Positions 1-64,000 of a stretch of DNA of 64,000 nt are shown in pieces. The stretch comes from Hansschlegelia quercus (GTDB taxonomy: Bacteria > Pseudomonadota > Alphaproteobacteria > Rhizobiales > Methylopilaceae): assembly GCF_004310425.1 (NCBI RefSeq), contig NZ_SIUB01000004.1, forward strand, positions 248,001 to 312,000. Reading direction: 5' to 3'. Within the stretch, counting starts at the first letter, position 1; each line of letters begins with the position of its first letter. A model generated the notes under the pieces. The model made no database searches, was not told where the DNA came from, and worked only from the letters and a program-made list of their open reading frames with translations. A program made the position numbers and the translations under genes.

Positions 1-1
1 G

Positions 2-853
2 CTGCCGCGGCTGATCGAGCTCACCAAGGAGCTCGAGAAGGACCGGTTCGAGTACAATTCCGGCAAGCTCCAGCCGAACCAGAAGGCGGAGGACACTCCC
101 CTCGTCGACCTCACGCCCGAGCAGGTCGTCTCCCAGATCGAGACCGCCGGCGCATGGATGGTGCTGAAGCGCGTCGAGAGCGTGCCGGCCTATCGCGCGA
201 TGATGGAGGAGGCGCTGCTTTCGATCGCCAAGCAGCTTGGCTATGAGAGCCTCGACGGCGCCAGCTTCCGCGACATCGAAGGCTACATCTTCGTCTCGTC
301 CGCGAATTCGGTGACGCCGTTCCACTGCGACAACGAAGACAATTTCTTCGTGCAGATCCGCGGCCCGAAGTTCTTCCACCTGTTCGATAATGACGACCGC
401 TCCCTGGTCTCCGAGGAGATGCTAGAGAGCGCGCCGTCCAAGCACCGCAACCTGCCTTACGATCCCTCGTTCGAGGCCCGCGCCAAGGTCTACGACCTGA
501 AGCCCGGCGAAGGCGTGTTCGTGCCCTACCAGGTGCCGCACTGGGTGCGCACGGGCGACGATTATTCGATCTCGATGGCGATCACCTGGCGCTCGGACGC
601 CGTTGTCCGTCGCAACAAGCTGATCTTCATGAACGCCTGGCTGCGCGAGAAGGGCTATCCGCAGGCGGCCCCCGGCGTGAACGCCACGCTCGACGGCCTG
701 AAGGTCGCGGCCTACACCGCCGCCCGTTCGGCGCTGGAGCCGCTCCGCCGCAACGAGACCATGCGCCGCCTGCTCCGCAGCGCGGTGTTCGGCAAGAAGG
801 CGAACTACTATTACGAGGCGCAGAAGGCCGCGGAGCAGAAGAAGGCGGCTTGA
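2..853 (+). CDS. Cupin-like (JmjC/Cupin_8) protein, 5' partial
   Basis: The reading frame is open from the first bases of the window, so the N-terminus lies upstream; an internal ATG at 158 is not needed as a start. A double-stranded beta-helix oxygenase-like core is visible: an HxD pair in TPFHCDNEDNFF and a distal His in VPYQVPHWVRTGD, the usual 2-His-1-Asp iron ligand pattern of Cupin_8/JmjC-type proteins. Rhizobial homologues are often labelled transcriptional regulator, but no HTH is visible in the part seen. The C-terminus is basic then Lys/Ala-rich. An Fe(II)/2-oxoglutarate hydroxylase role is possible; the substrate is unknown. Confidence 0.75.
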   Translation: MPRLIELTKELEKDRFEYNSGKLQPNQKAEDTPLVDLTPEQVVSQIETAGAWMVLKRVESVPAYRAMMEEALLSIAKQLGYESLDGASFRDIEGYIFVSSANSVTPFHCDNEDNFFVQIRGPKFFHLFDNDDRSLVSEEMLESAPSKHRNLPYDPSFEARAKVYDLKPGEGVFVPYQVPHWVRTGDDYSISMAITWRSDAVVRRNKLIFMNAWLREKGYPQAAPGVNATLDGLKVAAYTAARSALEPLRRNETMRRLLRSAVFGKKANYYYEAQKAAEQKKAA

Positions 854-881
854 GCGAAACGCTCGACGCTTCGGACTGAGA

Positions 882-985
882 CGTCATCCCGGACGGCCGA
901 ACACGGCCGATCCGGGATCGTCCCCCGAAATGGCCCCTTTTTCTGCGTAAGATTCCGGCTCTCGCTTCGCTCGGCCGGGATGACG
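882..985. repeat. Palindromic intergenic repeat, copy 1
   Basis: An approximately 104-bp unit is bounded by inverted ends CGTCATCCCGG (882-892) and CCGGGATGACG (975-985), with inner GC-rich arms CGGCCGAACACGGCCG and CCGGCTCTCGCTTCG. A second copy lies at 9708-9809. It fills the gap between two convergent genes, beginning 28 bp after one stop codon and ending just before the other. A bidirectional terminator or REP/BIME-like element is likely. Confidence 0.8.
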
Positions 986-986
986 G

Positions 987-2597
987 CTACTCCCGCTCCC
1001 TCAGCGCTTTCCGGATGACCTTGCCGCTGGTCGTCAACGGAATCTCGTCCACGAACTCCACCTCTCGGGGATATTCGTGGGCCGAGAGCCGGTCGCGAAC
1101 GAAGTGGCTAAGCTCTTCGCCCAGCGCCTCGCTCGGGTCGACGCCTGGCTTCAGCTGCACGAACGCCTTCACCACGCTCGTCCTGAGCGGGTCCGGCCTA
1201 CCGACCACTGCCGCGAGCGCGACCGCGGGGTGGCGAGCGAGGCAGTCCTCGATGTCGGCGGGACCGATCCGGTAGCCGGATGAGGTGATGACGTCGTCCT
1301 CCCTGCCAACGAAGCGGAAGAAGCCGTCAGCGTCGACCGCCGCCTGATCGCCGGTGCAGAACCACTCGCCTTCGAACTTGTCCGCGGTCGCTTCCGGCTG
1401 GCGCCAATAGCAGAGAAACATCACGGGGTCCGGCCGCCGGATGCGGATTTCGCCGATCTCGCCAAATGCCGCGCAGCGCCCGTCGCCCGTGAACACGCCA
1501 ACCTCGTGGCCGGGGCTGCTGAGGCCTGTGAAGCCCGGCCGCGAGGCCCCGTGGGCCGCCGACGAGACGATGACGTAGTTGCACTCTGTCTGGCCGTAGA
1601 CCTCGTTGACCGGAACACCGAGCGCCGTTCGCGACCACTCCCACGACGCCTCGCCCAGCCGCTCGCCGGCCGAGACCACGCTGCGCAGCCTGAGCCCCGT
1701 CGCCGGGCGCTCGACCCGCGCCATGAGGCGAAGCGCGGTCGGTGGGATGAAGGCCCGCGTGACGCCGGCTTCCGCCATCAGCACGAAGGCGCCCTCAGGG
1801 TCGAACTTGCTGGTGGGCTGGGCGAGCACGGGAACGCCGTCGTGGAGCGCGGGCATCATCAGGTTGAGCAGGCCGCCAGCCCAGGCCCAATCCGCCGGGG
1901 TCCAGGCGACGTCGCCTTCGGCCGGGAAACCCGCGTGGGTCAGGCGGAAGCCGGGCAGATGGCCGAGAAGCACGCGCCCCCCATGCAGCGCGCCTTTCGG
2001 CGCGCCTGTGGTCCCGGAGGTGTAGATCATCAGCGCCGGGTCGTCGGGCCCGGTGTCTGCGGTCTCGACCGCGCCGCGCTCCGCGACCAGCGCGCCGTAA
2101 TCGAGCGCGCCGTTCTCCGCTCCTTCGGTCGAGACGATGAGGTCGAGCGCCGGCGGCGTCTCGATCCTTCCATAGGTCGCAACGCCCGACGCGCAGGTGA
2201 CGAGCGCGCGTGCGCCGGAATCGGCGAGGCGGAAGGCGAGAGCGTCGGGGCCGAAGGCCAACGCGCAGGGAACGGCCACGGCGCCGAGCCGGGCGATCGC
2301 GACATGGGCGACGGCCGCCTCAAATCCTTGCGGCAGCAGCAGCACAACCCGATCGCCTCCCGCGACGCCTCGCGACTTGAGACCCGCTGCGAGCGCGAGG
2401 GAGTCTTCGCGAAGCACTCCGTAGCTTTTGGGCTCGATCGACTTGCCGGGGCGTTTGACCAGCAGCGCGACGCGATCGGGGTCACGCGCCGCCCAGCGGT
2501 CGCAGATCGCCTCGGCGATGTTGAAGCGGTTCGGGATGTCCCAGCGGAAGCTGCGCCGCAGGCTTTCGAAGGCGTCCGGACCCGCCATTCGCCTCAC
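987..2597 (-). CDS. AMP-binding acyl-CoA synthetase
   Basis: A 536-aa ANL-superfamily ligase that activates a carboxylic acid as acyl-AMP and transfers it to CoA. Visible motifs are the P-loop [13 protein letters not shown], the A5 motif NEVYGQTEC, the A7-A8 stretch [14 protein letters not shown] / [11 protein letters not shown], and the C-terminal catalytic lysine in TTSGKVIRK. It resembles acetate/medium-chain acyl-CoA synthetases; substrate chain length cannot be read. The GTG start at 2597 overlaps the rppH stop codon (GTGA), indicating translational coupling; an in-frame ATG three codons in is the alternative start. Confidence 0.88.
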
Positions 2598-3091
2598 CCC
2601 GCGAGGTGGGCGAATGCCCTGACCACATTGTCGTAGACCGGTCGTTTGAACGGCACGATGAGCGCCGAGAGCTCAGTGATCGGCGCCCAGCGCCAGTCTG
2701 TGAACTCCGGTTTGTGGCCGGGCTGGGACAAAGCGATCTCGCTGTCATCCCCGGTGAAGCGCAAAGCGAACCAGAGCTGCGTCTGCCCGGCATAGCGTCC
2801 GGCGCGGCCGCGGCCTGCGAACTCCGGAGGGAAGTCGTAGGCGTACCATTCGGGCGCGACCTCGATCAGCTCCGCGGAGACCACTCCGGTCTCCTCCTCG
2901 AGCTCGCGGAAGGCTGCGGCCTCCGGCTCCTCGCCCTTGTCGATCCCGCCTTGCGGCATCTGCCATTGGTAGTCGAGCCGCACGGGATCGTTCTCGCCGC
3001 GTCTTCGACGACCGACGAAGATCAGGCCTTCGCGATTCAGCAGCATGACGCCGACGCAACGACGATAGGCGCGTTTTTTCCGAGGGTTCAC
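2594..3091 (-). CDS. rppH: RNA pyrophosphohydrolase RppH
   Basis: A 165-aa Nudix hydrolase that removes pyrophosphate from the 5' end of triphosphorylated mRNA to start decay. The Nudix box is complete: [17 protein letters not shown] followed by EEETGV, around residues 49-71. The N-terminal [11 protein letters not shown] and the WQMPQGG lead-in are typical of RppH rather than MutT. The GTG start at 3091 overlaps the upstream yibQ-like stop, and its own stop overlaps the next start, so it sits in a coupled three-gene run. Confidence 0.92.
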
Positions 3092-4284
3092 GAGGGTCCT
3101 TGGGGAGCGATCGCCGCGCTCGCCGGCACGAGCGCGACGCCGCGCTTGGCGAGCCCCTCGCGCCAGACGTCGATGCGCTTGAGCGTGAGAGGCGTGGCGG
3201 TGGCGAAGCCGAGCGAAACTTCGCCTTGTTTGGCGGAACGTTCGAGATCGGCGAGGGCCGCGTCGATCGAGGCGGCGTCGCCGCCGCCGTCGATCGTAGC
3301 TCCCGCCTTGGTGTGCGCGAGACCCACGCGGGAGGCGGATTGCCCAAGACGGCTATCGCCGTCGTCGGACGCGGATGCGAACAGCAGACCCCGACGGGCG
3401 AGTTCGGTGAAGACCGGCTGAACCGACGCGTCGGCGTCGAGGAATTTGCCGCCGCCGAGCGGCGCGACGCCTACATAGCCCTTCGCGCGCCCGAGCGCCC
3501 AGCGCAGCCGCTCCAGGTTGGCGGAAGCAGGAAGCGCCGTCAGGAGGGTCTGCGGGCCGGTGTCGTTTGCGGGGTATCCGAACGGCTCCATCGGCGCCTG
3601 GAGCAGAACCTCGTGTCCGGATGCGCGCGCCTTCTCGACGAGATCGGCGACGTCGTCGCCATAGGGCGAGAAGGCGAGGCTAACGGTCGCGGGGAGGCTC
3701 TGGATCGCGAGATTGGTGATCTCGCGCCCGACGCCGAGGCCCGCAACCACCAGCGCGACGCGGGCCGCGCCGGGAGCTGCGTCCGCGCCTCGGGCATAGA
3801 CGTCGAGAGGGCGACGCCCGTCGGCCCCAACCCGCGGAAGCGACCCGTAGGCGCTGGATTCGAGCAACGCCGGATCCGGCGGGCGAGGGCCGGCGGCGGC
3901 CGATGCGCTCCCCGCCGGCGGCTCGCCTTCGCCCGGGATGCGGATGATGACCGGACCCTTCTTCGGCAGCGGGTCGCCCGGATTGATCACCGGCGTGCCC
4001 TCGCGATTAACCGCAGGCTCGTGCGGGTCATGCGCGTCAGGGGATTTGTTCTCGGCCTGCTGCTGCGCCGCGGGAGCGACGCCGGCCTTGCGAACGATGG
4101 TGGCGACCGCGACAGGCTCGCCGCCCAAGGGATCGTTTACGAGCAGCGCCCAAAAACCCGCGAAGACGAGCACGCCGCCGACCACGAAAGCCGCGACCGA
4201 TGCAGGATCAAAACGCGCGGCCAGCTTTCCCTTCTTCGGGGAGGCCCGCTTTCCGATCGGTCTATCGAGATCGTCCTCGCTCAT
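3088..4284 (-). CDS. Divergent polysaccharide deacetylase (YibQ/DUF610) protein
   Basis: 398 aa. A basic cytoplasmic N-terminus is followed by one membrane anchor near residues 30-50 ([20 protein letters not shown]), a Pro/Gly-rich periplasmic linker, and a C-terminal NodB-like fold of the divergent polysaccharide deacetylase family ([30 protein letters not shown]). The family commonly neighbours CtpA and EnvC, as here, suggesting work on the peptidoglycan or envelope layer. The catalytic residues of true deacetylases are not clearly kept, so the enzymatic activity is unsure. Confidence 0.82.
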
Positions 4285-4324
4285 CGACTCCCGCCCGGCG
4301 TGAGCGCGAACTTAGCGGATTCGC

Positions 4325-4363
4325 AAAAAGGCCGCCGAAGAACTTGTGGTTCCGGCGGCCTTT
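4325..4363 (-). terminator. Rho-independent terminator after ctpA
   Basis: AAAGGCCGCCG (4327-4337) pairs with CGGCGGCCTTT (4353-4363), an 11-bp perfect stem. On the minus strand it is followed by a run of five T. It lies 18 bp past the ctpA stop and before the yibQ-like start, so the latter may depend on its own promoter or on readthrough. Confidence 0.82.
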
Positions 4364-4380
4364 ATCCTCGTCTCGTCGGC

Positions 4381-5715
4381 TTAATTCGCGCTGGTCTTGC
4401 CCTGCGGCGGGAAGTTGGCGTTCGACTGGATGCCGTGCAGCAGATCGAACGCGTAGTTCATCTGCTTGTCGTCCTTGCGCTCCGGCGGAATATAGGCGGA
4501 CGAGCCGGACTGCTCCTCGTCGCCGTTTTTCAGGTGCCCCTTCAGGCCGGCCTCGCCCTTGGTGTCGAAGTCCTTTTCCTTGTCCTTCAGGTCCGGCGGC
4601 AGCTCTTCCTTGACCTCGATGTCGGGCACGATGCCCTTGGCCTGGATCGACTTGCCCGACGGTGTGTAATAGCGCGCGGTCGTCAGGCGGATGGCGCCGT
4701 TCGAGCCCAGCGGCACGATGGTCTGGACCGATCCCTTACCGAAGGAGCGCGTGCCGAGGATGGTCGCGCGCTTCTGGTCCTGCAGGGCGCCCGCGACGAT
4801 CTCGGACGCCGAGGCCGAGCCGCCATTGATCAGCACGATGACGGGCTTGCCCTTGATGAGGTCGCCCGGCCGCGCGTTGACGCGCTGCGACTCGTCCGGG
4901 TTGCGGCCGCGCGTGGAGACAATCTCGCCGCGCTCCAGGAAGGCGTCAGAGACCGCGATCGCCTGATCAAGCAGGCCGCCCGGATTGTTGCGCAGGTCGA
5001 TGACGAAGCCCTTGAGCCTATCGGCCGGCACCTTGTCCTGGATCTGGTCGATGCCCTTCGACATCATCTCGAAGGTCTGCGCGTTGAACTGGCTGAGGCG
5101 GATGTAGCCGATGTCGTCGGTGACGACCTCCCACTTCACGCTGTCGAGACGAATCTTGTCGCGCACGAGCTTGACCTCGAGCGGCTTGTCGGCGCCTTCG
5201 CGCACGATGGTCAGCGTGATCGGCGTGCCGATCGCGCCACGCATCTTCTCGACGGCCTGCTCGAGGGTCAGGCCCTCGATGGCCTGCCCGTCAAGCTTGG
5301 TGATGAGGTCCTTTGCGCGGATGCCGGCGCGCGAGGCCGGGGTGTCGTCGATCGCGCCCTGAACCCGGATGTTGTTCTCGAACATCTCGACCTTGATGCC
5401 GAGGCCGCCGAACTCGCCGTCGGTGTTGGTCCGCATCTCCTTGTACGCCTTGGCGTCCATGTAGGAGGAATGCGGGTCGAGGCTCGACAGCATGCCGTTG
5501 ATCGCCGATTCGACGAGCTTCGCGTCGTCCGGCTTCTCGACATAGTCCGCGCGGACGCGCTCGAAGACGTCGCCGAACAGGTTGAGCTGACGGTAAGTGT
5601 CGGCGGCGCCCGCCGCTTCGGCGACCGAGCCGAAGAACGATCGAGGCTGGAGGGCCATGCCCGCAGCCGACGCGCCGACGACCGCGCCGATCAGGACCAG
5701 GGAAACCTTGCGCAT
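4381..5715 (-). CDS. ctpA: Carboxyl-terminal processing protease (S41)
   Basis: 444 aa. A periplasmic serine protease with an N-terminal signal/anchor (MRKVSLVLIGAVVGASAAG), a PDZ domain around residues 90-175 (GGLGIKVEMFENNIRV, IRAKDLITKLDG) and an S41 catalytic core. The Ser is in GGSASASEIVAGAL and the Lys in GTRSFGKGSVQT, the Ser-Lys dyad of tail-specific proteases. The frame is open further upstream, but ATG at 5715 is preferred because it begins the signal sequence and overlaps the envC-like stop as TGATG. Confidence 0.92.
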   Translation of the reverse strand: MRKVSLVLIGAVVGASAAGMALQPRSFFGSVAEAAGAADTYRQLNLFGDVFERVRADYVEKPDDAKLVESAINGMLSSLDPHSSYMDAKAYKEMRTNTDGEFGGLGIKVEMFENNIRVQGAIDDTPASRAGIRAKDLITKLDGQAIEGLTLEQAVEKMRGAIGTPITLTIVREGADKPLEVKLVRDKIRLDSVKWEVVTDDIGYIRLSQFNAQTFEMMSKGIDQIQDKVPADRLKGFVIDLRNNPGGLLDQAIAVSDAFLERGEIVSTRGRNPDESQRVNARPGDLIKGKPVIVLINGGSASASEIVAGALQDQKRATILGTRSFGKGSVQTIVPLGSNGAIRLTTARYYTPSGKSIQAKGIVPDIEVKEELPPDLKDKEKDFDTKGEAGLKGHLKNGDEEQSGSSAYIPPERKDDKQMNYAFDLLHGIQSNANFPPQGKTSAN

Positions 5716-6983
5716 CAGCCGCCTGCCTTTTCGCCTGAAGTCCCGGCCCACCAGGGAGACGGGTCGATCGAGCCCCGATCTTTGCGGAACTCGACGTAGA
5801 GCACGGGTCGGACGCCAGGGGAAGGCGCCGCAGCGCCGTTCTGGCCGCCCTGCATCGCAGCGACGGGTTCGCCCGCAAGGACGAACTGGTTCAGCGCGAC
5901 GTTGATCCGCTCCATGCCCGCCAAGACGATATAGTAGCCGTCGCCGGCATTCAGGATCAAGACTTGTCGGTAGGATCGGAATGGACCGGCATAGACCACC
6001 CATGCGTCCGCCGGCGCAGAGACCGTTGCGCCGGGCGCGGTCTCGATCGTCACGCCCTGCTCTGTAGAGCCTCCCGGCCCATCCTGCCCATAATCGGAAA
6101 GTCTTTTGCCGGAGACCGGCATGGCGAGCATGCCCTTGACCTGGTCGAAGGGCGCCGCCGGCGCGAGCCGCGACGGATCGTGCAGGGCAGCCATGTCCAT
6201 CGAGCCTGCCGGTTTCGAAGCCTTTGCGGCGTCGGCCGAGGCGCGCGCGCGGTCCTGCTCCATCTTCTCGATGAGTTGCTCGAGGTCGCCGACATTGCGC
6301 GTCAGCGCTCCGGCGCGATCGGCCTCGGCGGTGAGCGCCGCCTGCTGCTGGCCAAGCTGGCGCTGGCGCTCGTCCACCAGCGCGGCCAACCGCTCGCGCT
6401 CGGCGGCGAGGTCCTTCAGTTCTGCCGCGAGGGCGTCGCGCTCCTCGGTCTGCAGCTCCTTCAGCCGAGCCATCTCTCGAAGATCGGAAGCGAGCGATTC
6501 GGCCTCCGCGCGCATGTCCGGGACCACCGCGCCGAGCAGGATCGCGGAGCGCACCGCCTCGAGCGCATCATTGGGGCGGACGAAAAGCGCGGGCGGCGGT
6601 TGGCGGCCCATCCGTTGAAGGGCTGCGAGAACGTCGGCCAGAACGCCACGGCGGCTCGCGAGGGAGGCCTTCAGCTGGCGCTCGGACTCCGTCATCTCGC
6701 CGATTCGCAGTTCGCGGGCCGCGATGCCGGGCTCCTTCTCCTGGAGCGACGCCGCGGTATCGATCAGCGCCTTCTGAAGCTTGCCGCGCTCGCCCTTGAG
6801 CGCCTCGATCTCGGCCGCGAGCCGCTGCCGGCGCTCCTGCGTCTCGCGCAGACTCTCGCGTGCGGTCTCCAGCGCTTTGCGCTGCTCTGCGGCGGGGTCC
6901 GGCGCCGGCTCCTGGGCGCGAGCGACCCCGCTCGCCAGCAGTGCGAGCGCAGTCAGGCCGGCATAGAGCGGGACACGCTTCAT
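5715..6983 (-). CDS. EnvC-like murein hydrolase activator (degenerate M23/LytM)
   Basis: 422 aa. Signal peptide (residues 1-22, ending ARAQ), a long coiled coil (about 25-265; Glu/Arg/Leu-rich heptads such as RQRLAAEIEALKGERGKLQKA), then a LytM-fold domain (about 300-410). The zinc ligands are missing: where active M23 enzymes have HxH this protein has YVEFRK, and no HxxxD is visible. This is the EnvC pattern, where the domain activates amidases at the septum rather than cutting itself. It is coupled to ctpA. The start at 6983 is chosen because it begins the signal peptide. Confidence 0.85.
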   Translation of the reverse strand: MKRVPLYAGLTALALLASGVARAQEPAPDPAAEQRKALETARESLRETQERRQRLAAEIEALKGERGKLQKALIDTAASLQEKEPGIAARELRIGEMTESERQLKASLASRRGVLADVLAALQRMGRQPPPALFVRPNDALEAVRSAILLGAVVPDMRAEAESLASDLREMARLKELQTEERDALAAELKDLAAERERLAALVDERQRQLGQQQAALTAEADRAGALTRNVGDLEQLIEKMEQDRARASADAAKASKPAGSMDMAALHDPSRLAPAAPFDQVKGMLAMPVSGKRLSDYGQDGPGGSTEQGVTIETAPGATVSAPADAWVVYAGPFRSYRQVLILNAGDGYYIVLAGMERINVALNQFVLAGEPVAAMQGGQNGAAAPSPGVRPVLYVEFRKDRGSIDPSPWWAGTSGEKAGG

Positions 6984-7099
6984 CGACCTATTTGAACGCG
7001 CCGAGTTTAACGGTTCGTCAACCACGTAGCGATCGCGTGACTAGGAGCGCGGACGCGTTACAACTGCGCCAGCGCCCATGCGCTTCCGGAGCCTGACAG

Positions 7100-7582
7100 A
7101 TGATTCGCTTGGCCTGCGCCCTCAGTCTCGTCCTCTTCGCAGCGAGCGCCGCGCGTGCCGACACCGTTCCGAAACGTGTAGCAGGACTGTGGGAGACGGT
7201 GACCTCCACGAACACCGGGTCGACAAAGGGTCGAGAGTGCATTGACGAAGCGACGGATCGGCTCGTCTATCAAGCTTCGACGGCTCTGACGTGCCGGAAG
7301 CTGAACTTCCAACGTTCGGCCGATGGTTATCTCGCGTCAGGCAACTGCAACTCGGGCGGCATGGCGATCGAGGAGAGCATCGCCGTCACTGGCGATTTCA
7401 CGAACTTTGCAAAGGCGGAGACCAACGTGTCGATGTCGGGCCTGCCCGGCGAGGCCGCCCCGCGCACGTTCCGCACCACGATCGAGAACCGCCGGCTTGG
7501 CGACTGCGCGCCGGGTCAGCAGCCGGGCGACGTTATCTTGCCGAACGGCGAAGTGTTTCACGTCGCCCCGCCGTCCCGCTGA
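7100..7582 (+). CDS. DUF3617-type secreted protein
   Basis: 160 aa. A cleavable signal peptide (LVLFAASAARA, about residue 21) precedes a small domain with RVAGLWETVTS near the start and four Cys (RECIDE, LTCRK, GNCNSGG, GDCAPG) that could form disulfides. The GxWE opening is typical of DUF3617 proteins. The function of the family is not known. It is transcribed divergently from the envC-like operon with a 116-bp shared control region. Confidence 0.7.
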   Translation: MIRLACALSLVLFAASAARADTVPKRVAGLWETVTSTNTGSTKGRECIDEATDRLVYQASTALTCRKLNFQRSADGYLASGNCNSGGMAIEESIAVTGDFTNFAKAETNVSMSGLPGEAAPRTFRTTIENRRLGDCAPGQQPGDVILPNGEVFHVAPPSR

Positions 7583-7602
7583 ACGGCGAGGGCCGCGAAC
7601 CT

Positions 7603-7791
7603 TCAGACGCTGCGGTTGGCGGGGTCGCGCGCTTCCTGCTTGTAGAGGTTGTCGGTCGCGCGTTCCGACACCGCCTTTTCGTTGCGCGTCATCTTCCGCG
7701 TGCGCAGCATGCCGTAGGCGATCGCGCAGCCCAGGATGATCACGCCGACGACGGTCAGCAGGCTCCAAAGGTCTCCGGCTCCGTTGGCCAT
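7603..7791 (-). CDS. Small single-span membrane protein
   Basis: 62 aa beginning MANGAGDLWSLL, with one hydrophobic segment (about residues 9-28, LLTVVGVIILGCAIAYGML) then a basic, charged cytoplasmic tail. The ATG at 7791 is preferred over an upstream in-frame start because AAGGAG lies 8-13 bases before it. It resembles short hypothetical membrane proteins common in Rhizobiales; no function is known. Confidence 0.65.
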   Translation of the reverse strand: MANGAGDLWSLLTVVGVIILGCAIAYGMLRTRKMTRNEKAVSERATDNLYKQEARDPANRSV

Positions 7792-7903
7792 ATCGCGTCT
7801 CCTTTGCGTTAAGAGCGCCGGCGGCGCCTTTGTCTCGGGAGTAAAAGGTTCGGTCTCCCGCTGTGGTTCCCTCACGTCTCCGAAATGAGGCTATGGTCTC
7901 GGC

Positions 7904-8707
7904 GTGATGACCGACCTGGAGCCCACACGGGAAGACCTGATCGCCGCGCTGGAATGGCAGGTCGCGATGGGGGTCGACGTCTGCCTCGACGAAGCTCCGC
8001 GTGACCGCTTCGCCGAAGCCGCGATCGCGAGAGCGCCGTCCGCGGCGTCCGAGCCTCCGTCCGCAGCGCCGCGCGCGCCCTCGACCGCGCTGCTCGCGAG
8101 CCCGCAGGAGACTGCCGGCGCCGCGCGGCAGGCCGCGGCCTCGGCCGCGACCCTCGACGAGCTGCGCGCCATCCTCGATCGCTTCGACGGCTGCGCGCTG
8201 AAGGCGACCGCCAGCCGCACGGTCTTCGCCGACGGCAACCCCGCGGCGCGGCTGATGCTGGTCGGCGAGGCGCCGGGGCGCGAAGAGGATCTTTCGGGTC
8301 TGCCATTCGTCGGCCGTTCCGGCCAGTTGCTCGACCGCATGCTGGCGGCGATCGGGCTCGACCGCTCGTCGGTCTACATCGCGAACGTCATTCCCTGGCG
8401 GCCGCCCGGCAATCGAACGCCCACGCCGCAGGAGACCGAAACGTGCCTGCCCTTCATCCGCCGGCAGATCGAGCTCTGCGACCCGGACGTGCTGGTGGCG
8501 CTCGGCGGCTCGGCCGCGCAGAGCCTGTTCCGCGCGAAGGACGGCATCCTGAAACTGCGCGGCCGCTGGCTCGACTATGAAACGGGCCAGCGTTCGGTGA
8601 AGGCGATGGCGACGCTGCACCCCGCCTACCTGCTCCGCAGCCCGGCCCAGAAGAAGTTCGCCTGGCGCGACCTGAAGGCTGTAAAGCGCGCGCTCGACGG
8701 CGGCTGA
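7904..8707 (+). CDS. Uracil-DNA glycosylase, family 4-like
   Basis: 267 aa. It removes uracil from DNA in base-excision repair. An Ala/Pro-rich N-terminal extension of about 85 residues precedes a core with motif 1 GEAPGREED (121-129), the PFVGRSGQLLD stretch, RPPGNRTPTPQE and a C-terminal LHPAYLLR. Family-4 enzymes normally hold a 4Fe-4S cluster with four Cys. Here the first position is Phe94 (only Cys97 of the CxxC pair remains) and the usual Cys before RPP is Trp165, so the cluster is probably absent. Start chosen at the first of two adjacent ATGs. Confidence 0.85.
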   Translation: MMTDLEPTREDLIAALEWQVAMGVDVCLDEAPRDRFAEAAIARAPSAASEPPSAAPRAPSTALLASPQETAGAARQAAASAATLDELRAILDRFDGCALKATASRTVFADGNPAARLMLVGEAPGREEDLSGLPFVGRSGQLLDRMLAAIGLDRSSVYIANVIPWRPPGNRTPTPQETETCLPFIRRQIELCDPDVLVALGGSAAQSLFRAKDGILKLRGRWLDYETGQRSVKAMATLHPAYLLRSPAQKKFAWRDLKAVKRALDGG

Positions 8708-8788
8708 CCAGCGACCGGCTGAACGCTGGTGATGTCCGCCGCGCGTGACCGCGCTATGTCAGTCTCAAAGGGCGTCGGAGGGACTTGC

Positions 8789-9691
8789 ATGCGTTGGGAC
8801 GATTTTCGCCGGAGCGACAATGTCGACGACGTCCGCGATCAGGGCGGCGGCGGGGGCGGCTTCCGCTTTCCGGGCGGCGGCGGAGGCGTCGGGATCGGCG
8901 GCTTGATCGTTGTCGGCCTTGTCTCCTGGGCGCTCGGCATCGATCCCCGGATCGTGCTGTCGGGCCTGGAGACCATCCAGGGCGGCGGCTCCGGCTATAG
9001 CCAGCAGGAGCAACCGGGCCAGAAGCGGGAGCTGAACGCGGAAGAGAAGCAGCAGGGCGATTTCGTGCGCGCCGTGCTCGCCCAGACCGAGGACGTGTGG
9101 GGGGACCTCTTCAAGCAGTCCGGCTCGCAATACCAGCCGCCGCGCCTGACGTTGTTCAGCCGCGTCACCCGATCGGGCTGCGGCGCAGCGCAGTCAGCGA
9201 TGGGGCCGTTCTACTGCCCCGAGGACAAGAAGGTTTATCTCGACACCGAGTTCTTCGACGAGCTGTCGCAGCGCTTCCGGTCGCCCGGCGATTTCGCGCG
9301 CGCTTACGTGATCGCGCACGAGATCGGCCATCACGTGCAGGACGAGCTCGGCATCCTCGGCAAGGCCAATGCGGCGCGTCAGCGGGCGGGTTCGGAGGAA
9401 GAGTCAAACGCGATCTCCGTCCGCATCGAACTCCAGGCCGACTGCTTCGCCGGCGTCTGGGCTTATTGGGCGGACAAGAAGTACCACATCCTGGAGGGCG
9501 GCGACGTCGAGAGCGCGCTTCAGGCCGCGACCGCGATTGGAGACGACACGCTACAAAAGCGCTCTGGCGGCTCGGTGGTGCCCGACAGCTTTACCCACGG
9601 CAGCTCCGCGCAACGCGTGAAGTGGTTCCGCACCGGCGTGCAGAACGGCGATCCGAAGCAGTGCAACACGTTTGCGAACGGCGCGCTTTGA
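8789..9691 (+). CDS. Neutral zinc metallopeptidase (YpfJ family)
   Basis: 300 aa. The Zn_peptidase (PF04228) signature is clear: MRWDDFRRSDNVDD at the N-terminus, a Gly-rich segment, a membrane span (IGGLIVVGLVSWALG), CGAAQSAMGPFYCPEDKKVY, and the catalytic HEIGHH motif with ELQADCFAGVWA further on. The ATG at 8789 is chosen because it begins the family N-terminus and follows a GGAGGG ribosome site. The family is thought to be a membrane-anchored peptidase; its substrate is unknown. Confidence 0.88.
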   Translation: MRWDDFRRSDNVDDVRDQGGGGGGFRFPGGGGGVGIGGLIVVGLVSWALGIDPRIVLSGLETIQGGGSGYSQQEQPGQKRELNAEEKQQGDFVRAVLAQTEDVWGDLFKQSGSQYQPPRLTLFSRVTRSGCGAAQSAMGPFYCPEDKKVYLDTEFFDELSQRFRSPGDFARAYVIAHEIGHHVQDELGILGKANAARQRAGSEEESNAISVRIELQADCFAGVWAYWADKKYHILEGGDVESALQAATAIGDDTLQKRSGGSVVPDSFTHGSSAQRVKWFRTGVQNGDPKQCNTFANGAL

Positions 9692-9707
9692 GGCGGTCGT
9701 AGCAACG

Positions 9708-9809
9708 CGTCATCCCGGACGGCCGTGACGCCGATCCGGGATGTCTTCCGAAAGGGCGTCTGATCCTGCGGACGATCCCTGGCTCTTGCTTCGCACAGCC
9801 GGGGTGACG
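9708..9809. repeat. Palindromic intergenic repeat, copy 2
   Basis: A second copy of the element at 882-985. Ends CGTCATCCCGG (9708-9718) and CCGGGGTGACG (9799-9809) are inverted with one mismatch, and the inner GGCCGTGACGCCGATCCGGGAT and CTGGCTCTTGCTTCGC blocks match copy 1. It again lies between two convergent genes. Confidence 0.8.
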
Positions 9810-9835
9810 TTCCGAGACGGGCCTCGCTCTAAAGC

Positions 9836-10189
9836 TCAGGCCGCCTGACGCGGCGCCGGCAAGGCCAAGGCGTTGCGCGCTGCGGCGGCTTCCCGACGCG
9901 CGGCTTCGCGCTCCGCCTCGAGGCGCCCGGTTTCGGCGCGGCGACGCTTCGCCTCCTTGCGCCAGCGGCGCTGGCCGGCCCAGGACGCGACGCCGCCGAC
10001 GACCACGCCGGCCATCAGTGAGGCCAGAATCACCGCGAACAACGGAAGGGTGACGGCAAGCGCGGGCGCTTCCGGCGCGAAGGGGTCGAAGCCCACGACG
10101 ACGTCCTGCCGGTTCGCCACGGCGAAGAGCACGATGACGATCGCAAGCGGGATCCCGATCAGCCCGCTGAGGAACCGCCGAAACGTCAT
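9836..10189 (-). CDS. LapA-domain (DUF1049) membrane protein
   Basis: 117 aa. Two hydrophobic spans (about residues 9-25 and 45-68) flank the family signature [13 protein letters not shown]; the C-terminus is a basic and Glu-rich helix likely in the cytoplasm. LapA/YciS proteins act with LapB in regulating lipopolysaccharide synthesis in enterobacteria; the role here is inferred only from the family. The start overlaps the ihfB stop (ATGA), so the two are co-translated, an arrangement common in proteobacteria. Confidence 0.78.
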
Positions 10190-10482
10190 GCCGGAACGGC
10201 CTCGTCCCTGTTCAGACGCACGCGCATCTCCTTACCCGTCTTGAAGAAGGGCACGACCTTGCCCTCGACCGAAACGTGCTCGCCGGTCCGGGGGTTCCGG
10301 CCGACACGGGCAGGCCTCGCCTTGACGGAGAACGCGCCGAAACCGCGCAGCTCCACGCGATCGCCTTTCGCCAGGGCGTCGACGATGCCGTCCAGTATCG
10401 AATTGATGATGTTCTCGACATCGCGCTGGTAGAGATGAGGGTTCATCTCAGCGATCTTGGCGACGAGTTCCGACTTTATCAT
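10186..10482 (-). CDS. ihfB: Integration host factor subunit beta
   Basis: 98 aa. A DNA-bending HU/IHF-family protein; the beta-arm signature [26 protein letters not shown] is complete with the intercalating Pro in the tip region, and the N-terminus [23 protein letters not shown] is typical of IHF-beta. It forms a heterodimer with IHF-alpha. The AT-rich region upstream (10505-10545) with the palindrome TTCTATAGAA at 10528-10537 probably contains its promoter. Confidence 0.93.
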
Positions 10483-10548
10483 GATCCCTCCGATCGACGA
10501 CCGGACATCGCGACTGAAAACAAAGTATTCTATAGAATTCAGAATTGT

Positions 10549-11496
10549 CTAAGAAGGTTGCCAGATGGCGAGAAGACCGTCAAGGACGCCGCGTTCGCCG
10601 TTTCGTCGAAGGGACGCAGCGACGCCGGGCATGCCCGCCGCGTCCGCAAGCGCGGCCGCGGCTCCGCCAAAGCCGAACCCAAAGCCGCTCTTCGGCTTCC
10701 AGTCGCGCACCGGTAGTTCGGTGTCGACGCCCTTCGTGGCGAGCCAGGCAATCGCCTCCTTCTCGCCGCCGATCTCGTCCACAAGCCTCAGCCCGATCGC
10801 CTGACGGCCGGTGAAGACGCGGCCGTCGGACACCGTGGCGAGGCCGGCGTCGTCGAGACCGCGGCGCTCCTTCACGATCTCCTTGAACCAGGCGAAGCTG
10901 TCGAGGATCAGCGTCTCGATCGCCTTGCGCGCCTCCGGGCTCGTCGGCTCGACGCCGTTCGGCGCGGCCTTCAGCGGCGCCGACTTGATGCTTTCGACCT
11001 CGACGCCGATCGTCTTTAGCAGGCCGGTGAAGTTCGGATATTGCGCGAGCACGCCGATCGACCCGGTGATCGAGGTCTTGTGCGCCACGATGTGGTCCGC
11101 CGCGATCGCGGCGACATAGCCGCCGGATGCCGCGACCGAGCCGAGCACCGCCGCGACGGGGCGATCCTTCGCGACCTCGCGCAGAGCGTCGTACAGCTCC
11201 TCGGAGGCAGTCACGCCGCCGCCGGGGCTGTCGATCATCAGCAGCACGCCCTTGGCGTCGCTCTTGGCGAGATCCTTGAGCAGCTTGTCGCGCTTCTCGT
11301 CGCTGAAGATGACGCCGGACAGCTCGATCTTGGCGATGTGCGGCCCGCGCGCGCCGCGACCGCTCTCCCCGCCCCGCAGCGCCAGCGCGCCGAGCACGAC
11401 CGCCGCGATCGCCAGAGCCACCGCGCCGATGCGCCAGCCGGCGAGACGGCGGCGCAATGAGCGGCGATCGAGAATGGCGTCGGTTTCGAGGGTCAT
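10549..11496 (-). CDS. sppA: Signal peptide peptidase SppA
   Basis: 315 aa. Membrane-bound S49 protease that degrades residual signal peptides. An N-terminal anchor (IGAVALAIAAVVLGALAL, about residues 22-40) is followed by the S49 core: IDSPGGG, the catalytic Ser in GSVAASGGYVAAIAAD, TGSIGV, and the candidate Lys in KSAPLKAAPNG. It is the short single-domain form. The frame stays open far upstream into rpsA, but ATG at 11496 gives the normal length and anchor. Confidence 0.9.
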   Translation of the reverse strand: MTLETDAILDRRSLRRRLAGWRIGAVALAIAAVVLGALALRGGESGRGARGPHIAKIELSGVIFSDEKRDKLLKDLAKSDAKGVLLMIDSPGGGVTASEELYDALREVAKDRPVAAVLGSVAASGGYVAAIAADHIVAHKTSITGSIGVLAQYPNFTGLLKTIGVEVESIKSAPLKAAPNGVEPTSPEARKAIETLILDSFAWFKEIVKERRGLDDAGLATVSDGRVFTGRQAIGLRLVDEIGGEKEAIAWLATKGVDTELPVRDWKPKSGFGFGFGGAAAALADAAGMPGVAASLRRNGERGVLDGLLAIWQPS

Positions 11497-11577
11497 GGCC
11501 GGGCGAGCTTTCCGAATGCGCGCGGCGGAAACGGCCGCGGACAATTGAAGATTTGCGCCACGGCCTAGCATGAGAAA

Positions 11578-11604
11578 GGCCCGGGCGAAATGATCGCCCG
11601 GGCC
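11578..11604 (-). terminator. Terminator hairpin downstream of rpsA
   Basis: GGCCCGGGCG (11578-11587) pairs perfectly with CGCCCGGGCC (11595-11604) across a 7-base loop. On the minus strand it is followed by TTTCTCA. It lies 33 bp after the rpsA stop. Confidence 0.78.
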
Positions 11605-11636
11605 TCCGGCAGTTCCATATGCTCGGCTGAGCGATC

Positions 11637-13355
11637 TTAGTCTTCGGAGCCTTCGCCGCTGCGCTTCTTCAGCGCCGCGCCGAGGATGTCGCCAAGCGAC
11701 GCGCCCGAGTCGGACGAACCGTACTGAGCCACGGCTTCCTTCTCTTCGGCGATTTCGAGCGCCTTGATCGACACGTTGACCTTGTGGGCCTTCTTGTCGA
11801 ACAGCGTGATGCGGGCGTCGAACTTCTGGCCGACCGAGAAGCGCTCGGGGCGCTGATCGGCGCGGTCGCGGGCGAGATCGGCGCGGCGCACGAAGGCGGT
11901 CACGTCGCTGTCCGCGATCTTCACGTTCAGGCCGCCCTCGGTGACCTCGGTCACTTCGCAGGTGACCACGGAGCCCTTGCGCATCTCGCCGGTCGTGTCG
12001 ACGAACGGGTCGCCGCCGAGCTGCTTCACGCCGAGCGAGATCCGCTCCTTCTCGACGTCGACGTCGAGAACCTGGGCGCGGACGATGTCGCCCTTCTTGA
12101 ACTCCTCGATGACGAGCTCGCCCGGACGGCTCCAGTCGAGGTCCGAGAGGTGCACCATGCCGTCGACGTCGCCGTCGAGGCCCAGGAACAGGCCGAACTC
12201 GGTCTTGTTCTTGACCTCGCCTTCGACCTCGGAGCCGACCGGGTGGCCCTCGATGAAGGCCTCCCAGGGGTTCTGCATGGTCTGCTTGAGGCCGAGCGAG
12301 ATGCGGCGCTTCACGGGGTCGACCTCGAGCACCATCACCTCGACCTCCTGGGAGGTCGCGACGATCTTGCCGGGGTGAACGTTCTTCTTGGTCCACGACA
12401 TCTCGGAGACGTGGATCAGGCCTTCGATGCCGGGCTCGAGCTCCACGAACGCGCCGTAGTCGGTGATGTTCGTGACGCGGCCGGTGAACTTGGCGCCCGC
12501 CGGGTACTTGGCCTCGATGCCCTGCCACGGATCGTCGAGCAGCTGCTTCATGCCGAGCGAGATGCGGTGCGTCTCATGATTGATCTTGATGATCTTCACC
12601 TTCACCTGCTGCCCGATCTGGAGCAGCTCGGTCGGGTGGTTCACGCGACGCCACGCGATGTCCGTGACGTGCAGCAGGCCGTCGATGCCGCCGAGATCCA
12701 CGAACGCGCCGTAATCGGTGATGTTCTTGACGACGCCCTCGATGACCTGACCCTCTTCGAGGTTCTGGACCAGCTCCTGGCGCATCTCGGCGCGCGATTC
12801 TTCAAGCACGGTGCGGCGCGACACGACGATGTTGCCGCGGCGGCGATCCATCTTGAGGATCTGGAAGGGCTGCGGCGTACCCATCAGCGGGCCGACGTCG
12901 CGCACCGGGCGGATGTCGACCTGGCTGCGCGGCAGGAAGGCGGTCGCGCCCTCGAGGTCGACGGTGAAGCCGCCCTTGACCTGGTTGAGGATGACGCCCT
13001 CGACCTTCTGGTTGTCGTTGAAGGCGACCTCGAGCTTGACCCAGCTCTCTTCGCGGCGCGCTTTGTCGCGCGACAGCACGGCTTCGCCGAGAGCGTTCTC
13101 GACGCGCTCGAGATAAACCTCGACGACGTCGCCGACCTTCAGCGGAGCGTCGCGGCCCATGCCGGCGAACTCGCGGATGGCGACACGGCCTTCGGTCTTC
13201 AGGCCGACGTCGATGACGGCCATGTCCTTTTCGATCGCGGTGATCGTGCCCTTGACGACGGAGCCTTCGGCGACGTCGTGCTCGCCGAAGGACTCTTCGA
13301 GCAGCGCGGCGAAATCGTCGCGCGAAGGGTTAGAAGCGGTAGCAGTGGCGTTCAT
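11637..13355 (-). CDS. rpsA: 30S ribosomal protein S1
   Basis: 572 aa. Binds mRNA and brings it to the 30S subunit. Six S1 RNA-binding repeats can be traced; clear cores are VEGVVKNITDYGAFVDLGG, GRVTNITDYGAFVELEPG and VEGEVKNKTEFGLFLGLDG. The ATG at 13355 is preceded by GGGAG. It is followed by its own terminator, and preceded by a structured leader. Confidence 0.96.
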   Translation of the reverse strand: MNATATASNPSRDDFAALLEESFGEHDVAEGSVVKGTITAIEKDMAVIDVGLKTEGRVAIREFAGMGRDAPLKVGDVVEVYLERVENALGEAVLSRDKARREESWVKLEVAFNDNQKVEGVILNQVKGGFTVDLEGATAFLPRSQVDIRPVRDVGPLMGTPQPFQILKMDRRRGNIVVSRRTVLEESRAEMRQELVQNLEEGQVIEGVVKNITDYGAFVDLGGIDGLLHVTDIAWRRVNHPTELLQIGQQVKVKIIKINHETHRISLGMKQLLDDPWQGIEAKYPAGAKFTGRVTNITDYGAFVELEPGIEGLIHVSEMSWTKKNVHPGKIVATSQEVEVMVLEVDPVKRRISLGLKQTMQNPWEAFIEGHPVGSEVEGEVKNKTEFGLFLGLDGDVDGMVHLSDLDWSRPGELVIEEFKKGDIVRAQVLDVDVEKERISLGVKQLGGDPFVDTTGEMRKGSVVTCEVTEVTEGGLNVKIADSDVTAFVRRADLARDRADQRPERFSVGQKFDARITLFDKKAHKVNVSIKALEIAEEKEAVAQYGSSDSGASLGDILGAALKKRSGEGSED

Positions 13356-13360
13356 AAAAT

Positions 13361-13454
13361 CTCCCAGCCCGTCTTCGGGCCCAGCGCCGGCGTTCGTGTT
13401 GATGGTCGGGTTCGACGATCGCCTGCGTCCGGTGCGCGTCTCCCCTCGGGAGAC
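13361..13454 (-). promoter_or_regulatory. Structured rpsA 5' leader
   Basis: Two perfect hairpins lie just before rpsA: GCCCG-TCTT-CGGGC (13367-13380), directly next to the GGGAG ribosome site, and GTCTCCC-CTC-GGGAGAC (13438-13454). The rpsA-cmk interval is 333 bp with no gene seen. S1 represses its own translation through leader structure in E. coli; a similar role here is inference. Confidence 0.5.
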
Positions 13455-13688
13455 GGGCCGGCGCCTGGACGCATGCGGCCGGGAACCCCATCCGCGAAAA
13501 CGCGACGTTGGCGCCGCATCCGAAGGCGCGGCCGCGCAAGCGTCAGAACGCCTCTACGGATGGGCGCGTCGTTAGCAGATCAGGCGGTTCCGCGCAACGC
13601 ACGAACGCCTGTTCCGGATCGTGGCGTTCCAGTGCGGAGTCGAAGCCGCTCGCCGGCTTTTGGCGCCGGCGTGGTCAGACCGGAACGA

Positions 13689-14324
13689 TCACGAGGCCGG
13701 GGTTCTTCCAGTCAGCCCGTCGATGATCGCGATCGCCGCGGCAAATACGGCATCGGCGTCGAGCGTTGTGGTGTCGAGCGTCACCGCGTCGTCTGCGGCC
13801 TTCAACGGCGCCGTGGCGCGATTCATGTCGCGGTGATCGCGGGCGCGAATGTCGGCGAGGATCGCGGCCTCGTCGACCTCCTCCCCCCTGCTCTCCAGCT
13901 CCAGGGCGCGGCGTCGGGCGCGCTCCTCCGGAGAGGCGATGACGAAGAGCTTGGCGTCGGCGTCCGGGCAGATGACCGTGCCGATGTCCCGCCCGTCCAG
14001 CACGGCGCCCGGCGCTTCAGCCGCGAAGCGGCGCTGCATCTCGAGCAGCGCCTGGCGAACCTGCGGATAGGACGAGACGACGGACGCCCCTGCGCCGGCC
14101 GCCTCGCTGCGCAAGGCCGAATCCGAGAGGAAGGCCGGATCCAGATGGCGGGCCTCCTCGGCGCCGGCCTCGGCGTCTTCGAGCATGTCGCGATGGATGA
14201 GCTTCAGCGCGACCGCGCGATAAAGCAGCCCGGTGTCGAGATGGCGCAGGCCGTAATGCCTGGCGAGGCGGCGGGCGAGCGTCCCTTTGCCGGACGCCGC
14301 AGGCCCGTCGATCGCGACGATCAC
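13689..14324 (-). CDS. cmk: Cytidylate kinase
   Basis: 211 aa. Phosphorylates CMP and dCMP. The P-loop [17 protein letters not shown] is at residues 5-21, followed by [12 protein letters not shown] and [20 protein letters not shown], all hallmarks of the family. It lies 13 bp after aroA in the same direction, upstream of rpsA, the common aroA-cmk-rpsA order of proteobacteria. Confidence 0.95.
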
Positions 14325-14337
14325 TTCCCCGCCCCGA

Positions 14338-15819
<1,482 letters not shown>

Positions 15820-15846
15820 TCAGATCAAGCTCCGGATCGAAACGTT

Positions 15847-16287
15847 TTGGCCAAGCCCGAACTCGGCGTCAAACGGACCTGCCAGTCCTGCGGCGCGAAA
15901 TATTACGACCTCATGCGCGACCCGATCGTGTGCCCGAAATGCGGCGCGCAGTTCGTCGCGACGGTGATCGTCTCGAGCGCCGCCATGGCGCGCGCGGCGA
16001 AGGCCGATGCGGCCCGAGCCAAGGCGCGGGCGGCGACTGTCGAGGACGAGGACGCCGTCGATCCCGTGGAGGCGGAGGACGAGGACGTCGAGGCGATCTC
16101 GCTCGAGGACGCCGACGAGGAAGTCGCTCCGAAAGCCAAGGCCGTCCCCTCCGACGACGATGAGGACATCGAAGACGAAGCGACGGACGATGACGCCGAC
16201 GATGAGAGCTTCCTCGAGCCGGATGAGGATTCCGACGAGGACATGACCGACATCATCGGCGACCGCGAGAAAGACGACGAGGCTTGA
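15847..16287 (+). CDS. TIGR02300 (FYDLN-acid) family protein
   Basis: 146 aa. A short zinc-ribbon-like head (CQSCGAKYYDLMRDPIVCPKC, two CxxC pairs at about residues 12-32) is followed by a very acidic low-complexity tail rich in Asp, Glu and Ala. This is the TIGR02300 family, restricted to alphaproteobacteria, with YYDL in place of FYDL; the function is unknown. The start is TTG at 15847, in register with the family's AKPELGVKR opening; no ATG is available. Confidence 0.8.
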   Translation: MAKPELGVKRTCQSCGAKYYDLMRDPIVCPKCGAQFVATVIVSSAAMARAAKADAARAKARAATVEDEDAVDPVEAEDEDVEAISLEDADEEVAPKAKAVPSDDDEDIEDEATDDDADDESFLEPDEDSDEDMTDIIGDREKDDEA

Positions 16288-16425
16288 ACCCCGTCGCGAA
16301 CTATGATTTTGAGATGCGCCGCTGAGGGGGTCACCTTCTCGCGGCGGGTCTGAAGCCTAAAGGGCTTGAGACCTGAACGTCCGGACGGCGGCGATCCCAA
16401 CGCAGCCGCCAGTCCGCACCCCGGT

Positions 16426-16501
<76 letters not shown>

Positions 16502-16759
16502 AGTATTTTCTGAGAACTAGAGTTTCTCGGGCCCTCACGGATAACGGCGTATTCTCCGCTACTTAGCTGGCAGGATGTGGCGGGTTCGGGTCTCTGAACG
16601 CTGCTAAGTGGCGTGACGCCTCGCTTCCTGGACCGGGGTCTCCGCTCCTACGAAGCCATGTCGTACGGGCGGACTGATGTACTCGCAAGCGCATCGCCAT
16701 GGGCAACCGCCTAGCCTTGGCGGTCCGCTAAAACGCCAGCTGAAAACGATGCTCGAAGC

Positions 16760-18304
16760 TCAGACTGCAGGCTGCTCTAGACCGATCGACAGCCATTGCG
16801 CGGGCCACAGCATCGGCGCGTCCGCCAGAGCCTTCGCGCTGACGCCTCGCGGCAGACGTCCATCAGCGATCGCCTTCACCAGATCCGGCGCCAGGAAGGC
16901 GTAGTCGATCATCCTCTCGATATGCCGGCGGCTGCATCCGTGTTTCTTAGAGAGCTGATCGAGATCGATCGATCGTCCGCGCTCCAGCTCCCCTACGCAC
17001 TGTCGTCCGGCGGCAATCCACTTAAGCAGAACAGCGCGCGCCTCCGCCTTCATCGGCAGAGCGGATGGGTCACTCAGCCCCATGATGCTTCTGTCGCTTG
17101 AGCGCCGAGGCGATGCGATCCGGATCACATCGCCATTGGCTAAGCTGAGCTGGACGCCATCGTCGGAGATTATGGCTTGGCTCAAATGCTCGGCGACGAT
17201 GATTCGATCATCATCCTCGCCGGCGGATCTGGAACGAAGGGCAGCGATCACCGCGCCTTCGATCTGCGGCGCGGAGATGCGTTTCACCGATCCCGCGTCC
17301 GCTCCCCTACCCTGCGCCACCACGCAGGACACGTAGTAGCGATACCGGATCCCCTTCTTGTTGGTGACGCTCGGCGTCATCGGGTTTCCGCGATCGTCGA
17401 ACAGTCGTCCGAGCAGGAGAGCGCCGGATGCCGATCGTTTTGTCCGGAAGCTATTGCGGTTCTCGGCGAGCTTGGCGGCGACGGCCTCGAACAACTCGGC
17501 CGCAATGATCGGCGGGTGCTCGCCGCGATAGCTCTGACCTTTGTGGTTGATCTCGCCGAGATAGACCCGGTTCGCCAGCAGATACGCGAGCGGACCGTTG
17601 GTGAGCGGCACGCCGCCGATCGTCATGCCAGATGAACGCGTTCGCGAGCGCGTGACAATGCCGCGTTCTCGAATGTCCTTCTGGAGAGCGGACAGCGATC
17701 CAAGAACAAGGTAGCGCTCGAAGATCATCCGGACGGTTGCAGCCTCCGCCTCATCGACCACCAGCTTCTTGGCTTCGACGCGGTAGCCGAGTGGCACCAC
17801 ACCGCCGACCCAGATGCCTCGCTTCTTCGACGCGGCGATCTTGTCCCTGATGCGCTCGCCCGTAACCTCTCGCTCAAACTGGGCGAAGGACAGCAGCATG
17901 TTGAGCGTCAGCCGCCCCATGCTGGTGGTCGTGTTGAAGGACTGCGTGACCGAGACGAACGACACGCCATTGGCGTCGAACAGCTCGACCAGCTTGGCGA
18001 AATCCGCGAGGGAGCGGGTCAGACGATCAACCTTGTAGACGACGATGACGTCGACGCCGCGAGATCGAATCAGATCGAGGAGCCGCTGCAGCGCCGGCCG
18101 CTCCATTGAGCCGCCGGAGAAGCCGCCGTCCGAGAACACCCCGTTCTTGACGAGCTTCCACCCCTCTCCGGCTTGGCTCCTGACATAGGCTTCCGCCGCC
18201 TCGCATTGAGCGTCGAGCGAGTTGAAGTCCTGCTCGAGCCGGTGGTCGGTTGAGACGCGGGTGTATACCGCGCAACGGCGGATGGCTGTCGGCGCGCGAC
18301 TCAC
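16760..18304 (-). CDS. Large serine site-specific recombinase
   Basis: 514 aa. An N-terminal resolvase domain (about 10-160) with the catalytic Ser18 in YTRVSTD, FSDGGFSGGSMERPALQRLL and VYKVDRLTRSLADF; then a Recombinase domain (about 185-300) and a zinc-ribbon-like/coiled region. The C-terminus includes an HTH-like segment (LDQLSKKHGCSRRHIERMI). It catalyses integration or excision through a Ser-DNA link. The start at 18304 overlaps the DUF2924 stop (ATGA). It probably mobilised this island, but no att sites could be located. Confidence 0.9.
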   Translation of the reverse strand: MSRAPTAIRRCAVYTRVSTDHRLEQDFNSLDAQCEAAEAYVRSQAGEGWKLVKNGVFSDGGFSGGSMERPALQRLLDLIRSRGVDVIVVYKVDRLTRSLADFAKLVELFDANGVSFVSVTQSFNTTTSMGRLTLNMLLSFAQFEREVTGERIRDKIAASKKRGIWVGGVVPLGYRVEAKKLVVDEAEAATVRMIFERYLVLGSLSALQKDIRERGIVTRSRTRSSGMTIGGVPLTNGPLAYLLANRVYLGEINHKGQSYRGEHPPIIAAELFEAVAAKLAENRNSFRTKRSASGALLLGRLFDDRGNPMTPSVTNKKGIRYRYYVSCVVAQGRGADAGSVKRISAPQIEGAVIAALRSRSAGEDDDRIIVAEHLSQAIISDDGVQLSLANGDVIRIASPRRSSDRSIMGLSDPSALPMKAEARAVLLKWIAAGRQCVGELERGRSIDLDQLSKKHGCSRRHIERMIDYAFLAPDLVKAIADGRLPRGVSAKALADAPMLWPAQWLSIGLEQPAV

Positions 18305-18762
18305 GCCGCCTTCTCCTTATCCCGCAGTCCAAAGAAGCGTGGTCCGTTCCAGCGCACGCCGGTGATCGCCCGCGCCACCTCCGAGAGGCTACGGTAGGTC
18401 ACACCCTTCCAAGCGTAGCCATCCGCCATATGCATCACGTGGTGGGTGACGCCATCCCACTCGCGGATGAAGATCGCCCCCTGCCCTGCTCGAGCCTTGT
18501 CGGGAAGAGGCAGAGTTTTTGCGGCCATCAGGTTCCGGTCGGAGCCGATCCTCTCGATGAACCGGGCTGTGTCTGCATTGAGATCGCCGAACGCGTTGGC
18601 CTGGAGCCTGTAGGCCAACATCTTCAACAGAAGCGAACGATGGACGCCCGCGGGAATGGACCGGCCCGTCACGCTCCGCCAGCGAGCCTTCAGCGTCGGG
18701 AGGTCAAGCTCGGGCAAACGAGCTAAGTCCGCTTCGAGTGATGTGCGGGCTGTGCTCATCAT
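18301..18762 (-). CDS. DUF2924 protein
   Basis: 153 aa. Matches the DUF2924 pattern: LARLPELDLPTLKARW, a Pro turn, then LLLKMLAYRLQANAFG, and a C-terminal half with TLLP-like lead, IREWDGVTHHVMHMADGYAWKGVTYRSLSEVARAITG. Such proteins are regularly found directly upstream of serine recombinases in alphaproteobacterial phages and islands; they may be recombination accessory or directionality factors, which is inference. It overlaps both neighbours by 4 bp. Confidence 0.8.
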   Translation of the reverse strand: MMSTARTSLEADLARLPELDLPTLKARWRSVTGRSIPAGVHRSLLLKMLAYRLQANAFGDLNADTARFIERIGSDRNLMAAKTLPLPDKARAGQGAIFIREWDGVTHHVMHMADGYAWKGVTYRSLSEVARAITGVRWNGPRFFGLRDKEKAA

Positions 18763-19298
18763 GCCGTAGCGGATCGCTCATCCGGCATCGTGATCCAATA
18801 CCGCCGCCCGTCATCGTTCGTCGCTTCCGATGAGATCACGAACCCCTTCTTGCGGAGCCCGCTCAGAACACCCCGTGTCGTGTGCGGCAACCAGCCCGTT
18901 TTCTCCATAAGATCGTTCAGGGTGGCTCCGTGGTCTCGCCTCAGAAGGTAGACGACCTTCTGCAGCTTCGTTCCTGAGCGGATCTGCTCCGGCGCAGCGG
19001 TTGGCGATGTTTCCGGCTTGTTGGGCTCGTTGTGCTCGACGCCGATCGCAGCGTACCCGCTTGCCGTTAGCTTCAGCCCGACAGGCTTGCCATTCTCATC
19101 CTGGCGCCAGTTCGGCTGTCTGCGCTGGACCATTACTTCCGCCAGCAGTTCCTTGCGAAGGAGTGCGGCGATGGTCCGCGCGACTGACGGATGGGCGTCG
19201 GTCAGAACAACGAGGCTGTCCTCGCGCTGGGAGGCAGCGGACAAAAGGACGAGCTGCGCGTCGGTGAGCTTTAGCGCGGCCGCAGGGGTGGTGGACAT
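18759..19298 (-). CDS. DUF3489 protein
   Basis: 179 aa. N-terminal half LTDAQLVLLSAASQREDSL with two winged-helix-like segments; C-terminal half KLQKVVYLLRRDHGATLNDLMEKTGW, THTTRGVL-like (PHTTRGVLSGLRKKGF) and a beta wing (DDGRRYWIT), the DUF3489 domain. It resembles a DNA-binding winged helix. ATG at 19298 is preferred over upstream frames because of the GAAGGAG ribosome site. First gene of the coupled DUF3489-DUF2924-recombinase operon. Confidence 0.78.
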   Translation of the reverse strand: MSTTPAAALKLTDAQLVLLSAASQREDSLVVLTDAHPSVARTIAALLRKELLAEVMVQRRQPNWRQDENGKPVGLKLTASGYAAIGVEHNEPNKPETSPTAAPEQIRSGTKLQKVVYLLRRDHGATLNDLMEKTGWLPHTTRGVLSGLRKKGFVISSEATNDDGRRYWITMPDERSATA

Positions 19299-19398
19299 GA
19301 GAGCTTCTCCTTCGTGTCTGCGACGATCAATCGCCGCCACTGACGCGACCCCGCGAACGCGGGGCAGGAGAGGACGCGGAGCAGAAGGTTGTCGCCCT

Positions 19399-19638
19399 CT
19401 AACTCGCTTTGGCTTTGGTCTTCGCGGCTTCTCCATCGGCATGCCGCAGAAGGCTGGCGCTCTGCATGAGGTGGTTTGCCTCGTAGAGCAGCGGCTCGAT
19501 GTCATAGGCGACGTCCATCGCTTCATCGACGCGACCGAGCTTCAACAGCTCCTGCGCGCCGCGCGCTCGTTTGCCGCTCTCCACTACGCGGCGCATCATC
19601 GCTTTCAGGCAGGCCTTACCGAGCTTCTTCGACGACAC
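19399..19638 (-). CDS. Small island protein, unknown
   Basis: 79 aa with GTG start. Basic N-terminus (SSKKLGKACLKAMMRRVVESG), then two predicted helices (ARGAQELLKLGRVDEAMDVAYD, LLYEANHLMQSASLL). It lies 100 bp upstream of the DUF3489 gene in the same direction. It may belong to the recombinase cassette. I cannot assign a function. Confidence 0.5.
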   Translation of the reverse strand: MSSKKLGKACLKAMMRRVVESGKRARGAQELLKLGRVDEAMDVAYDIEPLLYEANHLMQSASLLRHADGEAAKTKAKAS

Positions 19639-20011
19639 GCTTCGACCTCCAGTTCGCTACGTCGACACTGACGCTCCGTTCGGCAGGGAAGTGAAGTCCG
19701 TTGTGCGGGAAGCCTGGAAGCCGGCTTCTGATCCGGTCCGCACCTCGCGGCTTTTATCTTGCCATCTCCCAATCTTATACCAGCCGCTCCAAACTGGCCC
19801 GCTAGCAATCACCGGTTCTTGCTCAACGCGGCCATTCGGAGGGTCCGCTTTCCGGCGGGGGCCATCAGCCGAGAGTGTCAGGTTTGAACGAAATTAGACG
19901 CCGAGCGTGCCTGCTATCGGCTGTCTCGTAGCGGTGAGCTGGTACAAAGTTTGCGCCCGGTTCAAAGCCCGTCATTGGCTCTGTCCTCGCTATTAAACCG
20001 GCTCTGGGAGG
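19639..20011. other. Intergenic region, no gene seen
   Basis: About 370 bp between the small island gene and the short-Argonaute stop. No convincing reading frame, RNA gene or repeat was seen. It presumably contains the promoter of the recombinase cassette on the minus strand and the end of the Argonaute transcript. Confidence 0.5.
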
Positions 20012-21565
20012 TCAGACGTAGAACTTGAACGGCTGCCGTTCCGCATCCTTAGCTGATCCCATGACCAGCACGTCGCCGACCTTGTCCGCAAATCGAACGG
20101 TAACCGGCAAGCTGTCGTTGAAGTTACAGGCGTTATAATTGATTTTGGTGAGCCCCATGATGTCGCGAAGCACGCCTTCGATCCTGGGGAACGCCTCTTT
20201 GCTACGCAGGACCGAAACAAACAACGGGTTAGGCGTCTCGGGCCCAATGTAGGTGTCAAGCTGGGGCGCGTAGCCGTTGGTCCAGAGATAGGCGTTCTTG
20301 TCATCGAGAACGACGGCGGACCCACGCAGCACCGGATAGTCCCCGTCCCGGTAGAGTTTCACATCGCCATCGGTTGACTGGATGCGGACTCCAACGACGT
20401 TGGTGCCTTCCGGCACAGCGGAGGCGAACGCCTCCCACTCCTTGTTGTCGAAGAAGGTTCGCCCGTGGATGAAAATCTCACGGGGGTTCTCATTGTGCTT
20501 CTCGCGGTAGGCCGCGACGACCATCTCCATAAGAGATTTGGCAGCCTCAGCGCCAAGATGGAATTCGTAGTTGCTGGTCTTCCACGGGCCGTTTGCGCCA
20601 CGGAAGACGACACCGTCGCCCTCGCTCAAAAACATCTGGGCGGCGCAGCAGACGAAGTCCCGCTTGTCGTTCGGGATGACCTTGTAGACGAGGCCGACAT
20701 AGCAGACCCCAGGTCGTATGCCAGAAAGCTTCCACGGCGGTGATGGCTGGGTCTTGTAGTACAACCCGGTAGCCAGGTTCCATGCGATGGTCGCCGGGTC
20801 TTGGGTCTTGCGGGTCGGATAGCCCGCCGCGTTCGTGAACTCCTCCGGGACTAGCGTCGTCTCTCGGAGCATCTGAGTGGTGTGGCCGAGCTTCAAAAAC
20901 TGCGCCTTCACCTGCCGGTGAAAATCAGGGACATCGTCGAAGACGGCCTCCTCGGTCTGGTCGAGGATGCCGGCGAAGAGAGGAGCGTTGAACCTCTCCT
21001 TTTGCCGCCCTGCAAACTCTCCTCTCAGCTTCGGGACGCCCGTCCGTTTCGCTTCCGGTTTACAGCGCTCGAAGATTTCTTCGGGCAGAACGAACACCCA
21101 GACATCGATGGCCTGTTCCTCGTCCTTGTCGTGGCGTTTGACCTTGTCGGCATAGAGAGCGACGGTTTTTGCCACGGCCTCGTGCTGGTTCAGCAGACTC
21201 GTCGCGCCGGTGATGTGCGATTTATCCAGCGAGTAGCAGACGAAATCATCGACCTCGTAGGAGATCGCGAACGCTTCTTCGATTCCGGGGAAGTTGGCGA
21301 GATGGAGCCGGTTGGCTTTGTCGGTCTTGCTGGGTGGGGGCACATGGACCCGCCGCTTTAGCTTTTCGGCCCAGGACTTGAAGTATCCGATACCGGCGTT
21401 CGTGCCGACGACGCCGACACGTATCTCCTTGGCCCGTTTTGGTCGTTGATGTGGGCCGTAGAGATACAGGCCGTCTTTTGGATTTGGACAGGTCTGGCCG
21501 TAGGCAAACTCAAGCGGGGGCTCTTCAATGAAAAGTGTCGGCAGGGACTTCTCGGGGAACTTCAT
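20012..21565 (-). CDS. Short prokaryotic Argonaute (SPARTA, MID-PIWI)
   Basis: 517 aa, the length of short pAgos, which have only MID and PIWI domains. MID spans roughly 45-270; PIWI about 270-517. The positions of the catalytic DEDX residues are not acidic where expected: the first PIWI strand reads [11 protein letters not shown] with no Asp, so the nuclease is inactive. Family-like features in PIWI are [17 protein letters not shown] and [28 protein letters not shown]. It is coupled (ATGA) to the TIR-APAZ gene. In SPARTA the complex uses guide RNA to sense plasmid or phage DNA and switches on TIR NADase activity. Confidence 0.87.
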
Positions 21566-22986
21566 TCGACCTCCTTCATCTCCGGCCGCGACGCGTAGAT
21601 AGTGGACTCGTCTGTCTCTTCATCCTCGTCGTCGAGGATGTTCGGCAGGGCGGTCGTCACCGGCATCGTAAATGGGATGGGCGTCGCATCGAGGGTGAAC
21701 GCCGCGTCAGAGCCGACATCCAAGCTGATGATCGCCAACTCGCCAGACATGAGCTCAAGCATGGCCATTTGCCTGCCGTGCCACTGCTTGTTTCGCCAAC
21801 CTTTGCAGACACGGCGACGCAGACGGTGCTGCTTCTTCTTGTCGTCGATTGCGGGGCCTGCCTCGCCGTTTGCTTCTTCCGCGAACAAGATCCGCGCCTT
21901 CAGCTTCATATGGGGATAGGGCCAAAAGGCTGGCTGTGCGCTGATGCCGTACTGCCAGACATGCCCCTTGGCGATATTTCGCAGCATGGAGGAGCGCCTC
22001 TCTCCCTGTCGCCCCCAGCTAAACTTCTTACCGACCGGCGCTACGTCTTTGGTGGCGTGGAAGCCACTTGCCTTCGACCACTTATACTCCAGAAGCCCCA
22101 GCGCCTTGCACTTGTTGTTCCACGCCATGCGCAGCATCGACATGACGAAGTTGGACGCTTCGCGGCGATAGAGCCCGTAGTCGTCGATCAAACCTTCCTG
22201 AACAAACTCCATGACGCCGGTTTCAAAGGCCAGGGTGAACTTACCCGTCCCGCCGAAATGTTCGTGGACATCGAGCGAGTTGGCGAAGGTGAAGAAGCCC
22301 TGATTGTAGACCTCTGCCGGATAGTCGAATTTCTTGACGGCGTTGCGCATAGCGTCGCGGCTAACGACGCCGGACGCCTTGAAATACCGAACGAGGGTCG
22401 GCCCCTCGACGATGCGCAGCCAGTTGCTGGTCAGCGTCTCGGGTTCATTTTTGACCTCAATGGAAGCCCGCTTTCGATATTGCTCCCAATGCTGGCTGAT
22501 GAGGGGCCGGTTTGGGTCACAGGGAGCCTGCTGCTTCTCAAGCGTTTCCAACAGCCGGTTTAGGCCGTCCGCCCAGCGATCCGAGAAATCGACCCACTGA
22601 AGTTCGCCGATGCCGAAGACCTTCTTGTAGGGCTCAAGGCGCAGAGGGATGATAAAGTTCGGGTCGGCCAACTCGCGGACGAGGTCCGAAGCAATGCCGA
22701 TCTCTTCCTGGACGCCGTCCTTATTCAGGGTCACGTCGTTGCAGCACAGCAGCATTTTGGCTGCTCGATTTTGAAGCGTGCTGGTCAAAACTTTGCGCCA
22801 GCGGTCTCCGGCTTCAAGGCAAAGTATATCTGCAAAGACCTTATAGCCTGCCGCTTCAAGTCGAGGCGCTAGCCAAAGAACAAACTCGTCGTCATTCGGC
22901 GTGCCTTTGCTGATAAAGATCACGTCCCGCGAAGATTTTTGTTCTGTCGAAACCATATTCCGTGTGCTCAAACGACGTTGCACCAT
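21562..22986 (-). CDS. TIR-APAZ effector of SPARTA
   Basis: 474 aa. The TIR domain (about 18-150) opens with [20 protein letters not shown] and contains [18 protein letters not shown] and [11 protein letters not shown], where Glu94/95 are candidates for the NADase glutamate. The rest (about 165-474) is the APAZ module, which replaces the N-PAZ half of a long Argonaute and binds the partner. Upon guide-directed target binding, SPARTA TIRs oligomerise and deplete NAD(P)+, killing or stalling the cell. ATG at 22956 is an equally possible start; neither has a strong ribosome site. Confidence 0.85.
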
Positions 22987-23136
22987 TGGCTAGCATGGTT
23001 CGCTCGGCGAACAACTTGCGAACGGGCGATTGTGCACAGAGCGGATATCGCTAGGCAAGAATTCGACCTTCGGCGGCGCGAACCCATTGGCACATCCCGG
23101 CCGTGTAGGCGTCGAGCGAACCGTACTTGCGGGCAA

Positions 23137-24909
23137 TTATAGGATATTCACGCCTTGGGGCCCGAGGAATGGACTCGGCGGATTTGCCCAGCGGTCTGGC
23201 TCTGAGATGTACATGAGTAGCCTACGGGCTCGGGTGACGCCGACGTAGAACTGGCGCTTTTCCGCTTCGACGTCATCGCTTCGAATATGTGGAAACCGTC
23301 CCTGCTTAACGCCAATCATGGCGACAGCGCCGTACTCCCTGCCTTTCGCATAGTGGATGGTCGAAAGGCGTAGGGCCTTATCGGGGCTCGCGAACAGCCC
23401 GAGATCAAGAACAGACAAGTTTGCGATGTCGATCTGCTGACGCTGCATGTCGACCTTCATTTCTTGAACCGAGGCATAGAATAGGCCGGCCTGAACGTCA
23501 TCGACGAACTCCGCGTCTTTAAGGATTTGGCCTGTTGCGCGGGACATGTTGTCGAGGAAGTGAATCGCTCCACCGGGAGCAGCCAACCGCTTCGCTTCGT
23601 GCATGAGGCGGATGAAGACAACGCGGCCGGAGGGCGAGAATAGGTCCATCCGAGCTATTCCAGTCGCATCCCGCACGGCATGGAACAGCGCCCTTTCCAA
23701 CTGTCGATTGCTTTCTGGCGTCGGATCAGTGACTGCGCCGCACAGCTGTTCCGCAAGGGAAGCAAACAACCGAGAGCGCCGATAGGGACGTGCGCCTGGC
23801 CCCACCACGGGCACGCCGAATTCCCGGAGTTGCCGCGATAGTGAGATTAACGAAGCCCAGTCTTTCGCCAGGATTGTTGCCTCTCCGAGGGGAATGGCCT
23901 GTTCCTCTAGCATCGGCAGGAAACGTTCTGTGATCGCATGGAAGTTGCTGAGCGTGCGTACAAGAACCGGTTCAATCACACAGACCTTCTCCGGACCCTC
24001 TGCGGTCATCGGAGGGGTTCTTGGAAAGAGCCTCTCGGCGTGTGCAATGATTTTGGGACTTGAGCGGAAGTTGCCGCTCAAAGTCAGATCCATTTTCGCC
24101 CCGATATCCCGACCGAACGGTTCAACGAGTTCTGGTTTGGCACCGGTGAACGAATAGATGCATTGGGCTAGATCGCCCACTGCGAAAAACCGAGAGCGGT
24201 CAGTGGCGTGAAGCAGCTTCAGGATCTCGACCTGAAGCTCCGTCGTGTCCTGAAACTCATCGATCAAGAACCATGCATACTTCGCGCACAGCGTGGCTGC
24301 GATCTTGGGATGGTCCCGGAGCAGGCAGTAGGCTCCATAGATAATCGTTCCAAAATCGATGTAGTCGAGTTCCGCACACCGCTGCCAGAAGAACGGGGCC
24401 GCTCTTGCAATGGCGACGTTCTCCGCTGCTAGTCCAACGAGGTTTCCGCGCGGATCCAAGCTCAATGACTCGAAAGCCTCATAGTCGGATTGCGTAAGCT
24501 GGAAGTAGTTGACCTGTGCAGCGGCGTGCTGGGCGATGAGCTCGAAGTCCGGGCTCTCCCTAGTAAGAATGGTGGTCGCTCTCTTGAAGCCAGGCCTTAA
24601 CCATCCGTAGGGCCGCAAGATTTCGTGGAGGCAAAAGGCGTGGATGGTCGAGACAGAGAAGTGCCGATCATCGCCGGGGCCTAGCTGCTCAGCTGTTCGA
24701 AGTTCGATCTCCTGCACCGCCGTGTTGGTGTAGGTGATGCAGCAAATGGATTTAGGCGTATCGCGAACCTTCTCGACTTCGGCCACGAGCTTGGCGATCA
24801 GGGTTCGCGTTTTTCCGCTGCCGGGACAGGCAGTCAGCAAGAGATTGCCCTGCCAAGCGAGCGCATCCCTCTGCTGCTGAGTTAGCTGCTCTACTCCGCG
24901 CGCAACCAT
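23137..24909 (-). CDS. gajB: UvrD-like helicase, GajB of Gabija
   Basis: 590 aa. Superfamily 1A helicase: Q-motif-like LTQQQRDAL, Walker A ACPGSGKTRTLIAK (about 27-40), Walker B with LIDEFQDTTELQ, LTLSGNFRSSP (motif IV), STIHYAKGREYGAV (motif V) and QFYVGVTRARRLLMY (motif VI). It starts 19 bp inside the gajA-like gene, the usual gajA-gajB order, so the two are co-expressed. In Gabija, GajB senses DNA termini or single strands made by GajA and helps deplete nucleotides. Alone it could be called a UvrD family helicase; the partner decides the name. Confidence 0.85.
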   Translation of the reverse strand: MVARGVEQLTQQQRDALAWQGNLLLTACPGSGKTRTLIAKLVAEVEKVRDTPKSICCITYTNTAVQEIELRTAEQLGPGDDRHFSVSTIHAFCLHEILRPYGWLRPGFKRATTILTRESPDFELIAQHAAAQVNYFQLTQSDYEAFESLSLDPRGNLVGLAAENVAIARAAPFFWQRCAELDYIDFGTIIYGAYCLLRDHPKIAATLCAKYAWFLIDEFQDTTELQVEILKLLHATDRSRFFAVGDLAQCIYSFTGAKPELVEPFGRDIGAKMDLTLSGNFRSSPKIIAHAERLFPRTPPMTAEGPEKVCVIEPVLVRTLSNFHAITERFLPMLEEQAIPLGEATILAKDWASLISLSRQLREFGVPVVGPGARPYRRSRLFASLAEQLCGAVTDPTPESNRQLERALFHAVRDATGIARMDLFSPSGRVVFIRLMHEAKRLAAPGGAIHFLDNMSRATGQILKDAEFVDDVQAGLFYASVQEMKVDMQRQQIDIANLSVLDLGLFASPDKALRLSTIHYAKGREYGAVAMIGVKQGRFPHIRSDDVEAEKRQFYVGVTRARRLLMYISEPDRWANPPSPFLGPQGVNIL

Positions 24910-26741
24910 GCGATCGCCTGTTCGATGTATGGCGGAAGATAGGTCCCGTGTTCGATGTGACGTACAGCGACTTGGGCGAAACGCGCCTTGCCGAAGCGCT
25001 TAGCTGTATTCAGCACTTTACCCTTCAGATCATCCGGGACAGGACCGCCAAGCACGTTCTGCCACTCCAGCGCTGACTTTATCTTTGGAGCGCCCAAGCT
25101 TTCCGCTGTCTTCGCCAGCATGGACAGATTGCCATCTTCGGCGATCTCTCTCTCGAACGTCGTAGCCCCAAGGAAGACCTTCACAAACGGACCTTCGAGC
25201 AGCGCCAAATTTGCCTTCTCCGGCTCATCTTCGTCGGCGAGGGCCGCCGCAACATCAAGAGCGAGGTCGGCATCCGCGACTATCGCACAACGCTTTGGCA
25301 AACACGTCGCGCTGAACAGGCGGGAGAAGGCCCCGAAATGCACTCCGTGGATGGCGACCACTGAAATGCCCTCTCGTTCAAGGTCGATCCCAAGCACTTT
25401 CTTGACGAGCGGTGGAAGGAGCAGGAGTTCCGCTGCTCCTTCCACCAACATCACTCGACGGGCAAAAAGCAGGTTCGATTTCGTAGCATCAAGATACCGC
25501 TCTAAATCTTGAGCGTCAGCCTGCGTGAGTGTCGGCGAAGCTGTTGGCACACTTACGAAGGGTGCGGCTGCATTTCTTCCGGTGAGCATCACGAACGACG
25601 CCAAAGGTGCCTTGGCCGTCACTTGAGTGCTGTGGGTGGTCATGAGCGATTGGAAAGGAAGTTCGCGGAGCGCCTCGATCAAAGTGCTCTGAAGCTGAGG
25701 ATGAAGGTGCGCCTCAGGCTCCTCGATGAGGATCAGTTCGCCTGCTGATTTCCCGTGCGCCGCCCGTTTCCTGAAGTGCTCCACCAGGATGGCGATAAAG
25801 AGGATGTTGTTCAAACCCAAGCCGTTGCGGCGGGGCTCGAACTGCGAAACGGCAGTGTTGCTAAGCAGAACGATGAGGTTGCGGACGATGGACTGAAACG
25901 ACGGGGACGAGAGGCCGAGTTCGATATCCAAACTGAATGCGGGGCCCGTAATGTCCTTGAAGGCCGTGTCGATTGAACCCGCGATGGCTTTGATGGTCGG
26001 GGAGGCCTCGATTTGGGCATTCGCCGCCTTGACGATCGCCACAAGCGCATCTTGCTCGGCCTTGTCGATGCCTGCGGACTCAATGAGCCGCGCCAGGGAT
26101 GAGCGGCGCGTCTGCTGGAGGTCCGCCTCCACGTCCCGCAACGCTGGGAGGAAAACGACCAAATAGGACTGTAGATACTGGAGTTGGACCGGCGATGCGC
26201 CGATGTCCCCATTCTCATGGTCCCAGTCGATGGCTGCCAAATCAATGGCCGGATTACCGCCCCCGCAAAGCTCCCACGAAAAGTCTTCGAGGCTCAACGC
26301 CGCCGGTTGAACGCCTTGGCTGACCGCCAGCGCGATAGCCTCGCGCACTAACCGCTTTGGACGGAAGCGATAGAAAATGCGCGCCCGATTGTCGCCAATC
26401 TGCGTGCCGTGCAGCAAAGCCTCTTCGTTCTCGTTGCCCTCAAAGTCCGTAAATTCGACCCCGATCAGGACTTGAAAAGCATATGTCTGATCCAGAGCAC
26501 AATGAATGTCGTCCTTTGAAAGGGACCGGAACGCGGACGACAATCCCACATCAAGGCAAAGCCTGAGTGCGTGAATGAGGTTGGATTTGCCCGTATTATT
26601 CTCGCCGATAATGACGGTCGAGCCGTCGTTGATCGGGACATCAACGACCGCGAGGGATCTAAAATTCTTAACTACCAGTCGACTGATACGCATATGCCCC
26701 CCAGACATTTGTTGCGCTTGGATAGCTACACTATCGCTCAA
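24891..26741 (-). CDS. gajA: OLD-family ATPase/TOPRIM nuclease, GajA of Gabija
   Basis: 616 aa. ABC-type ATPase half: MRISRLVVKNFRSL, Walker A IIGENNTGKSNLIHAL (about 44-59), Walker B LILIEEPEAHLHPQLQS, and a THSTQV switch. TOPRIM half (about 440-540): MLVEGAAELLLLPPL with the acidic E residues and IVADADLALD with the DxD pair. GajA makes sequence-linked nicks or breaks in invading DNA when nucleotide pools fall. A second start, at 26693 (MRISRL), would drop a 16-residue unstructured head. No other gene lies between it and the divergent restriction-modification genes except a doubtful small frame. Confidence 0.87.
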   Translation of the reverse strand: MSDSVAIQAQQMSGGHMRISRLVVKNFRSLAVVDVPINDGSTVIIGENNTGKSNLIHALRLCLDVGLSSAFRSLSKDDIHCALDQTYAFQVLIGVEFTDFEGNENEEALLHGTQIGDNRARIFYRFRPKRLVREAIALAVSQGVQPAALSLEDFSWELCGGGNPAIDLAAIDWDHENGDIGASPVQLQYLQSYLVVFLPALRDVEADLQQTRRSSLARLIESAGIDKAEQDALVAIVKAANAQIEASPTIKAIAGSIDTAFKDITGPAFSLDIELGLSSPSFQSIVRNLIVLLSNTAVSQFEPRRNGLGLNNILFIAILVEHFRKRAAHGKSAGELILIEEPEAHLHPQLQSTLIEALRELPFQSLMTTHSTQVTAKAPLASFVMLTGRNAAAPFVSVPTASPTLTQADAQDLERYLDATKSNLLFARRVMLVEGAAELLLLPPLVKKVLGIDLEREGISVVAIHGVHFGAFSRLFSATCLPKRCAIVADADLALDVAAALADEDEPEKANLALLEGPFVKVFLGATTFEREIAEDGNLSMLAKTAESLGAPKIKSALEWQNVLGGPVPDDLKGKVLNTAKRFGKARFAQVAVRHIEHGTYLPPYIEQAIAWLRAE

Positions 26742-26856
26742 CTCACGAAAGCATGCCGTGCCGAGGACGCGAGCGCTAGGTCAACGTCAAATACACCGCT
26801 CTCTGACGCTGCCGGCTTCCATTATGGGAGCAAGTTTCAAGCTTTGAACGGCCTTT

Positions 26857-27174
26857 GTGAGAAGGCGTGTCACGCCCGAAGCTGAGGCTGGCCTCAACGA
26901 GCGTCTCCTATCCTCTGGGGGCGCAAGGTCCGCTGCTGGCGCAGAGCCGCTGTGGGCCACCGCCTGCCGGTGGCTCAACGCTATTATCGACCGAGGCTCG
27001 ATTGGGGTGAATGGCAGGATGGTTAGGCTGTCGCCATTTAACCCGCGTATCCCGAAGGCGCGGTCTTGCGTGTTGGAAGCTGGAAAACAAAGCCTTCCAG
27101 TCTCGAGAATCACCTTCGAAGATGGTAGAGAACAAATTGCAAACACCTTGCCCGTTTTGGAGCGGCGTCGTTGA
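26857..27174 (+). CDS. Possible small coupled protein upstream of methyltransferase
   Basis: An open frame of 105 aa with a GTG start whose stop overlaps the methyltransferase TTG start by 4 bp. The product is basic (ends VLERRR) with no recognised domain; it does not look like a classical HTH controller protein. It is the only candidate in the 430 bp between gajA and the methyltransferase. It could be chance, as GC-rich DNA gives many such frames; coupling is the only support. Confidence 0.3.
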   Translation: MRRRVTPEAEAGLNERLLSSGGARSAAGAEPLWATACRWLNAIIDRGSIGVNGRMVRLSPFNPRIPKARSCVLEAGKQSLPVSRITFEDGREQIANTLPVLERRR

Positions 27175-28349
27175 ATGAACGGCCAAGATTCTACGAGTTC
27201 TTCGCCGGCGGCGGCATGGCGCGCGCCGGCCTTGGCCCTCACTGGGAATGCGCCTTCGCGAACGACTTTGATGCCCGCAAAGGCCTTATCTATCAGGCTA
27301 ATTGGGGAGCCTGCGGAGCTTTAAAGGTCGGAGACATCCGCTCGATCGAGACCAGCGATCTGCCTGGAACCGCCGACCTCGCCTGGGCGTCCTTCCCCTG
27401 CCAAGATTTATCACTCGCGGGGGTCGGCGCCGGCCTTAGCGGCGAACGCTCCGGCACGTTCTACCCGTTTTGGGACATCGTTCGACGGTTAAAAAGTGAG
27501 GGACGCGCCCCTTCCATTGTCGCGCTCGAAAATGTGACGGGCACGCTGACGTCGCACGGCGGCGCCGACTTCGAGGCAATTTGCGCCACGTTCGCTGAGA
27601 GTGGATATCGCTTTGGAGCGCTCGTTATCGACGCGTCGCTCTTTGTGCCTCAGTCGCGTCCGCGGCTCTTTGTAATCGGCGTGCGCGCCGACGTAGTCGT
27701 TAACGCCGCGCTCGTAGCGCCCGGCCCGATCGAGCCATTCCATACACGCGGCCTGCGCGCCGCTTTTGATCGACTGAGTGAGGCCGCGAAGAGCTCTTGG
27801 ATTTGGTGGAATGTGCCGACCCCTCCCCGTCGGAACGATGTTTTCGCTGATCTCTTGGAGGAGCATCCGAAGAGCGTGCGGTGGCACTCAGCCTCGGAGA
27901 CCAAGCAGCTGCTCGCAAAAATGAGCCCCATAAATCTGGCGAAGGTCGAGGCTGCGAAACGCGCAGGCCGTGTCATGGTTGGTGGCGTCTACAAGCGGAC
28001 ACGGATTGATCGCGATGGAACAAAGGTTCAGCGCGCCGAAATTCGGTTTGACGATGTGGCAGGTTGCCTCCGTACGCCGGCGGGAGGTTCAAGCCGCCAG
28101 GTCATCATGGTGATTGACGGCGACGAGATCAGGTCCCGGCTGATCTCCGCTCGTGAGACAGCGCGTCTGATGGGCCTCAGCGAGGACTATATTCTACCTG
28201 TGAACTACAACGACGCGTATCACCTGACTGGCGACGGTGTCGCAGTACCCGTCGTTCGCCACCTAGCTCACCACCTCTTTGAACTCTTAGCCCAGATGCA
28301 GGATCGGGTAGAAGACGCCGATGACCTCAGGCTCTCGGCGCAGTTCTGA
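27171..28349 (+). CDS. DNA (cytosine-5) methyltransferase of type II R-M
   Basis: 392 aa. Motif I FYEFFAGGGMARAGLG (7-22), catalytic PCQ in ASFPCQDLSLAG with Cys77, ENV in ALENVTGTL, motif VIII QSRPRLFVIG and the C-terminal motif X GDGVAVPVVRHLAHHL are all present. It methylates cytosine C5 to protect the host from the neighbouring nuclease. The start is TTG at 27171, since no ATG lies before motif I. Its 3' end overlaps the nuclease gene by 29 bp. The target recognition region (about 185-300) is between motifs VIII and IX. Confidence 0.9.
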   Translation: MNERPRFYEFFAGGGMARAGLGPHWECAFANDFDARKGLIYQANWGACGALKVGDIRSIETSDLPGTADLAWASFPCQDLSLAGVGAGLSGERSGTFYPFWDIVRRLKSEGRAPSIVALENVTGTLTSHGGADFEAICATFAESGYRFGALVIDASLFVPQSRPRLFVIGVRADVVVNAALVAPGPIEPFHTRGLRAAFDRLSEAAKSSWIWWNVPTPPRRNDVFADLLEEHPKSVRWHSASETKQLLAKMSPINLAKVEAAKRAGRVMVGGVYKRTRIDRDGTKVQRAEIRFDDVAGCLRTPAGGSSRQVIMVIDGDEIRSRLISARETARLMGLSEDYILPVNYNDAYHLTGDGVAVPVVRHLAHHLFELLAQMQDRVEDADDLRLSAQF

Positions 28350-29076
28350 CGCCACCCGCACACCACCCTTCGAGACCGACGAGCTTCGTCGGTCTATCCA
28401 GGCTTTCTTTCGCGGCAAAATCTACGAGGATCCGGCCACCGGCGAGAGGCGGCCAGTGGGAGCGTTTCGCTGGGGGGTCTACGCCTTCTACGACTACGAC
28501 GGCGAGCCGATCTATGTCGGTCAGACCAAGGAGAAGATCAGCGGGCGCGTGGGTCGCCATCTGACCAATCAACGCACCGATGCGGTGGCGATGTCAGTTC
28601 TCGACCCATTCGAGGTCGCCGAGATTGAGGTCTGGCCGCTTCCTTCTCTTGAGCTGGTGAACGCCCGCCATCCCGACTTCAAGCGCGCCTGTGCTGTCCT
28701 CGACGCGCTCGAGCATCGCGTGTTCTCCCGTCTCCGCGACGAGAGCGAGTTCGGGGCGATCCTGAACGAGAAGGATCCCCCCTCCCCTACGGTCGACGTG
28801 GTTGAACCGACTTCAATCCGAGGTTTGATCGTCTCTGATCAAGTCAAAGAGCTTCGAAGCCATCCCGACACGCGGCTCGCGCGGCGAGCTTTGATTGTCT
28901 CGAAACTGGCTCAGGTCATTTCTGAGCGTGAAGTGAAGATGGGGCTGCGTCGAGTTCTCGTCACGCAAACTAAGCGACTTCTTTGGCTGGCCGAACGCCG
29001 GTTCCAAAACTTAGGGGGCGAGCGCTTGGTCGAGACCGGTCCAGAAGATCAAGAAGAGATGTCGCTTTCAGAGTGA
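28321..29076 (+). CDS. GIY-YIG restriction endonuclease (Eco29kI-like)
   Basis: 251 aa. The GIY-YIG core (about 40-130): FRWGVYAFYDYDGEPIYVGQT with the GVY and YVG motif pair, the catalytic Arg in KISGRVGRHLTNQ, and a downstream Glu in DALEHRVFSRLRDE. This matches the RE_Eco29kI family, whose founding member cuts CCGCGG; specificity here is inference. The C-terminal 90 residues are a less conserved tail. Overlap with the methyltransferase suggests control of nuclease translation by termination of the methylase. Confidence 0.8.
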   Translation: MTSGSRRSSDATRTPPFETDELRRSIQAFFRGKIYEDPATGERRPVGAFRWGVYAFYDYDGEPIYVGQTKEKISGRVGRHLTNQRTDAVAMSVLDPFEVAEIEVWPLPSLELVNARHPDFKRACAVLDALEHRVFSRLRDESEFGAILNEKDPPSPTVDVVEPTSIRGLIVSDQVKELRSHPDTRLARRALIVSKLAQVISEREVKMGLRRVLVTQTKRLLWLAERRFQNLGGERLVETGPEDQEEMSLSE

Positions 29077-29536
29077 AGCCGCCGCCGGCGCCTGTGGCTC
29101 GAACAGGGTCACGCGGCGTCGGATCTCAAGATGCTCGGATAGACACCAAAGGGGGGCGCCCGCGGCGCGCGGATGCGGCTTTGCGCAGGATCATCCCTCC
29201 CCGTTCCATAACGATCGGTCGGCGACCGCCGGCCAACGGCCGGTCGGCAGTCAGGAGCGGATGTCAGAAACGCGCCACAGTCCGGACGTGCGGTCCTGAT
29301 GTTGGCTTTTGGTCGATCGGCCGCGATATCGCAGGCCACTGTCGACGCTTGGCCGCGGTGCTGCTGTGCACTGCAGGGATGGACCAGGATCCTTCCCCGA
29401 TCCGCCATCTCCCGGGATTAAGCCGGCGGCGCGCGGAGAAAAAAGAACGCCGCGAGTCACCGCGCCGCCAACGACAAAGTCGCTTCAATCCGCCCCATAA
29501 CGCCGATAACCGATTGCAAACCGGTAAAATAGAGGT
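29077..29536. other. Intergenic junction, island to catabolic cluster
   Basis: About 460 bp with no credible gene. It includes a GC-rich inverted repeat around 29226-29256 (CCGGCCAACGGCCGG core). It should contain the right edge of the island, but no direct repeat with the tRNA side could be found by eye. Confidence 0.5.
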
Positions 29537-29549
29537 ACGCTAATAGCGT
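29537..29549. promoter_or_regulatory. Dyad before the FAD monooxygenase
   Basis: ACGCT-AAT-AGCGT is a perfect 13-bp palindrome, 25 bp upstream of the ATG at 29575. TTGCAA at 29514-29519 could serve as a -35 box with the dyad lying over the -10 region. It is a candidate operator; the regulator is unknown. Confidence 0.4.
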
Positions 29550-29574
29550 GAAACGGTAGATTGGGGCGGCAGAT

Positions 29575-30690
29575 ATGCGTCACGCAGAAATCTCGGGAGC
29601 TGGATTGGCTGGCTTGTCAGCCGCAGCCGCTCTCGCGCGATCGGGGTGGAGTGTTCGAGTTCACGAGCGAAGCGATGAACTACGGGAGATCGGCGCAGGC
29701 ATCTTCATGTGGGAAAACGGCCTCCGTGTTCTTGAGGCGCTCGGGGCTTACGACGAGGCGATTCTTGGAGGAGAGCGCAACGAATATTGGGAAATCCGCG
29801 ACGAGCGCGCCCGCATCCTGCATTCTGGCTGGATGATGCAGGGCGCCCGCCTGATCACCATACTGCGCCAGCGCCTGCACCAGTCTCTCGCCAACGCCGC
29901 GATCCGGGCTGGCGCCGAGATCGTCACGAAATCCGAAATCGTCGGCGCAGACGCCTCGGGAGCCTTGATCCGCAAAGATGGGGCTCGTTTTCCAGCGGAC
30001 CTTGCGATCGGCGCTGATGGCTACAATTCCGCGGTCCGCCGCTCGCTCAACCTGACGCGCCGACAGACTGATCTGCAGGACGGATGCGGTCGGTTTCTGA
30101 TCGCCCGCAAAGAGGGCGATCCGGTGGGGCGCTGCCTCGAATACTGGCAGGGAGGTCGTCGCGTCGGAATTGTGCCGGTCAACGCTGAGCAGATCTATAT
30201 CTATCTCTGCTGCCCCGCCTCGGATGTGAAAGGCCGCGCCGGCGCGGCCGACAGGGATGAGTGGTCGCGCTCGTTCCCTCAGCTCAAGTCGTTCTTCGAC
30301 CGTTTGGAGGACAATGGGCGCTGGGCGCCGTTCTTCGACGTAACCTGCAGCCAATGGTCCAGCGGGCGTGTGGCGCTGGTAGGCGACGCCGCGCATTCCA
30401 TGTCGCCAAACCTCGGCCAGGGAGCGTGCGTGGCGATGCAGTCGGCGTTCGCGCTGAGCAAACAAGTCGCGAAGGCGGACGACGTCGAGACGGCGCTCAG
30501 AAGCTGGGAAGCAGCGCAGCGCCCGACGGTGGACGCGACGCAGCGCTTCTCGAGGCTTTATGGCAGGATCGGGACCCGCTGGCCGAAACCGCTTCTCGAC
30601 CTTCGCTCTGCTCTCGTCTGGAGCGTCGGGCGGTCGCCCTCGCTCCAGCGGCGGATCAATGTCGCGGCTCATAGCGACGCGACCGCCTGA
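29575..30690 (+). CDS. FAD-dependent aromatic monooxygenase
   Basis: 371 aa. A class A flavoprotein hydroxylase: GAGLAGLSAAAALARSGW (7-24) is the FAD GxGxxG fold, LAIGADGYNSAVR is the DG motif, and VALVGDAAHSMSPNLGQGA is the GD motif. It resembles salicylate, 6-hydroxynicotinate and 2-polyprenyl-6-methoxyphenol hydroxylases. It is followed 22 bp later by an Lrp-type gene in the same direction. Its position in this cluster makes an (N-)heteroaromatic substrate attractive, but this is inference. Confidence 0.82.
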   Translation: MRHAEISGAGLAGLSAAAALARSGWSVRVHERSDELREIGAGIFMWENGLRVLEALGAYDEAILGGERNEYWEIRDERARILHSGWMMQGARLITILRQRLHQSLANAAIRAGAEIVTKSEIVGADASGALIRKDGARFPADLAIGADGYNSAVRRSLNLTRRQTDLQDGCGRFLIARKEGDPVGRCLEYWQGGRRVGIVPVNAEQIYIYLCCPASDVKGRAGAADRDEWSRSFPQLKSFFDRLEDNGRWAPFFDVTCSQWSSGRVALVGDAAHSMSPNLGQGACVAMQSAFALSKQVAKADDVETALRSWEAAQRPTVDATQRFSRLYGRIGTRWPKPLLDLRSALVWSVGRSPSLQRRINVAAHSDATA

Positions 30691-30712
30691 GAGCGAGCTC
30701 GGAGACGCCTCC

Positions 30713-31753
30713 ATGCTGATCTTCTTTCCGGCACGTCTGGACAGCGCCCGACAGTCGCTGCGCGCGGCGTCTGCGGGCGATCTGTCAGAGACAGATCTGA
30801 AGCTCATCAAGCTCCTGCAGGCCGACGGTCGCGCGCCCTTCGTCCAACTCGCACGCGAAGTAGGGGCCACCGAAAAGACGGTTCGGCGTCGCGTGCAGGA
30901 ACTGCGCGATCGCAAGATCATGGAGATCACCGCCGTCGCGGACCCTCTGCTGCTGGGCTACCGCTCCACCGCCTTCGTGGGGCTGAAGCTGGACAAGAGC
31001 GCCCAGGCGGCGGAGGTCGCCCGCGATATCTTTGCGATTCCCCAGGTCGACTACGCGGTCGTGACGACAGGCCGCTACGACCTGGTGGTCGAGGCTCTCT
31101 GCCGCGAGGAAAAAGAACTCCTCGAACTCATGGAGACTCAACTCAGGACTCGGGCGGCTGTGCGCCACATCGAAGTGTTTCCGATCCTGAAGCTGCACTA
31201 CCAGCTTCCGGACTGGAACGCGGCGCAGCGCAAAACCTCGCCGTCGCCCGCAAGGACGGCCGAGATCGACGAGGGCGACCTCGCCATCATCCGAGAGCTG
31301 AGTTTCGACGGGCGCGCCTCCTTCGCCCAGATCGCGGAGCGCACCGGCCTGTCGGAGCCGCAGGTCAGCCGCCGCCATGATCGGCTGGTCGCTGACGGCG
31401 TCATGCGAGTGGTCGGCATCACGAATCCGCGCAGCCTCGGCTTCAACACGCTCGCGTGGCTCGCCATCCGCGCCGCGCCTGGCGTCAGGATTTCGGATCT
31501 GGCGGATCGCCTGAACGCCATTCCGTCGATCGCTTATGTCGTGGTGGCGGCCGGCCGCTTCGATTTGTTCGCGGAAGTCGTTTGCGCCGACCAGACGGAT
31601 CTTCTGCGCCTGCTCGACAACGATGTCAGGCCGCAACCCGATATCCAGACGGCCGAGGCCCTGCTGTGCCTCGATCTCTATTACCGGCGCGTCATGCCTG
31701 CGGCCTCGCCTTCAGACGATCTCGAAGCGGCGCCGAATCCCGCCTTCATCTAG
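30713..31753 (+). CDS. Tandem-module Lrp/AsnC regulator 1
   Basis: 346 aa, about twice the length of a normal Lrp. Module 1: HTH at about residues 25-70 (LSETDLKLIKLLQADGRAPF, then GATEKTVRRRVQEL) and a RAM/ligand domain. Module 2: HTH at about 185-230 (IDEGDLAIIRELSFDGRASF, GLSEPQVSRRHDRL), with a second ligand domain. ATG at 30713 follows GGAGA and gives no overlap with the upstream gene. Likely a metabolite-responsive regulator of this catabolic cluster. Confidence 0.88.
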   Translation: MLIFFPARLDSARQSLRAASAGDLSETDLKLIKLLQADGRAPFVQLAREVGATEKTVRRRVQELRDRKIMEITAVADPLLLGYRSTAFVGLKLDKSAQAAEVARDIFAIPQVDYAVVTTGRYDLVVEALCREEKELLELMETQLRTRAAVRHIEVFPILKLHYQLPDWNAAQRKTSPSPARTAEIDEGDLAIIRELSFDGRASFAQIAERTGLSEPQVSRRHDRLVADGVMRVVGITNPRSLGFNTLAWLAIRAAPGVRISDLADRLNAIPSIAYVVVAAGRFDLFAEVVCADQTDLLRLLDNDVRPQPDIQTAEALLCLDLYYRRVMPAASPSDDLEAAPNPAFI

Positions 31754-31770
31754 ATCGAAGGCAAGGCGGC

Positions 31771-32979
31771 TCACTGAGAAACGAGCGGGCATCCGCCGTT
31801 TTCGAGCGGCCGGAACGCCTGATCGCCGGGGATGGTGGTCAAAAGCTTGTAGTAATCGTAGGGCGCCTTGGATTCTGATGGGCGTTTGACCTCGAACACG
31901 TAGAGATCATGAAGCGCACGCCCGTCGGCGCGGACCGAGCCTTCGCCGAAGAGCGGATCCTGTGTCGGCAAGGCCTTCATCTGCGCCACCACCACCGCGC
32001 CATCATGCGCTTTCGCGGGACCAATCGCGGCAATCGCCTTCATCCAGTGCAGCGTCGCCGAGTATACGCCGGCCTGGTTCATGGTCGGGATCCGTCCCTC
32101 ATTGGCCGCCCTGTACCTCTCGGTGAACGCGCGAGTGGCCGCATTCATGTCCCAGTAGAAGGCCTCGGTGAGCCGCAGGCCCTGCGCCGTCTCAAGCCCG
32201 ATTGCGTGTATGTCGGTGATGTAGCCGAGCAATGCGACGACCTTCTGACCCGAGCCCATCAGTCCGAACTCGGAGGCCTGTTTCACGGCGTTGATGGTGT
32301 CGCCGCCGGCTGTCGCCATGGCCACGACGTCCGCGCCGCTGCCCTGAGCCTGAAGCACGAAGGATGAGAAATCGGTGGTCTGGAACGGCGCGAGGGCGTG
32401 GCCAGCGACATCTCCCCCAGCATTCGTGATCGCCTGTGTCGCGTCACGCTCGAGGGCGTGGCCGAAGGCGTAGTCGGCGGTGATGAAGTACCAGGACTTT
32501 CCGCCTTCCGCCGTCACGGCCTTTGCTGCGCTGTTGGCGAGCGCCCAGGTATCGTAGGTCCAGTGGATGGTGTTTGGCGTGCAGTTCTTGCCCGTCAGGT
32601 CCGACGATCCCGCGCTAGAGACCATCAGCACCTTGTTCTTGTCTCGGACGATGTTGGAGACCGCGAGCGCGACCGACGATGTCGGCGCGTCCGCGACGGC
32701 GTCCACCGCCTCGACGTCGAACCAGCGCCGGACAATCGCGGAGCCGATGTCGGCCTTGTTTTGGTGATCGCCTACGACGACCTCCACCCGAAATCCCTTG
32801 GTCTCGGGACGAAAGTCCTCCACGGCCATCTTCGCGGCCGCGACCGACCCCGGACCTCCGGTGTCTGCGTAGACGCCGGTCATGTCGGTCAGCACGCCGA
32901 GCTTAAAGGTCGGAAGCTCACCGCTCCGCGCGATGCCGGCGCTGCCTAAGAGCGCGACGAGCGCGATCACCTTCCGCAT
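31771..32979 (-). CDS. Branched-chain amino-acid-type ABC substrate-binding protein
   Basis: 402 aa. A signal peptide (residues 1-19, ending IARSG) precedes a type I periplasmic-binding fold: FKLGVLTDMTGVYADTGGPG, VVVGDHQNKAD, and SWYFITADYAFGHALERD, as in LivK/urea/amide-type receptors. No binding-protein gene lies with the livGFHM-like genes at 44-48 kb, so this probably serves them. It lies 53 bp after the betaine-type permease in the same direction and could be co-transcribed with it. Confidence 0.85.
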   Translation of the reverse strand: MRKVIALVALLGSAGIARSGELPTFKLGVLTDMTGVYADTGGPGSVAAAKMAVEDFRPETKGFRVEVVVGDHQNKADIGSAIVRRWFDVEAVDAVADAPTSSVALAVSNIVRDKNKVLMVSSAGSSDLTGKNCTPNTIHWTYDTWALANSAAKAVTAEGGKSWYFITADYAFGHALERDATQAITNAGGDVAGHALAPFQTTDFSSFVLQAQGSGADVVAMATAGGDTINAVKQASEFGLMGSGQKVVALLGYITDIHAIGLETAQGLRLTEAFYWDMNAATRAFTERYRAANEGRIPTMNQAGVYSATLHWMKAIAAIGPAKAHDGAVVVAQMKALPTQDPLFGEGSVRADGRALHDLYVFEVKRPSESKAPYDYYKLLTTIPGDQAFRPLENGGCPLVSQ

Positions 32980-33032
32980 TTCAGCACCCTCTAGCTGCTC
33001 CGCGTCACGACCGGCGGGTCAAGTGTCGGTCC

Positions 33033-35105
33033 TTAGGCTCTGCGGCTCACCGCCTTGAGCATCCGGTCGGAGAGCATCGCCACGCAGGCTATCGACAGTC
33101 CCGCCACGAGGCCTTTGCCGGCGTCTGCGCGTGAGAGGGCCACGTAAATCGCTTGGGCCAGCCCTTGGGTGCCGACGAGCGCCGCAATGGCGAGCATGCT
33201 TAGCGCCGACAGGATCGTCTGGTTGACCCCGAGCATGATCGACGGGCGCGCCATCGGCAGCTTCACATGCCGGAGGATCTGCAGGCGCGAGCACCCCATC
33301 TGGCGCGCCGCCTCGACGATCTCTGGCGAGGCCCCTCGCACGCCGTGCTCGACATAGCGGATCGGCGGCACGATCGCGTAGATCACGATTGCGATCAGCG
33401 CCGTGAACTCGCCCACCTGGAACAGCATGAGGGCAGGGATCAGCAACACGAATTGCGGCATCGTCTGGAGCGCATCGAGGATGGGCCGCAGAAAGGCCGA
33501 TACGCGATCATTCTCCGCCGCCCAGACGCCGAGCGCGCCTCCGCCCAGGATGCAGATCACCACCGCCAGCGCGCAGAGGTAGAGCGACTGCATCGTATCG
33601 GCCCACGAGCCGCTGAGCGCGATGAAAGCGATCGCCGCAGTCGCGAACGCGAGCAGACGCGCGCCGCCGAGCTGGTAGCTCAGCAGCAGGATGACAGCGG
33701 CGAAGCCGATCCAGGCCACGCCCGTGGTTCCGAAGAACAGCAGCCAGCCGGCGCACAGGATCGCGCATGAGAGCCGCCAGCGTCCGCCGATAAGAAGCGC
33801 CGCGCCCGCCATGATTCCGACAACCGCCCAGAAGCCGGCGATCATGACGGGCGTGAGCGCAAAGCCCCAGGTGAAGGGGCTTACGGCTTTGATCAAGCCG
33901 ATCCGCAGGGGAAGCATCAGAAAGAAGATCACTGCGTTCTTGAACGCCGTCATGGCGTCGCCGAAGCGAGCCACAAAGGCGAGCAGCCAGCCGTTCAGGG
34001 TTTCCGCCGGGCTGAAAGCCCACTCGCTCGGAAAGCGATCAAGCGCCGGCGCGACCTGCGCGGCGAGATAGAGCCCGAGCAAAGCGGCGGCTGCGAGCAT
34101 GAACCATGCGCGGCTCGCTCTGGCCCCCTTGCCGGCTTTGGCTGCGAAACCTGCCGTGATGCGATCGATCAGGATGGCGAGCAGCGCGATCACCAGGCCG
34201 CTCAGCAGGCCCTGCCCGAACTGTGCCTGGCGCATCGTTTGCAGCACCCTGAATCCGATGTCGTCGGACCCGCCGATCACCGCGGCGATGATCACCATGG
34301 CGAACACCGCCATGACCGTCTGGTTGACGCCAACCAGAAGCTGGCGGCGCGCTGACGGGAACTCCACGCGCCAAAACATCTGGCGGTCTGTGCACCCGCA
34401 CATCAATCCCGCCTCGCGGATGCTCGGCGGCACCTGCGCAAGGCCAAGCATCGTGTTCTGCGCCATCGGACCGAGCGCATAGATCGCGCTGGCCACGATA
34501 CCGACCACTGGTCCGAAGCCGAAGAGGACCAGGATCGGGATCAGATAAGCGAAGGTGGGTATCGTCTGCATCATCTCGAGCAGACCCAGGATGACGTCTC
34601 GCGCCCACCGCCGCCGATAGCCGAGCACGCCAAGGCCGAAGCCTGAGAGCACGGCGAGAGGCGTGGCGAGGGCGACAGCCGCCAGCGTGTTCATCGTCGG
34701 AGACCAGTAGCCGCCGACCAGCACATAGGCGCTGGCCGCCGCCGCGAACATCGCGAGACGCCAACCGCTGGCGCGGTAAGCCAGCAGGATCGCGCCGGTC
34801 GCCAGGACCGCCCAAGGCAGCGCGCCGAGCATTGCCTGCAGCGCCGACAGCGGCGCCTGGAGCGCGGCCGTGGCGCCGCGGAATAGCCACTGCGAAGGTC
34901 CGGTGAAAGCCGCAAAGGCCTCTCCGATCCATTGATGGATCGGCAGCGTCCACGCGGCGGGGAACAGGTGCATCTGGGGAACGCTGCGGCCGCCGGTCTC
35001 ACACCACAGGATGAAAAGCGCCACGGCTGCCCAAGCCATCGCGAACGGCTCCGCCCGGCGCCTGGCGCCCGCGGCCTTTTCCTCGAAGATCTCAAGCACG
35101 CTCAA
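33033..35105 (-). CDS. Glycine betaine/proline-type ABC permease, fused tandem
   Basis: 690 aa, with two permease units in one chain. Each half has about five or six membrane helices and its own EAA loop: IREAGLMCGCTDRQMFWRVEFP in the first, IVEAARQMGCSRLQILRHVKLP in the second. Both halves end in VNQT-type segments. This is the pattern of ProW-like permeases, duplicated and fused. The start is TTG at 35105 or GTG at 35099 inside the 3' end of the ATPase gene. It forms the channel of the importer together with the ATPase and binding protein upstream. Confidence 0.85.
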   Translation of the reverse strand: MSVLEIFEEKAAGARRRAEPFAMAWAAVALFILWCETGGRSVPQMHLFPAAWTLPIHQWIGEAFAAFTGPSQWLFRGATAALQAPLSALQAMLGALPWAVLATGAILLAYRASGWRLAMFAAAASAYVLVGGYWSPTMNTLAAVALATPLAVLSGFGLGVLGYRRRWARDVILGLLEMMQTIPTFAYLIPILVLFGFGPVVGIVASAIYALGPMAQNTMLGLAQVPPSIREAGLMCGCTDRQMFWRVEFPSARRQLLVGVNQTVMAVFAMVIIAAVIGGSDDIGFRVLQTMRQAQFGQGLLSGLVIALLAILIDRITAGFAAKAGKGARASRAWFMLAAAALLGLYLAAQVAPALDRFPSEWAFSPAETLNGWLLAFVARFGDAMTAFKNAVIFFLMLPLRIGLIKAVSPFTWGFALTPVMIAGFWAVVGIMAGAALLIGGRWRLSCAILCAGWLLFFGTTGVAWIGFAAVILLLSYQLGGARLLAFATAAIAFIALSGSWADTMQSLYLCALAVVICILGGGALGVWAAENDRVSAFLRPILDALQTMPQFVLLIPALMLFQVGEFTALIAIVIYAIVPPIRYVEHGVRGASPEIVEAARQMGCSRLQILRHVKLPMARPSIMLGVNQTILSALSMLAIAALVGTQGLAQAIYVALSRADAGKGLVAGLSIACVAMLSDRMLKAVSRRA

Positions 35106-36159
35106 GCGACCAGCCCCGATCGGCGCGCGCGCTTGCTGCAGCGACCGCCTTCATCAAACCATGCGTCGTGACCTGGCCAACGACCTTGCCGCTCTCGACG
35201 ATCGGCAGGGCGTCGACTTCGGCGAGCTTCGCAAGCAGCGACTCCAGAGGGGCGTCGCGCGAGACGCTCCCGTTCGTCGATAGCGAAACCGGGACAGGCT
35301 CCTCGATATCGCCCGCGGTGATGACGCGCAGGAGAGGCACATCGGCCACGAAGCGCGCCACGTACTCGTCGGCGGGCGACAGCACCAGATCTGCGGGCCT
35401 GCCGATCTGCACGACCCGACCGTCGCGCATGATGACGACACGATCGGCGATCTTAAGGGCCTCGAGGAAGTCGTGGGTGATGAAGACGATGGTCTTCTTC
35501 AGCGTGTGCTGGAGCCGAAGAAACTCGTCCTGCATCTGCTTACGAATGAGCGGATCGAGCGCGGAGAACGGTTCGTCCAGGAACCAGAGGTCCGGGCCGA
35601 CCGCGAGCGACCGGGCGATCCCGACGCGCTGCTGCTGTCCTCCCGAGAGCTGATGGGGGAAGGCGTCCTCGCGACCCGAAAGGCCGACCAGGCCGATCAT
35701 CTCCGCGGCCCGCCGCCTCCTGTCGGCGTCGCCCTTGCCCTGTATGCGCAGCGGGAAAGCGACGTTCTCCAGGACGGTGAGATGAGGGAGCAGACCGAAG
35801 CTCTGAAACACCATGCCCATCTTGTGACGACGGACTTCGGTCAGCTCCGCGCCGGAGAGCTTCATCAGGTCGCGGCCTTCGAAGATGACCTCGCCTGCGG
35901 TCGGCTCGACAAGTCGAGACAGGCAGCGGACCAGCGTCGACTTGCCGGAACCGGAGAGCCCCATGATGACCAGGCATTCGCCCTCAGCCACATCGAAGCT
36001 GACGTCAGAGACAGCGGGAATGAGCCCGCCGCCTCGGAGCGTCGCGACCTTCTGTTCGGTCTCACCTCGGCTTCGGGAGAAGGCGCGATCGGCGCCGTCT
36101 CCGAAGACCTTCCAGAGGTTGCGACAGGCAAGCTTGGTTTCCACGGCAGGTCCGGTCAC
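35092..36159 (-). CDS. Quaternary-amine ABC transporter ATPase (ProV-like)
   Basis: 355 aa. N-terminal ATPase: Walker A MGLSGSGKSTLVRC, Q-loop MVFQSFGLLPH, signature LSGGQQQRVGIARSLA, Walker B LWFLDEPFSALDPL, and a His switch in VFITHDF. A C-terminal CBS-like regulatory region follows (about 265-345, SLLAKLAEVDALPIVESGKVVG), which in OpuA/ProV senses ionic strength. The N-terminal RNLWKVFG is typical for glycine betaine/proline betaine importers. Confidence 0.9.
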   Translation of the reverse strand: MTGPAVETKLACRNLWKVFGDGADRAFSRSRGETEQKVATLRGGGLIPAVSDVSFDVAEGECLVIMGLSGSGKSTLVRCLSRLVEPTAGEVIFEGRDLMKLSGAELTEVRRHKMGMVFQSFGLLPHLTVLENVAFPLRIQGKGDADRRRRAAEMIGLVGLSGREDAFPHQLSGGQQQRVGIARSLAVGPDLWFLDEPFSALDPLIRKQMQDEFLRLQHTLKKTIVFITHDFLEALKIADRVVIMRDGRVVQIGRPADLVLSPADEYVARFVADVPLLRVITAGDIEEPVPVSLSTNGSVSRDAPLESLLAKLAEVDALPIVESGKVVGQVTTHGLMKAVAAASARADRGWSLERA

Positions 36160-36208
36160 GACGTCCTCCGAGATGAATGCTGCGTCCGGACCATGCGGTC
36201 AGGCGAGA

Positions 36209-37162
36209 TCAGTTCGCCGCCTGCTTCCAGCTCGCCATCTCCTGGGGGTGCGCATCCAGCCAGGCGTTCACAGCCTTTTCGACCGGCACCTGGTCCTGAT
36301 CGACCTTGAGCGCGATCTCGTTCTGCGCATCGGTCGTGATGCTGAAGCTCTTCAGAAACTTGTAGGCCGCGGGCCACTTGTCCTTCATGCCGACCCAGCC
36401 GAGCTTCTTCACCCAGCCGGTCGGCCATCCGCAGTCATGTGTCGCTTCGGGGTTCGGACCGACCTTCGGGTCGGTGTAACATTCGGGCGTGCTTTCCGGC
36501 AGCTTGACCCACTTCGGGTGCTCCGCCGCGAAGATCCAGTGCGGGCTGTAGAACATCATCAGGATGGGCTTCTTCGCCGCAACCGCAGCCTTGTATTCTG
36601 CGACTTCGGCGCCGTCGGAGCCAGGCGAAACCAGCTTGTAGTTCAGCCCGAGCGCGGCGACCCGCTTGTCGTTGTCGGGCCCCCAGTCCGCGGGATAGTC
36701 GAGCATACGGCCCTGGGGATAGGTCTCGGCTGAGGCGAACTTGTCGGCGCAGTCATTCAGCGCCTTGTAATCCGGCAGCCCCGGGCACTCTTTCTCCATG
36801 TAGTCTGGATAGATCCAGCCCTCGATCGTCTTGATGCCGAGGTCGCCGAGATCTTCGCCCTTGCCGCTGTTGATGGCCTTGGCGAAGTTGTCCTGGATTG
36901 TGTGCTCCCAGATCTCGAGCGTCGCGGTGATGTCGCCGTCCATCACGCCCTGGATCTGCGGGAGGTAGCCGGCGGTGACGTACTCCACCTTGTAGCCGAG
37001 GCGCTTCAGCGCCTCGCCCGCGAGATAGGTGGTGACATGCTGGCCGGTCCACTCGTTGACCGCGAGCTTGATCGGATCGGCCGATTCAACGGCGCTTGCA
37101 GGCGTCGGGGCTGCGAGCGCGAGGGGCAGCAAAAGGACGGCGCTCTTCCACGGCAAGGTCAT
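36209..37162 (-). CDS. Glycine betaine/quaternary-amine binding protein (ProX-like)
   Basis: 317 aa. Signal peptide (MTLPWKSAVLLLPLALAAPTP..ASA), then an OpuAC-type domain: IKLAVNEWTGQHVTTYLAGEAL, VEYVTAGYLPQIQGVMDGDI, LEIWEHTIQDN, and VLMMFY-like PILMMFYSPHWIF. Many Trp/Tyr/Phe residues could form the aromatic cage typical for trimethylammonium ligands. The start at 37162 is chosen because it begins the signal peptide. First gene of the proX-proV-proW order on this strand; divergent from regulator 2, which is likely to control it. Confidence 0.87.
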   Translation of the reverse strand: MTLPWKSAVLLLPLALAAPTPASAVESADPIKLAVNEWTGQHVTTYLAGEALKRLGYKVEYVTAGYLPQIQGVMDGDITATLEIWEHTIQDNFAKAINSGKGEDLGDLGIKTIEGWIYPDYMEKECPGLPDYKALNDCADKFASAETYPQGRMLDYPADWGPDNDKRVAALGLNYKLVSPGSDGAEVAEYKAAVAAKKPILMMFYSPHWIFAAEHPKWVKLPESTPECYTDPKVGPNPEATHDCGWPTGWVKKLGWVGMKDKWPAAYKFLKSFSITTDAQNEIALKVDQDQVPVEKAVNAWLDAHPQEMASWKQAAN

Positions 37163-37261
37163 CGTCACATTCCCTATAAGAGCCAACGTTTTGGAAGCCG
37201 TCCGAACCGGTCTCATCGGTTAAAGACGGTCTCGCTTCCCTTTTCGGTTGAAAAGCGGACT

Positions 37262-37310
37262 TTGATTACCGTATTTTTTCGTGAGTAGGCGTGTCAATGC
37301 GTTTTTCGCG
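37262..37310. promoter_or_regulatory. Shared sequence blocks in proX-like / Lrp-2 control region
   Basis: TGATTACCGTAT (37263-37274) and GTCAATGCGTTTTTCGCG (37293-37310) lie between the divergent binding-protein and regulator genes. Close copies recur at 42015-42063 and 48371-48416, both next to LLM monooxygenase genes. This suggests a common operator or promoter, possibly for a tandem Lrp. Confidence 0.45.
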
Positions 37311-37409
37311 CGGAAGCCGCTTCAGAATGACCGTTTTACGTGCTTCCTTGCCACTTCTCGCGGCGCCTGCGTATTGTCGCTCCGGCCACAGCCTTATTCC
37401 GTGATCTTG

Positions 37410-38483
37410 ATGTCAAATTCGCGCGACCATTCAGCCGCCATCGCAGAGGACGCGCCTTCTCTCTCCCTCGGGACGGGAAGCAATCTCCTGCGCCACTGGC
37501 CTCTATCCGATGTGGATCGCCGGATCATCGCGCATCTCCAGGAAGACGGCCGACGTCCGTTTGTCAGCATCGCGAAGGACGTCGGGGTCACGGAGAAGAC
37601 GGTTCGCAGCCGTGTCCGTCAGTTGCTCAACTCCAACATCATCCAGATCGTCGCACTGACGACGCCGAGCGCGCTTGGATACAAGGCGGGCGCGCTTGCG
37701 GCGCTGACCACCGATCCCTCGGTGTCGGCCAGCAAGATTTCGGCGGCGCTCACTCAGATTGACGATGTCGACTACGTCGTCATCACGACGGGGCGCTACG
37801 GCATCTTCGCCGAGATCATCTCCCGAAACATGAAGACCCTGCAGGAGACGGTCGAAAACCAGATCGGCAAGATCGCCGGCGTCCGCAGCGTTGAGCTGTT
37901 CCCTTACTTCAGCCTGTTCTACCAGCAAGCGCGCTTCTTTATGCGCGGTGAAAGCGCAAACGGGCACTCCGGCGTGCGCGATGAGGAACTTGATCACATC
38001 GACAAAGCGATCGCGGCTGAGCTCAGCTACGACGGCCGCGTCGCTCTCAAGGTCGTCGCCGACAAGCTCGACATCTCGGAGACCCAGGTCCGAACCCGCA
38101 TCCAGAACATGACGGCGGGGGGCACGATGAGCATCCTCGCGATCGTCAACCCGATGAATCTGCAGGACCGCTCGATCGCCTGGGTCGCGATCAAAGCCAA
38201 AGGCGGCGAAAGCTTGCGCTCGCTCGCTGACCGGATCTCGCAGATCTCCTATGTCTCCTACGTCGTCATATGCGCAGGTCGCTTTGACATCTTTGCCGAA
38301 TTTGTGTGCCCGTCGAACGACGACTTGCTCGACGTTCTTGATCAGAAGGTTCGGCAGATTCCGAGCGTCGCCGCGGTCGAATCGTTCTTCTATCTCGACC
38401 TCCACTACAAGCGGCTGGTTCCCGTGCGGAGCGAAGGCAGGGCGACGCGCCCGTCCACGATCGTGGATGATCCCGACCTTTGA
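37410..38483 (+). CDS. Tandem-module Lrp/AsnC regulator 2
   Basis: 357 aa, paralogous to the regulator at 30713. Module 1 HTH at about 32-80 (LSDVDRRIIAHLQEDGRRPF, GVTEKTVRSRVRQLL); module 2 HTH at about 195-240 (LDHIDKAIAAELSYDGRVAL, DISETQVRTRIQNM). Each is followed by a RAM-type domain; the conserved VDYVVITTGRYGIFAE and SYVVICAGRFDIFAE appear once per module. The start at 37410 keeps the conserved blocks at 37262-37310 upstream; GTG at 37401 is also possible. Confidence 0.88.
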   Translation: MSNSRDHSAAIAEDAPSLSLGTGSNLLRHWPLSDVDRRIIAHLQEDGRRPFVSIAKDVGVTEKTVRSRVRQLLNSNIIQIVALTTPSALGYKAGALAALTTDPSVSASKISAALTQIDDVDYVVITTGRYGIFAEIISRNMKTLQETVENQIGKIAGVRSVELFPYFSLFYQQARFFMRGESANGHSGVRDEELDHIDKAIAAELSYDGRVALKVVADKLDISETQVRTRIQNMTAGGTMSILAIVNPMNLQDRSIAWVAIKAKGGESLRSLADRISQISYVSYVVICAGRFDIFAEFVCPSNDDLLDVLDQKVRQIPSVAAVESFFYLDLHYKRLVPVRSEGRATRPSTIVDDPDL

Positions 38484-38675
38484 AACGTCAGTCGGCCTTT
38501 GTGGCATGATGCCGCGTGAGTTCGTACGGACGGCGGGATGTCGGCCTCGAGCGGAAGGTCATCAACGAATGGCGCTGAATGCAGCGTCCTGCTCGATGTG
38601 GCGCGCCATTAGCGCGGCGCCGCATTTCATCGGCCGTGACTTTGCTCCGGAGCGCGGTTGAACCAATAGGCTGCC

Positions 38676-39212
38676 TTAGGCGCGCGCCGGGACGGCATAA
38701 AGCTCTCGTCGGTGATGCAGCAGCGGCTGTCGGATGCCGTCCTCTTCGAGCCCATGCACGGCTCCGGTGACGATCACGTGGTCGCCGGCGGGCACGAGAG
38801 CCTGGACCGCACAGGGGAAGACTTGTGCACAGTTGGCGATCTGGGGGCCATAGCGGGTCTGTCGACAGACGACCTGATGAAATTTGTCCGGCCCCTTGCT
38901 GGCAAGCATGAGCGCGGCCCGCTCCTGCCCCTCGCTCATGAGGTGGATGAGGAAGCGCTTTCCCGGCGTTGAGAGCGCCTTCAATGTCGCGGATCCCCGG
39001 TCGAAGGCCGCGAACATGAGCGGCGAATTGATCGAAAGTGATCCGCAGGAGGACGGTGTCGCGCCCACAGGAGCGCCATTGTTCCCCCAACACGTCACGA
39101 CAATCACCGCCGCGGGGAATTCCGCCAGCGCCGCCTTGTTTGCGCCCTCGTCGATGCGGGGCATCGATACTGCGGGGTCGTCATGGATGACGTTCGCGAC
39201 CCTCATCGACAT
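38676..39212 (-). CDS. Flavin reductase, partner of LLM monooxygenase 1
   Basis: 178 aa from the chosen start (an earlier ATG at 39269 would overlap the amidohydrolase by 47 bp). Flavin_Reduct-type split barrel: FPAAVIVVTCWGNNGAPVGATPSSCGSLSINSPLMFAAF, then GKRFLIHLM, and GDHVIVTGAV. It would supply reduced FMN/FAD to the LLM-type oxygenase encoded two genes upstream. Third in the run LLM, amidohydrolase, reductase. Confidence 0.83.
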   Translation of the reverse strand: MSMRVANVIHDDPAVSMPRIDEGANKAALAEFPAAVIVVTCWGNNGAPVGATPSSCGSLSINSPLMFAAFDRGSATLKALSTPGKRFLIHLMSEGQERAALMLASKGPDKFHQVVCRQTRYGPQIANCAQVFPCAVQALVPAGDHVIVTGAVHGLEEDGIRQPLLHHRRELYAVPARA

Positions 39213-39222
39213 CTGTTCAGGC

Positions 39223-40872
39223 TCAACCTGCGGTTCGATCGAACGCAACGCGTCCGCGGGAGGCGACATAGTCGACTTGAAGCGTGCGGAGTTCGTCGAC
39301 CGCGACCGTGAACGGGTCCCGCTCCAGGGCGATGACGTCGGCGTATTTGCCGGGAGCGAGACTGCCCTTGACGTCGTCTTCGCCCAGAGCGGCCGCGGCG
39401 TCGATGGTGTGAACCCTGAGCGCTTGATCCAGCCTCAGCGCCTCGTGCACGTCAATGAACGATCCGGAAAAGGTCTGTCGCTTGAGGCAGCACCAGACGC
39501 TGAACAGCGGGTTGGTGGCCTCGGTCTCCGACCCGATCCAGACGTCGGACGAGCCGTTCAGCCGCCAGCCACGCGACATCAGCGACTTGAACGGGAAGCG
39601 CCCCTGTGCGCCGAACTCTCCCAGATAGTCGGGGAAGTATTCGCCAAACGTGTAGATGAAAACCGGCTGCGGAACAGGGATGATTCCGGCGCGCGCCCAC
39701 CAGTCCATCGTCCGCTCGCGTGGCATCAGATTGGCTGCATGCTCGACCCGGGTGCGCGTCTTGCCCGATGACGCGCCGCCGAGTTCGTCGATGACGCTGC
39801 ACAGCCATTCCTGCGCCCTGTCGCCGTTCGCATGCACGGAAAGCTGGAGGTCCGCCTCCTGGCTGAGTTCGAAGGCGCGCCGGAAGAAATACTTCGGGAA
39901 CGCGATTTCGCCGCAGCCACCTGTCAAATAAGGGCAGGTCGTCGCCGCGCTTTTTGCTGAGAAGCCGCCATCGGAGAACAGCTTGATCCCCTGGATGCGG
40001 AGAGCTGACTGCCGCGAGGACAGAGCGATGTGACTCCGCCAATCCGCCGCCTGCTCGAGCTTGAGCGTACCGGGCGCCCACAGATACACGCGATAGCTGA
40101 CCGGGAGCTCTCCGGCCTGCGCCATCGCGTCAAATGTCTCGACCCCGTCGACGGTCTCGGAGATCTCGCCGATCGTCGTGACGCCGAACCTCGTGAAGTA
40201 CTTCTCCAGCCCGATGCGGAAGGCGTCGCGAAGCTGGCTGCGGTCGACATGCGGAAATGGCAGTAGCGTGTCCATCTCCTTGACGACGCCGGTGGGATCG
40301 CCGTTCGCGTCCCGCTCGACGACGGGCAACCCGGTCACGCTGTAATCCGCGGGCTTGTAGTTCCGGTCGATGCCGGCGACTTCAAGCGCCTTAGTATTCA
40401 GGACCGTGATGTGCCCCCCGGCGCGCACTGCGACAGGACGGTCGCGGCTGACGCGATCGAGATCCGCTCGGCTGGGAAGTCGCCCGTCCCGGAGCTTGCG
40501 ATCGAAGAAAAGATTGCCCTGCCCAACGATCCAGCCCTCGCGATCCCGGCCGCCGTCCACCAACGCGTCGCAGACGTCTTCGATCGAGCCGCATCTCGGG
40601 GCGCGAACGTCCACGGTCTCGTAGTCGGTGCGGAAAACGACCTCGCTATGGGCGTGAACGTCGACAAAGCCCGGCATGATCGGGCGGTCACCGAGGTCGC
40701 GCACCTGGGTGTTGGGTCCCGTCAATCCTTCCGCTTCCGCACGGCGGATGACGCGCAGAATGCGCTCGCCGCGGATCGCCACGCCGTGCGCGCCCTCGTC
40801 GGCGCCGTGCTGCATGGTGATCGCGCGGCCGCCCAGGATGATGAGGTCTGCCGGCCCTGCCTCGTCCGACAT
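39223..40872 (-). CDS. YtcJ-like amidohydrolase (NfdA-type candidate)
   Basis: 549 aa. Metal-dependent amidohydrolase: N-terminal beta strands (DLIILGGRAITM), HxH in MPGFVDVHAHSE (His73, His75), the Lys/metal strand IQGIKLFSDGGFSAKSA, and the catalytic Asp region in LAPGKYADVIALERD. The length matches YtcJ proteins, a group that includes N-substituted formamide deformylase NfdA. It is coupled (TGATG) to the LLM gene upstream. I infer hydrolysis of an N-formyl or amide product of the oxygenase. Confidence 0.85.
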   Translation of the reverse strand: MSDEAGPADLIILGGRAITMQHGADEGAHGVAIRGERILRVIRRAEAEGLTGPNTQVRDLGDRPIMPGFVDVHAHSEVVFRTDYETVDVRAPRCGSIEDVCDALVDGGRDREGWIVGQGNLFFDRKLRDGRLPSRADLDRVSRDRPVAVRAGGHITVLNTKALEVAGIDRNYKPADYSVTGLPVVERDANGDPTGVVKEMDTLLPFPHVDRSQLRDAFRIGLEKYFTRFGVTTIGEISETVDGVETFDAMAQAGELPVSYRVYLWAPGTLKLEQAADWRSHIALSSRQSALRIQGIKLFSDGGFSAKSAATTCPYLTGGCGEIAFPKYFFRRAFELSQEADLQLSVHANGDRAQEWLCSVIDELGGASSGKTRTRVEHAANLMPRERTMDWWARAGIIPVPQPVFIYTFGEYFPDYLGEFGAQGRFPFKSLMSRGWRLNGSSDVWIGSETEATNPLFSVWCCLKRQTFSGSFIDVHEALRLDQALRVHTIDAAAALGEDDVKGSLAPGKYADVIALERDPFTVAVDELRTLQVDYVASRGRVAFDRTAG

Positions 40873-41945
40873 CAGGCAAACTCCGGTTCGGGAGCCAGCG
40901 CCGGGATGACCTCACGGCCGATCAGCTCGATGGAGCGCATGATGTCGTCATGCGGCATGCCGTCGATCCGCAGCAGCACCTCCTGGACGCCGCGCTGCGT
41001 CAGCTCCTTCAGGCGCTTCACGAAGTCGTCGGGCGAGCCCACCAGGACAGAAGGCGTCTCGGTCAGCAGATAATCCATGTCGCCGCGTCGCTCGAGCAGG
41101 CGCACGATTTTCTGGTCGAGATATTCGTAGGAGGCGTTCTTTGCGAGCGGGCCGTATAGATCGAGGATGAAGTCGAAATAGCCAAGCGTGACGTCGCGCG
41201 CCTTGCTGGCCGCTTCCGCGCGTGTCTCCGCACAGAACGAACTTGCGACGTAAAGCCCGGCCATTTCGGTCCGCGCGGGGAACGTCGATCTGCCCGCGGA
41301 CAGCCCTTCGGCATAAGCGTCGATGCAATCTTGCAGGTAGTCGAAGCCGAAGTAGTTCTCGAATGTGAGCGCGCCGATGCCGATCTCGCCCGCGTTCTTG
41401 TGCGACTGCACGCTGGATGCGGCGACGAAAACAGGGGGGTGCGGCCGTTGGAGCGGCTGCGGAACGATCTGCCGTCGGGGGATCTTCCAGAACGGTCCGT
41501 CGTGCTCGACATACTCGCCGCTAAACAGCTTCACGAGGACGGCCATCGAGTCCTCCCATTGCGCGCGGGTTTGCGAGGGGTCGACGCCGAAGGCCGCTAG
41601 CGTCGTCAAATTGTTCGAGCGGGCCGTGCCGAGTTCCGCACGACCGCCGGAAATGGCGTCAAGCGTGAACAGCCGCTCGGCCACCAGAATCGGGTGGTTC
41701 CACGCCAGTAGCACCGAGCACATGATGCGCAGCTTGATCGACTTCGTGTGCCGGGCCACTGCTGCGTAAAGCACCTCGGGCGCCGCGACGGTGAAGCGCG
41801 GCGGGCTGAAGTGCTGCTCTGACGTGCCCCAGCACGAGAAACCGAGCTGGTCCGCGAGCGCGACTTCTTCGATCATCTCCTCATAGCGCTGGGCGTAACT
41901 GACGCCCGGCATGACCTCGCCTTCCTGAAGCAGCCCGATCTTCAT
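40872..41945 (-). CDS. LLM-class flavin-dependent monooxygenase 1
   Basis: 357 aa. Bacterial luciferase-like TIM barrel: MKIGLLQEGEVMPG, GTSEQHFSPPRFT, LRIMCSVLLAWNHPILVAER, ISGGRAELGTARSNN, and FAASSV-like VFVAASSVQSHK. Most residues agree with the paralogue at 48644. Such enzymes use reduced flavin from a separate reductase, here two genes downstream. LLM enzymes open pyridine or N-methylpyridinium rings in the Pyr and Tgn pathways; this assignment is inference. Divergent from the CobW operon. Confidence 0.88.
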   Translation of the reverse strand: MKIGLLQEGEVMPGVSYAQRYEEMIEEVALADQLGFSCWGTSEQHFSPPRFTVAAPEVLYAAVARHTKSIKLRIMCSVLLAWNHPILVAERLFTLDAISGGRAELGTARSNNLTTLAAFGVDPSQTRAQWEDSMAVLVKLFSGEYVEHDGPFWKIPRRQIVPQPLQRPHPPVFVAASSVQSHKNAGEIGIGALTFENYFGFDYLQDCIDAYAEGLSAGRSTFPARTEMAGLYVASSFCAETRAEAASKARDVTLGYFDFILDLYGPLAKNASYEYLDQKIVRLLERRGDMDYLLTETPSVLVGSPDDFVKRLKELTQRGVQEVLLRIDGMPHDDIMRSIELIGREVIPALAPEPEFA

Positions 41946-42014
41946 GAAACCAACCCTATCCGGAACGCGCTTCTACCGCGACCTCGCATACCGTATCCAG
42001 CCGAAAAATCCGTT

Positions 42015-42063
42015 GTCAATGCCGAAATCCGCGTTATCGTGGCTACATAACTTCCGTAATCCG
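42015..42063. promoter_or_regulatory. Shared sequence blocks between LLM-1 and CobW operons
   Basis: GTCAATGCCGAAATCCGCG (42015-42033) and CCGTAATCCG (42054-42063) lie in the 135-bp divergent control region. GTCAATGC and the (reverse-complement) CGGATTAC motif recur at 37262-37310 and 48371-48416. Confidence 0.45.
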
Positions 42064-42080
42064 AGATTGGGAGCGCCGCT

Positions 42081-43094
42081 GTGGGGAGAGAGAAGGCGGT
42101 TCCGGTGACTGTGCTCACCGGCTTCCTCGGAGCCGGAAAGACCACCATTCTCAATGCCGTGCTCAGCGCTCCCCGCGGCCAGAAGCGCTATGGCGTCATC
42201 GTCAACGAGTTCGGGGCGATCGGCGTCGACGGAAGCCTTGTGATCGGCGCCGACGAGGACGTGATCGAACTCGCCAATGGCTGCCTGTGCTGCAGCGTTC
42301 GCGGCGACCTGATCGGCGCGCTGGAGACGCTGCTGGAGCGCGGAGGCGAACTCGACGCGATCCTGGTCGAGACGACGGGTCTTGCCGACCCTGGCCCGAT
42401 TGCCGCAACTTTTCTGCTGGACGATGATCTGAGTGATCGGGTTCGACTGGACGGCGTCGTGACGGTCTTGGACGCGGTCCATGTCGAGCGGCAGCTTGCC
42501 GAGGAGGACGTGGCGGCGAGCCAGATAGCCTTTGCGGACCTGCTGGTGCTGGCGAAGAGCGACATCGTCAACCCTGCACAGCGGCTGGCTGCCGAAGAAG
42601 CCGCGCGCGCGCTCAACAGTGCGGCTCCGCTTTTGCGCAGCGAGCTTGGCGATCTCGATATCGAGGCGCTGTTCGGGTTGCGCGCTTACGACCTCAACAC
42701 ATCGAGGCTTGGTTTCTCGGCGGTCCCGGCAGTCGACGGCGCAAGATCCAGCCACGCGATGTCCTGCGTCTCTCTGACGCTAGACCGCTCGCTGGATCCC
42801 GCTCGCTTCATGGATTGGATGCAGGATCTCGTTCGCGCACGCGGTCGCAGCATCCTTCGTTCCAAGGGCGTCGTGTCACTGCAGGGCGAAGATCGCCGCC
42901 TTGTGTTTCAAGGCGTGCAGACAATGCTGGATGGCGACGTTCGAGAGCGCTGGGCGCCGGACGAGGATCGTCGAAGCCGGCTCGTCTTCATCGGTCGAGA
43001 CATGGACAAAGCCGAACTTCAAGCGGGGCTGGAGGCCTGTATCGCTCATCCATCGACCGCGCCGCAGCGTTGCAGGCCGGTGGCCGCTTCGTGA
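42081..43094 (+). CDS. CobW-type GTP-binding metallochaperone
   Basis: 337 aa, GTG start. G3E GTPase: Walker A GFLGAGKTTILNAV (14-27), metal-binding CLCC in NGCLCCSVRGDL (Cys68, 70, 71), ETTGLADPGPI, and LVLAKSDIV (G4), with a C-terminal CobW_C domain. Such proteins insert metals into client enzymes. The metal-dependent amidohydrolase encoded next door is a natural client candidate. First gene of a plus-strand operon running to livM. Confidence 0.88.
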   Translation: MGREKAVPVTVLTGFLGAGKTTILNAVLSAPRGQKRYGVIVNEFGAIGVDGSLVIGADEDVIELANGCLCCSVRGDLIGALETLLERGGELDAILVETTGLADPGPIAATFLLDDDLSDRVRLDGVVTVLDAVHVERQLAEEDVAASQIAFADLLVLAKSDIVNPAQRLAAEEAARALNSAAPLLRSELGDLDIEALFGLRAYDLNTSRLGFSAVPAVDGARSSHAMSCVSLTLDRSLDPARFMDWMQDLVRARGRSILRSKGVVSLQGEDRRLVFQGVQTMLDGDVRERWAPDEDRRSRLVFIGRDMDKAELQAGLEACIAHPSTAPQRCRPVAAS

Positions 43095-44023
43095 GGGCTG
43101 ATGGACGTCTCGCCGGGGTTCTCAGCCCGACTGCGGCGGTCGCCGTCGCATCCATTTACTGGGGAACGTCGTGGTGGCCGATGCGCATCCTCAAGGAGCG
43201 CGGGCTCGACTCGGAATGGGCGATCTTCCTCATGCTGGGAATCGTCTCGCTCGCCCTTAGTCCCGCAGCATGGGCGGCGCGCAAGGCCTGGACTCGCCAC
43301 TGGCGCAGCTTCCTGGTGGCCGGGATCATGGGCGGCGCATCGCTTGCCTGCTACTATCTCAGCGTCAATCTGACGACCGTCGCGCGGGCGACGCTGCTGT
43401 TCTACCTGTCGCCGGTCTGGACGACGCTGATCGAGTTCGTCGCGCTGCGGCGACCGATCAAGCCGGGTCGAATGCTCGAGATCGCTTTGGGTTTCGGCGG
43501 ACTGCTCGTCACGCTGGCTCCGGGGGGAAACGCGTTCGCCGGCGCCAATATCGGCGATGGGCTTGCATTGCTCGCAGGCGTGACCTTCGCGGTGGCCACC
43601 TTCTTGATGTACCGCTCGCCGGAGGCGGGCGGCGCGGCCTTTACCTGGGCCTGCGCCCTTGGGGCGGCGATGGTAACGAGCGTCGCGGGCATGATCTTCA
43701 ATCCCGACGGACTCGCGCGCGCAGCCGCGGCCTCAGGAGGCGCCGTTGCGCTGCTGGGTCCCGCCGCGCTGTTCGCGATCCTCATCTTCTTGCCGATGAA
43801 CCTGCTGACCTACTGGGGCGCAAGCCGGCTGTCGCCCACACGGGTGTCGGTGATCCTGATGTGTGACGTCATCGTCGGAATCATGTCCTCCGCGCTCCTC
43901 ACCGACGACCACATCGGACCGCATGAACTCGTCGGGTGCGGCCTGATCCTGGGCGCAATTCTGGTCGAGCCGATCAGGCTGCGCCTCCGGAGCGCTCATC
44001 CCCAGGCGGATGCGGCGAACTGA
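43091..44023 (+). CDS. EamA/DMT-family transporter
   Basis: 310 aa, about ten membrane helices in two EamA halves (SIYWGTSWWPMRILKERG, GAFVGGV-like TLLFYLSPVWTTLIEFVALRR, and LSPTRVSVILMCDVIVGIMS). The GTG start at 43091 overlaps the CobW stop (GTGA). DMT proteins export metabolites or amino acids; the substrate is unknown. The coupling to CobW and the downstream oxidation genes suggests export of a pathway product or toxic intermediate. Confidence 0.82.
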   Translation: MRADGRLAGVLSPTAAVAVASIYWGTSWWPMRILKERGLDSEWAIFLMLGIVSLALSPAAWAARKAWTRHWRSFLVAGIMGGASLACYYLSVNLTTVARATLLFYLSPVWTTLIEFVALRRPIKPGRMLEIALGFGGLLVTLAPGGNAFAGANIGDGLALLAGVTFAVATFLMYRSPEAGGAAFTWACALGAAMVTSVAGMIFNPDGLARAAAASGGAVALLGPAALFAILIFLPMNLLTYWGASRLSPTRVSVILMCDVIVGIMSSALLTDDHIGPHELVGCGLILGAILVEPIRLRLRSAHPQADAAN

Positions 44024-44057
44024 CCAACCTGCAACAACACGAAACGGGAGAAGACGC

Positions 44058-44393
44058 ATGCTGGACTGGAACGGCTATCGCGAACAACTTGGCGGCGCGA
44101 TGGGCGAGATCGCGCAGCTCAATCCGGACCTCATGAAGGGTCATGACATCCTTGCGGCGTCTGCGACGGCCGCGAGGGCGCTCGACGCCAAGACGCGGGA
44201 GCTCATTGCGATCGCGGTCGCCGTCACGACGCGCTGCGACGGCTGCATCGCGTTTCATGTCAAAGGCGCCAAGGACGCGGGCGCGTCCAAGGAGGAGATC
44301 GCGGAGGCGCTGACCGTCGCGGTCGCGCTGAACGCCGGCGCAGCGCTGGTCTATTCCGCGCGGGCGCTCGACGCGCTCAAGTCGTCGGAATGA
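44058..44393 (+). CDS. Carboxymuconolactone decarboxylase/AhpD-like protein
   Basis: 111 aa. The CMD fold is clear: TRELIAIAVAVTTRCDGCIAFH with the CxxC pair (about Cys58 and Cys61), KGAKDAGASKEEIAEALTVAV. Many members of this size are AhpD-like thiol-disulfide or peroxide-defence proteins rather than true lactone decarboxylases. ATG at 44058 follows CGGGAGAAG. Its stop overlaps the livG-like start (ATGA). Confidence 0.85.
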   Translation: MLDWNGYREQLGGAMGEIAQLNPDLMKGHDILAASATAARALDAKTRELIAIAVAVTTRCDGCIAFHVKGAKDAGASKEEIAEALTVAVALNAGAALVYSARALDALKSSE

Positions 44394-45220
44394 TCTCGGA
44401 GAGCGCAAAAAAGACGAGCCGGGCGGCGCATGCGCCGTCCGGTCGGTCATCGGATCTGCAGGGCTTGGGCGAGCCAGTCCTTGTCGCCCGGGGCTTGAGC
44501 AAGGAGTTCCGTGGCTTCCAGGCAGTGAGCGGGGTCGACCTCTCGGTTGCTCGCGGCTCGATACACGCGCTGATCGGCCCGAACGGCGCCGGCAAGACGA
44601 CCTGCTTCAACTTGCTGACGAAGTTCCTCGCGCCGAGCTCTGGCGAGATCATCTACAAGGGCCGCGACATCACGCGGACAAAGCCGGCCGACGTGGCGCG
44701 GCTTGGCCTGGTGCGGTCTTTCCAGATCTCCGCAGTGTTCGGGCGGCTCACCGTTCTGGAGAATGTCCGGATCGCGCTGCAGCGGCGCAAGCGTGGCGAC
44801 TCGTTCGACTTCTGGCGCTCGGAACGTGTTCTGCACGCGCTCGACGGCGAGGCTCTTGCTCTCTTAGAGGAGGTTGGCCTCGCGGCTTACTCCGCCGCGC
44901 CAGCGCTCAGCCTGTCCTATGGTCGCAAGCGCGCTCTCGAGATCGCAACCACGCTCGCCCTCGACCCGGACATGCTGCTGCTCGACGAGCCGATGGCTGG
45001 CATGGGCCGAGAGGACGTAGAGCAGACAGCTTCTCTTATCCGCCATGTCTCCGTCGGCCGCACCATCCTGATGGTCGAGCACAATCTTTCGGTGGTCGCA
45101 GAGCTGTCGGACCGGATCACTGTTCTGGCTCGTGGCCGGATTTTGGCGGAGGGCGATTACGCCACCATCTCCAAAGACCCGCGCGTCGTCGAGGCATATC
45201 TGGGAGCGCGACATGACTGA
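44390..45220 (+). CDS. livG: Liv-type ABC ATPase LivG
   Basis: 276 aa. Walker A GPNGAGKTTCFNLLT, KPADVARLGLVRSFQ, signature LSYGRKRALEIATTLA, Walker B DMLLLDEPMAGM, and VEHNL as the His switch. The fourth-helix spacing and LVEP..-like C-terminus place it with LivG/UrtD ATPases. An N-terminal stretch (about residues 1-25) is longer than usual; the first ATG overlaps the preceding stop. Powers the importer with LivF, LivH and LivM. Confidence 0.9.
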   Translation: MISESAKKTSRAAHAPSGRSSDLQGLGEPVLVARGLSKEFRGFQAVSGVDLSVARGSIHALIGPNGAGKTTCFNLLTKFLAPSSGEIIYKGRDITRTKPADVARLGLVRSFQISAVFGRLTVLENVRIALQRRKRGDSFDFWRSERVLHALDGEALALLEEVGLAAYSAAPALSLSYGRKRALEIATTLALDPDMLLLDEPMAGMGREDVEQTASLIRHVSVGRTILMVEHNLSVVAELSDRITVLARGRILAEGDYATISKDPRVVEAYLGARHD

Positions 45221-45935
45221 CGCTCCCGCGGCCTCTCCGCAACCGCTGCTCTCTGTGCAGGCTCTGGAGGGCTGGTATGGCGAGAGCCACGTGCTGCACG
45301 GCATGACATTCGACGTCGCAAGCGGCGAGGTCGTTTCACTTCTCGGGCGCAACGGCGCCGGCAAGACCACCACCTTAAGGGCCATCATTGGCGTGCTCGG
45401 CAAGCGCCGCGGCTCCGTCACCTGCGCCGGGGTCGAGACCATCGGCATGCCTGCGCGTTCGATCGCGCGCCTCGGCGTGGGCTATGTTCCGGAAGAGCGT
45501 GGGATCTTCGCCGGTCTGTCGGTCCAGGAGAATCTAACCTTGCCTCCCAAGCTCCGTCCCGGCGGAATGGATCTGGAGCAGATCTACCGCCTCTTTCCAA
45601 ACCTCAAGGAGCGGGCGCGCAGCCCAGGCACAAAGCTTTCCGGAGGTGAGCAGCAGATGCTGGCCATCGCCCGCATCCTTCGGACCGGCTCCAAGCTCAT
45701 CCTGCTCGACGAGCCGACGGAGGGTCTTGCGCCGGTCATCGTCGAACGCATTGCCGAGGTCATTCAACGCCTGAAGGCGGACGGCTACACCATCATTCTG
45801 GTGGAGCAGAACCTGCGTTTCGCCCAGTCGATCGCCGGGCGCTTTGTCGTCGTCGAACAGGGCCGCGTGGTCGATGCAATTTCGAACGAAAGCGGCTGTC
45901 GGCTCCACCAGCTCCACGCCTATCTGGGCGTCTGA
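45213..45935 (+). CDS. livF: Liv-type ABC ATPase LivF
   Basis: 240 aa. Walker A GRNGAGKTTTLRAI, VPEERGIFAGLSVQENL, signature LSGGEQQMLAIARIL, Walker B LILLDEPTEGLAP, and VEQN as the switch. The ATG at 45213 overlaps livG by 8 bp; an upstream frame was rejected because it gives no homologous extension. Second ATPase of a heterodimeric importer. Confidence 0.9.
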   Translation: MTDAPAASPQPLLSVQALEGWYGESHVLHGMTFDVASGEVVSLLGRNGAGKTTTLRAIIGVLGKRRGSVTCAGVETIGMPARSIARLGVGYVPEERGIFAGLSVQENLTLPPKLRPGGMDLEQIYRLFPNLKERARSPGTKLSGGEQQMLAIARILRTGSKLILLDEPTEGLAPVIVERIAEVIQRLKADGYTIILVEQNLRFAQSIAGRFVVVEQGRVVDAISNESGCRLHQLHAYLGV

Positions 45936-45954
45936 CAATGGCCACGATCCAACG

Positions 45955-46842
45955 ATGAGCACGATCTTCGGCATTCCTTCGAATGCGCTTTTCAGCCAGC
46001 TGCTGGTCGGACTGATCAACGGCTCTTTTTACGCGATGTTGTCGCTCGGACTTTCGATCATCTTCGGCCTGCTGAACGTGATCAACTTCGCCCATGGCGC
46101 GATGTACATGGCGGGCGCGTTCGTCGCATGGATCCTGCTGAACGAGGCCGGCATCGGCTATTGGTGGTCGCTGTTGCTCGCGCCGCTTGTCGTGGGCCTG
46201 TTCGGGGCAGCCTTCGAGCGCCTGCTGCTGGCGCGCCTCTACAAGATCGATCACCTTTACAGCTTGTTGCTGACCTTCGGGCTCGCGCTGATCATCCAGG
46301 GATCCTTTCGCCAGGTCTATGGCTCCTCAGGCCTGCCTTACGCGATCCCGGCGGCGCTTTCCGGCGGGCAGAAGCTACCCTTTATGTTCCTGCCGAACTA
46401 TCGAGCATGGGTCGTCGTCGCGTCTCTTTCAGTCTGTGTCGCGACATGGCTGCTGATCGAGAAGACCAAACTTGGGGCCTATCTTCGCGCTGCGACTGAA
46501 AACCCGGCCTTGGTCGAGGCCTTCGGCGTCAACGTGTCTCTTCTGCGAACGATGACGTATGCCTTCGGGGTCGGGCTGGCCGGGCTGGCAGGCGTTCTTG
46601 CGGCGCCGATCTATTCAGTCAGTCCGAGCATGGGCGCGGACACAGTCATTGTCGTGTTCGCCATCGTGGTCATCGGCGGTATGGGATCGATCCTGGGCTC
46701 GATCGTCACCGGCTTCGGGCTCGGGCTGATCGAGGGCATGACCAAGGTCTTCTATCCGCAAGCTGCCTCTACCGCGGTCTTCGTCATCATGGCGCTGGTG
46801 CTGATCATGAAGCCCGCGGGCCTTTTCGGGCGCGCATCGTGA
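45955..46842 (+). CDS. livH: Liv-type ABC permease LivH
   Basis: 295 aa, about eight membrane spans. Typical LivH traits: FSQLLVGLINGSFYAMLSLGLSIIFGLLNVINFAHGA and VIGGMGSILGSIVTG near the C-terminus. ATG at 45955, 19 bp after livF. The frame upstream is open but carries no family sequence. Confidence 0.9.
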   Translation: MSTIFGIPSNALFSQLLVGLINGSFYAMLSLGLSIIFGLLNVINFAHGAMYMAGAFVAWILLNEAGIGYWWSLLLAPLVVGLFGAAFERLLLARLYKIDHLYSLLLTFGLALIIQGSFRQVYGSSGLPYAIPAALSGGQKLPFMFLPNYRAWVVVASLSVCVATWLLIEKTKLGAYLRAATENPALVEAFGVNVSLLRTMTYAFGVGLAGLAGVLAAPIYSVSPSMGADTVIVVFAIVVIGGMGSILGSIVTGFGLGLIEGMTKVFYPQAASTAVFVIMALVLIMKPAGLFGRAS

Positions 46843-47825
46843 GCGACGTCGTTCAATCGCCTGCGTCTCCTTCGAGCCTGCCCGACAGCAGGGCCAAAAC
46901 GCCAAAGGCGATACGGCTTTATCTGGGCGTTCTGCTCGGCATAGCGGCGGCTCTCGTCGCCCTCCCGTTCGCGGTCTACCCGATCTTTCTCATGAAGGTG
47001 CTGTGCTTCGCGCTGTTCGCTCTCGCCTTCAACCTGCTTCTTGGCTTCGGCGGGCTGCTGTCATTTGGCCATGCCGCTTTCTTCGGCGGCGCGGCTTACG
47101 TCTCGGCGCACGCAGCCAAGGTGTGGGGTCTGAACCCGGAGGCAGCTATCGCCTGTGGGGCGCTGGCTTCCATGGGCCTGGGCGTCATCATCGGCTGGCT
47201 TGCGATACGTCGACAAGGCATCTACTTCGCGATGATCACCCTGGCGCTCGCGCAGCTGGTCTATTTCGCCTGCCTGCAGGCGAAATTTACAGGCGGTGAG
47301 GACGGCGTCCAAGGCGTCCCCCGGGGCCATTTGTTCGGCTTGTTCAACCTTGCCGACGACCGCGTTCTCTACGCGATGGTGGCCGCCATCTTCATGGCTG
47401 GCCTTCTGGCGATCCTGCGGGTGATCCACTCGCCCTTCGGACAGGCTCTCAAAGCGATCCGCGAGAACGAGGCGCGCGCCACGTCGCTCGGCTTCCGGGT
47501 CGAGCGCTACAAGCTCGCTGTTTTCATCTTGTCCGCCACTCTGGCCGGGACCGCAGGCGCCACCAAGGCCGTTGTGTTCCAGCTCGCATCGCTGACCGAC
47601 GTTCACTGGGCAACATCGGGAGCTGTGATCTTGATGACCCTCGTTGGGGGCATGGGAACATTGTTCGGACCCATCGTCGGGGCCTTCGTTGTCGTCGGCA
47701 TGGAAAGCTATCTGGCGCCCTTTGGCGCATGGCTCACGATTGTTGAAGGTTTGATTTTCGTAACCTGCGTAATCCTGTTTCCGAACGGATTTGTCGGAGC
47801 TCTCGCCAAGAAGACGGCGCGATAG
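46839..47825 (+). CDS. livM: Liv-type ABC permease LivM
   Basis: 328 aa with about nine membrane spans. LivM traits: ALFALAFNLLLGFGGLLSFGHAAFFG, IRRQGIYFAMITLALAQLVYF, and ALKAIRENEARATSLGF with the ATPase contact. GTG start at 46839 overlaps the livH stop (GTGA). Last gene of the CobW-EamA-CMD-Liv operon; it has no binding protein nearby. Confidence 0.9.
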   Translation: MSDVVQSPASPSSLPDSRAKTPKAIRLYLGVLLGIAAALVALPFAVYPIFLMKVLCFALFALAFNLLLGFGGLLSFGHAAFFGGAAYVSAHAAKVWGLNPEAAIACGALASMGLGVIIGWLAIRRQGIYFAMITLALAQLVYFACLQAKFTGGEDGVQGVPRGHLFGLFNLADDRVLYAMVAAIFMAGLLAILRVIHSPFGQALKAIRENEARATSLGFRVERYKLAVFILSATLAGTAGATKAVVFQLASLTDVHWATSGAVILMTLVGGMGTLFGPIVGAFVVVGMESYLAPFGAWLTIVEGLIFVTCVILFPNGFVGALAKKTAR

Positions 47826-48095
47826 GATCGCGGAGCCGGTTGTCCGGATCGTGATCTCGTTGGGCCGAAAGCGGGATCGTCATCCAAAAATGCAAGCGAA
47901 CTGACGCGGACCGCGCTGCTGCGGGTCGTAGACGGCATAGCTCCCTTGGGGCTTTGCCGCCGAAGGCGAAGCCCAACCGATAAAACGTCGAAAAGGGCGC
48001 GGTCACTGAGCGGCCCCAGATCTTGCCAGGCTCCGATCGACCGATGGGATCGCGTCCAAGCTCTGCCTCGGCCGCCGCTGAACGCGACGACAGCG

Positions 48096-48329
48096 TCATA
48101 CGTCTTCAGGTCGGTTGGATGTCGCCTCGAACAGCACGGTGACGCGGCTCCAGACAGTCTCTCCGAGAGACCCAAGTGGCTCGAGATCGATGACTATGCC
48201 ATGGCCGTCGCGCTGGAGCTCTGTGATCAGCGCCCTGTCAGCAGCATCGCGGCGTGAGGGCGGCGTCGTTTGGGTGAAGAGATCCGGCACTCCAAACAGG
48301 TTATTTCCGCGGATTTCGGGCGCCACCAC
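48096..48329 (-). pseudogene. Remnant of an Lrp/AsnC regulator
   Basis: On the minus strand, a frame of about 77 codons contains RDAADRALITELQRDGHG and then ETVWSRVTVLFE. This aligns with the DxxDRxIxxLQxDG and TVRSRV HTH of the two tandem Lrp proteins, but the second helix is disrupted (IDLEPLGSLG) and the frame ends at once with no ligand domain. It sits divergent to the LLM-2 gene, as a dedicated regulator would. The rest of the 818-bp gap after livM has no supported gene. Confidence 0.45.
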
Positions 48330-48370
48330 TCCTAAATCCACAATTTTCGACCTAATGCGGGCTGTAAAAA

Positions 48371-48416
48371 CGAAAAACGGCATTGACGGCCGCCGAAGGC
48401 GCGGATTACCGTAAAG
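48371..48416. promoter_or_regulatory. Shared sequence blocks upstream of LLM-2
   Basis: CGAAAAACGGCATTGAC (48371-48387) is the reverse complement of GTCAATGCCGTTTTTCG, near-identical to 37293-37310, and CGGATTACCGTAAAG (48402-48416) matches the second block. They lie 228-273 bp before the LLM-2 ATG, and between it and the Lrp remnant. Confidence 0.45.
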
Positions 48417-48643
48417 TAATGCGATGAAGCAGCGGAAACACGCAAATGAAAACGCCATGACCGCGGAATACGGCGTCTGCCGGCCTGATTCAGCGCCGCG
48501 ATCGTCTACATCCTCGGGAAGCTGCCGGTAGTGAAGCGGCTCGGCGAAGGCGGCTACGCGGCCTGCCCGACCGCGCTTGGCGGACGGAACAGCCCGTCCA
48601 CCCGTCCATTCAACCACATCCGCATGCACAGGGAGGTAACCCG

Positions 48644-49723
48644 ATGAGGATCGGTCTTCTTCAAGAAGGCGAGATCATGCCGGGCGTCAGCGTCGCACAG
48701 CGCTACAACGAGATGATCGCTGAGGTCGGTCGCGCCGATGAACTCGGCTTCTACAGCTGGGGCACGTCCGAGCAGCACTTCTCGCCGCCGCGCTTCACCG
48801 TCTCCGCTCCTGAAGTGCTCTACGCCGCGATCGCGCGCGAGACGAAGAACATCAAGCTGCGGATCATGTGCTCTGTTCTGCTCAAGTGGAACCACCCGAT
48901 CCTGGTGGCCGAGCGGCTGGCGACACTCGATATCGTGTCGAACGGCCGCGCCGAGATCGCGACCGCGCGATCCAACAACTTGACCACGCTTGGAGCCTTT
49001 GGGGTCGATCCCTCGGAAACGCGCGCGCAGTGGGAAGACGGCCTCGCTGTTCTCATCAAGGCGATGTCGGACGAGACGCTCGAGCACGACGGCCCGGTCT
49101 GGAAAATTCCTGCACGTCAAATCGTGCCGCAGCCGCTGCAGCGACCCCATCCGCCCATCTGGGTCTCCGCGTCGAGCGTGGATACACACCGCATGGCCGG
49201 CGAGAAGGGCATCGGCGTCCTGACGTTCGAGAACTACTTCGGCTTCGACTATCTGCAGACCTGCATCGACGCTTACCGGGAAGGCCGACAAGCCGGAACC
49301 TCGGTCGCGCGCGCCCGCAACGACCAGATGGGGCTCTACGTCGCGACGGCCTTTTGCGCCGAGACACGGGAGGAGGCCCGGCGCGTCGCCCGTGACGTCG
49401 CGCTCGGCTACTTCAAGTTCATCCTCGATCTCTACGTGCCCCTCGGAAAGCGCAGCTCCTACGAGTATCTCGACGAGAAGATGACCCGGCTGCTCGACAA
49501 CGAGGGCAACCTGGATTTCCTCGTCAACGAGACACCGTCGGTGATGATCGGCACGCCGGACGACTTCATCCGTCGGCTGGACGATCTGAAGAACCGCGGC
49601 GTCGACGAGGTGCTGCTTCGCGTCGACGGCGTGCCGCACGCCGACATCATGCGATCCTACGACCTGATCGGCCGGGAGGTGATCCCGCACTTCCGCGACG
49701 TCCGGCTGCAGGCGGCGCAGTGA
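48644..49723 (+). CDS. LLM-class flavin-dependent monooxygenase 2
   Basis: 359 aa. Paralogous to the protein at 40872-41945 over its whole length (for example MRIGLLQEGEIMPGVS, TSEQHFSPPRFTVSAPEVLY, NHPILVAERLATLD, WKIPARQIVPQPLQRPHPP), so the two probably act on related substrates. ATG at 48644 is preceded by GGGAGG. It needs reduced flavin from the reductase encoded just after it. Confidence 0.88.
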   Translation: MRIGLLQEGEIMPGVSVAQRYNEMIAEVGRADELGFYSWGTSEQHFSPPRFTVSAPEVLYAAIARETKNIKLRIMCSVLLKWNHPILVAERLATLDIVSNGRAEIATARSNNLTTLGAFGVDPSETRAQWEDGLAVLIKAMSDETLEHDGPVWKIPARQIVPQPLQRPHPPIWVSASSVDTHRMAGEKGIGVLTFENYFGFDYLQTCIDAYREGRQAGTSVARARNDQMGLYVATAFCAETREEARRVARDVALGYFKFILDLYVPLGKRSSYEYLDEKMTRLLDNEGNLDFLVNETPSVMIGTPDDFIRRLDDLKNRGVDEVLLRVDGVPHADIMRSYDLIGREVIPHFRDVRLQAAQ

Positions 49724-50247
49724 TGGCGAACGTGTCCATCGCGGATTCCAACGCGCTAGACGTAGCGGTCTTCAAGCGGCTGATGGCCGACATGCCCCAA
49801 GCCGTAACCATCATCACGGCCATGACCGAGGACGGAACGCCCGTTGGCGCGACGCTGTCGGCCGTGATGTCGCTATCGATGAACCCGCCCATGATGGTGG
49901 CGGCCTTCGATCGAGGCTCCGAGACTTTGGCCTGCCTGAGCCAAGGTCGACCGTTCCTGATTCACATCCTCGGCGAAGGACAGGAAAAGCTCGCCTACCG
50001 CTTCGCGGGAAAAGGCGGGGCGGCCAAGTTCTACGAAATCGAATGGTCGGCCGCGCCCTGCGGCAGTCCGAAGCTTCCCTCGGCCGCGGGCGTCATCGCC
50101 TGCCGGGTCGTACATCTGCACGAGGGCGGCGACCACGTTCTCGTCACCGGCTCGATCAGCGACATCGAGCATCCCGCAGAGGCTGAGCCGCTCGTCTACC
50201 ACCGTCGCGAGCTGCGCCCCGCCCGCAATCTTCGCGCCGCCGCCTGA
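49723..50247 (+). CDS. Flavin reductase, partner of LLM monooxygenase 2
   Basis: 174 aa. Split-barrel flavin reductase: MADMPQAVTIITAMTEDGTPVGATLSAVMSLS, MVAAFDRGSETL, RPFLIHIL and GGDHVLVTGS. Resembles the paralogue at 38676 but has a distinct N-terminus. ATG at 49723 overlaps the LLM stop (TGATG); GTG at 49720 would add one residue. Confidence 0.83.
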   Translation: MANVSIADSNALDVAVFKRLMADMPQAVTIITAMTEDGTPVGATLSAVMSLSMNPPMMVAAFDRGSETLACLSQGRPFLIHILGEGQEKLAYRFAGKGGAAKFYEIEWSAAPCGSPKLPSAAGVIACRVVHLHEGGDHVLVTGSISDIEHPAEAEPLVYHRRELRPARNLRAAA

Positions 50248-50266
50248 TCCTCGAGAGGACAAGACC

Positions 50267-51769
50267 ATGACGATCGCGTTCGATCCCTCTTCTTTCATCA
50301 CCGCGGATGTGAAGACGTTCCTTGACGATCCCAAGAAGCTGTTCATCGGCGGTCATTTTGTTGAGGCGCTATCTGGAGAGACCTTCGACACGATCGATCC
50401 CGCGACTGGTCGGATCATCAGCGCGATTCCTGCAGCCGGCGTCGCTGACGTCGACGCCGCCGTCAAGGCAGCCGAGAAAGCGTTCCAGACGTGGAGCGCG
50501 ACCTCTCCCGCCGAGCGCGAGCGTGTCATCCACCGCTTCGCCGACCTGATCGAAGCGCGCGCCGAGGAGTTCTCGCAGATCGAGAGCTTCGACACCGGCA
50601 AGCCCGCCGGTCACATCAAGTTCGTGGACGTGCCGCTCTCGGTCGGCGCGCTACGCTACAACGCGGGGTGGTGCACCAAGATAGAAGGCTCCGTGCCCGC
50701 CGTCTCGGCGGCCGGCATGCTCTGCTACACCCGCCGCGAAGCGCTCGGCGTCGTGGCGGCGATCGTGCCTTGGAACTTCAACCTCTGCCAGGCCGCCTTC
50801 AAGATCGCTCCGGCGCTTGCGGCCGGCTGCACCGTGGTGCTGAAACCTGCCGAGCAGTCGCCGCTTGCGGCGCTCTACTTAGCAAAGGTCGCGGCCGAGG
50901 CCGGGGTCCCCGAGGGCGTGCTCAACGTCGTAACCGGCGATGGCGAGACAACGGGTGCTGCGCTCTGCGCCCATCCCGGCGTCGACAAGATCGCGTTCAC
51001 GGGATCCGAAGAGGTCGGCAAGCTGATCGCACGCAACGCCGCGTCGAGCCTCAAGCACGTGTCGCTCGAGCTCGGCGGCAAGAGCCCGAACATCATTTTC
51101 GCGGACGCCGACATCGAGACTGCGGCGCGCACAGCCGCCATGGCGATCTTCTTCTACACCGGCCAGGTCTGCACTGCGGGCTCACGCCTGCTGGTTGAGC
51201 GCCCGATCCTCGAGCGGGTGGTGTCGCTGATCGTTGAGGAGGCCGGCAAGCTGAAGCTCGGCCATGGGCTCGCTCCCGACACCACTCTTGGCGCGCTCGT
51301 TTCGCAGGAGCAGCGCGCTCGGGTGATGAACTTCGTCGACGTCTCGCGCGAGGCGGGCATCGAGATCGCGACCGGCGGCAGGATTCCCTCGCAGTTCGAT
51401 GATGCGAGCGCGTTCTACGAGCCGACCGTGCTGGTCGACCCGTCCGACGACTCAAGGGTGGTCGCGGAAGAGGTGTTCGGCCCGGTCCTGGCGATCCAGA
51501 GCTTCGACACGATCGAGGAGGTTGCGGCGCGCGCCAACCGCACGACCTACGGCCTCGCGTCGGGCGTGTGGACCCGTGATCTCGCAAAGGCCCACACCAT
51601 GGCTTCCGCACTCAAGGCCGGCTCGGTGTGGGTCAACACCTACAACCAGTTCGACGCGGCTGCTCCCTTCGGAGGCTACAAGCAGTCCGGCTACGGCCGT
51701 GACAATGGCCGGGAAGGCGTCGAAAAATTCCTTCAGACCAAGGCGGTTTGGATCAACCACGGGGCCTGA
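50267..51769 (+). CDS. NAD(P)-dependent aldehyde dehydrogenase 1
   Basis: 500 aa. All core motifs are present: PWNFNLCQAAFKIAPALAAGC, FTGSEEVGK, the base Glu in LELGGKSPNI and the nucleophile Cys302 in YTGQVCTAGSR, then FGPVLAIQSF. It is closest in style to betaine/phenylacetaldehyde-type ALDHs. Follows the reductase gene by 19 bp with a GAGAGGAC ribosome site, so it is part of the LLM-2 operon. Probably oxidises the aldehyde formed from ring opening; substrate unknown. Confidence 0.88.
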   Translation: MTIAFDPSSFITADVKTFLDDPKKLFIGGHFVEALSGETFDTIDPATGRIISAIPAAGVADVDAAVKAAEKAFQTWSATSPAERERVIHRFADLIEARAEEFSQIESFDTGKPAGHIKFVDVPLSVGALRYNAGWCTKIEGSVPAVSAAGMLCYTRREALGVVAAIVPWNFNLCQAAFKIAPALAAGCTVVLKPAEQSPLAALYLAKVAAEAGVPEGVLNVVTGDGETTGAALCAHPGVDKIAFTGSEEVGKLIARNAASSLKHVSLELGGKSPNIIFADADIETAARTAAMAIFFYTGQVCTAGSRLLVERPILERVVSLIVEEAGKLKLGHGLAPDTTLGALVSQEQRARVMNFVDVSREAGIEIATGGRIPSQFDDASAFYEPTVLVDPSDDSRVVAEEVFGPVLAIQSFDTIEEVAARANRTTYGLASGVWTRDLAKAHTMASALKAGSVWVNTYNQFDAAAPFGGYKQSGYGRDNGREGVEKFLQTKAVWINHGA

Positions 51770-52061
51770 CGGTCAACGGTGAAGGTCCTCCTGGTCATCG
51801 TCGACGTTCCCTTGATTTCGCATGAAGGTCATCGCGACGGCGCGAGTGGAGCGTCGTCGGAGACCGCGGGATCAGCGACGACGAGATCATGAAGGTGGGG
51901 ACCTGCGGTCACGCGGGATGCAGGCGCGGCGTAGGTCTACCCCGTGCGAGTAATGGCGGCGGCAGCGTCCGCCTCTTCGATCGGAACGATCCCCGGCGGC
52001 GGCTCGCCCTGTCGGCCGGGCGTGAGCTGCCGTTCATTATTTCAGGCTAGGGCTCATTGAC

Positions 52062-53486
52062 ATGACCGCATCGCTCTACATCGACGGCGCTTGGACAGAG
52101 GGGTCTGGAAAGCGCCGCGGCAAGGTTCTGAACCCGGCGACGGGGCAGCAAGTTGGCGAAGTTCCGTTCGCCGAAGACGCCGATCTCGACCGTGCGCTCC
52201 TAGCCGCCGGAAAGGGGTTCCGGGTCTGGAAGGCCATGAGCGCGATTGAGCGTTCGAAGATCATGCGCAAGGCGGCCGAAATCATGCGCGAGCGCCACGA
52301 GACGATGGCGCGCGCCATCACGGCAGAACAGGGCAAGCCGATTGCGGAGGCCCGCATCGAAGCCTCGCTTGCGCCCGAGCATACTGAGTGGAACGCCGAG
52401 GAGGGTCGCCGCGCTTACGGCCGCCTGATCCCGGCTCGTGCGAGCGACGTCACGCAGCTCGTGGTCAAGGAGCCGATCGGGCCAGTGGCCGCCTTCAGCC
52501 CTTGGAACTTTCCCGTCAATCAGGTGGTGCGCAAGATCGCCTCAGCGCTTGCCGCCGGCTGCTCGATCATCGTCAAGGCGCCCGAAGAGGCCCCGACCTG
52601 CGCCGTCGAGCTAGTGAGGTGTTTCGAGGAGGCAGGAGCTCCCGCGGGCGTGCTCAACCTCGTGTTCGGCGTGCCGGCGGAAATCTCCGAGCGGTTGATC
52701 TCCTCGTCCGTCATCCAGAAGGTGTCGTTCACGGGCTCGGTGCCGGTCGGCCGCCACCTCGGCGCACTGGCGGCGAAACACCTGAAGCCGACCACTATGG
52801 AGCTCGGCGGCCACGCGCCCTTCATCGTGACCGAAGACGTCGATCCAATCGCAGTGGCGGCCGCGGCGACAGCGTCGAAATTCCGCAACGCGGGACAGGT
52901 CTGCATCTCGCCGACACGCTTCCTCGTGCACGACAAGGTGTTCGACCGCTTCCTCGAAGCCTTCGTGGAGAAGGCAGAGGCCATCAAGGTTGGAGACGGC
53001 ATGGCGGAGGGGACGCAGATGGGCCCGCTCGCGCAGGCTCGCCGTGTGGATAGCGTCGACGAACTGGTGCAGGACGCCGCAGCCAAAGGCGCGACGGTGC
53101 ACGTGGGCGGCCGTCGTATTGGCAATCACGGCTTCTTCTACGCGCCCACGATCGTGGCCAATGCGCCGCTGCCGTCCCGCATCATGAATGAGGAGCCGTT
53201 TGGACCAGTCGCGATCGTCAACCGCGTGACCTCGCTTGACGAGGCGCTGACCGAAGCAAACCGTCTGCCGTTTGCGCTAGCGTCCTACGCGTTCACGAAC
53301 TCGCTGAGCCATGCCGACCGTATAACGGACGATATCGAGGCCGGCATGCTGACGATCAATCACTTCGGTCTGGGGGTCCCCGAGACGCCGTTTGGCGGGT
53401 TCAGGGACAGCGGCCACGGATCGGAAGGAGGCGTCGAGGGGCTTTCGGCCTACCTGCGGAACAAGTTCGTTTCGCGTAAGCGATGA
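52062..53486 (+). CDS. Aldehyde dehydrogenase 2 (succinate-semialdehyde type)
   Basis: 474 aa. ALDH motifs: PWNFPVNQVVRKIASALAAGC, FTGSVPVGRHLG, Glu in MELGGHAPFI, Cys281 in NAGQVCISPTRF, and FGPVAIVN. The MNEEPFGPVAIV and GLGVPETPFGGFRDSG tail is SSADH-like. A terminal oxidation of a C4 semialdehyde would fit the Pyr and Tgn pathways, but substrate class is inference. The 292-bp gap before it has no gene that I can support. Confidence 0.86.
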   Translation: MTASLYIDGAWTEGSGKRRGKVLNPATGQQVGEVPFAEDADLDRALLAAGKGFRVWKAMSAIERSKIMRKAAEIMRERHETMARAITAEQGKPIAEARIEASLAPEHTEWNAEEGRRAYGRLIPARASDVTQLVVKEPIGPVAAFSPWNFPVNQVVRKIASALAAGCSIIVKAPEEAPTCAVELVRCFEEAGAPAGVLNLVFGVPAEISERLISSSVIQKVSFTGSVPVGRHLGALAAKHLKPTTMELGGHAPFIVTEDVDPIAVAAAATASKFRNAGQVCISPTRFLVHDKVFDRFLEAFVEKAEAIKVGDGMAEGTQMGPLAQARRVDSVDELVQDAAAKGATVHVGGRRIGNHGFFYAPTIVANAPLPSRIMNEEPFGPVAIVNRVTSLDEALTEANRLPFALASYAFTNSLSHADRITDDIEAGMLTINHFGLGVPETPFGGFRDSGHGSEGGVEGLSAYLRNKFVSRKR

Positions 53487-53954
53487 TGGCTATCCGCTGC
53501 GGTCGGTAGGAGCCAATCTTTACTAACCGCGGCAGCCCCGCATCATCCTAGAGATAGGTCGAAATGCCGGCCTTCGGCCGCTAGGCGCCATGAGCAGATA
53601 TTGGCATGTCGCGCGAAAGCGGACGTTCACGTGCCCCATAGAGGCACTCCTTCCTGAAGGCCAGAGCGAGCCGGATCAGTGGACTGCTACAAGGCCACGT
53701 GCCGCCACGGCTGTTTCAAAAGCTGACACCAACCGTCGGAGAATGAGCCTGAACCTCCGCTTGGACTGACCCGAGGATGGTGGTGTCTATTTTGAAATCG
53801 TTGGCGTCCGGCTGGGCGTCTTGAAGCTGTAACGATATGCGGAGCAACCGCGATCGAACCGCTTACTGTTACATGGCTGCATTCGCCGGGTGTGCGTCGC
53901 ATCGTCATCGCCTGAAGCAGGGGCGTTTCGCTCCCCGCTCAAGCCGGAGGGGCG
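53487..53954. other. Intergenic region with GTWAC element
   Basis: About 470 bp without a credible gene. It holds CTTACTGTTAC at 53862-53872 and a lone CTGTAAC half at 53827-53833, 82 bp before the DUF1254 ATG, and marks the change from catabolic genes to the envelope cluster. Confidence 0.55.
53862..53872. promoter_or_regulatory. GTWACYGTWAC-type element A
   Basis: CTTACTGTTAC, one mismatch from the consensus, 82 bp upstream of the DUF1254 gene at 53955. Part of the set described at 59483, 60921, 62296 and 63915. Confidence 0.5.
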
Positions 53955-55409
53955 ATGTCGTCGGTCTCGCTTGCATCCCGCGGATGTTTGCTCGGGCTCC
54001 TGCTCGGTCTTGGACCGGGAGCCGTCGCGCAAACCGTCGAGACACGGATCGGCCCGGTGCCGCTTCAGTTTGGCCTTCCGGCCGACGAGGTGACGCGTCA
54101 GAAGCTATATGATGAAATGGACTTTCAACGTGCAGCCCAGACGTACATCTGGGCTCTGCCGATCGTCAGCTTCGCGCAATGGCAAGCGTCGGCCCACGAA
54201 GCGTTCGGGGCGAAGGACGCCGACGTCGTTATCTATGAGACGCTGAAGGACCGCTTCGGCATCCTCACGGCCAACGCGACGACGCCGTACATCGGCGGCT
54301 TTCCAGATCTTTCGAAGACGGGCCCGCTGGTCATCGGCTATCCCGCCGGCGCGACCGCAGGCGGCATCGGCGACTTTTGGCAGCGGCCGGTGACAGACAT
54401 GGGCGAGACCGGGCCAGACCGCGGCAAGGGCGCGAAGTATCTGCTTTTGGGCCCGGGCCAGGAGCTCCCCCCAGCCGATGGCTATAGCGTCATCAGGTCT
54501 CCGACCAACAATGTCTTTGTCGCCTTCCGGGTGCTCGATCCCGACCCTGAAAAGGCGAAGAAACTCATCGCAGCGTTCCAGATGTATCCGTATGCGGATC
54601 GCGCGAACCCGCAGCCGACCCGCGTACTCCGCCCCGAAGGCCGCGCCTGGAGCCAAATCCCCCCGAGCGGCTTTGCGTTCTTCGAGCGGCTGAATGACAT
54701 CCTGCAGCGCGAGCCCGTGTTTGAGCGCGACCGCATGATGATGGCGATGCTCAAACCCCTCGGCATTGAGAAAGGCAAGGCCTTCGCTCCAGATACGAGG
54801 CAAAGGAAGAACCTCGACGATGGCGCGCGCATCGGCGAGATGATGGCGCAGACGAAGTCGTTCGCGAAGCGCGAGCCGGAGGCGCTATATCGCTCGGACA
54901 CCCGCTGGCTCTACGTCATCCTTCTCGATCCGTCGCAGGAAGCGGAAAGCTACAGCCAGCTCGACGAGCGCTCGGATTATTTCTACGAGGCCGTCACCAC
55001 CACGCGCGGCATGGTCAGCAAAACGCCAGGCGTTGGACAAGCCTATCTGGGGGCCTATCGCGACAAGAACGGCGCCTGGTTTGACGGCGGCAAGGCCTAC
55101 AAGCTCCACGTGCCGGCCGATGCGCCTGCGAAGCTGTTTTGGTCGCTTACGGTCTACGACGCGCTGACGCGAGTGCTGATCGATAACGGGCAGGATATCG
55201 CCGATCGATCGTCACGTAACGACCTCCAGAAGAACGCCGATGGCTCGGTTGATCTCTACATGGGACCAAGCGCGCCTCCAGGCCTTGAGAAGAACTGGAT
55301 CCCGACCGTGCCCGGCAAGGCGTGGTTCGCCTACTTCCGCCTCTATGGGCCGCTAGAGCCCTACTCCGACCGTTCCTGGAAACTGCCCAACATCGAAGCC
55401 TCGAACTGA
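53955..55409 (+). CDS. DUF1254/DUF1214 secreted protein 1
   Basis: 484 aa. A signal peptide (LLGLLLGLGPGAVAQ, about residue 25) precedes a DUF1254 domain (FQRAAQTYIWALPIVSFAQW, NATTPYIGGFPDLSKTGPLV) and a C-terminal DUF1214 domain (PAKLFWSLTVYDALTRVLI, DGSVDLYMGPSAPPG). ATG at 53955 follows GGAGGGGCG. The family has no settled biochemical role; it is common in soil alphaproteobacteria, often in pairs. Confidence 0.85.
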   Translation: MSSVSLASRGCLLGLLLGLGPGAVAQTVETRIGPVPLQFGLPADEVTRQKLYDEMDFQRAAQTYIWALPIVSFAQWQASAHEAFGAKDADVVIYETLKDRFGILTANATTPYIGGFPDLSKTGPLVIGYPAGATAGGIGDFWQRPVTDMGETGPDRGKGAKYLLLGPGQELPPADGYSVIRSPTNNVFVAFRVLDPDPEKAKKLIAAFQMYPYADRANPQPTRVLRPEGRAWSQIPPSGFAFFERLNDILQREPVFERDRMMMAMLKPLGIEKGKAFAPDTRQRKNLDDGARIGEMMAQTKSFAKREPEALYRSDTRWLYVILLDPSQEAESYSQLDERSDYFYEAVTTTRGMVSKTPGVGQAYLGAYRDKNGAWFDGGKAYKLHVPADAPAKLFWSLTVYDALTRVLIDNGQDIADRSSRNDLQKNADGSVDLYMGPSAPPGLEKNWIPTVPGKAWFAYFRLYGPLEPYSDRSWKLPNIEASN

Positions 55410-55431
55410 CCGCGACAGAAGGGACGGCACA

Positions 55432-56796
55432 ATGCTGCGATCACTCACTCTTGGCTTCGTGGCGTTCCTCGCGCTAGCCGCTCCGACCGTTGATGTGCGA
55501 GCAGAGCAGGCTTCGCCCATCGACTGCCGGACGATCGCAAAGGAAGCCTACATCTACGCCTTCGCGCCGATGGAGAACTACAACACCTGGCGCAAGCAGG
55601 CGGTCGATAGCAGCGCTCCCGAATACGTCGGAGGCTTCAACGTTTTCCGGCACTACTCAGAGCCATTCACGCCCGACAATCATGACGTTGTCACCCCAAA
55701 CAACGATACGCCCTATTCCTGGGCATGGCTGGATCTTAGGGCGGAGCCAGTTGTCGTCTCAGTTCCAGCGGTTCCTAAGGACCGCTATTACGTTCTGCAG
55801 CTTTTCGACGTCTTCACCTTCAATTTTGCCTATATAGGCGTTCGTTCGACTGGCTTCGAAGCCGGAGATTACATGATCGCCGGACCCCGCTGGACGGGCG
55901 AAACTCCGAAACGCGTCACGAAGGTGTTCAGATCCGAGACCGACATTGTCGGCATTCTCGGTCGAACCGCGCTGAACGGTCCGGAGGACGTACCAAATGT
56001 CAAAGCGATCCAAGCCGACATCAAGGTGACGCCGCTGAGCGCCTTCTTAGGGACTAAAGCACCGCCTGCAGCCGCCTCGATCGACTTTCCTCCCTACGAG
56101 CCGTCGAAGGCTGCGACCCACGACTTCATCGGTTACCTGAACTTTCTGCTCCAGTTCGCTCAGCCGGCGGATCCAAGCGAGACGGCGCTGCTCGCCCGTT
56201 TTGCGACTATCGGCATCGTCCCGGGTAAGGCATTTGATCCGACGACGATCGATCCAAAGCTTCTGGCGGACATCGACGCCGGCGTCCGAGATGCGCAGGC
56301 CGAGCTCCACGAACGCGAAGCCCAAACGCTGACCGCCAACGGGTTGTTCGGTACGCGGGCCTTCCTGAAGAACGACTACATGAAACGGGCAGTAGGGGCC
56401 GCAAAGGGCCTCTACGGCAACTCGCTGGAGGAGGCCTGGTACGGCGGCTTCATCGGAAATGGATCGAAGCCGAGCGTGATGCGCTTTGCGGCTGGAGAGC
56501 TTCCGCCAGCCAAGTTCTTCTGGTCCGCGACGCTCTATACGCTGCCAGACCGGTTCCTCTATGCCAACGAGCTGGACCGTTATTCGGTCGGCGACAGGAC
56601 AAAGGGCCTCGTTTTCGACAAGGACGGCAGCTTGACCATTACGATCAGCCACGACGCGCCTTCGGCAGATAAGAAGGCGAATTGGCTGCCGGCGCCGGCT
56701 GGTCTCTACAGCCTCGTGGTTAGGGCCTACGGACCGAGCGAGGAGATGATGACTAGCAAATGGAAGCTGCCGCCACTCCAAACCGCTGCCCCGTAA
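55432..56796 (+). CDS. DUF1254/DUF1214 secreted protein 2
   Basis: 454 aa. Signal peptide (LTLGFVAFLALAAPTVDVRA), then DUF1254 (AKEAYIYAFAPMENYNTW, VVTPNNDTPYSWAWLDLRAEPV) and DUF1214 (PPAKFFWSATLYTLPDRFLYANELDRYSVGD; SLTITISHDAPSADKKANWLPAP). Paralogous to the preceding gene, 22 bp downstream, so likely one operon controlled by element A. Function unknown. Confidence 0.85.
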   Translation: MLRSLTLGFVAFLALAAPTVDVRAEQASPIDCRTIAKEAYIYAFAPMENYNTWRKQAVDSSAPEYVGGFNVFRHYSEPFTPDNHDVVTPNNDTPYSWAWLDLRAEPVVVSVPAVPKDRYYVLQLFDVFTFNFAYIGVRSTGFEAGDYMIAGPRWTGETPKRVTKVFRSETDIVGILGRTALNGPEDVPNVKAIQADIKVTPLSAFLGTKAPPAAASIDFPPYEPSKAATHDFIGYLNFLLQFAQPADPSETALLARFATIGIVPGKAFDPTTIDPKLLADIDAGVRDAQAELHEREAQTLTANGLFGTRAFLKNDYMKRAVGAAKGLYGNSLEEAWYGGFIGNGSKPSVMRFAAGELPPAKFFWSATLYTLPDRFLYANELDRYSVGDRTKGLVFDKDGSLTITISHDAPSADKKANWLPAPAGLYSLVVRAYGPSEEMMTSKWKLPPLQTAAP

Positions 56797-57027
56797 TAGG
56801 TCATCGCCAGGGGGCAACGGACGAGAAGGCTGAAGTCGGAGCCAAAGCCTTACCGTTCCCGCTCCGCCTGGTGGCATAGAGGCTGTGAACCCAAAGAGTT
56901 CAACCAGCGCCCACTAGGCCTCGTCCGGATTTCTCGCGTTTGTTTAAGGGAAAGCCGGCATCTTTGCTCGTCGAGCTAGCCCCGCGGTTGCATCGTACTG
57001 AGCTGACGGCGAGCCGCAGGTGACGCC

Positions 57028-57450
57028 TCAGTCGACGCAGCGGTGGTAGGTCTCGCGCATCTCCGGGAAGCTTGGATCGTAACGCTCGATCGTATCCTGG
57101 TCTTTCAGGCGCAAGGAGACCGACATCGCTCCAAACATGATCTGTGACTTGCAGTTGAGCGCGGCGACGTATCCGTTGCTCGTCTGCTTGATCGATATGA
57201 GTGAACAGGACGCAGTTTTCCCGCGTATGCGGCTACCTTCGACGACGAAGCCCGGCAGCGTGTTGTCGTGCTTCGACCGGAAGAGAGTTTTCCCGGCCTT
57301 GGTGATAAACACATCGCGGCATTCGAATGAATCTGCGACCCATGAGCCTTGGAATTGTTGCTGGATCCCGGCTCGGACTCCCGACCCTGATCCGCAGGCC
57401 ATGATGACGACCACGGAAGCTGCGCCCAGCTTGGCTCGGGTAGCGGTCAT
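57028..57450 (-). CDS. Secreted protein of unknown function
   Basis: 140 aa. N-terminal export signal (LGAASVVVIMACGSGSGVRA; the IMAC could be a weak lipobox). Four further Cys (FECRDV, TASCSL, LNCKSQ, YHRCVD) suggest disulfides outside the cytoplasm. Ends a three-gene operon, overlapping the gene upstream by 4 bp. Confidence 0.6.
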   Translation of the reverse strand: MTATRAKLGAASVVVIMACGSGSGVRAGIQQQFQGSWVADSFECRDVFITKAGKTLFRSKHDNTLPGFVVEGSRIRGKTASCSLISIKQTSNGYVAALNCKSQIMFGAMSVSLRLKDQDTIERYDPSFPEMRETYHRCVD

Positions 57451-58310
57451 GGCTTCACCACGGCCTCACTCGCCAGCGGCGTCGGTCCGCTGAGCGCAAA
57501 CTGGAAGTTTACGCCACCGAAAATCTGCCACTTGGGAGCGCCTGCGCCTTTGTGAGCTACCGTGTACTGCGGCTCGATAAACGTGTTCATCGTCGTCGTT
57601 TCGTTCAGTTCCCAGATCCTTCCGATGCCGAGCCCCACCGGGATGTAGTGGGTATGGTTCTCGAGATCGAAGTTCATCGTCCCGGACGAACGCAGGTAGA
57701 ATTGCTGCGGCAGGTTGACGTTGAGGATCGGCTGAACGGTGAGCAGGCTTTGCGCTGGCCGTGAGTCGCTGTCGAAGGAATGCTGGTAGGTCGCGAGACC
57801 GCCGATGATGCCCCACGACTGCGGCGCGACCACCACACCGGCGGCGCCGGCCTGCCAGCGACCCTGCCCGGTGTCTTTCTGGGTGGCGGTGGGGATGACC
57901 AGAAGTGGACCTGCGCCGAACTCCACCTTGCCCGGGACCACGAAGAGGTCCATCAGCGTCAGGTCGCCTACACCCGTATCGTGACCGTTCGGGCTCGGCG
58001 ACAGGGTCCTCGAAAATGTCGGAACGGTGTTGATCGGCAGGGTGAAGCGGAAGAGCTGCGGGACGCCCCCGAGCTTCGACGGGATAAGCCCGCGGAACAG
58101 GAAGCTGTTCGCGTCAGGTTTACCGGGTAGGCCGTAGAACGACGACGTGTAGTAGTCCTGAAAGTTTATCGTGATCTTGGGTGTAAGCGGGTTGTTCGCC
58201 TCGTTCGGGTCGGCTGCAGCCGCAGGCCCGATACCGCCGAAAACGAGAGCGAGGGCTGTCACAATTGCGGGCTTCGTCGTTCCAATCCCATGACCTCGTT
58301 CGCGACTCAT
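57447..58310 (-). CDS. MetA-pathway/phenol degradation outer-membrane protein 1
   Basis: 287 aa. Signal peptide (IVTALALVFGGIGPAAA), then beta-rich repeats with alternating hydrophobics (FRFTLPINTVP, VGDLTLMDLFVV, GPLLVIPTATQKDTGQGRWQAG, FIEPQYTVAHKG). This is the Phenol_MetA_deg (PF13557) style, an outer-membrane barrel. ATG at 58310 chosen for the signal peptide; the frame extends upstream into the previous gene without homology. Confidence 0.7.
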   Translation of the reverse strand: MSRERGHGIGTTKPAIVTALALVFGGIGPAAAADPNEANNPLTPKITINFQDYYTSSFYGLPGKPDANSFLFRGLIPSKLGGVPQLFRFTLPINTVPTFSRTLSPSPNGHDTGVGDLTLMDLFVVPGKVEFGAGPLLVIPTATQKDTGQGRWQAGAAGVVVAPQSWGIIGGLATYQHSFDSDSRPAQSLLTVQPILNVNLPQQFYLRSSGTMNFDLENHTHYIPVGLGIGRIWELNETTTMNTFIEPQYTVAHKGAGAPKWQIFGGVNFQFALSGPTPLASEAVVKP

Positions 58311-58318
58311 CTGCTGGC

Positions 58319-59356
58319 TCACTGTTTGGTCGTCAGCGGGATCGCCGCGGACTGGCTGACGTAAAGGGGCGCCGACAAGGTGAAGAACGCAGCTGTGCCT
58401 TTGAGGCGGCGCGTGGCGTCTAGTTCGCGGTAGACCTTGAGGCGGCTCGCGACCGGGAGCTTGCCGAGCTCGAAGTTGAAGCCGACGGTGCCGCCAAGGG
58501 CGACGGTCTCGCCCTTGAACGAGCCCAGCACCGCTCCGCTGCCCGTGTCTCCGCTGACCTGCTTGTAGTAGTAGCCGACGACGCCCGCTGAGAACGCCTT
58601 GGAGAAATGCTGCTCGACCGCCCACTCCGCGTGGAAGTCATTGCCCGGATTGTAGTCGGTAGACGGATTGCGTCCGTTGACGGTGAAGCCGACCTTCCCC
58701 GAGACGTCGAGGCCAATGGCGGGGTCAAGCCACGTTGCCGCCGCGAAGAAGTCTCCGGCCCATTTATTGAAAGCCAGGTTGGCGAGCGCGCCCTTGTGAT
58801 AATCGCCGACCGGGACATTCAACGAGGCCCCCGTCTGCCAATGGAAGTTTCCGGTCTGCCAGCCCACGAAGCTCGAAAGATAGGGGTCGCCAAACCGGGT
58901 CGCCGTGTCGCTGGCGGATCGCTCGATAACGCCGCCACCGGGTCCCGTCAGCCTTGCTCCGGCGTCGATCTGGGGACCGCCGAACGGCAGGCTCGCGCTC
59001 ACCGCCAGAGTTCCGCCCAGGAAACTTGTGGAGGGGACCCAGACAAGCGTCGGGAAGTCCACGATCACTCGGGCATCGAGCTTGGCGACGACATTGCCCC
59101 CAATCGTGAACTGCCGGCCGCGTCCGGCGCTGCCGTCATAGTAAAAAAGGTCGTTCTGGAAGAACACGCCTTCCACCGGTGGCATCAGCGCAGCGCCTGG
59201 GCCGGCCAGACCGAGCGGATAAAGAGACGACCCGCCCTCAGCGGCCCAAACGGGCGAAGTCAGAGCGAAAGCGGTCGCCACGACTGGTGCAAACAAGAGC
59301 GATGAGCGACGAGCCTTACACGGCCTAAACCCGCGATTCCCGCCCACTGGTCTCAT
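58319..59356 (-). CDS. MetA-pathway/phenol degradation outer-membrane protein 2
   Basis: 345 aa. Basic N-terminus and signal (LLFAPVVATAFALTSPVWA), then a long beta-barrel-like protein: PLGLAGPGAALMPPVEGVFFQNDLFYYDG, ASLNVPVGDYHKGALANLAFNKW, NPGNDFHAEWAVEQHF, and AFSAGVVGYYYKQVSGDTG. These are the SphA/Phenol_MetA features. First gene of the operon; element B lies 127 bp upstream. Confidence 0.78.
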   Translation of the reverse strand: MRPVGGNRGFRPCKARRSSLLFAPVVATAFALTSPVWAAEGGSSLYPLGLAGPGAALMPPVEGVFFQNDLFYYDGSAGRGRQFTIGGNVVAKLDARVIVDFPTLVWVPSTSFLGGTLAVSASLPFGGPQIDAGARLTGPGGGVIERSASDTATRFGDPYLSSFVGWQTGNFHWQTGASLNVPVGDYHKGALANLAFNKWAGDFFAAATWLDPAIGLDVSGKVGFTVNGRNPSTDYNPGNDFHAEWAVEQHFSKAFSAGVVGYYYKQVSGDTGSGAVLGSFKGETVALGGTVGFNFELGKLPVASRLKVYRELDATRRLKGTAAFFTLSAPLYVSQSAAIPLTTKQ

Positions 59357-59482
59357 GACGTCCCCCGACTCGTACCAATCCGCCTCACCGGCTGATCGCC
59401 ACTCGCCGTCTGCAGGAGAACGCTGGACAGGAACGTGTCGCGACGACAGCAGCTTATCGGCGGCTGAACGCGGGTCATTGCC

Positions 59483-59493
59483 GTAACTGTAAC
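59483..59493. promoter_or_regulatory. GTWACYGTWAC element B
   Basis: GTAACTGTAAC, followed by TGCAAC, lies 127 bp before the ATG of the outer-membrane operon on the minus strand. Between 59357 and 59616 no gene is seen. Confidence 0.55.
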
Positions 59494-59616
59494 TGCAACC
59501 TGCGCGCTAAATGGCCCTAGGTAGAAGCTTGCCAGCCACAGGCGCACCCATCCGGTCGCAGGTCTTCGCGAGGCCGCGGCCGCTCCGACAGTCGGTTGCT
59601 CACGCCCGCCTGGTCG

Positions 59617-60861
59617 TCACCTGACTGCCGAGGAGGCTGCTGCCGACTCCGCGTGCTCTCCGATCGAACGGACCTGACGTTTTAGACCCCGGCGGGTGGC
59701 GGGATCGACGAGAGCAATCGGCGCGGCGACAACGGCGGCCACGGTCGAGCCGACCACCGAAGCTGCGCCCACGGTCGCCCCCGCCAAGCGTTCCCCAAGC
59801 GTAAGATCCGAATCCGAGATTTGCTGGCCTGCGATCAAGCGCGTGCCGATCAGCTTCACCACCTCGGGGCTCTCGGCAAACTTGCCGTGATTCAATCTGT
59901 CGCCGGCCTCGACCTTGGTTAGGTCGATCGCCACGACATTGGCTGCGGCCAGCTTGGACTTGTAGGGCTCGGCGTCGGGATCGATCGCGCCTAGGCGGTC
60001 GATCCCGCCAGCGATCCTCCGGGAGATCGCCAACGCTCGGTCATCGCGGGAGATCAGCACCGTGATGCGCGGCCGTGGCTCGGGAATCGCAAGAAAGTCG
60101 GACCGGAACACGTCCACGTCGACGTCGGGCGCCGCCATGATGACGTTCCGGATCTTCGGAGGGATCGAGCCATTCCGGATCGCCATCTGCCGGAGCGCCT
60201 CGATCATCACCCAATTGCCCAGGGAATGGGCCATGACGGTGACGTCGCCAACGTCCGGATCCCTTGCCGCGTTGGTGATGAGGGCTTCCAGCGCATCCCG
60301 GGACGCGGTTCCGCTCTCGCGGTCGTAGAGGTAATCGAGGGCGCTGCCGCGCGATGGCCAGGTGAACAGCACCGGAGCCGCGTCCGTACCGGAGTCGTGC
60401 GCAATCTGCGCGAACCGGTACGCCGCGTTCTCGAAGGTGTTGTTGAAGCCGTGGACGAAGATCAGGACGCTCCGCTTTGGACCGGCGACCGTCCGGAACC
60501 ACGTCTTCACGCCCCCGACGTCGATGTCCGCGGCCCTGAGCGTCGCGAACTCCGTCGCGGGGTTCGCCGGCAGCTTCCGCGGCCACTGCACGTCTCCGAC
60601 TTTATGGGCCGGTGGGGGCGGGATCGAAACCACAAGATTAAACAGCGACCGCCCACGCGCCCGGGAGCCGCCGAAGATCTGCCCTGGGGGCTCGTTGGTT
60701 CTGGCGCGGGTGGTGACGACGAGCATGTTGACCTTGCTCGCCCCGGGAGCCGCCATGACCGTCGGCGATGGAACGAGAACGTCCTGCGCCCGCCCCCCGC
60801 AACCGCACAGCCCGGCAGCGCCGGCCATAAGCACGAGAAGGCGTACGCAACGAAGATCCAT
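59617..60861 (-). CDS. DUF900-type alpha/beta hydrolase, lipoprotein
   Basis: 414 aa. Lipobox at GLCGCGG after a hydrophobic N-terminus predicts a lipid anchor. The DUF900 hydrolase core spans about 90-330: VLIFVHGFNNTFENAAYR, VLFTWPSRGSALDYLYDRES, nucleophile Ser in VMAHSLGNWVMI, IMAAPDVDVDVF. The last 90 residues form a linker and Ala/Val-rich segment. Function: an envelope esterase or lipase of unknown substrate. Confidence 0.85.
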   Translation of the reverse strand: MDLRCVRLLVLMAGAAGLCGCGGRAQDVLVPSPTVMAAPGASKVNMLVVTTRARTNEPPGQIFGGSRARGRSLFNLVVSIPPPPAHKVGDVQWPRKLPANPATEFATLRAADIDVGGVKTWFRTVAGPKRSVLIFVHGFNNTFENAAYRFAQIAHDSGTDAAPVLFTWPSRGSALDYLYDRESGTASRDALEALITNAARDPDVGDVTVMAHSLGNWVMIEALRQMAIRNGSIPPKIRNVIMAAPDVDVDVFRSDFLAIPEPRPRITVLISRDDRALAISRRIAGGIDRLGAIDPDAEPYKSKLAAANVVAIDLTKVEAGDRLNHGKFAESPEVVKLIGTRLIAGQQISDSDLTLGERLAGATVGAASVVGSTVAAVVAAPIALVDPATRRGLKRQVRSIGEHAESAAASSAVR

Positions 60862-60920
60862 GACGCCCCCGACAGCCCCGCCGCGATGGATTCTATGAGG
60901 ATCGATCCCTCGATAACGCT

Positions 60921-60931
60921 GTAACTGTTAC
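60921..60931. promoter_or_regulatory. GTWACYGTWAC element C
   Basis: GTAACTGTTAC, an 11-bp near-palindrome, sits 60 bp upstream of the DUF900 gene start. Confidence 0.55.
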
Positions 60932-60968
60932 TGCGGCCGGCGCGACGGTCATGCCCCGTCCTCTCAAC

Positions 60969-61769
60969 TCACCGGGCGACGCACAGCACCCGGTCGACGA
61001 TCTGGCAGGCCAGGCCATCGATCGTCTCGGCGGACGGATGGCCGGCGTCCGCGTGGTCCGACGCTTCTGACCACCCAACCCGACGGCTCCAGAGGTCCGT
61101 GAGCCGCCAATCGTATCGCTTCGCGCCCGCAAGGGTGTGCACGGCGATTTCGACAGCATAGGCCGACCGCGAAGCGTCCATGAGTTGCTTAAGGATGCCG
61201 TCGGATGACGCGGACGTCATGTAGACGTCGCACCCGGAGGCCGTGAGGCGTCGGACGACGGCACACACGAGAAGTTCCCCGCGGGAGGCCGCGCAGCGGT
61301 CGGCCGGGTCCGATCGGTGGGCGATGAAGAACGACGGATGCGGTGGACCCGTACAGGAAGCAAAGGACGCGATCGGAACCGGCGCCGCGACGGGTAAGGG
61401 TGCGGCCTTCGATATCCTGAAGATCGGCGCGTAGCTGCCCGGGGGGATCATGATGTGGACAGGATCGGAGGCTCCCGGACCGTCGTAATACAGCGCCAGC
61501 GCCGTCCTGATGCGGGTCGCCTCGATGCGAACGATCGGATCCGTTGCAGGATCGAAGTCCGAGCCTCGTCCGAAGACATCGACGCCGATGGTGTAAGCCT
61601 TGATGCGCTCACCGCGGCCCTCAAGGGCCTCGTTGACGACGAAAGCCAGAAAACGCCTGTTCCGCTCGGAAAGCTTGAGGCTGCCGCTCGCGCACAGCTT
61701 GTCGAGTTGCTGCCTAATCGCTTGAGCTGAGGGAGCCTCGTCCCCCATTGCAAAGCTCTGCACGCTCAT
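60969..61769 (-). CDS. Protein with adenylate-cyclase-associated N-terminal domain; possible regulator
   Basis: 266 aa. N-terminal half (about 15-115): RQQLDKLCASGSLKLSERNRRFLAFVVNEALEGRG, IGVDVFGRGSDFDPATDPIVRIEATRIRTAL, and VHIMIPPGSYAPIF. This domain is frequent at the N-terminus of rhizobial proteins annotated as adenylate cyclases or TPR regulators. The C-terminal half (about 140-266) resembles a degenerate TolB/effector-like fold, without a visible cyclase motif. A dyad just upstream may be its own operator. Confidence 0.55.
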   Translation of the reverse strand: MSVQSFAMGDEAPSAQAIRQQLDKLCASGSLKLSERNRRFLAFVVNEALEGRGERIKAYTIGVDVFGRGSDFDPATDPIVRIEATRIRTALALYYDGPGASDPVHIMIPPGSYAPIFRISKAAPLPVAAPVPIASFASCTGPPHPSFFIAHRSDPADRCAASRGELLVCAVVRRLTASGCDVYMTSASSDGILKQLMDASRSAYAVEIAVHTLAGAKRYDWRLTDLWSRRVGWSEASDHADAGHPSAETIDGLACQIVDRVLCVAR

Positions 61770-61784
61770 CGACTGCCTCGTGTC

Positions 61785-61801
61785 GACCTGATGCTCAGGT
61801 C
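61785..61801. promoter_or_regulatory. Dyad upstream of the possible regulator
   Basis: GACCTGA-TGC-TCAGGTC is a perfect 7-bp inverted repeat, 16 bp before the ATG at 61769 (minus strand). The position near the ribosome site or promoter would suit autoregulation or an RNA hairpin. Confidence 0.45.
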
Positions 61802-61870
61802 AGCGCGGGATGCATCTTAGTAGTGCCCACCTCAGAACTATCACGAACGAGGACGGTCGCAGACCCCACC

Positions 61871-62152
61871 TTAAGTTAGCCGGGGCACAATTTCCTTCGT
61901 TGATGAATCAATGATTTCGATCAGGTCCTGCTCCGTGGCGTCGATCAACTCCTTGTATTCTTCGACCCTTTCGCGAGGGGCAGGATGCTGGCGGACCCAA
62001 TGTTCGAGGCCGCCGTGCGCCAGCTCATACGCTTCGCAGAGTTCGCGGAAATGAGGGTCCAGGCTCCAGCGCGCGTGAAGCGCCGCCCGGTGCCCGGGCC
62101 AGAGCAGCTTGAGGCGGGCTAGGCCACGCTCATCGACTTGGGTCACCGTCAC
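61871..62152 (-). CDS. Small protein of unknown function
   Basis: 93 aa. Mostly helical, with Arg/Leu/Glu rich segments (LLWPGHRAALHARW, FRELCEAYELAHGGLEHW, VEEYKELIDATEQDLIEIID). No signal peptide. Its ATG overlaps a possible 24-codon frame upstream (ATGA). Function unknown. Confidence 0.6.
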   Translation of the reverse strand: MTVTQVDERGLARLKLLWPGHRAALHARWSLDPHFRELCEAYELAHGGLEHWVRQHPAPRERVEEYKELIDATEQDLIEIIDSSTKEIVPRLT

Positions 62153-62223
62153 CTCGAACGCCGATGCGCCTGCGATGCGATCTGCCGCCGCAAGTTGGTT
62201 TCGATGAAGCCATCAAGGTTCAT
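62149..62223 (-). CDS. Possible 24-aa coupled small frame
   Basis: ATG at 62223 gives 24 codons (starting MNLDGFIETNLRRQ, ending RRSR) whose stop overlaps the start of the 93-aa gene. The frame extends upstream without a better start. It may be a leader peptide or a chance frame. Confidence 0.3.
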   Translation of the reverse strand: MNLDGFIETNLRRQIASQAHRRSR

Positions 62224-62295
62224 CGCCCGGCTAATTTCCACGTGGCAAATGAGCACGCTCGGAATCCGGACATCCGTGCATAGAACGACGCTGCC

Positions 62296-62306
62296 GATAC
62301 TGTAAC
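62296..62306. promoter_or_regulatory. GTWACYGTWAC-type element D
   Basis: GATACTGTAAC, one mismatch from consensus, 57 bp before the DUF2092 ATG at 62364, and also upstream of the divergent small genes. Confidence 0.5.
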
Positions 62307-62363
62307 AACTTGCCCATCCGGAGGAGGCCATCTCTGCTGATGCCTTATTGAGGAGGGGCATCG

Positions 62364-63167
62364 ATGCACGGAACACTTACGCCCATCGAAGCGAGGCGCA
62401 AGGTCGCGGTCGTCTTGGGCGCCGTGCTGGCGCTCTGCCCCGCGGCGATCTCGGCGAAGCCCAAGCACGGGGAGAGAGTCCAGGAGAGGGTCGAGCCGGC
62501 CTCCATAGAGGCCCTGACCCGCATGGGCGATTACGTCGGCTCGTTGCAGAGCTTCGCGTTCGACACCGCGTCCATGATCGACGTCGTCGCGCCGAACGGC
62601 CAGACATTCGGAATCGGGGGCGTCGGCCGCTACGAAGCTCAGCGCCCGGACAAGCTGCGCGTCGAGCTCAAGACAGACGCGTTCGAGCGCGAGTTCTTCC
62701 TCGACGGCAAGACCTTCACGGTGGTGGCTCCTGCCGAGGGCTACTACGGCGAGCTCGATGCGAAGCCGACGATCGCCGAGACGCTGAACTGGATGGCCAA
62801 GGCCTTCGCCATCGAGCTGCCGCTTGCGGACCTGTTTGATCTGGGGACGGAGGACAGCCCGGTGAAGCGCATCCAAAGCGGGTTTCACGTCGGGCCGTCG
62901 ACCGTCGACGGCGTCGAGGCCGAGCATTACGCCTTCCGGTCCCACGGGCACGACTGGGAGGTCTGGATCCGGACCGGCGACAAGCCGCTTCCGCTCAAGT
63001 TCGTGCTGGTGAACCGCGACGACCCCGCGCGACCCCGTTACGACGTGACCTTGAAGTGGAGCGACGACCCCAAGGTCGAGGACGGGGACTTCGCCTTCAA
63101 GCCCAGCGGCGACATGAAGCCCATCGAGTTCTTCCACAACGTCGATGTCACGGGAGACCTGAAATGA
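62364..63167 (+). CDS. DUF2092 secreted protein
   Basis: 267 aa. Signal peptide (VAVVLGAVLALCPAAISA), then a DUF2092 domain: LTRMGDYVGSLQSFAFDTASMID, VGRYEAQRPDKLRVELK, FFLDGKTFTVVAPAEGYY, and SPVKRIQSGFHVGPSTVDGVEAEHYAFRS. The fold resembles LolA/outer-membrane lipoprotein-carrier proteins. Function unknown. Overlaps the next gene by 4 bp (ATGA). Confidence 0.82.
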   Translation: MHGTLTPIEARRKVAVVLGAVLALCPAAISAKPKHGERVQERVEPASIEALTRMGDYVGSLQSFAFDTASMIDVVAPNGQTFGIGGVGRYEAQRPDKLRVELKTDAFEREFFLDGKTFTVVAPAEGYYGELDAKPTIAETLNWMAKAFAIELPLADLFDLGTEDSPVKRIQSGFHVGPSTVDGVEAEHYAFRSHGHDWEVWIRTGDKPLPLKFVLVNRDDPARPRYDVTLKWSDDPKVEDGDFAFKPSGDMKPIEFFHNVDVTGDLK

Positions 63168-63793
63168 GCGGGCGTGGCGCCGTGGGACGCGTCGCCGCGG
63201 CGGGTTTTTCGATCGCCCTCGCGACCGCGTCGCTGCTTGGGTCCGCCCGGGAGGCTGACGCCTTCAGGGGCGGAGGCTTCCGCATGGGTGGCGGAGGCTT
63301 TCACGGGGGCGGATTTCGTGGAGGAGGTTTCCACGGCGGCGGCTTCGCCTATCGCGGCGGGAGCATGAACATCGGGCCCCACTTCCAGGCGCCCCACAAC
63401 CTCCGCCCGATCGATCCGGCGGGCGGCGGGGGACGTCCCCGGCCTCACCCCGGCGCCGGACCCCGACCGCATCCTGGACCAGGCCCAGGGCCGCACCCGG
63501 GTCCCGGCCCCGGACCACACCCTCCCGGTCCGCCGCCTGGCCCTCATCCCGTCGGCCCTTATCCTGGCTATTGGCCCGGACCGTATTACCCCGGCGGCGC
63601 CTACTGGGCCGGGGCGGCCGTTGGCGCGGCGGTCGGCGCGGCCGTGGTCGGTTCCGTCGTCTACTCCCTGCCGCCTTCCTGCGAGCGGATCGTCGTGAAC
63701 AACGTGACCTATGAACGATGCGGCAATGCCTGGTACCGGCCCCACTATTACGGAACCCAGGTGACCTACGTGGTGATCGACCCGCCGAGATAA
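63164..63793 (+). CDS. Gly/Pro/His-rich exported protein
   Basis: 209 aa. Signal peptide (GFSIALATASLLGSAREADA), a GGGFHGGGFRGGG-type stretch (about 35-65), then a Pro/Gly/His repeat (PGPGPHPGPGPGPHP) and a small C-terminal domain with a Cys pair (PPSCERIVVNN, YERCGNAWYRPHYY), as in DUF6515-like proteins. Coupled to the DUF2092 gene and followed by a strong terminator. Possibly a cell-surface or matrix protein. Confidence 0.7.
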   Translation: MSGRGAVGRVAAAGFSIALATASLLGSAREADAFRGGGFRMGGGGFHGGGFRGGGFHGGGFAYRGGSMNIGPHFQAPHNLRPIDPAGGGGRPRPHPGAGPRPHPGPGPGPHPGPGPGPHPPGPPPGPHPVGPYPGYWPGPYYPGGAYWAGAAVGAAVGAAVVGSVVYSLPPSCERIVVNNVTYERCGNAWYRPHYYGTQVTYVVIDPPR

Positions 63794-63818
63794 CGGCCGC
63801 CTCTCAATGACGACACGG

Positions 63819-63848
63819 AAGGAGAGGCGTCACAACGCCTCTCCTTTT
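63819..63848 (+). terminator. Rho-independent terminator after DUF2092 operon
   Basis: AAGGAGAGGCGT (63819-63830) pairs perfectly with ACGCCTCTCCTT (63835-63846) over a CACA loop, with TTTT ending the stem. It lies 26 bp after the stop. Confidence 0.88.
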
Positions 63849-63914
63849 CAGTCTTCGGAAGGCTGTTCAGCGCATCGCCGGCATCGCGCGTGACACCGCA
63901 GCGGCCGGGCGACC

Positions 63915-63925
63915 GTTACCGTTAC
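63915..63925. promoter_or_regulatory. GTWACYGTWAC element E
   Basis: GTTACCGTTAC, a full match to the consensus, near the right edge; it probably controls a gene beginning beyond or at the window end. Confidence 0.5.
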
Positions 63926-64000
63926 AGACTCAGTCCCCCGCGGATGCCCGTGCCAGCATGGCCGAAGCGCGACGACGTGCGCGGTCCTGGCTCGGCTTGA

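Follow-up and report, generated by a model that had tools for sequence, protein, structure and literature searches.

The window analysed here, a 64,000-nucleotide stretch of a Hansschlegelia quercus contig, contains between positions 29575 and 53486 every gene that a preliminary description of this DNA had named, each as an open reading frame: two LLM-type monooxygenases with a flavin reductase each, an amidohydrolase, a CobW-type protein, two aldehyde dehydrogenases, an FAD hydroxylase, and two importers. The FAD hydroxylase (29575-30690, +) is a FAD_binding_3 oxygenase which, judged by sequence comparison and module context, is proposed to be of MHPCO type and a second ring opener. It is followed by a tandem-fused double Lrp/AsnC regulator (regulator 1; 30674-31753, +, start approximate) that is 44% identical to the Lrp protein beside the FAD oxygenase of strain NGR234, and by a Peripla_BP_6 solute-binding protein (31771-32979, -). 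The betaine-type importer (33033-37216, -) comprises a fused double permease of the choline/betaine/TMAO type (33033-35105; TIGR03416, 371.5 bits against a cut-off of 363), a ProV-type ATPase (35092-36159; TIGR01186, 345.2 bits, cut-off 326.6), and an OpuAC solute-binding protein (36209-37216). Divergent from these genes is regulator 2 (37281-38483, +, true start probably inside), a second tandem-fused double Lrp/AsnC protein with 41% identity to the first.

Flavin reductase 1 (38676-39269), the amidohydrolase (39223-40872), and LLM1 (40872-41945) lie on the reverse strand with frames that overlap one another. The amidohydrolase belongs to the Amidohydro_3 family, retains the HAH/H/H/D residues that we take to be metal ligands, and is proposed to hydrolyse N-acyl enamines for both ring openers. 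Divergent from LLM1 is a CobW/COG0523-type GTPase (42081-43094, +), proposed as a metal inserter from motifs in its translation (a P-loop, GFLGAGKTT, and GCLCC) and 47% identical to a 'GTP-binding protein' of pYKAM101. An EamA (DMT) transporter (43094-44023, +, start approximate) and a carboxymuconolactone-decarboxylase-family protein (44010-44393, +) come next; these two and both Lrp/AsnC regulators were absent from the preliminary description. The second importer, LivGFHM (44390-47825, +), consists of LivG- and LivF-type ATPases (44390-45220 and 45132-45935; the listed LivF start overlaps LivG and the true start is probably further in) and LivH- and LivM-type permeases (45844-46842, true start probably near 45955, and 46839-47825). 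The remaining genes, all on the forward strand, are LLM2 (48644-49723), an overlapping flavin reductase 2 (49720-50247), the aldehyde dehydrogenase ALDH1 (50267-51769), and a succinate-semialdehyde-dehydrogenase-like (SSADH-like) enzyme (52062-53486), which is 39% identical to E. coli GabD and scores 438 bits with TIGR01780, below the cut-off of 646. No EthD gene was found in the window.

LLM1 and LLM2 are 74% identical and fall into one clade (43 rows, support 100/99). The preliminary description had called for a tree of the pair with PyrA and TgnA; in the tree built here a 59-row group, again with support of 100/99, unites the clade with the LLM of the pyridine plasmid p2MP, which we take to be PyrA. 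The approximately unbiased (AU) test does not reject this grouping (p-AU 0.38), while the position of the presumed PyrA as sister to the clade is weak (94/73), its identity to LLM2 and LLM1 being only 37-39%. In a second tree, to which a very divergent LLM was added, the presumed PyrA was unplaced and support for separation from the SsuD/RutA side dropped to 62/95; four long-branch rows had been removed before both the AU-test tree and this second one. The sisters of LLM1 are from Hansschlegelia plantiphila and a Hyphomicrobium MAG, and those of LLM2 from Ancylobacter and Pseudochrobactrum; because both the sisters and the partner genes differ, an origin of the pair by local duplication is excluded. 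The best PDB match of the LLMs scores 87 bits, no NCBIfam model reaches its cut-off for the family, and none of the papers listed names a characterised member.

Neighbours detected by tblastn within 9 kb of 42 loci of the LLM clade included Lrp regulators (39 loci), flavin reductase (36), EthD (31), ALDH1 (29), the amidohydrolase (27), and an NCS1 nucleobase-type permease (25). At nine more distantly related LLM loci the counts were nil for the amidohydrolase, Lrp, EthD, and NCS1, five for flavin reductase, and two each for ALDH1 and RibBA. Much of the gene set thus recurs near relatives from Alphaproteobacteria, Gammaproteobacteria, and Actinomycetota, and does so beyond chance. The amidohydrolase was not seen within 9 kb at 15 of the 42 loci, several of which are short contigs, and other genes take its place in one sub-clade of marine Alphaproteobacteria.

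The amidohydrolase family pairs with both oxygenase types. All 11 amidohydrolase matches above 780 bits in the 25 genomes searched sit at LLM clusters. Six records, from NGR234, R. pyridinivorans P23, Rhodococcus PD04, Leucobacter, Nocardioides, and A. crystallopoietes, have an amidohydrolase of the same family in company with a close relative of the FAD oxygenase (52-67%); two of them, P23 and PD04, share one protein accession. In the amidohydrolase tree, from which two duplicate and three long-branch rows had been removed beforehand, AU tests reject a single clade both of FAD-linked rows (p-AU 1.9e-39) and of LLM-linked rows (1e-80); the family has switched between LLM and MHPCO-type partners. 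The nearest solved relative of the FAD oxygenase is MHPCO itself, a ring-opening pyridine oxygenase (210 bits over residues 2-329 of 371, with the next different enzyme at 96 bits), and the window protein is likely to be a pyridine ring opener of the same type. LLM and FAD modules occur together in the window, on pLDW-10 of A. crystallopoietes, and in the Leucobacter genome; they lie about 19 kb apart on one contig in Nocardioides, and in M. palustre about 5 kb separate the FAD oxygenase from the LLM. In Rhodococcus PD04 an LLM also occurs near the FAD module, but it could not be tied to the LLM clade (29% over part of its length). The pairing of FAD oxygenase and amidohydrolase is confined to close relatives: around FAD oxygenases of 39-44% identity in Pseudonocardia (L082), pAL1 (L110), and Variovorax (L111), no amidohydrolase was seen. 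Among 289 genomes of the class, 11 have FAD-oxygenase matches at E <= 1e-60, only that of the window exceeding 351 bits, and the other ten, with FAD matches of 350 bits or less, have no amidohydrolase above 226 bits.

Among the aldehyde dehydrogenase rows examined, ALDH1-type enzymes, that of the window included, form a 27-row clade drawn entirely from LLM loci (one gene being present twice), and none of its rows comes from four FAD-module loci (L004, L005, L080, L081), two of which have a GabD-type SSADH; no ALDH was found in the FAD-module locus of NGR234. The SSADH-like enzyme of the window sits on a long branch with weak placement (82/46).

On balance, we consider it somewhat probable that the island degrades an N-heteroaromatic compound, most likely of pyridine type, in a pathway where ring openers of two types, LLM and MHPCO, feed one amidohydrolase and semialdehyde oxidation follows. 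Uptake would proceed through the betaine-type importer and/or LivGFHM. The flavin reductases would feed reduced FMN to the LLM oxygenases, which, because they are related to a presumed pyridine oxygenase and keep the gene company described, may oxygenate and cleave the ring beside the nitrogen to give an N-formyl or N-acyl enamine aldehyde. ALDH1, being tied to LLM loci, is the candidate for oxidation of this aldehyde to the N-acyl enamine acid, from which the metal-dependent amidohydrolase, probably metallated with the help of the CobW-type protein, would remove the acyl group to yield a semialdehyde and a small amide or amine; the SSADH-like enzyme could then form succinate or a relative. 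MHPCO chemistry yields an N-acyl enamine acid directly, so that a second entry, in which the FAD oxygenase opens a hydroxylated pyridine, would need no ALDH1 and would join at the amidohydrolase. In this reading, one amidohydrolase has gathered around it an FAD oxygenase and two LLM clusters, which are paralogous and differ in descent.

This scheme agrees in part with known pathways. The pyr cluster on plasmid p2MP of Arthrobacter sp. 68b reportedly degrades pyridine in five steps, which the window complement of LLM, flavin reductase, ALDH, amidohydrolase, and SSADH (SSADH-like only) matches. Like the window, p2MP has an LLM oxygenase, a flavin reductase, an amidohydrolase resembling Amidohydro_3, and two aldehyde dehydrogenases, both annotated as SSADH; one of the two forms a group (100/100) with the enzymes that are the second ALDH in LLM clusters L022 and L040. 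Unlike p2MP, the window has two LLM systems and an MHPCO-type oxygenase, and the p2MP stretches examined, for which the gene table is incomplete, list no Lrp, EthD, NCS1, or betaine importer. The tgn trigonelline cluster of Acinetobacter baylyi follows a logic of LLM and reductase, ALDH, hydrolase, and SSADH that, as a gene complement, resembles that of the window. The preliminary description had invoked this pyr/tgn logic, and its sequence of LLM ring opening, amide hydrolysis, and semialdehyde oxidation is supported by the LLM tree, the AU tests, and the gene complement, but the window amidohydrolase (26-27% identity, outside the clade) is not orthologous to that of p2MP. As to naming, a figure legend in PMC11354265 gives trigonelline monooxygenase as TgnB and not TgnA. 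In the Pseudomonas order, 7 genomes out of 194 have LLM matches (E <= 1e-40), one being the already known Pseudomonas MN1F; in the other six the LLMs are 29-33% identical, two have a nearby ALDH, and no tgn-like context was recognised with our own query set. For the FAD branch, the nearest parallel is vitamin B6 degradation in Mesorhizobium loti, where, according to PMC3538738, MHPCO acts with E-2-(acetamidomethylene)succinate hydrolase. Both systems have an oxygenase of this FAD family and, in the proposed scheme, a step that hydrolyses an N-acyl enamine acid and so yields succinic semialdehyde, but the proposed hydrolase of the window is an Amidohydro_3 protein rather than the B6 hydrolase, and pathway partners and substrate differ.

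The OpuAC protein matches 4xz6 (TmoX of R. pomeroyi), its nearest solved relative, with 227 bits; TmoXWV is described as a TMAO importer in PMC8918994. Four of seven pocket residues are kept (W55, W102, E131, W177) and three are changed (F106I, F220M, W222Y), on which ground we reject the identity 'TMAO importer' for the window system. F106I and F220M are common to all four importer copies (window, L007, L012, L015), and therefore suggest one ligand other than TMAO. The partly kept cation box favours, without proving, an N-methylated or cationic ring, which is our best single guess for the LLM1 half, albeit a tentative one. Much the same weight may be given to an uncharged heterocycle, either pyridine itself or a pyridine with an alkyl or hydroxy group, with the betaine-type importer a bystander for osmolytes or TMAO: the nearest known oxygenase acts on pyridine, the nearest solved relative of the importer binds TMAO, and the nucleobase-type permease occurs at 25 of the 42 relatives versus 3 for the betaine type. 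However, in those three relatives, one of them in the genus of the window, the importer adjoins the LLM cluster and no NCS1 gene was found within 9 kb, the two substitutions are shared by all copies, and the sole candidate solute-binding protein for LivGFHM in the region (31771-32979, -) is encoded after the betaine-type permease gene. The N-methylated or quaternary substrate of the preliminary description thus retains support from the cation box, but with these counts it is not established.

A somewhat less probable reading treats the FAD oxygenase, LivGFHM, and SSADH as passengers and confines the pathway to the LLM and amidohydrolase operons. In the window 8.5 kb separate the FAD oxygenase from the amidohydrolase, which is on the opposite strand; only one of the 42 relatives has an FAD oxygenase within 9 kb of the LLM, and Liv genes were seen next to the LLM cluster in a single relative, L039. 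Against this, close FAD relatives keep company with this amidohydrolase family, several genomes have both them and LLM clusters, and the double Lrp regulator that follows the FAD oxygenase in NGR234 is of the same kind as in the window. It is unlikely that the LLM substrate is an N-heterocycle other than a pyridine (pyrimidine, imidazole, hydantoin, or purine fragment), opened in a Rut-like pathway through a different oxygenase clade. The NCS1 permease, LLM, flavin reductase, and amidohydrolase do resemble the logic of the rut uracil operon, a layout seen in E. coli, but the hydrolase differs, the AU test rejects a RutA lineage for the LLM clade (p 9e-9), the genome has a RutA relative of its own elsewhere (own_C9a), and the amidohydrolase family is also paired with an MHPCO-type oxygenase. 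LLM chemistry is diverse, and wider-group relatives are accompanied by CoA ligases and enoyl-CoA hydratases, which would suit action on an amine, aldehyde, or sulfur compound instead of a ring; this reading is more improbable still, since the grouping with alkanesulfonate enzymes that the preliminary description had named as contrary evidence was not obtained (SsuD rejected, p 0.0004), the amidohydrolase family is common to the MHPCO-type oxygenase, and nucleobase-type permeases are among the neighbours.

Returning to convergence on a shared amidohydrolase, its most specific form, put forward only tentatively, is a modular system in which unrelated two-component FMN (LLM) and single-component FAD (MHPCO-type) openers, one traded amidohydrolase, and a reshaped quaternary-amine importer may serve an N-methylated heteroaromatic, used by a host of methylotroph lineage for ring nitrogen and C1 units. 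The amidohydrolase as a hub where different ring-opening chemistries meet is a testable idea, and through it an FAD hydroxylase that would otherwise be generic gains a likely role; an N-methylated ring, if true, would hint at where trigonelline or homarine go in methylotroph-rich settings. The LLMs themselves form a coherent family whose neighbourhood is conserved across Alphaproteobacteria, Gammaproteobacteria, and Actinomycetota; one such cassette lies on a plasmid of broad host range that was captured from soil. In the class, 7 of 289 genomes, that of the host included, carry close LLM relatives (E <= 1e-80), and in a family scan of 18 genomes strong matches came from the host and one other genome (G010) only.

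The preliminary description had proposed a catabolic system for N-heterocycles or quaternary amines; every gene that it named was found in the window with an open reading frame, and the reading as N-heterocycle catabolism was strengthened by the follow-up. The genome (3.58 Mb; window at 248001-312000 on contig 11) comes from a lineage that we take to be methylotrophic. The island opens on the forward strand with an FAD oxygenase gene (29575-30690) followed by a first double Lrp regulator. Reverse-strand genes encode an OpuAC binding protein (36209-37216), a ProV ATPase, a fused double permease, and a Peripla_BP_6 binding protein (31771-32979), and a second double Lrp regulator diverges from them on the forward strand. 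LLM1 (40872-41945), an amidohydrolase (Amidohydro_3, 39223-40872), and flavin reductase 1 share the reverse strand, their listed ends overlapping; divergent from LLM1 run forward genes for CobW, EamA, CMD, LivG, LivF, LivH, and LivM, mostly overlapping or abutting. On the forward strand, the genes for LLM2 (48644-49723), flavin reductase 2, and aldehyde dehydrogenase ALDH1 (50267-51769) overlap or are separated by 19 bases; an SSADH-like gene (52062-53486), also forward, completes the set. Because the only candidate LivGFHM binding protein in the region is encoded by the gene behind the betaine-type permease, gene placement suggests that the betaine-type importer and LivGFHM go together. Downstream of the SSADH-like gene, 53955-56796 encodes two adjoining DUF1254/DUF1214 proteins. 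A defence island at 16426-29076, adjoining tRNA-Ala and with GC lowered to 57-63% (2-kb bins), carries a large serine recombinase, a TIR protein with a class I pAgo-like protein, GajA/GajB (Gabija), a C5 DNA methylase, and a GIY-YIG protein.

LLM1 and LLM2 share 74% identity, and the two flavin reductases 44%. Scanning a four-row LLM alignment against genome contigs, with one genome per species, yielded 43 named loci. A 77-row tree placed LLM1 and LLM2 within a 43-row clade (branch support 100/99), itself enclosed with the LLM of plasmid p2MP in a 59-row group (100/99) that left SsuD and RutA outside, together with the 10 of the host's 12 other LLM genes that were entered. The p2MP host, Arthrobacter sp. 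68b, is presumably a pyridine degrader, and its LLM, from a record without gene names, we take to be PyrA. Among approximately unbiased (AU) tests on 73 rows, grouping the clade with the p2MP LLM was not rejected (p 0.38); pairing it with SsuD, the alkanesulfonate type whose company would have spoken against a heterocycle substrate, was rejected (p 0.0004), as was pairing with RutA (p 9e-9). When a very divergent LLM was added in another tree, the clade again received 100/99, with the position of the p2MP LLM unsettled and the split from the SsuD/RutA side weak (62/95). LLM1 is sister to the LLMs of Hansschlegelia plantiphila and a Hyphomicrobium MAG, LLM2 to those of Ancylobacter moscoviensis and Pseudochrobactrum; since the sisters differ, the island is a merger of two paralogous LLM clusters of separate descent. 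Among 18 genomes of the family, strong LLM matches were confined to the window's own genome and one other of the same genus group. The host carries a further LLM paralogue adjoining an NCS1 permease gene (contig 13, 147251-149487). On p2MP the LLM occurs in two copies with one protein accession (L084, 21503-22654; L003, 8001-9152), flanking the cluster in opposite orientation.

Neighbourhoods were counted within 9 kb of the LLM at 42 clade loci (41 tree loci plus L038), with at least 4 kb available on both sides in 33. Recurrent neighbours were Lrp (39/42), flavin reductase (36), EthD (31), ALDH1-type dehydrogenase (29), amidohydrolase (27), and NCS1 permease (25); less frequent were RibBA (8), molybdenum hydroxylase (6), CobW (5), betaine-type ABC (3), and FAD oxygenase (1), with LivH at none of the 42. 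Around nine more distant control LLMs, amidohydrolase, Lrp, EthD, and NCS1 were each absent (0/9), and flavin reductase (5/9), ALDH1-type (2/9), and RibBA (2/9) were present. The three betaine-type loci (L007, L012, L015) lack NCS1 within 9 kb of the LLM, a pattern that the window matches, its genome holding two NCS1 genes elsewhere. EthD was searched for in the window and not found. At L039, LivG- and LivH-type genes (62-63%) follow the LLM cluster, LivH slightly past 9 kb. No close amidohydrolase was found in the marine alphaproteobacterial LLM sub-clade; xanthine-dehydrogenase-type molybdenum hydroxylases lie near the LLM in marine loci L009, L010, L017, L042, L043, and L048, of which L009 and L043 were checked by Pfam. 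One neighbour checked at L009 proved to be an Amidohydro_3 of another type, which has five homologues across the loci. On the soil-derived IncP-1 lambda plasmid pYKAM101 (L001), two IS21 ISPman1 copies flank a cassette (11118-28143) of LLM, flavin reductase, EthD, ALDH, Lrp, RibBA, CobW, amidohydrolase, and NCS1 genes, and Pseudomonas sp. MN1F (L008) has a close relative; the table entry in the plasmid paper gives only 'Two ISs'. Another LLM in deformylase company is the distant one of Aminobacter sp. MSH1 pAM01 (L059), near a peptide-deformylase-like protein, N-formylglutamate deformylase, and an aldehyde dehydrogenase.

Among solved structures the FAD oxygenase scores best against MHPCO entries (210 bits over residues 2-329 of its 371), against 96 bits for the next different enzyme and 93 for 6-hydroxynicotinate 3-monooxygenase; an MHPCO-type role is likely for this oxygenase. 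In the vitamin B6 degradation route of M. loti, of which MHPCO is a part (PMC3538738), the final hydrolase converts E-2-(acetamidomethylene)succinate to succinic semialdehyde, ammonia, acetate, and CO2. In six records (S. fredii NGR234, R. pyridinivorans P23, Rhodococcus PD04, Leucobacter soli, Nocardioides IC4_145, and A. crystallopoietes pLDW-10), relatives of 52-67% belong to a module that also holds a sugar-type ABC importer and an amidohydrolase, the P23 and PD04 FAD proteins having identical accessions. The M. palustre relative (54%) has no amidohydrolase except that of the nearby LLM cluster; none was found near the 39-44% relatives in Pseudonocardia, pAL1, and Variovorax, and 10 genomes of the class whose FAD matches do not exceed 350 bits held no amidohydrolase above 226 bits. 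FAD-oxygenase matches (E <= 1e-60) occur in five of 17 LLM-cluster genomes, three of them above 540 bits; in these three, the FAD oxygenase gene lies ~5 kb from the LLM (M. palustre), ~19 kb from it on a contig of equal length (Nocardioides), or on a different contig (Leucobacter). A. crystallopoietes carries both modules on one plasmid. A search of the NGR234 plasmid record found no LLM of this family (best match 93 bits). On Variovorax sp. SRS16 plasmid 4 (L111), a 44% FAD-oxygenase relative lies beside a branched-chain-amino-acid-type ABC importer, a type shared with the window.

In a 40-row amidohydrolase tree, the FAD-linked NGR234 enzyme and an LLM-linked one from Pseudochrobactrum were sisters (100/99), and the FAD-linked Nocardioides enzyme branched at the base of a group of LLM-linked actinobacterial rows (93/89). 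The R. pyridinivorans and Leucobacter enzymes, at 32-35% to that of the window, were placed outside. Single clades of the six FAD-linked (p-AU 1.9e-39) and the 28 LLM-linked amidohydrolases, the window's included (1e-80), were both rejected on 37 rows, with p values that are optimistic because the groups were defined after an earlier tree was seen. The simplest reading is that products of LLM and FAD oxygenases may be cleavable by the same hydrolase. The island appears to work like the presumed pyr system of p2MP, but its amidohydrolase is not an orthologue of the p2MP enzyme, and the island is therefore classed as a distinct variant.

MHPCO itself performs ring opening. ALDH1 would oxidise the aldehyde from LLM ring cleavage; after cleavage of the MHPCO type such a step would be unnecessary. 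This role fits the distribution of ALDH1-type enzymes, a 27-row clade (100/100; the M. palustre gene counted twice) drawn entirely from LLM loci, and their absence from the R. pyridinivorans and Nocardioides FAD-module loci, where a GabD-type SSADH is present. The Leucobacter FAD-module locus has an ALDH of unclear type, and no ALDH was found in the NGR234 FAD locus. Window ALDH1 is sister to that of Ancylobacter, parallel to LLM2, and one p2MP aldehyde dehydrogenase groups (100/100) with second ALDHs of LLM clusters L022 and L040.

The nearest solved relative of the OpuAC protein is 4xz6, TmoX of R. pomeroyi, which binds TMAO (PMC8918994). Of the seven TmoX pocket residues given there, W55, W102, E131, and W177 are kept, and F106, F220, and W222 are replaced by I, M, and Y. 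Both Phe replacements, F106I and F220M, are shared by all three LLM-linked homologues (L007, L012, L015), and L012 alone deviates further at 177 (Y) and 222 (C). The cation box thus appears reshaped, probably for a ligand other than TMAO. Four Hyphomicrobium-type loci carry, on one strand, a folate-linked N-demethylase-like gene (DAO-FAO_M-GCV_T), an SBP_bac_8 ABC importer, and NCS1, the first read at full length in L101, partly in a second locus, and by position and homology in two; these genes hint weakly at N-methyl groups. The quaternary ring proposed in the preliminary description is still no more than a guess.
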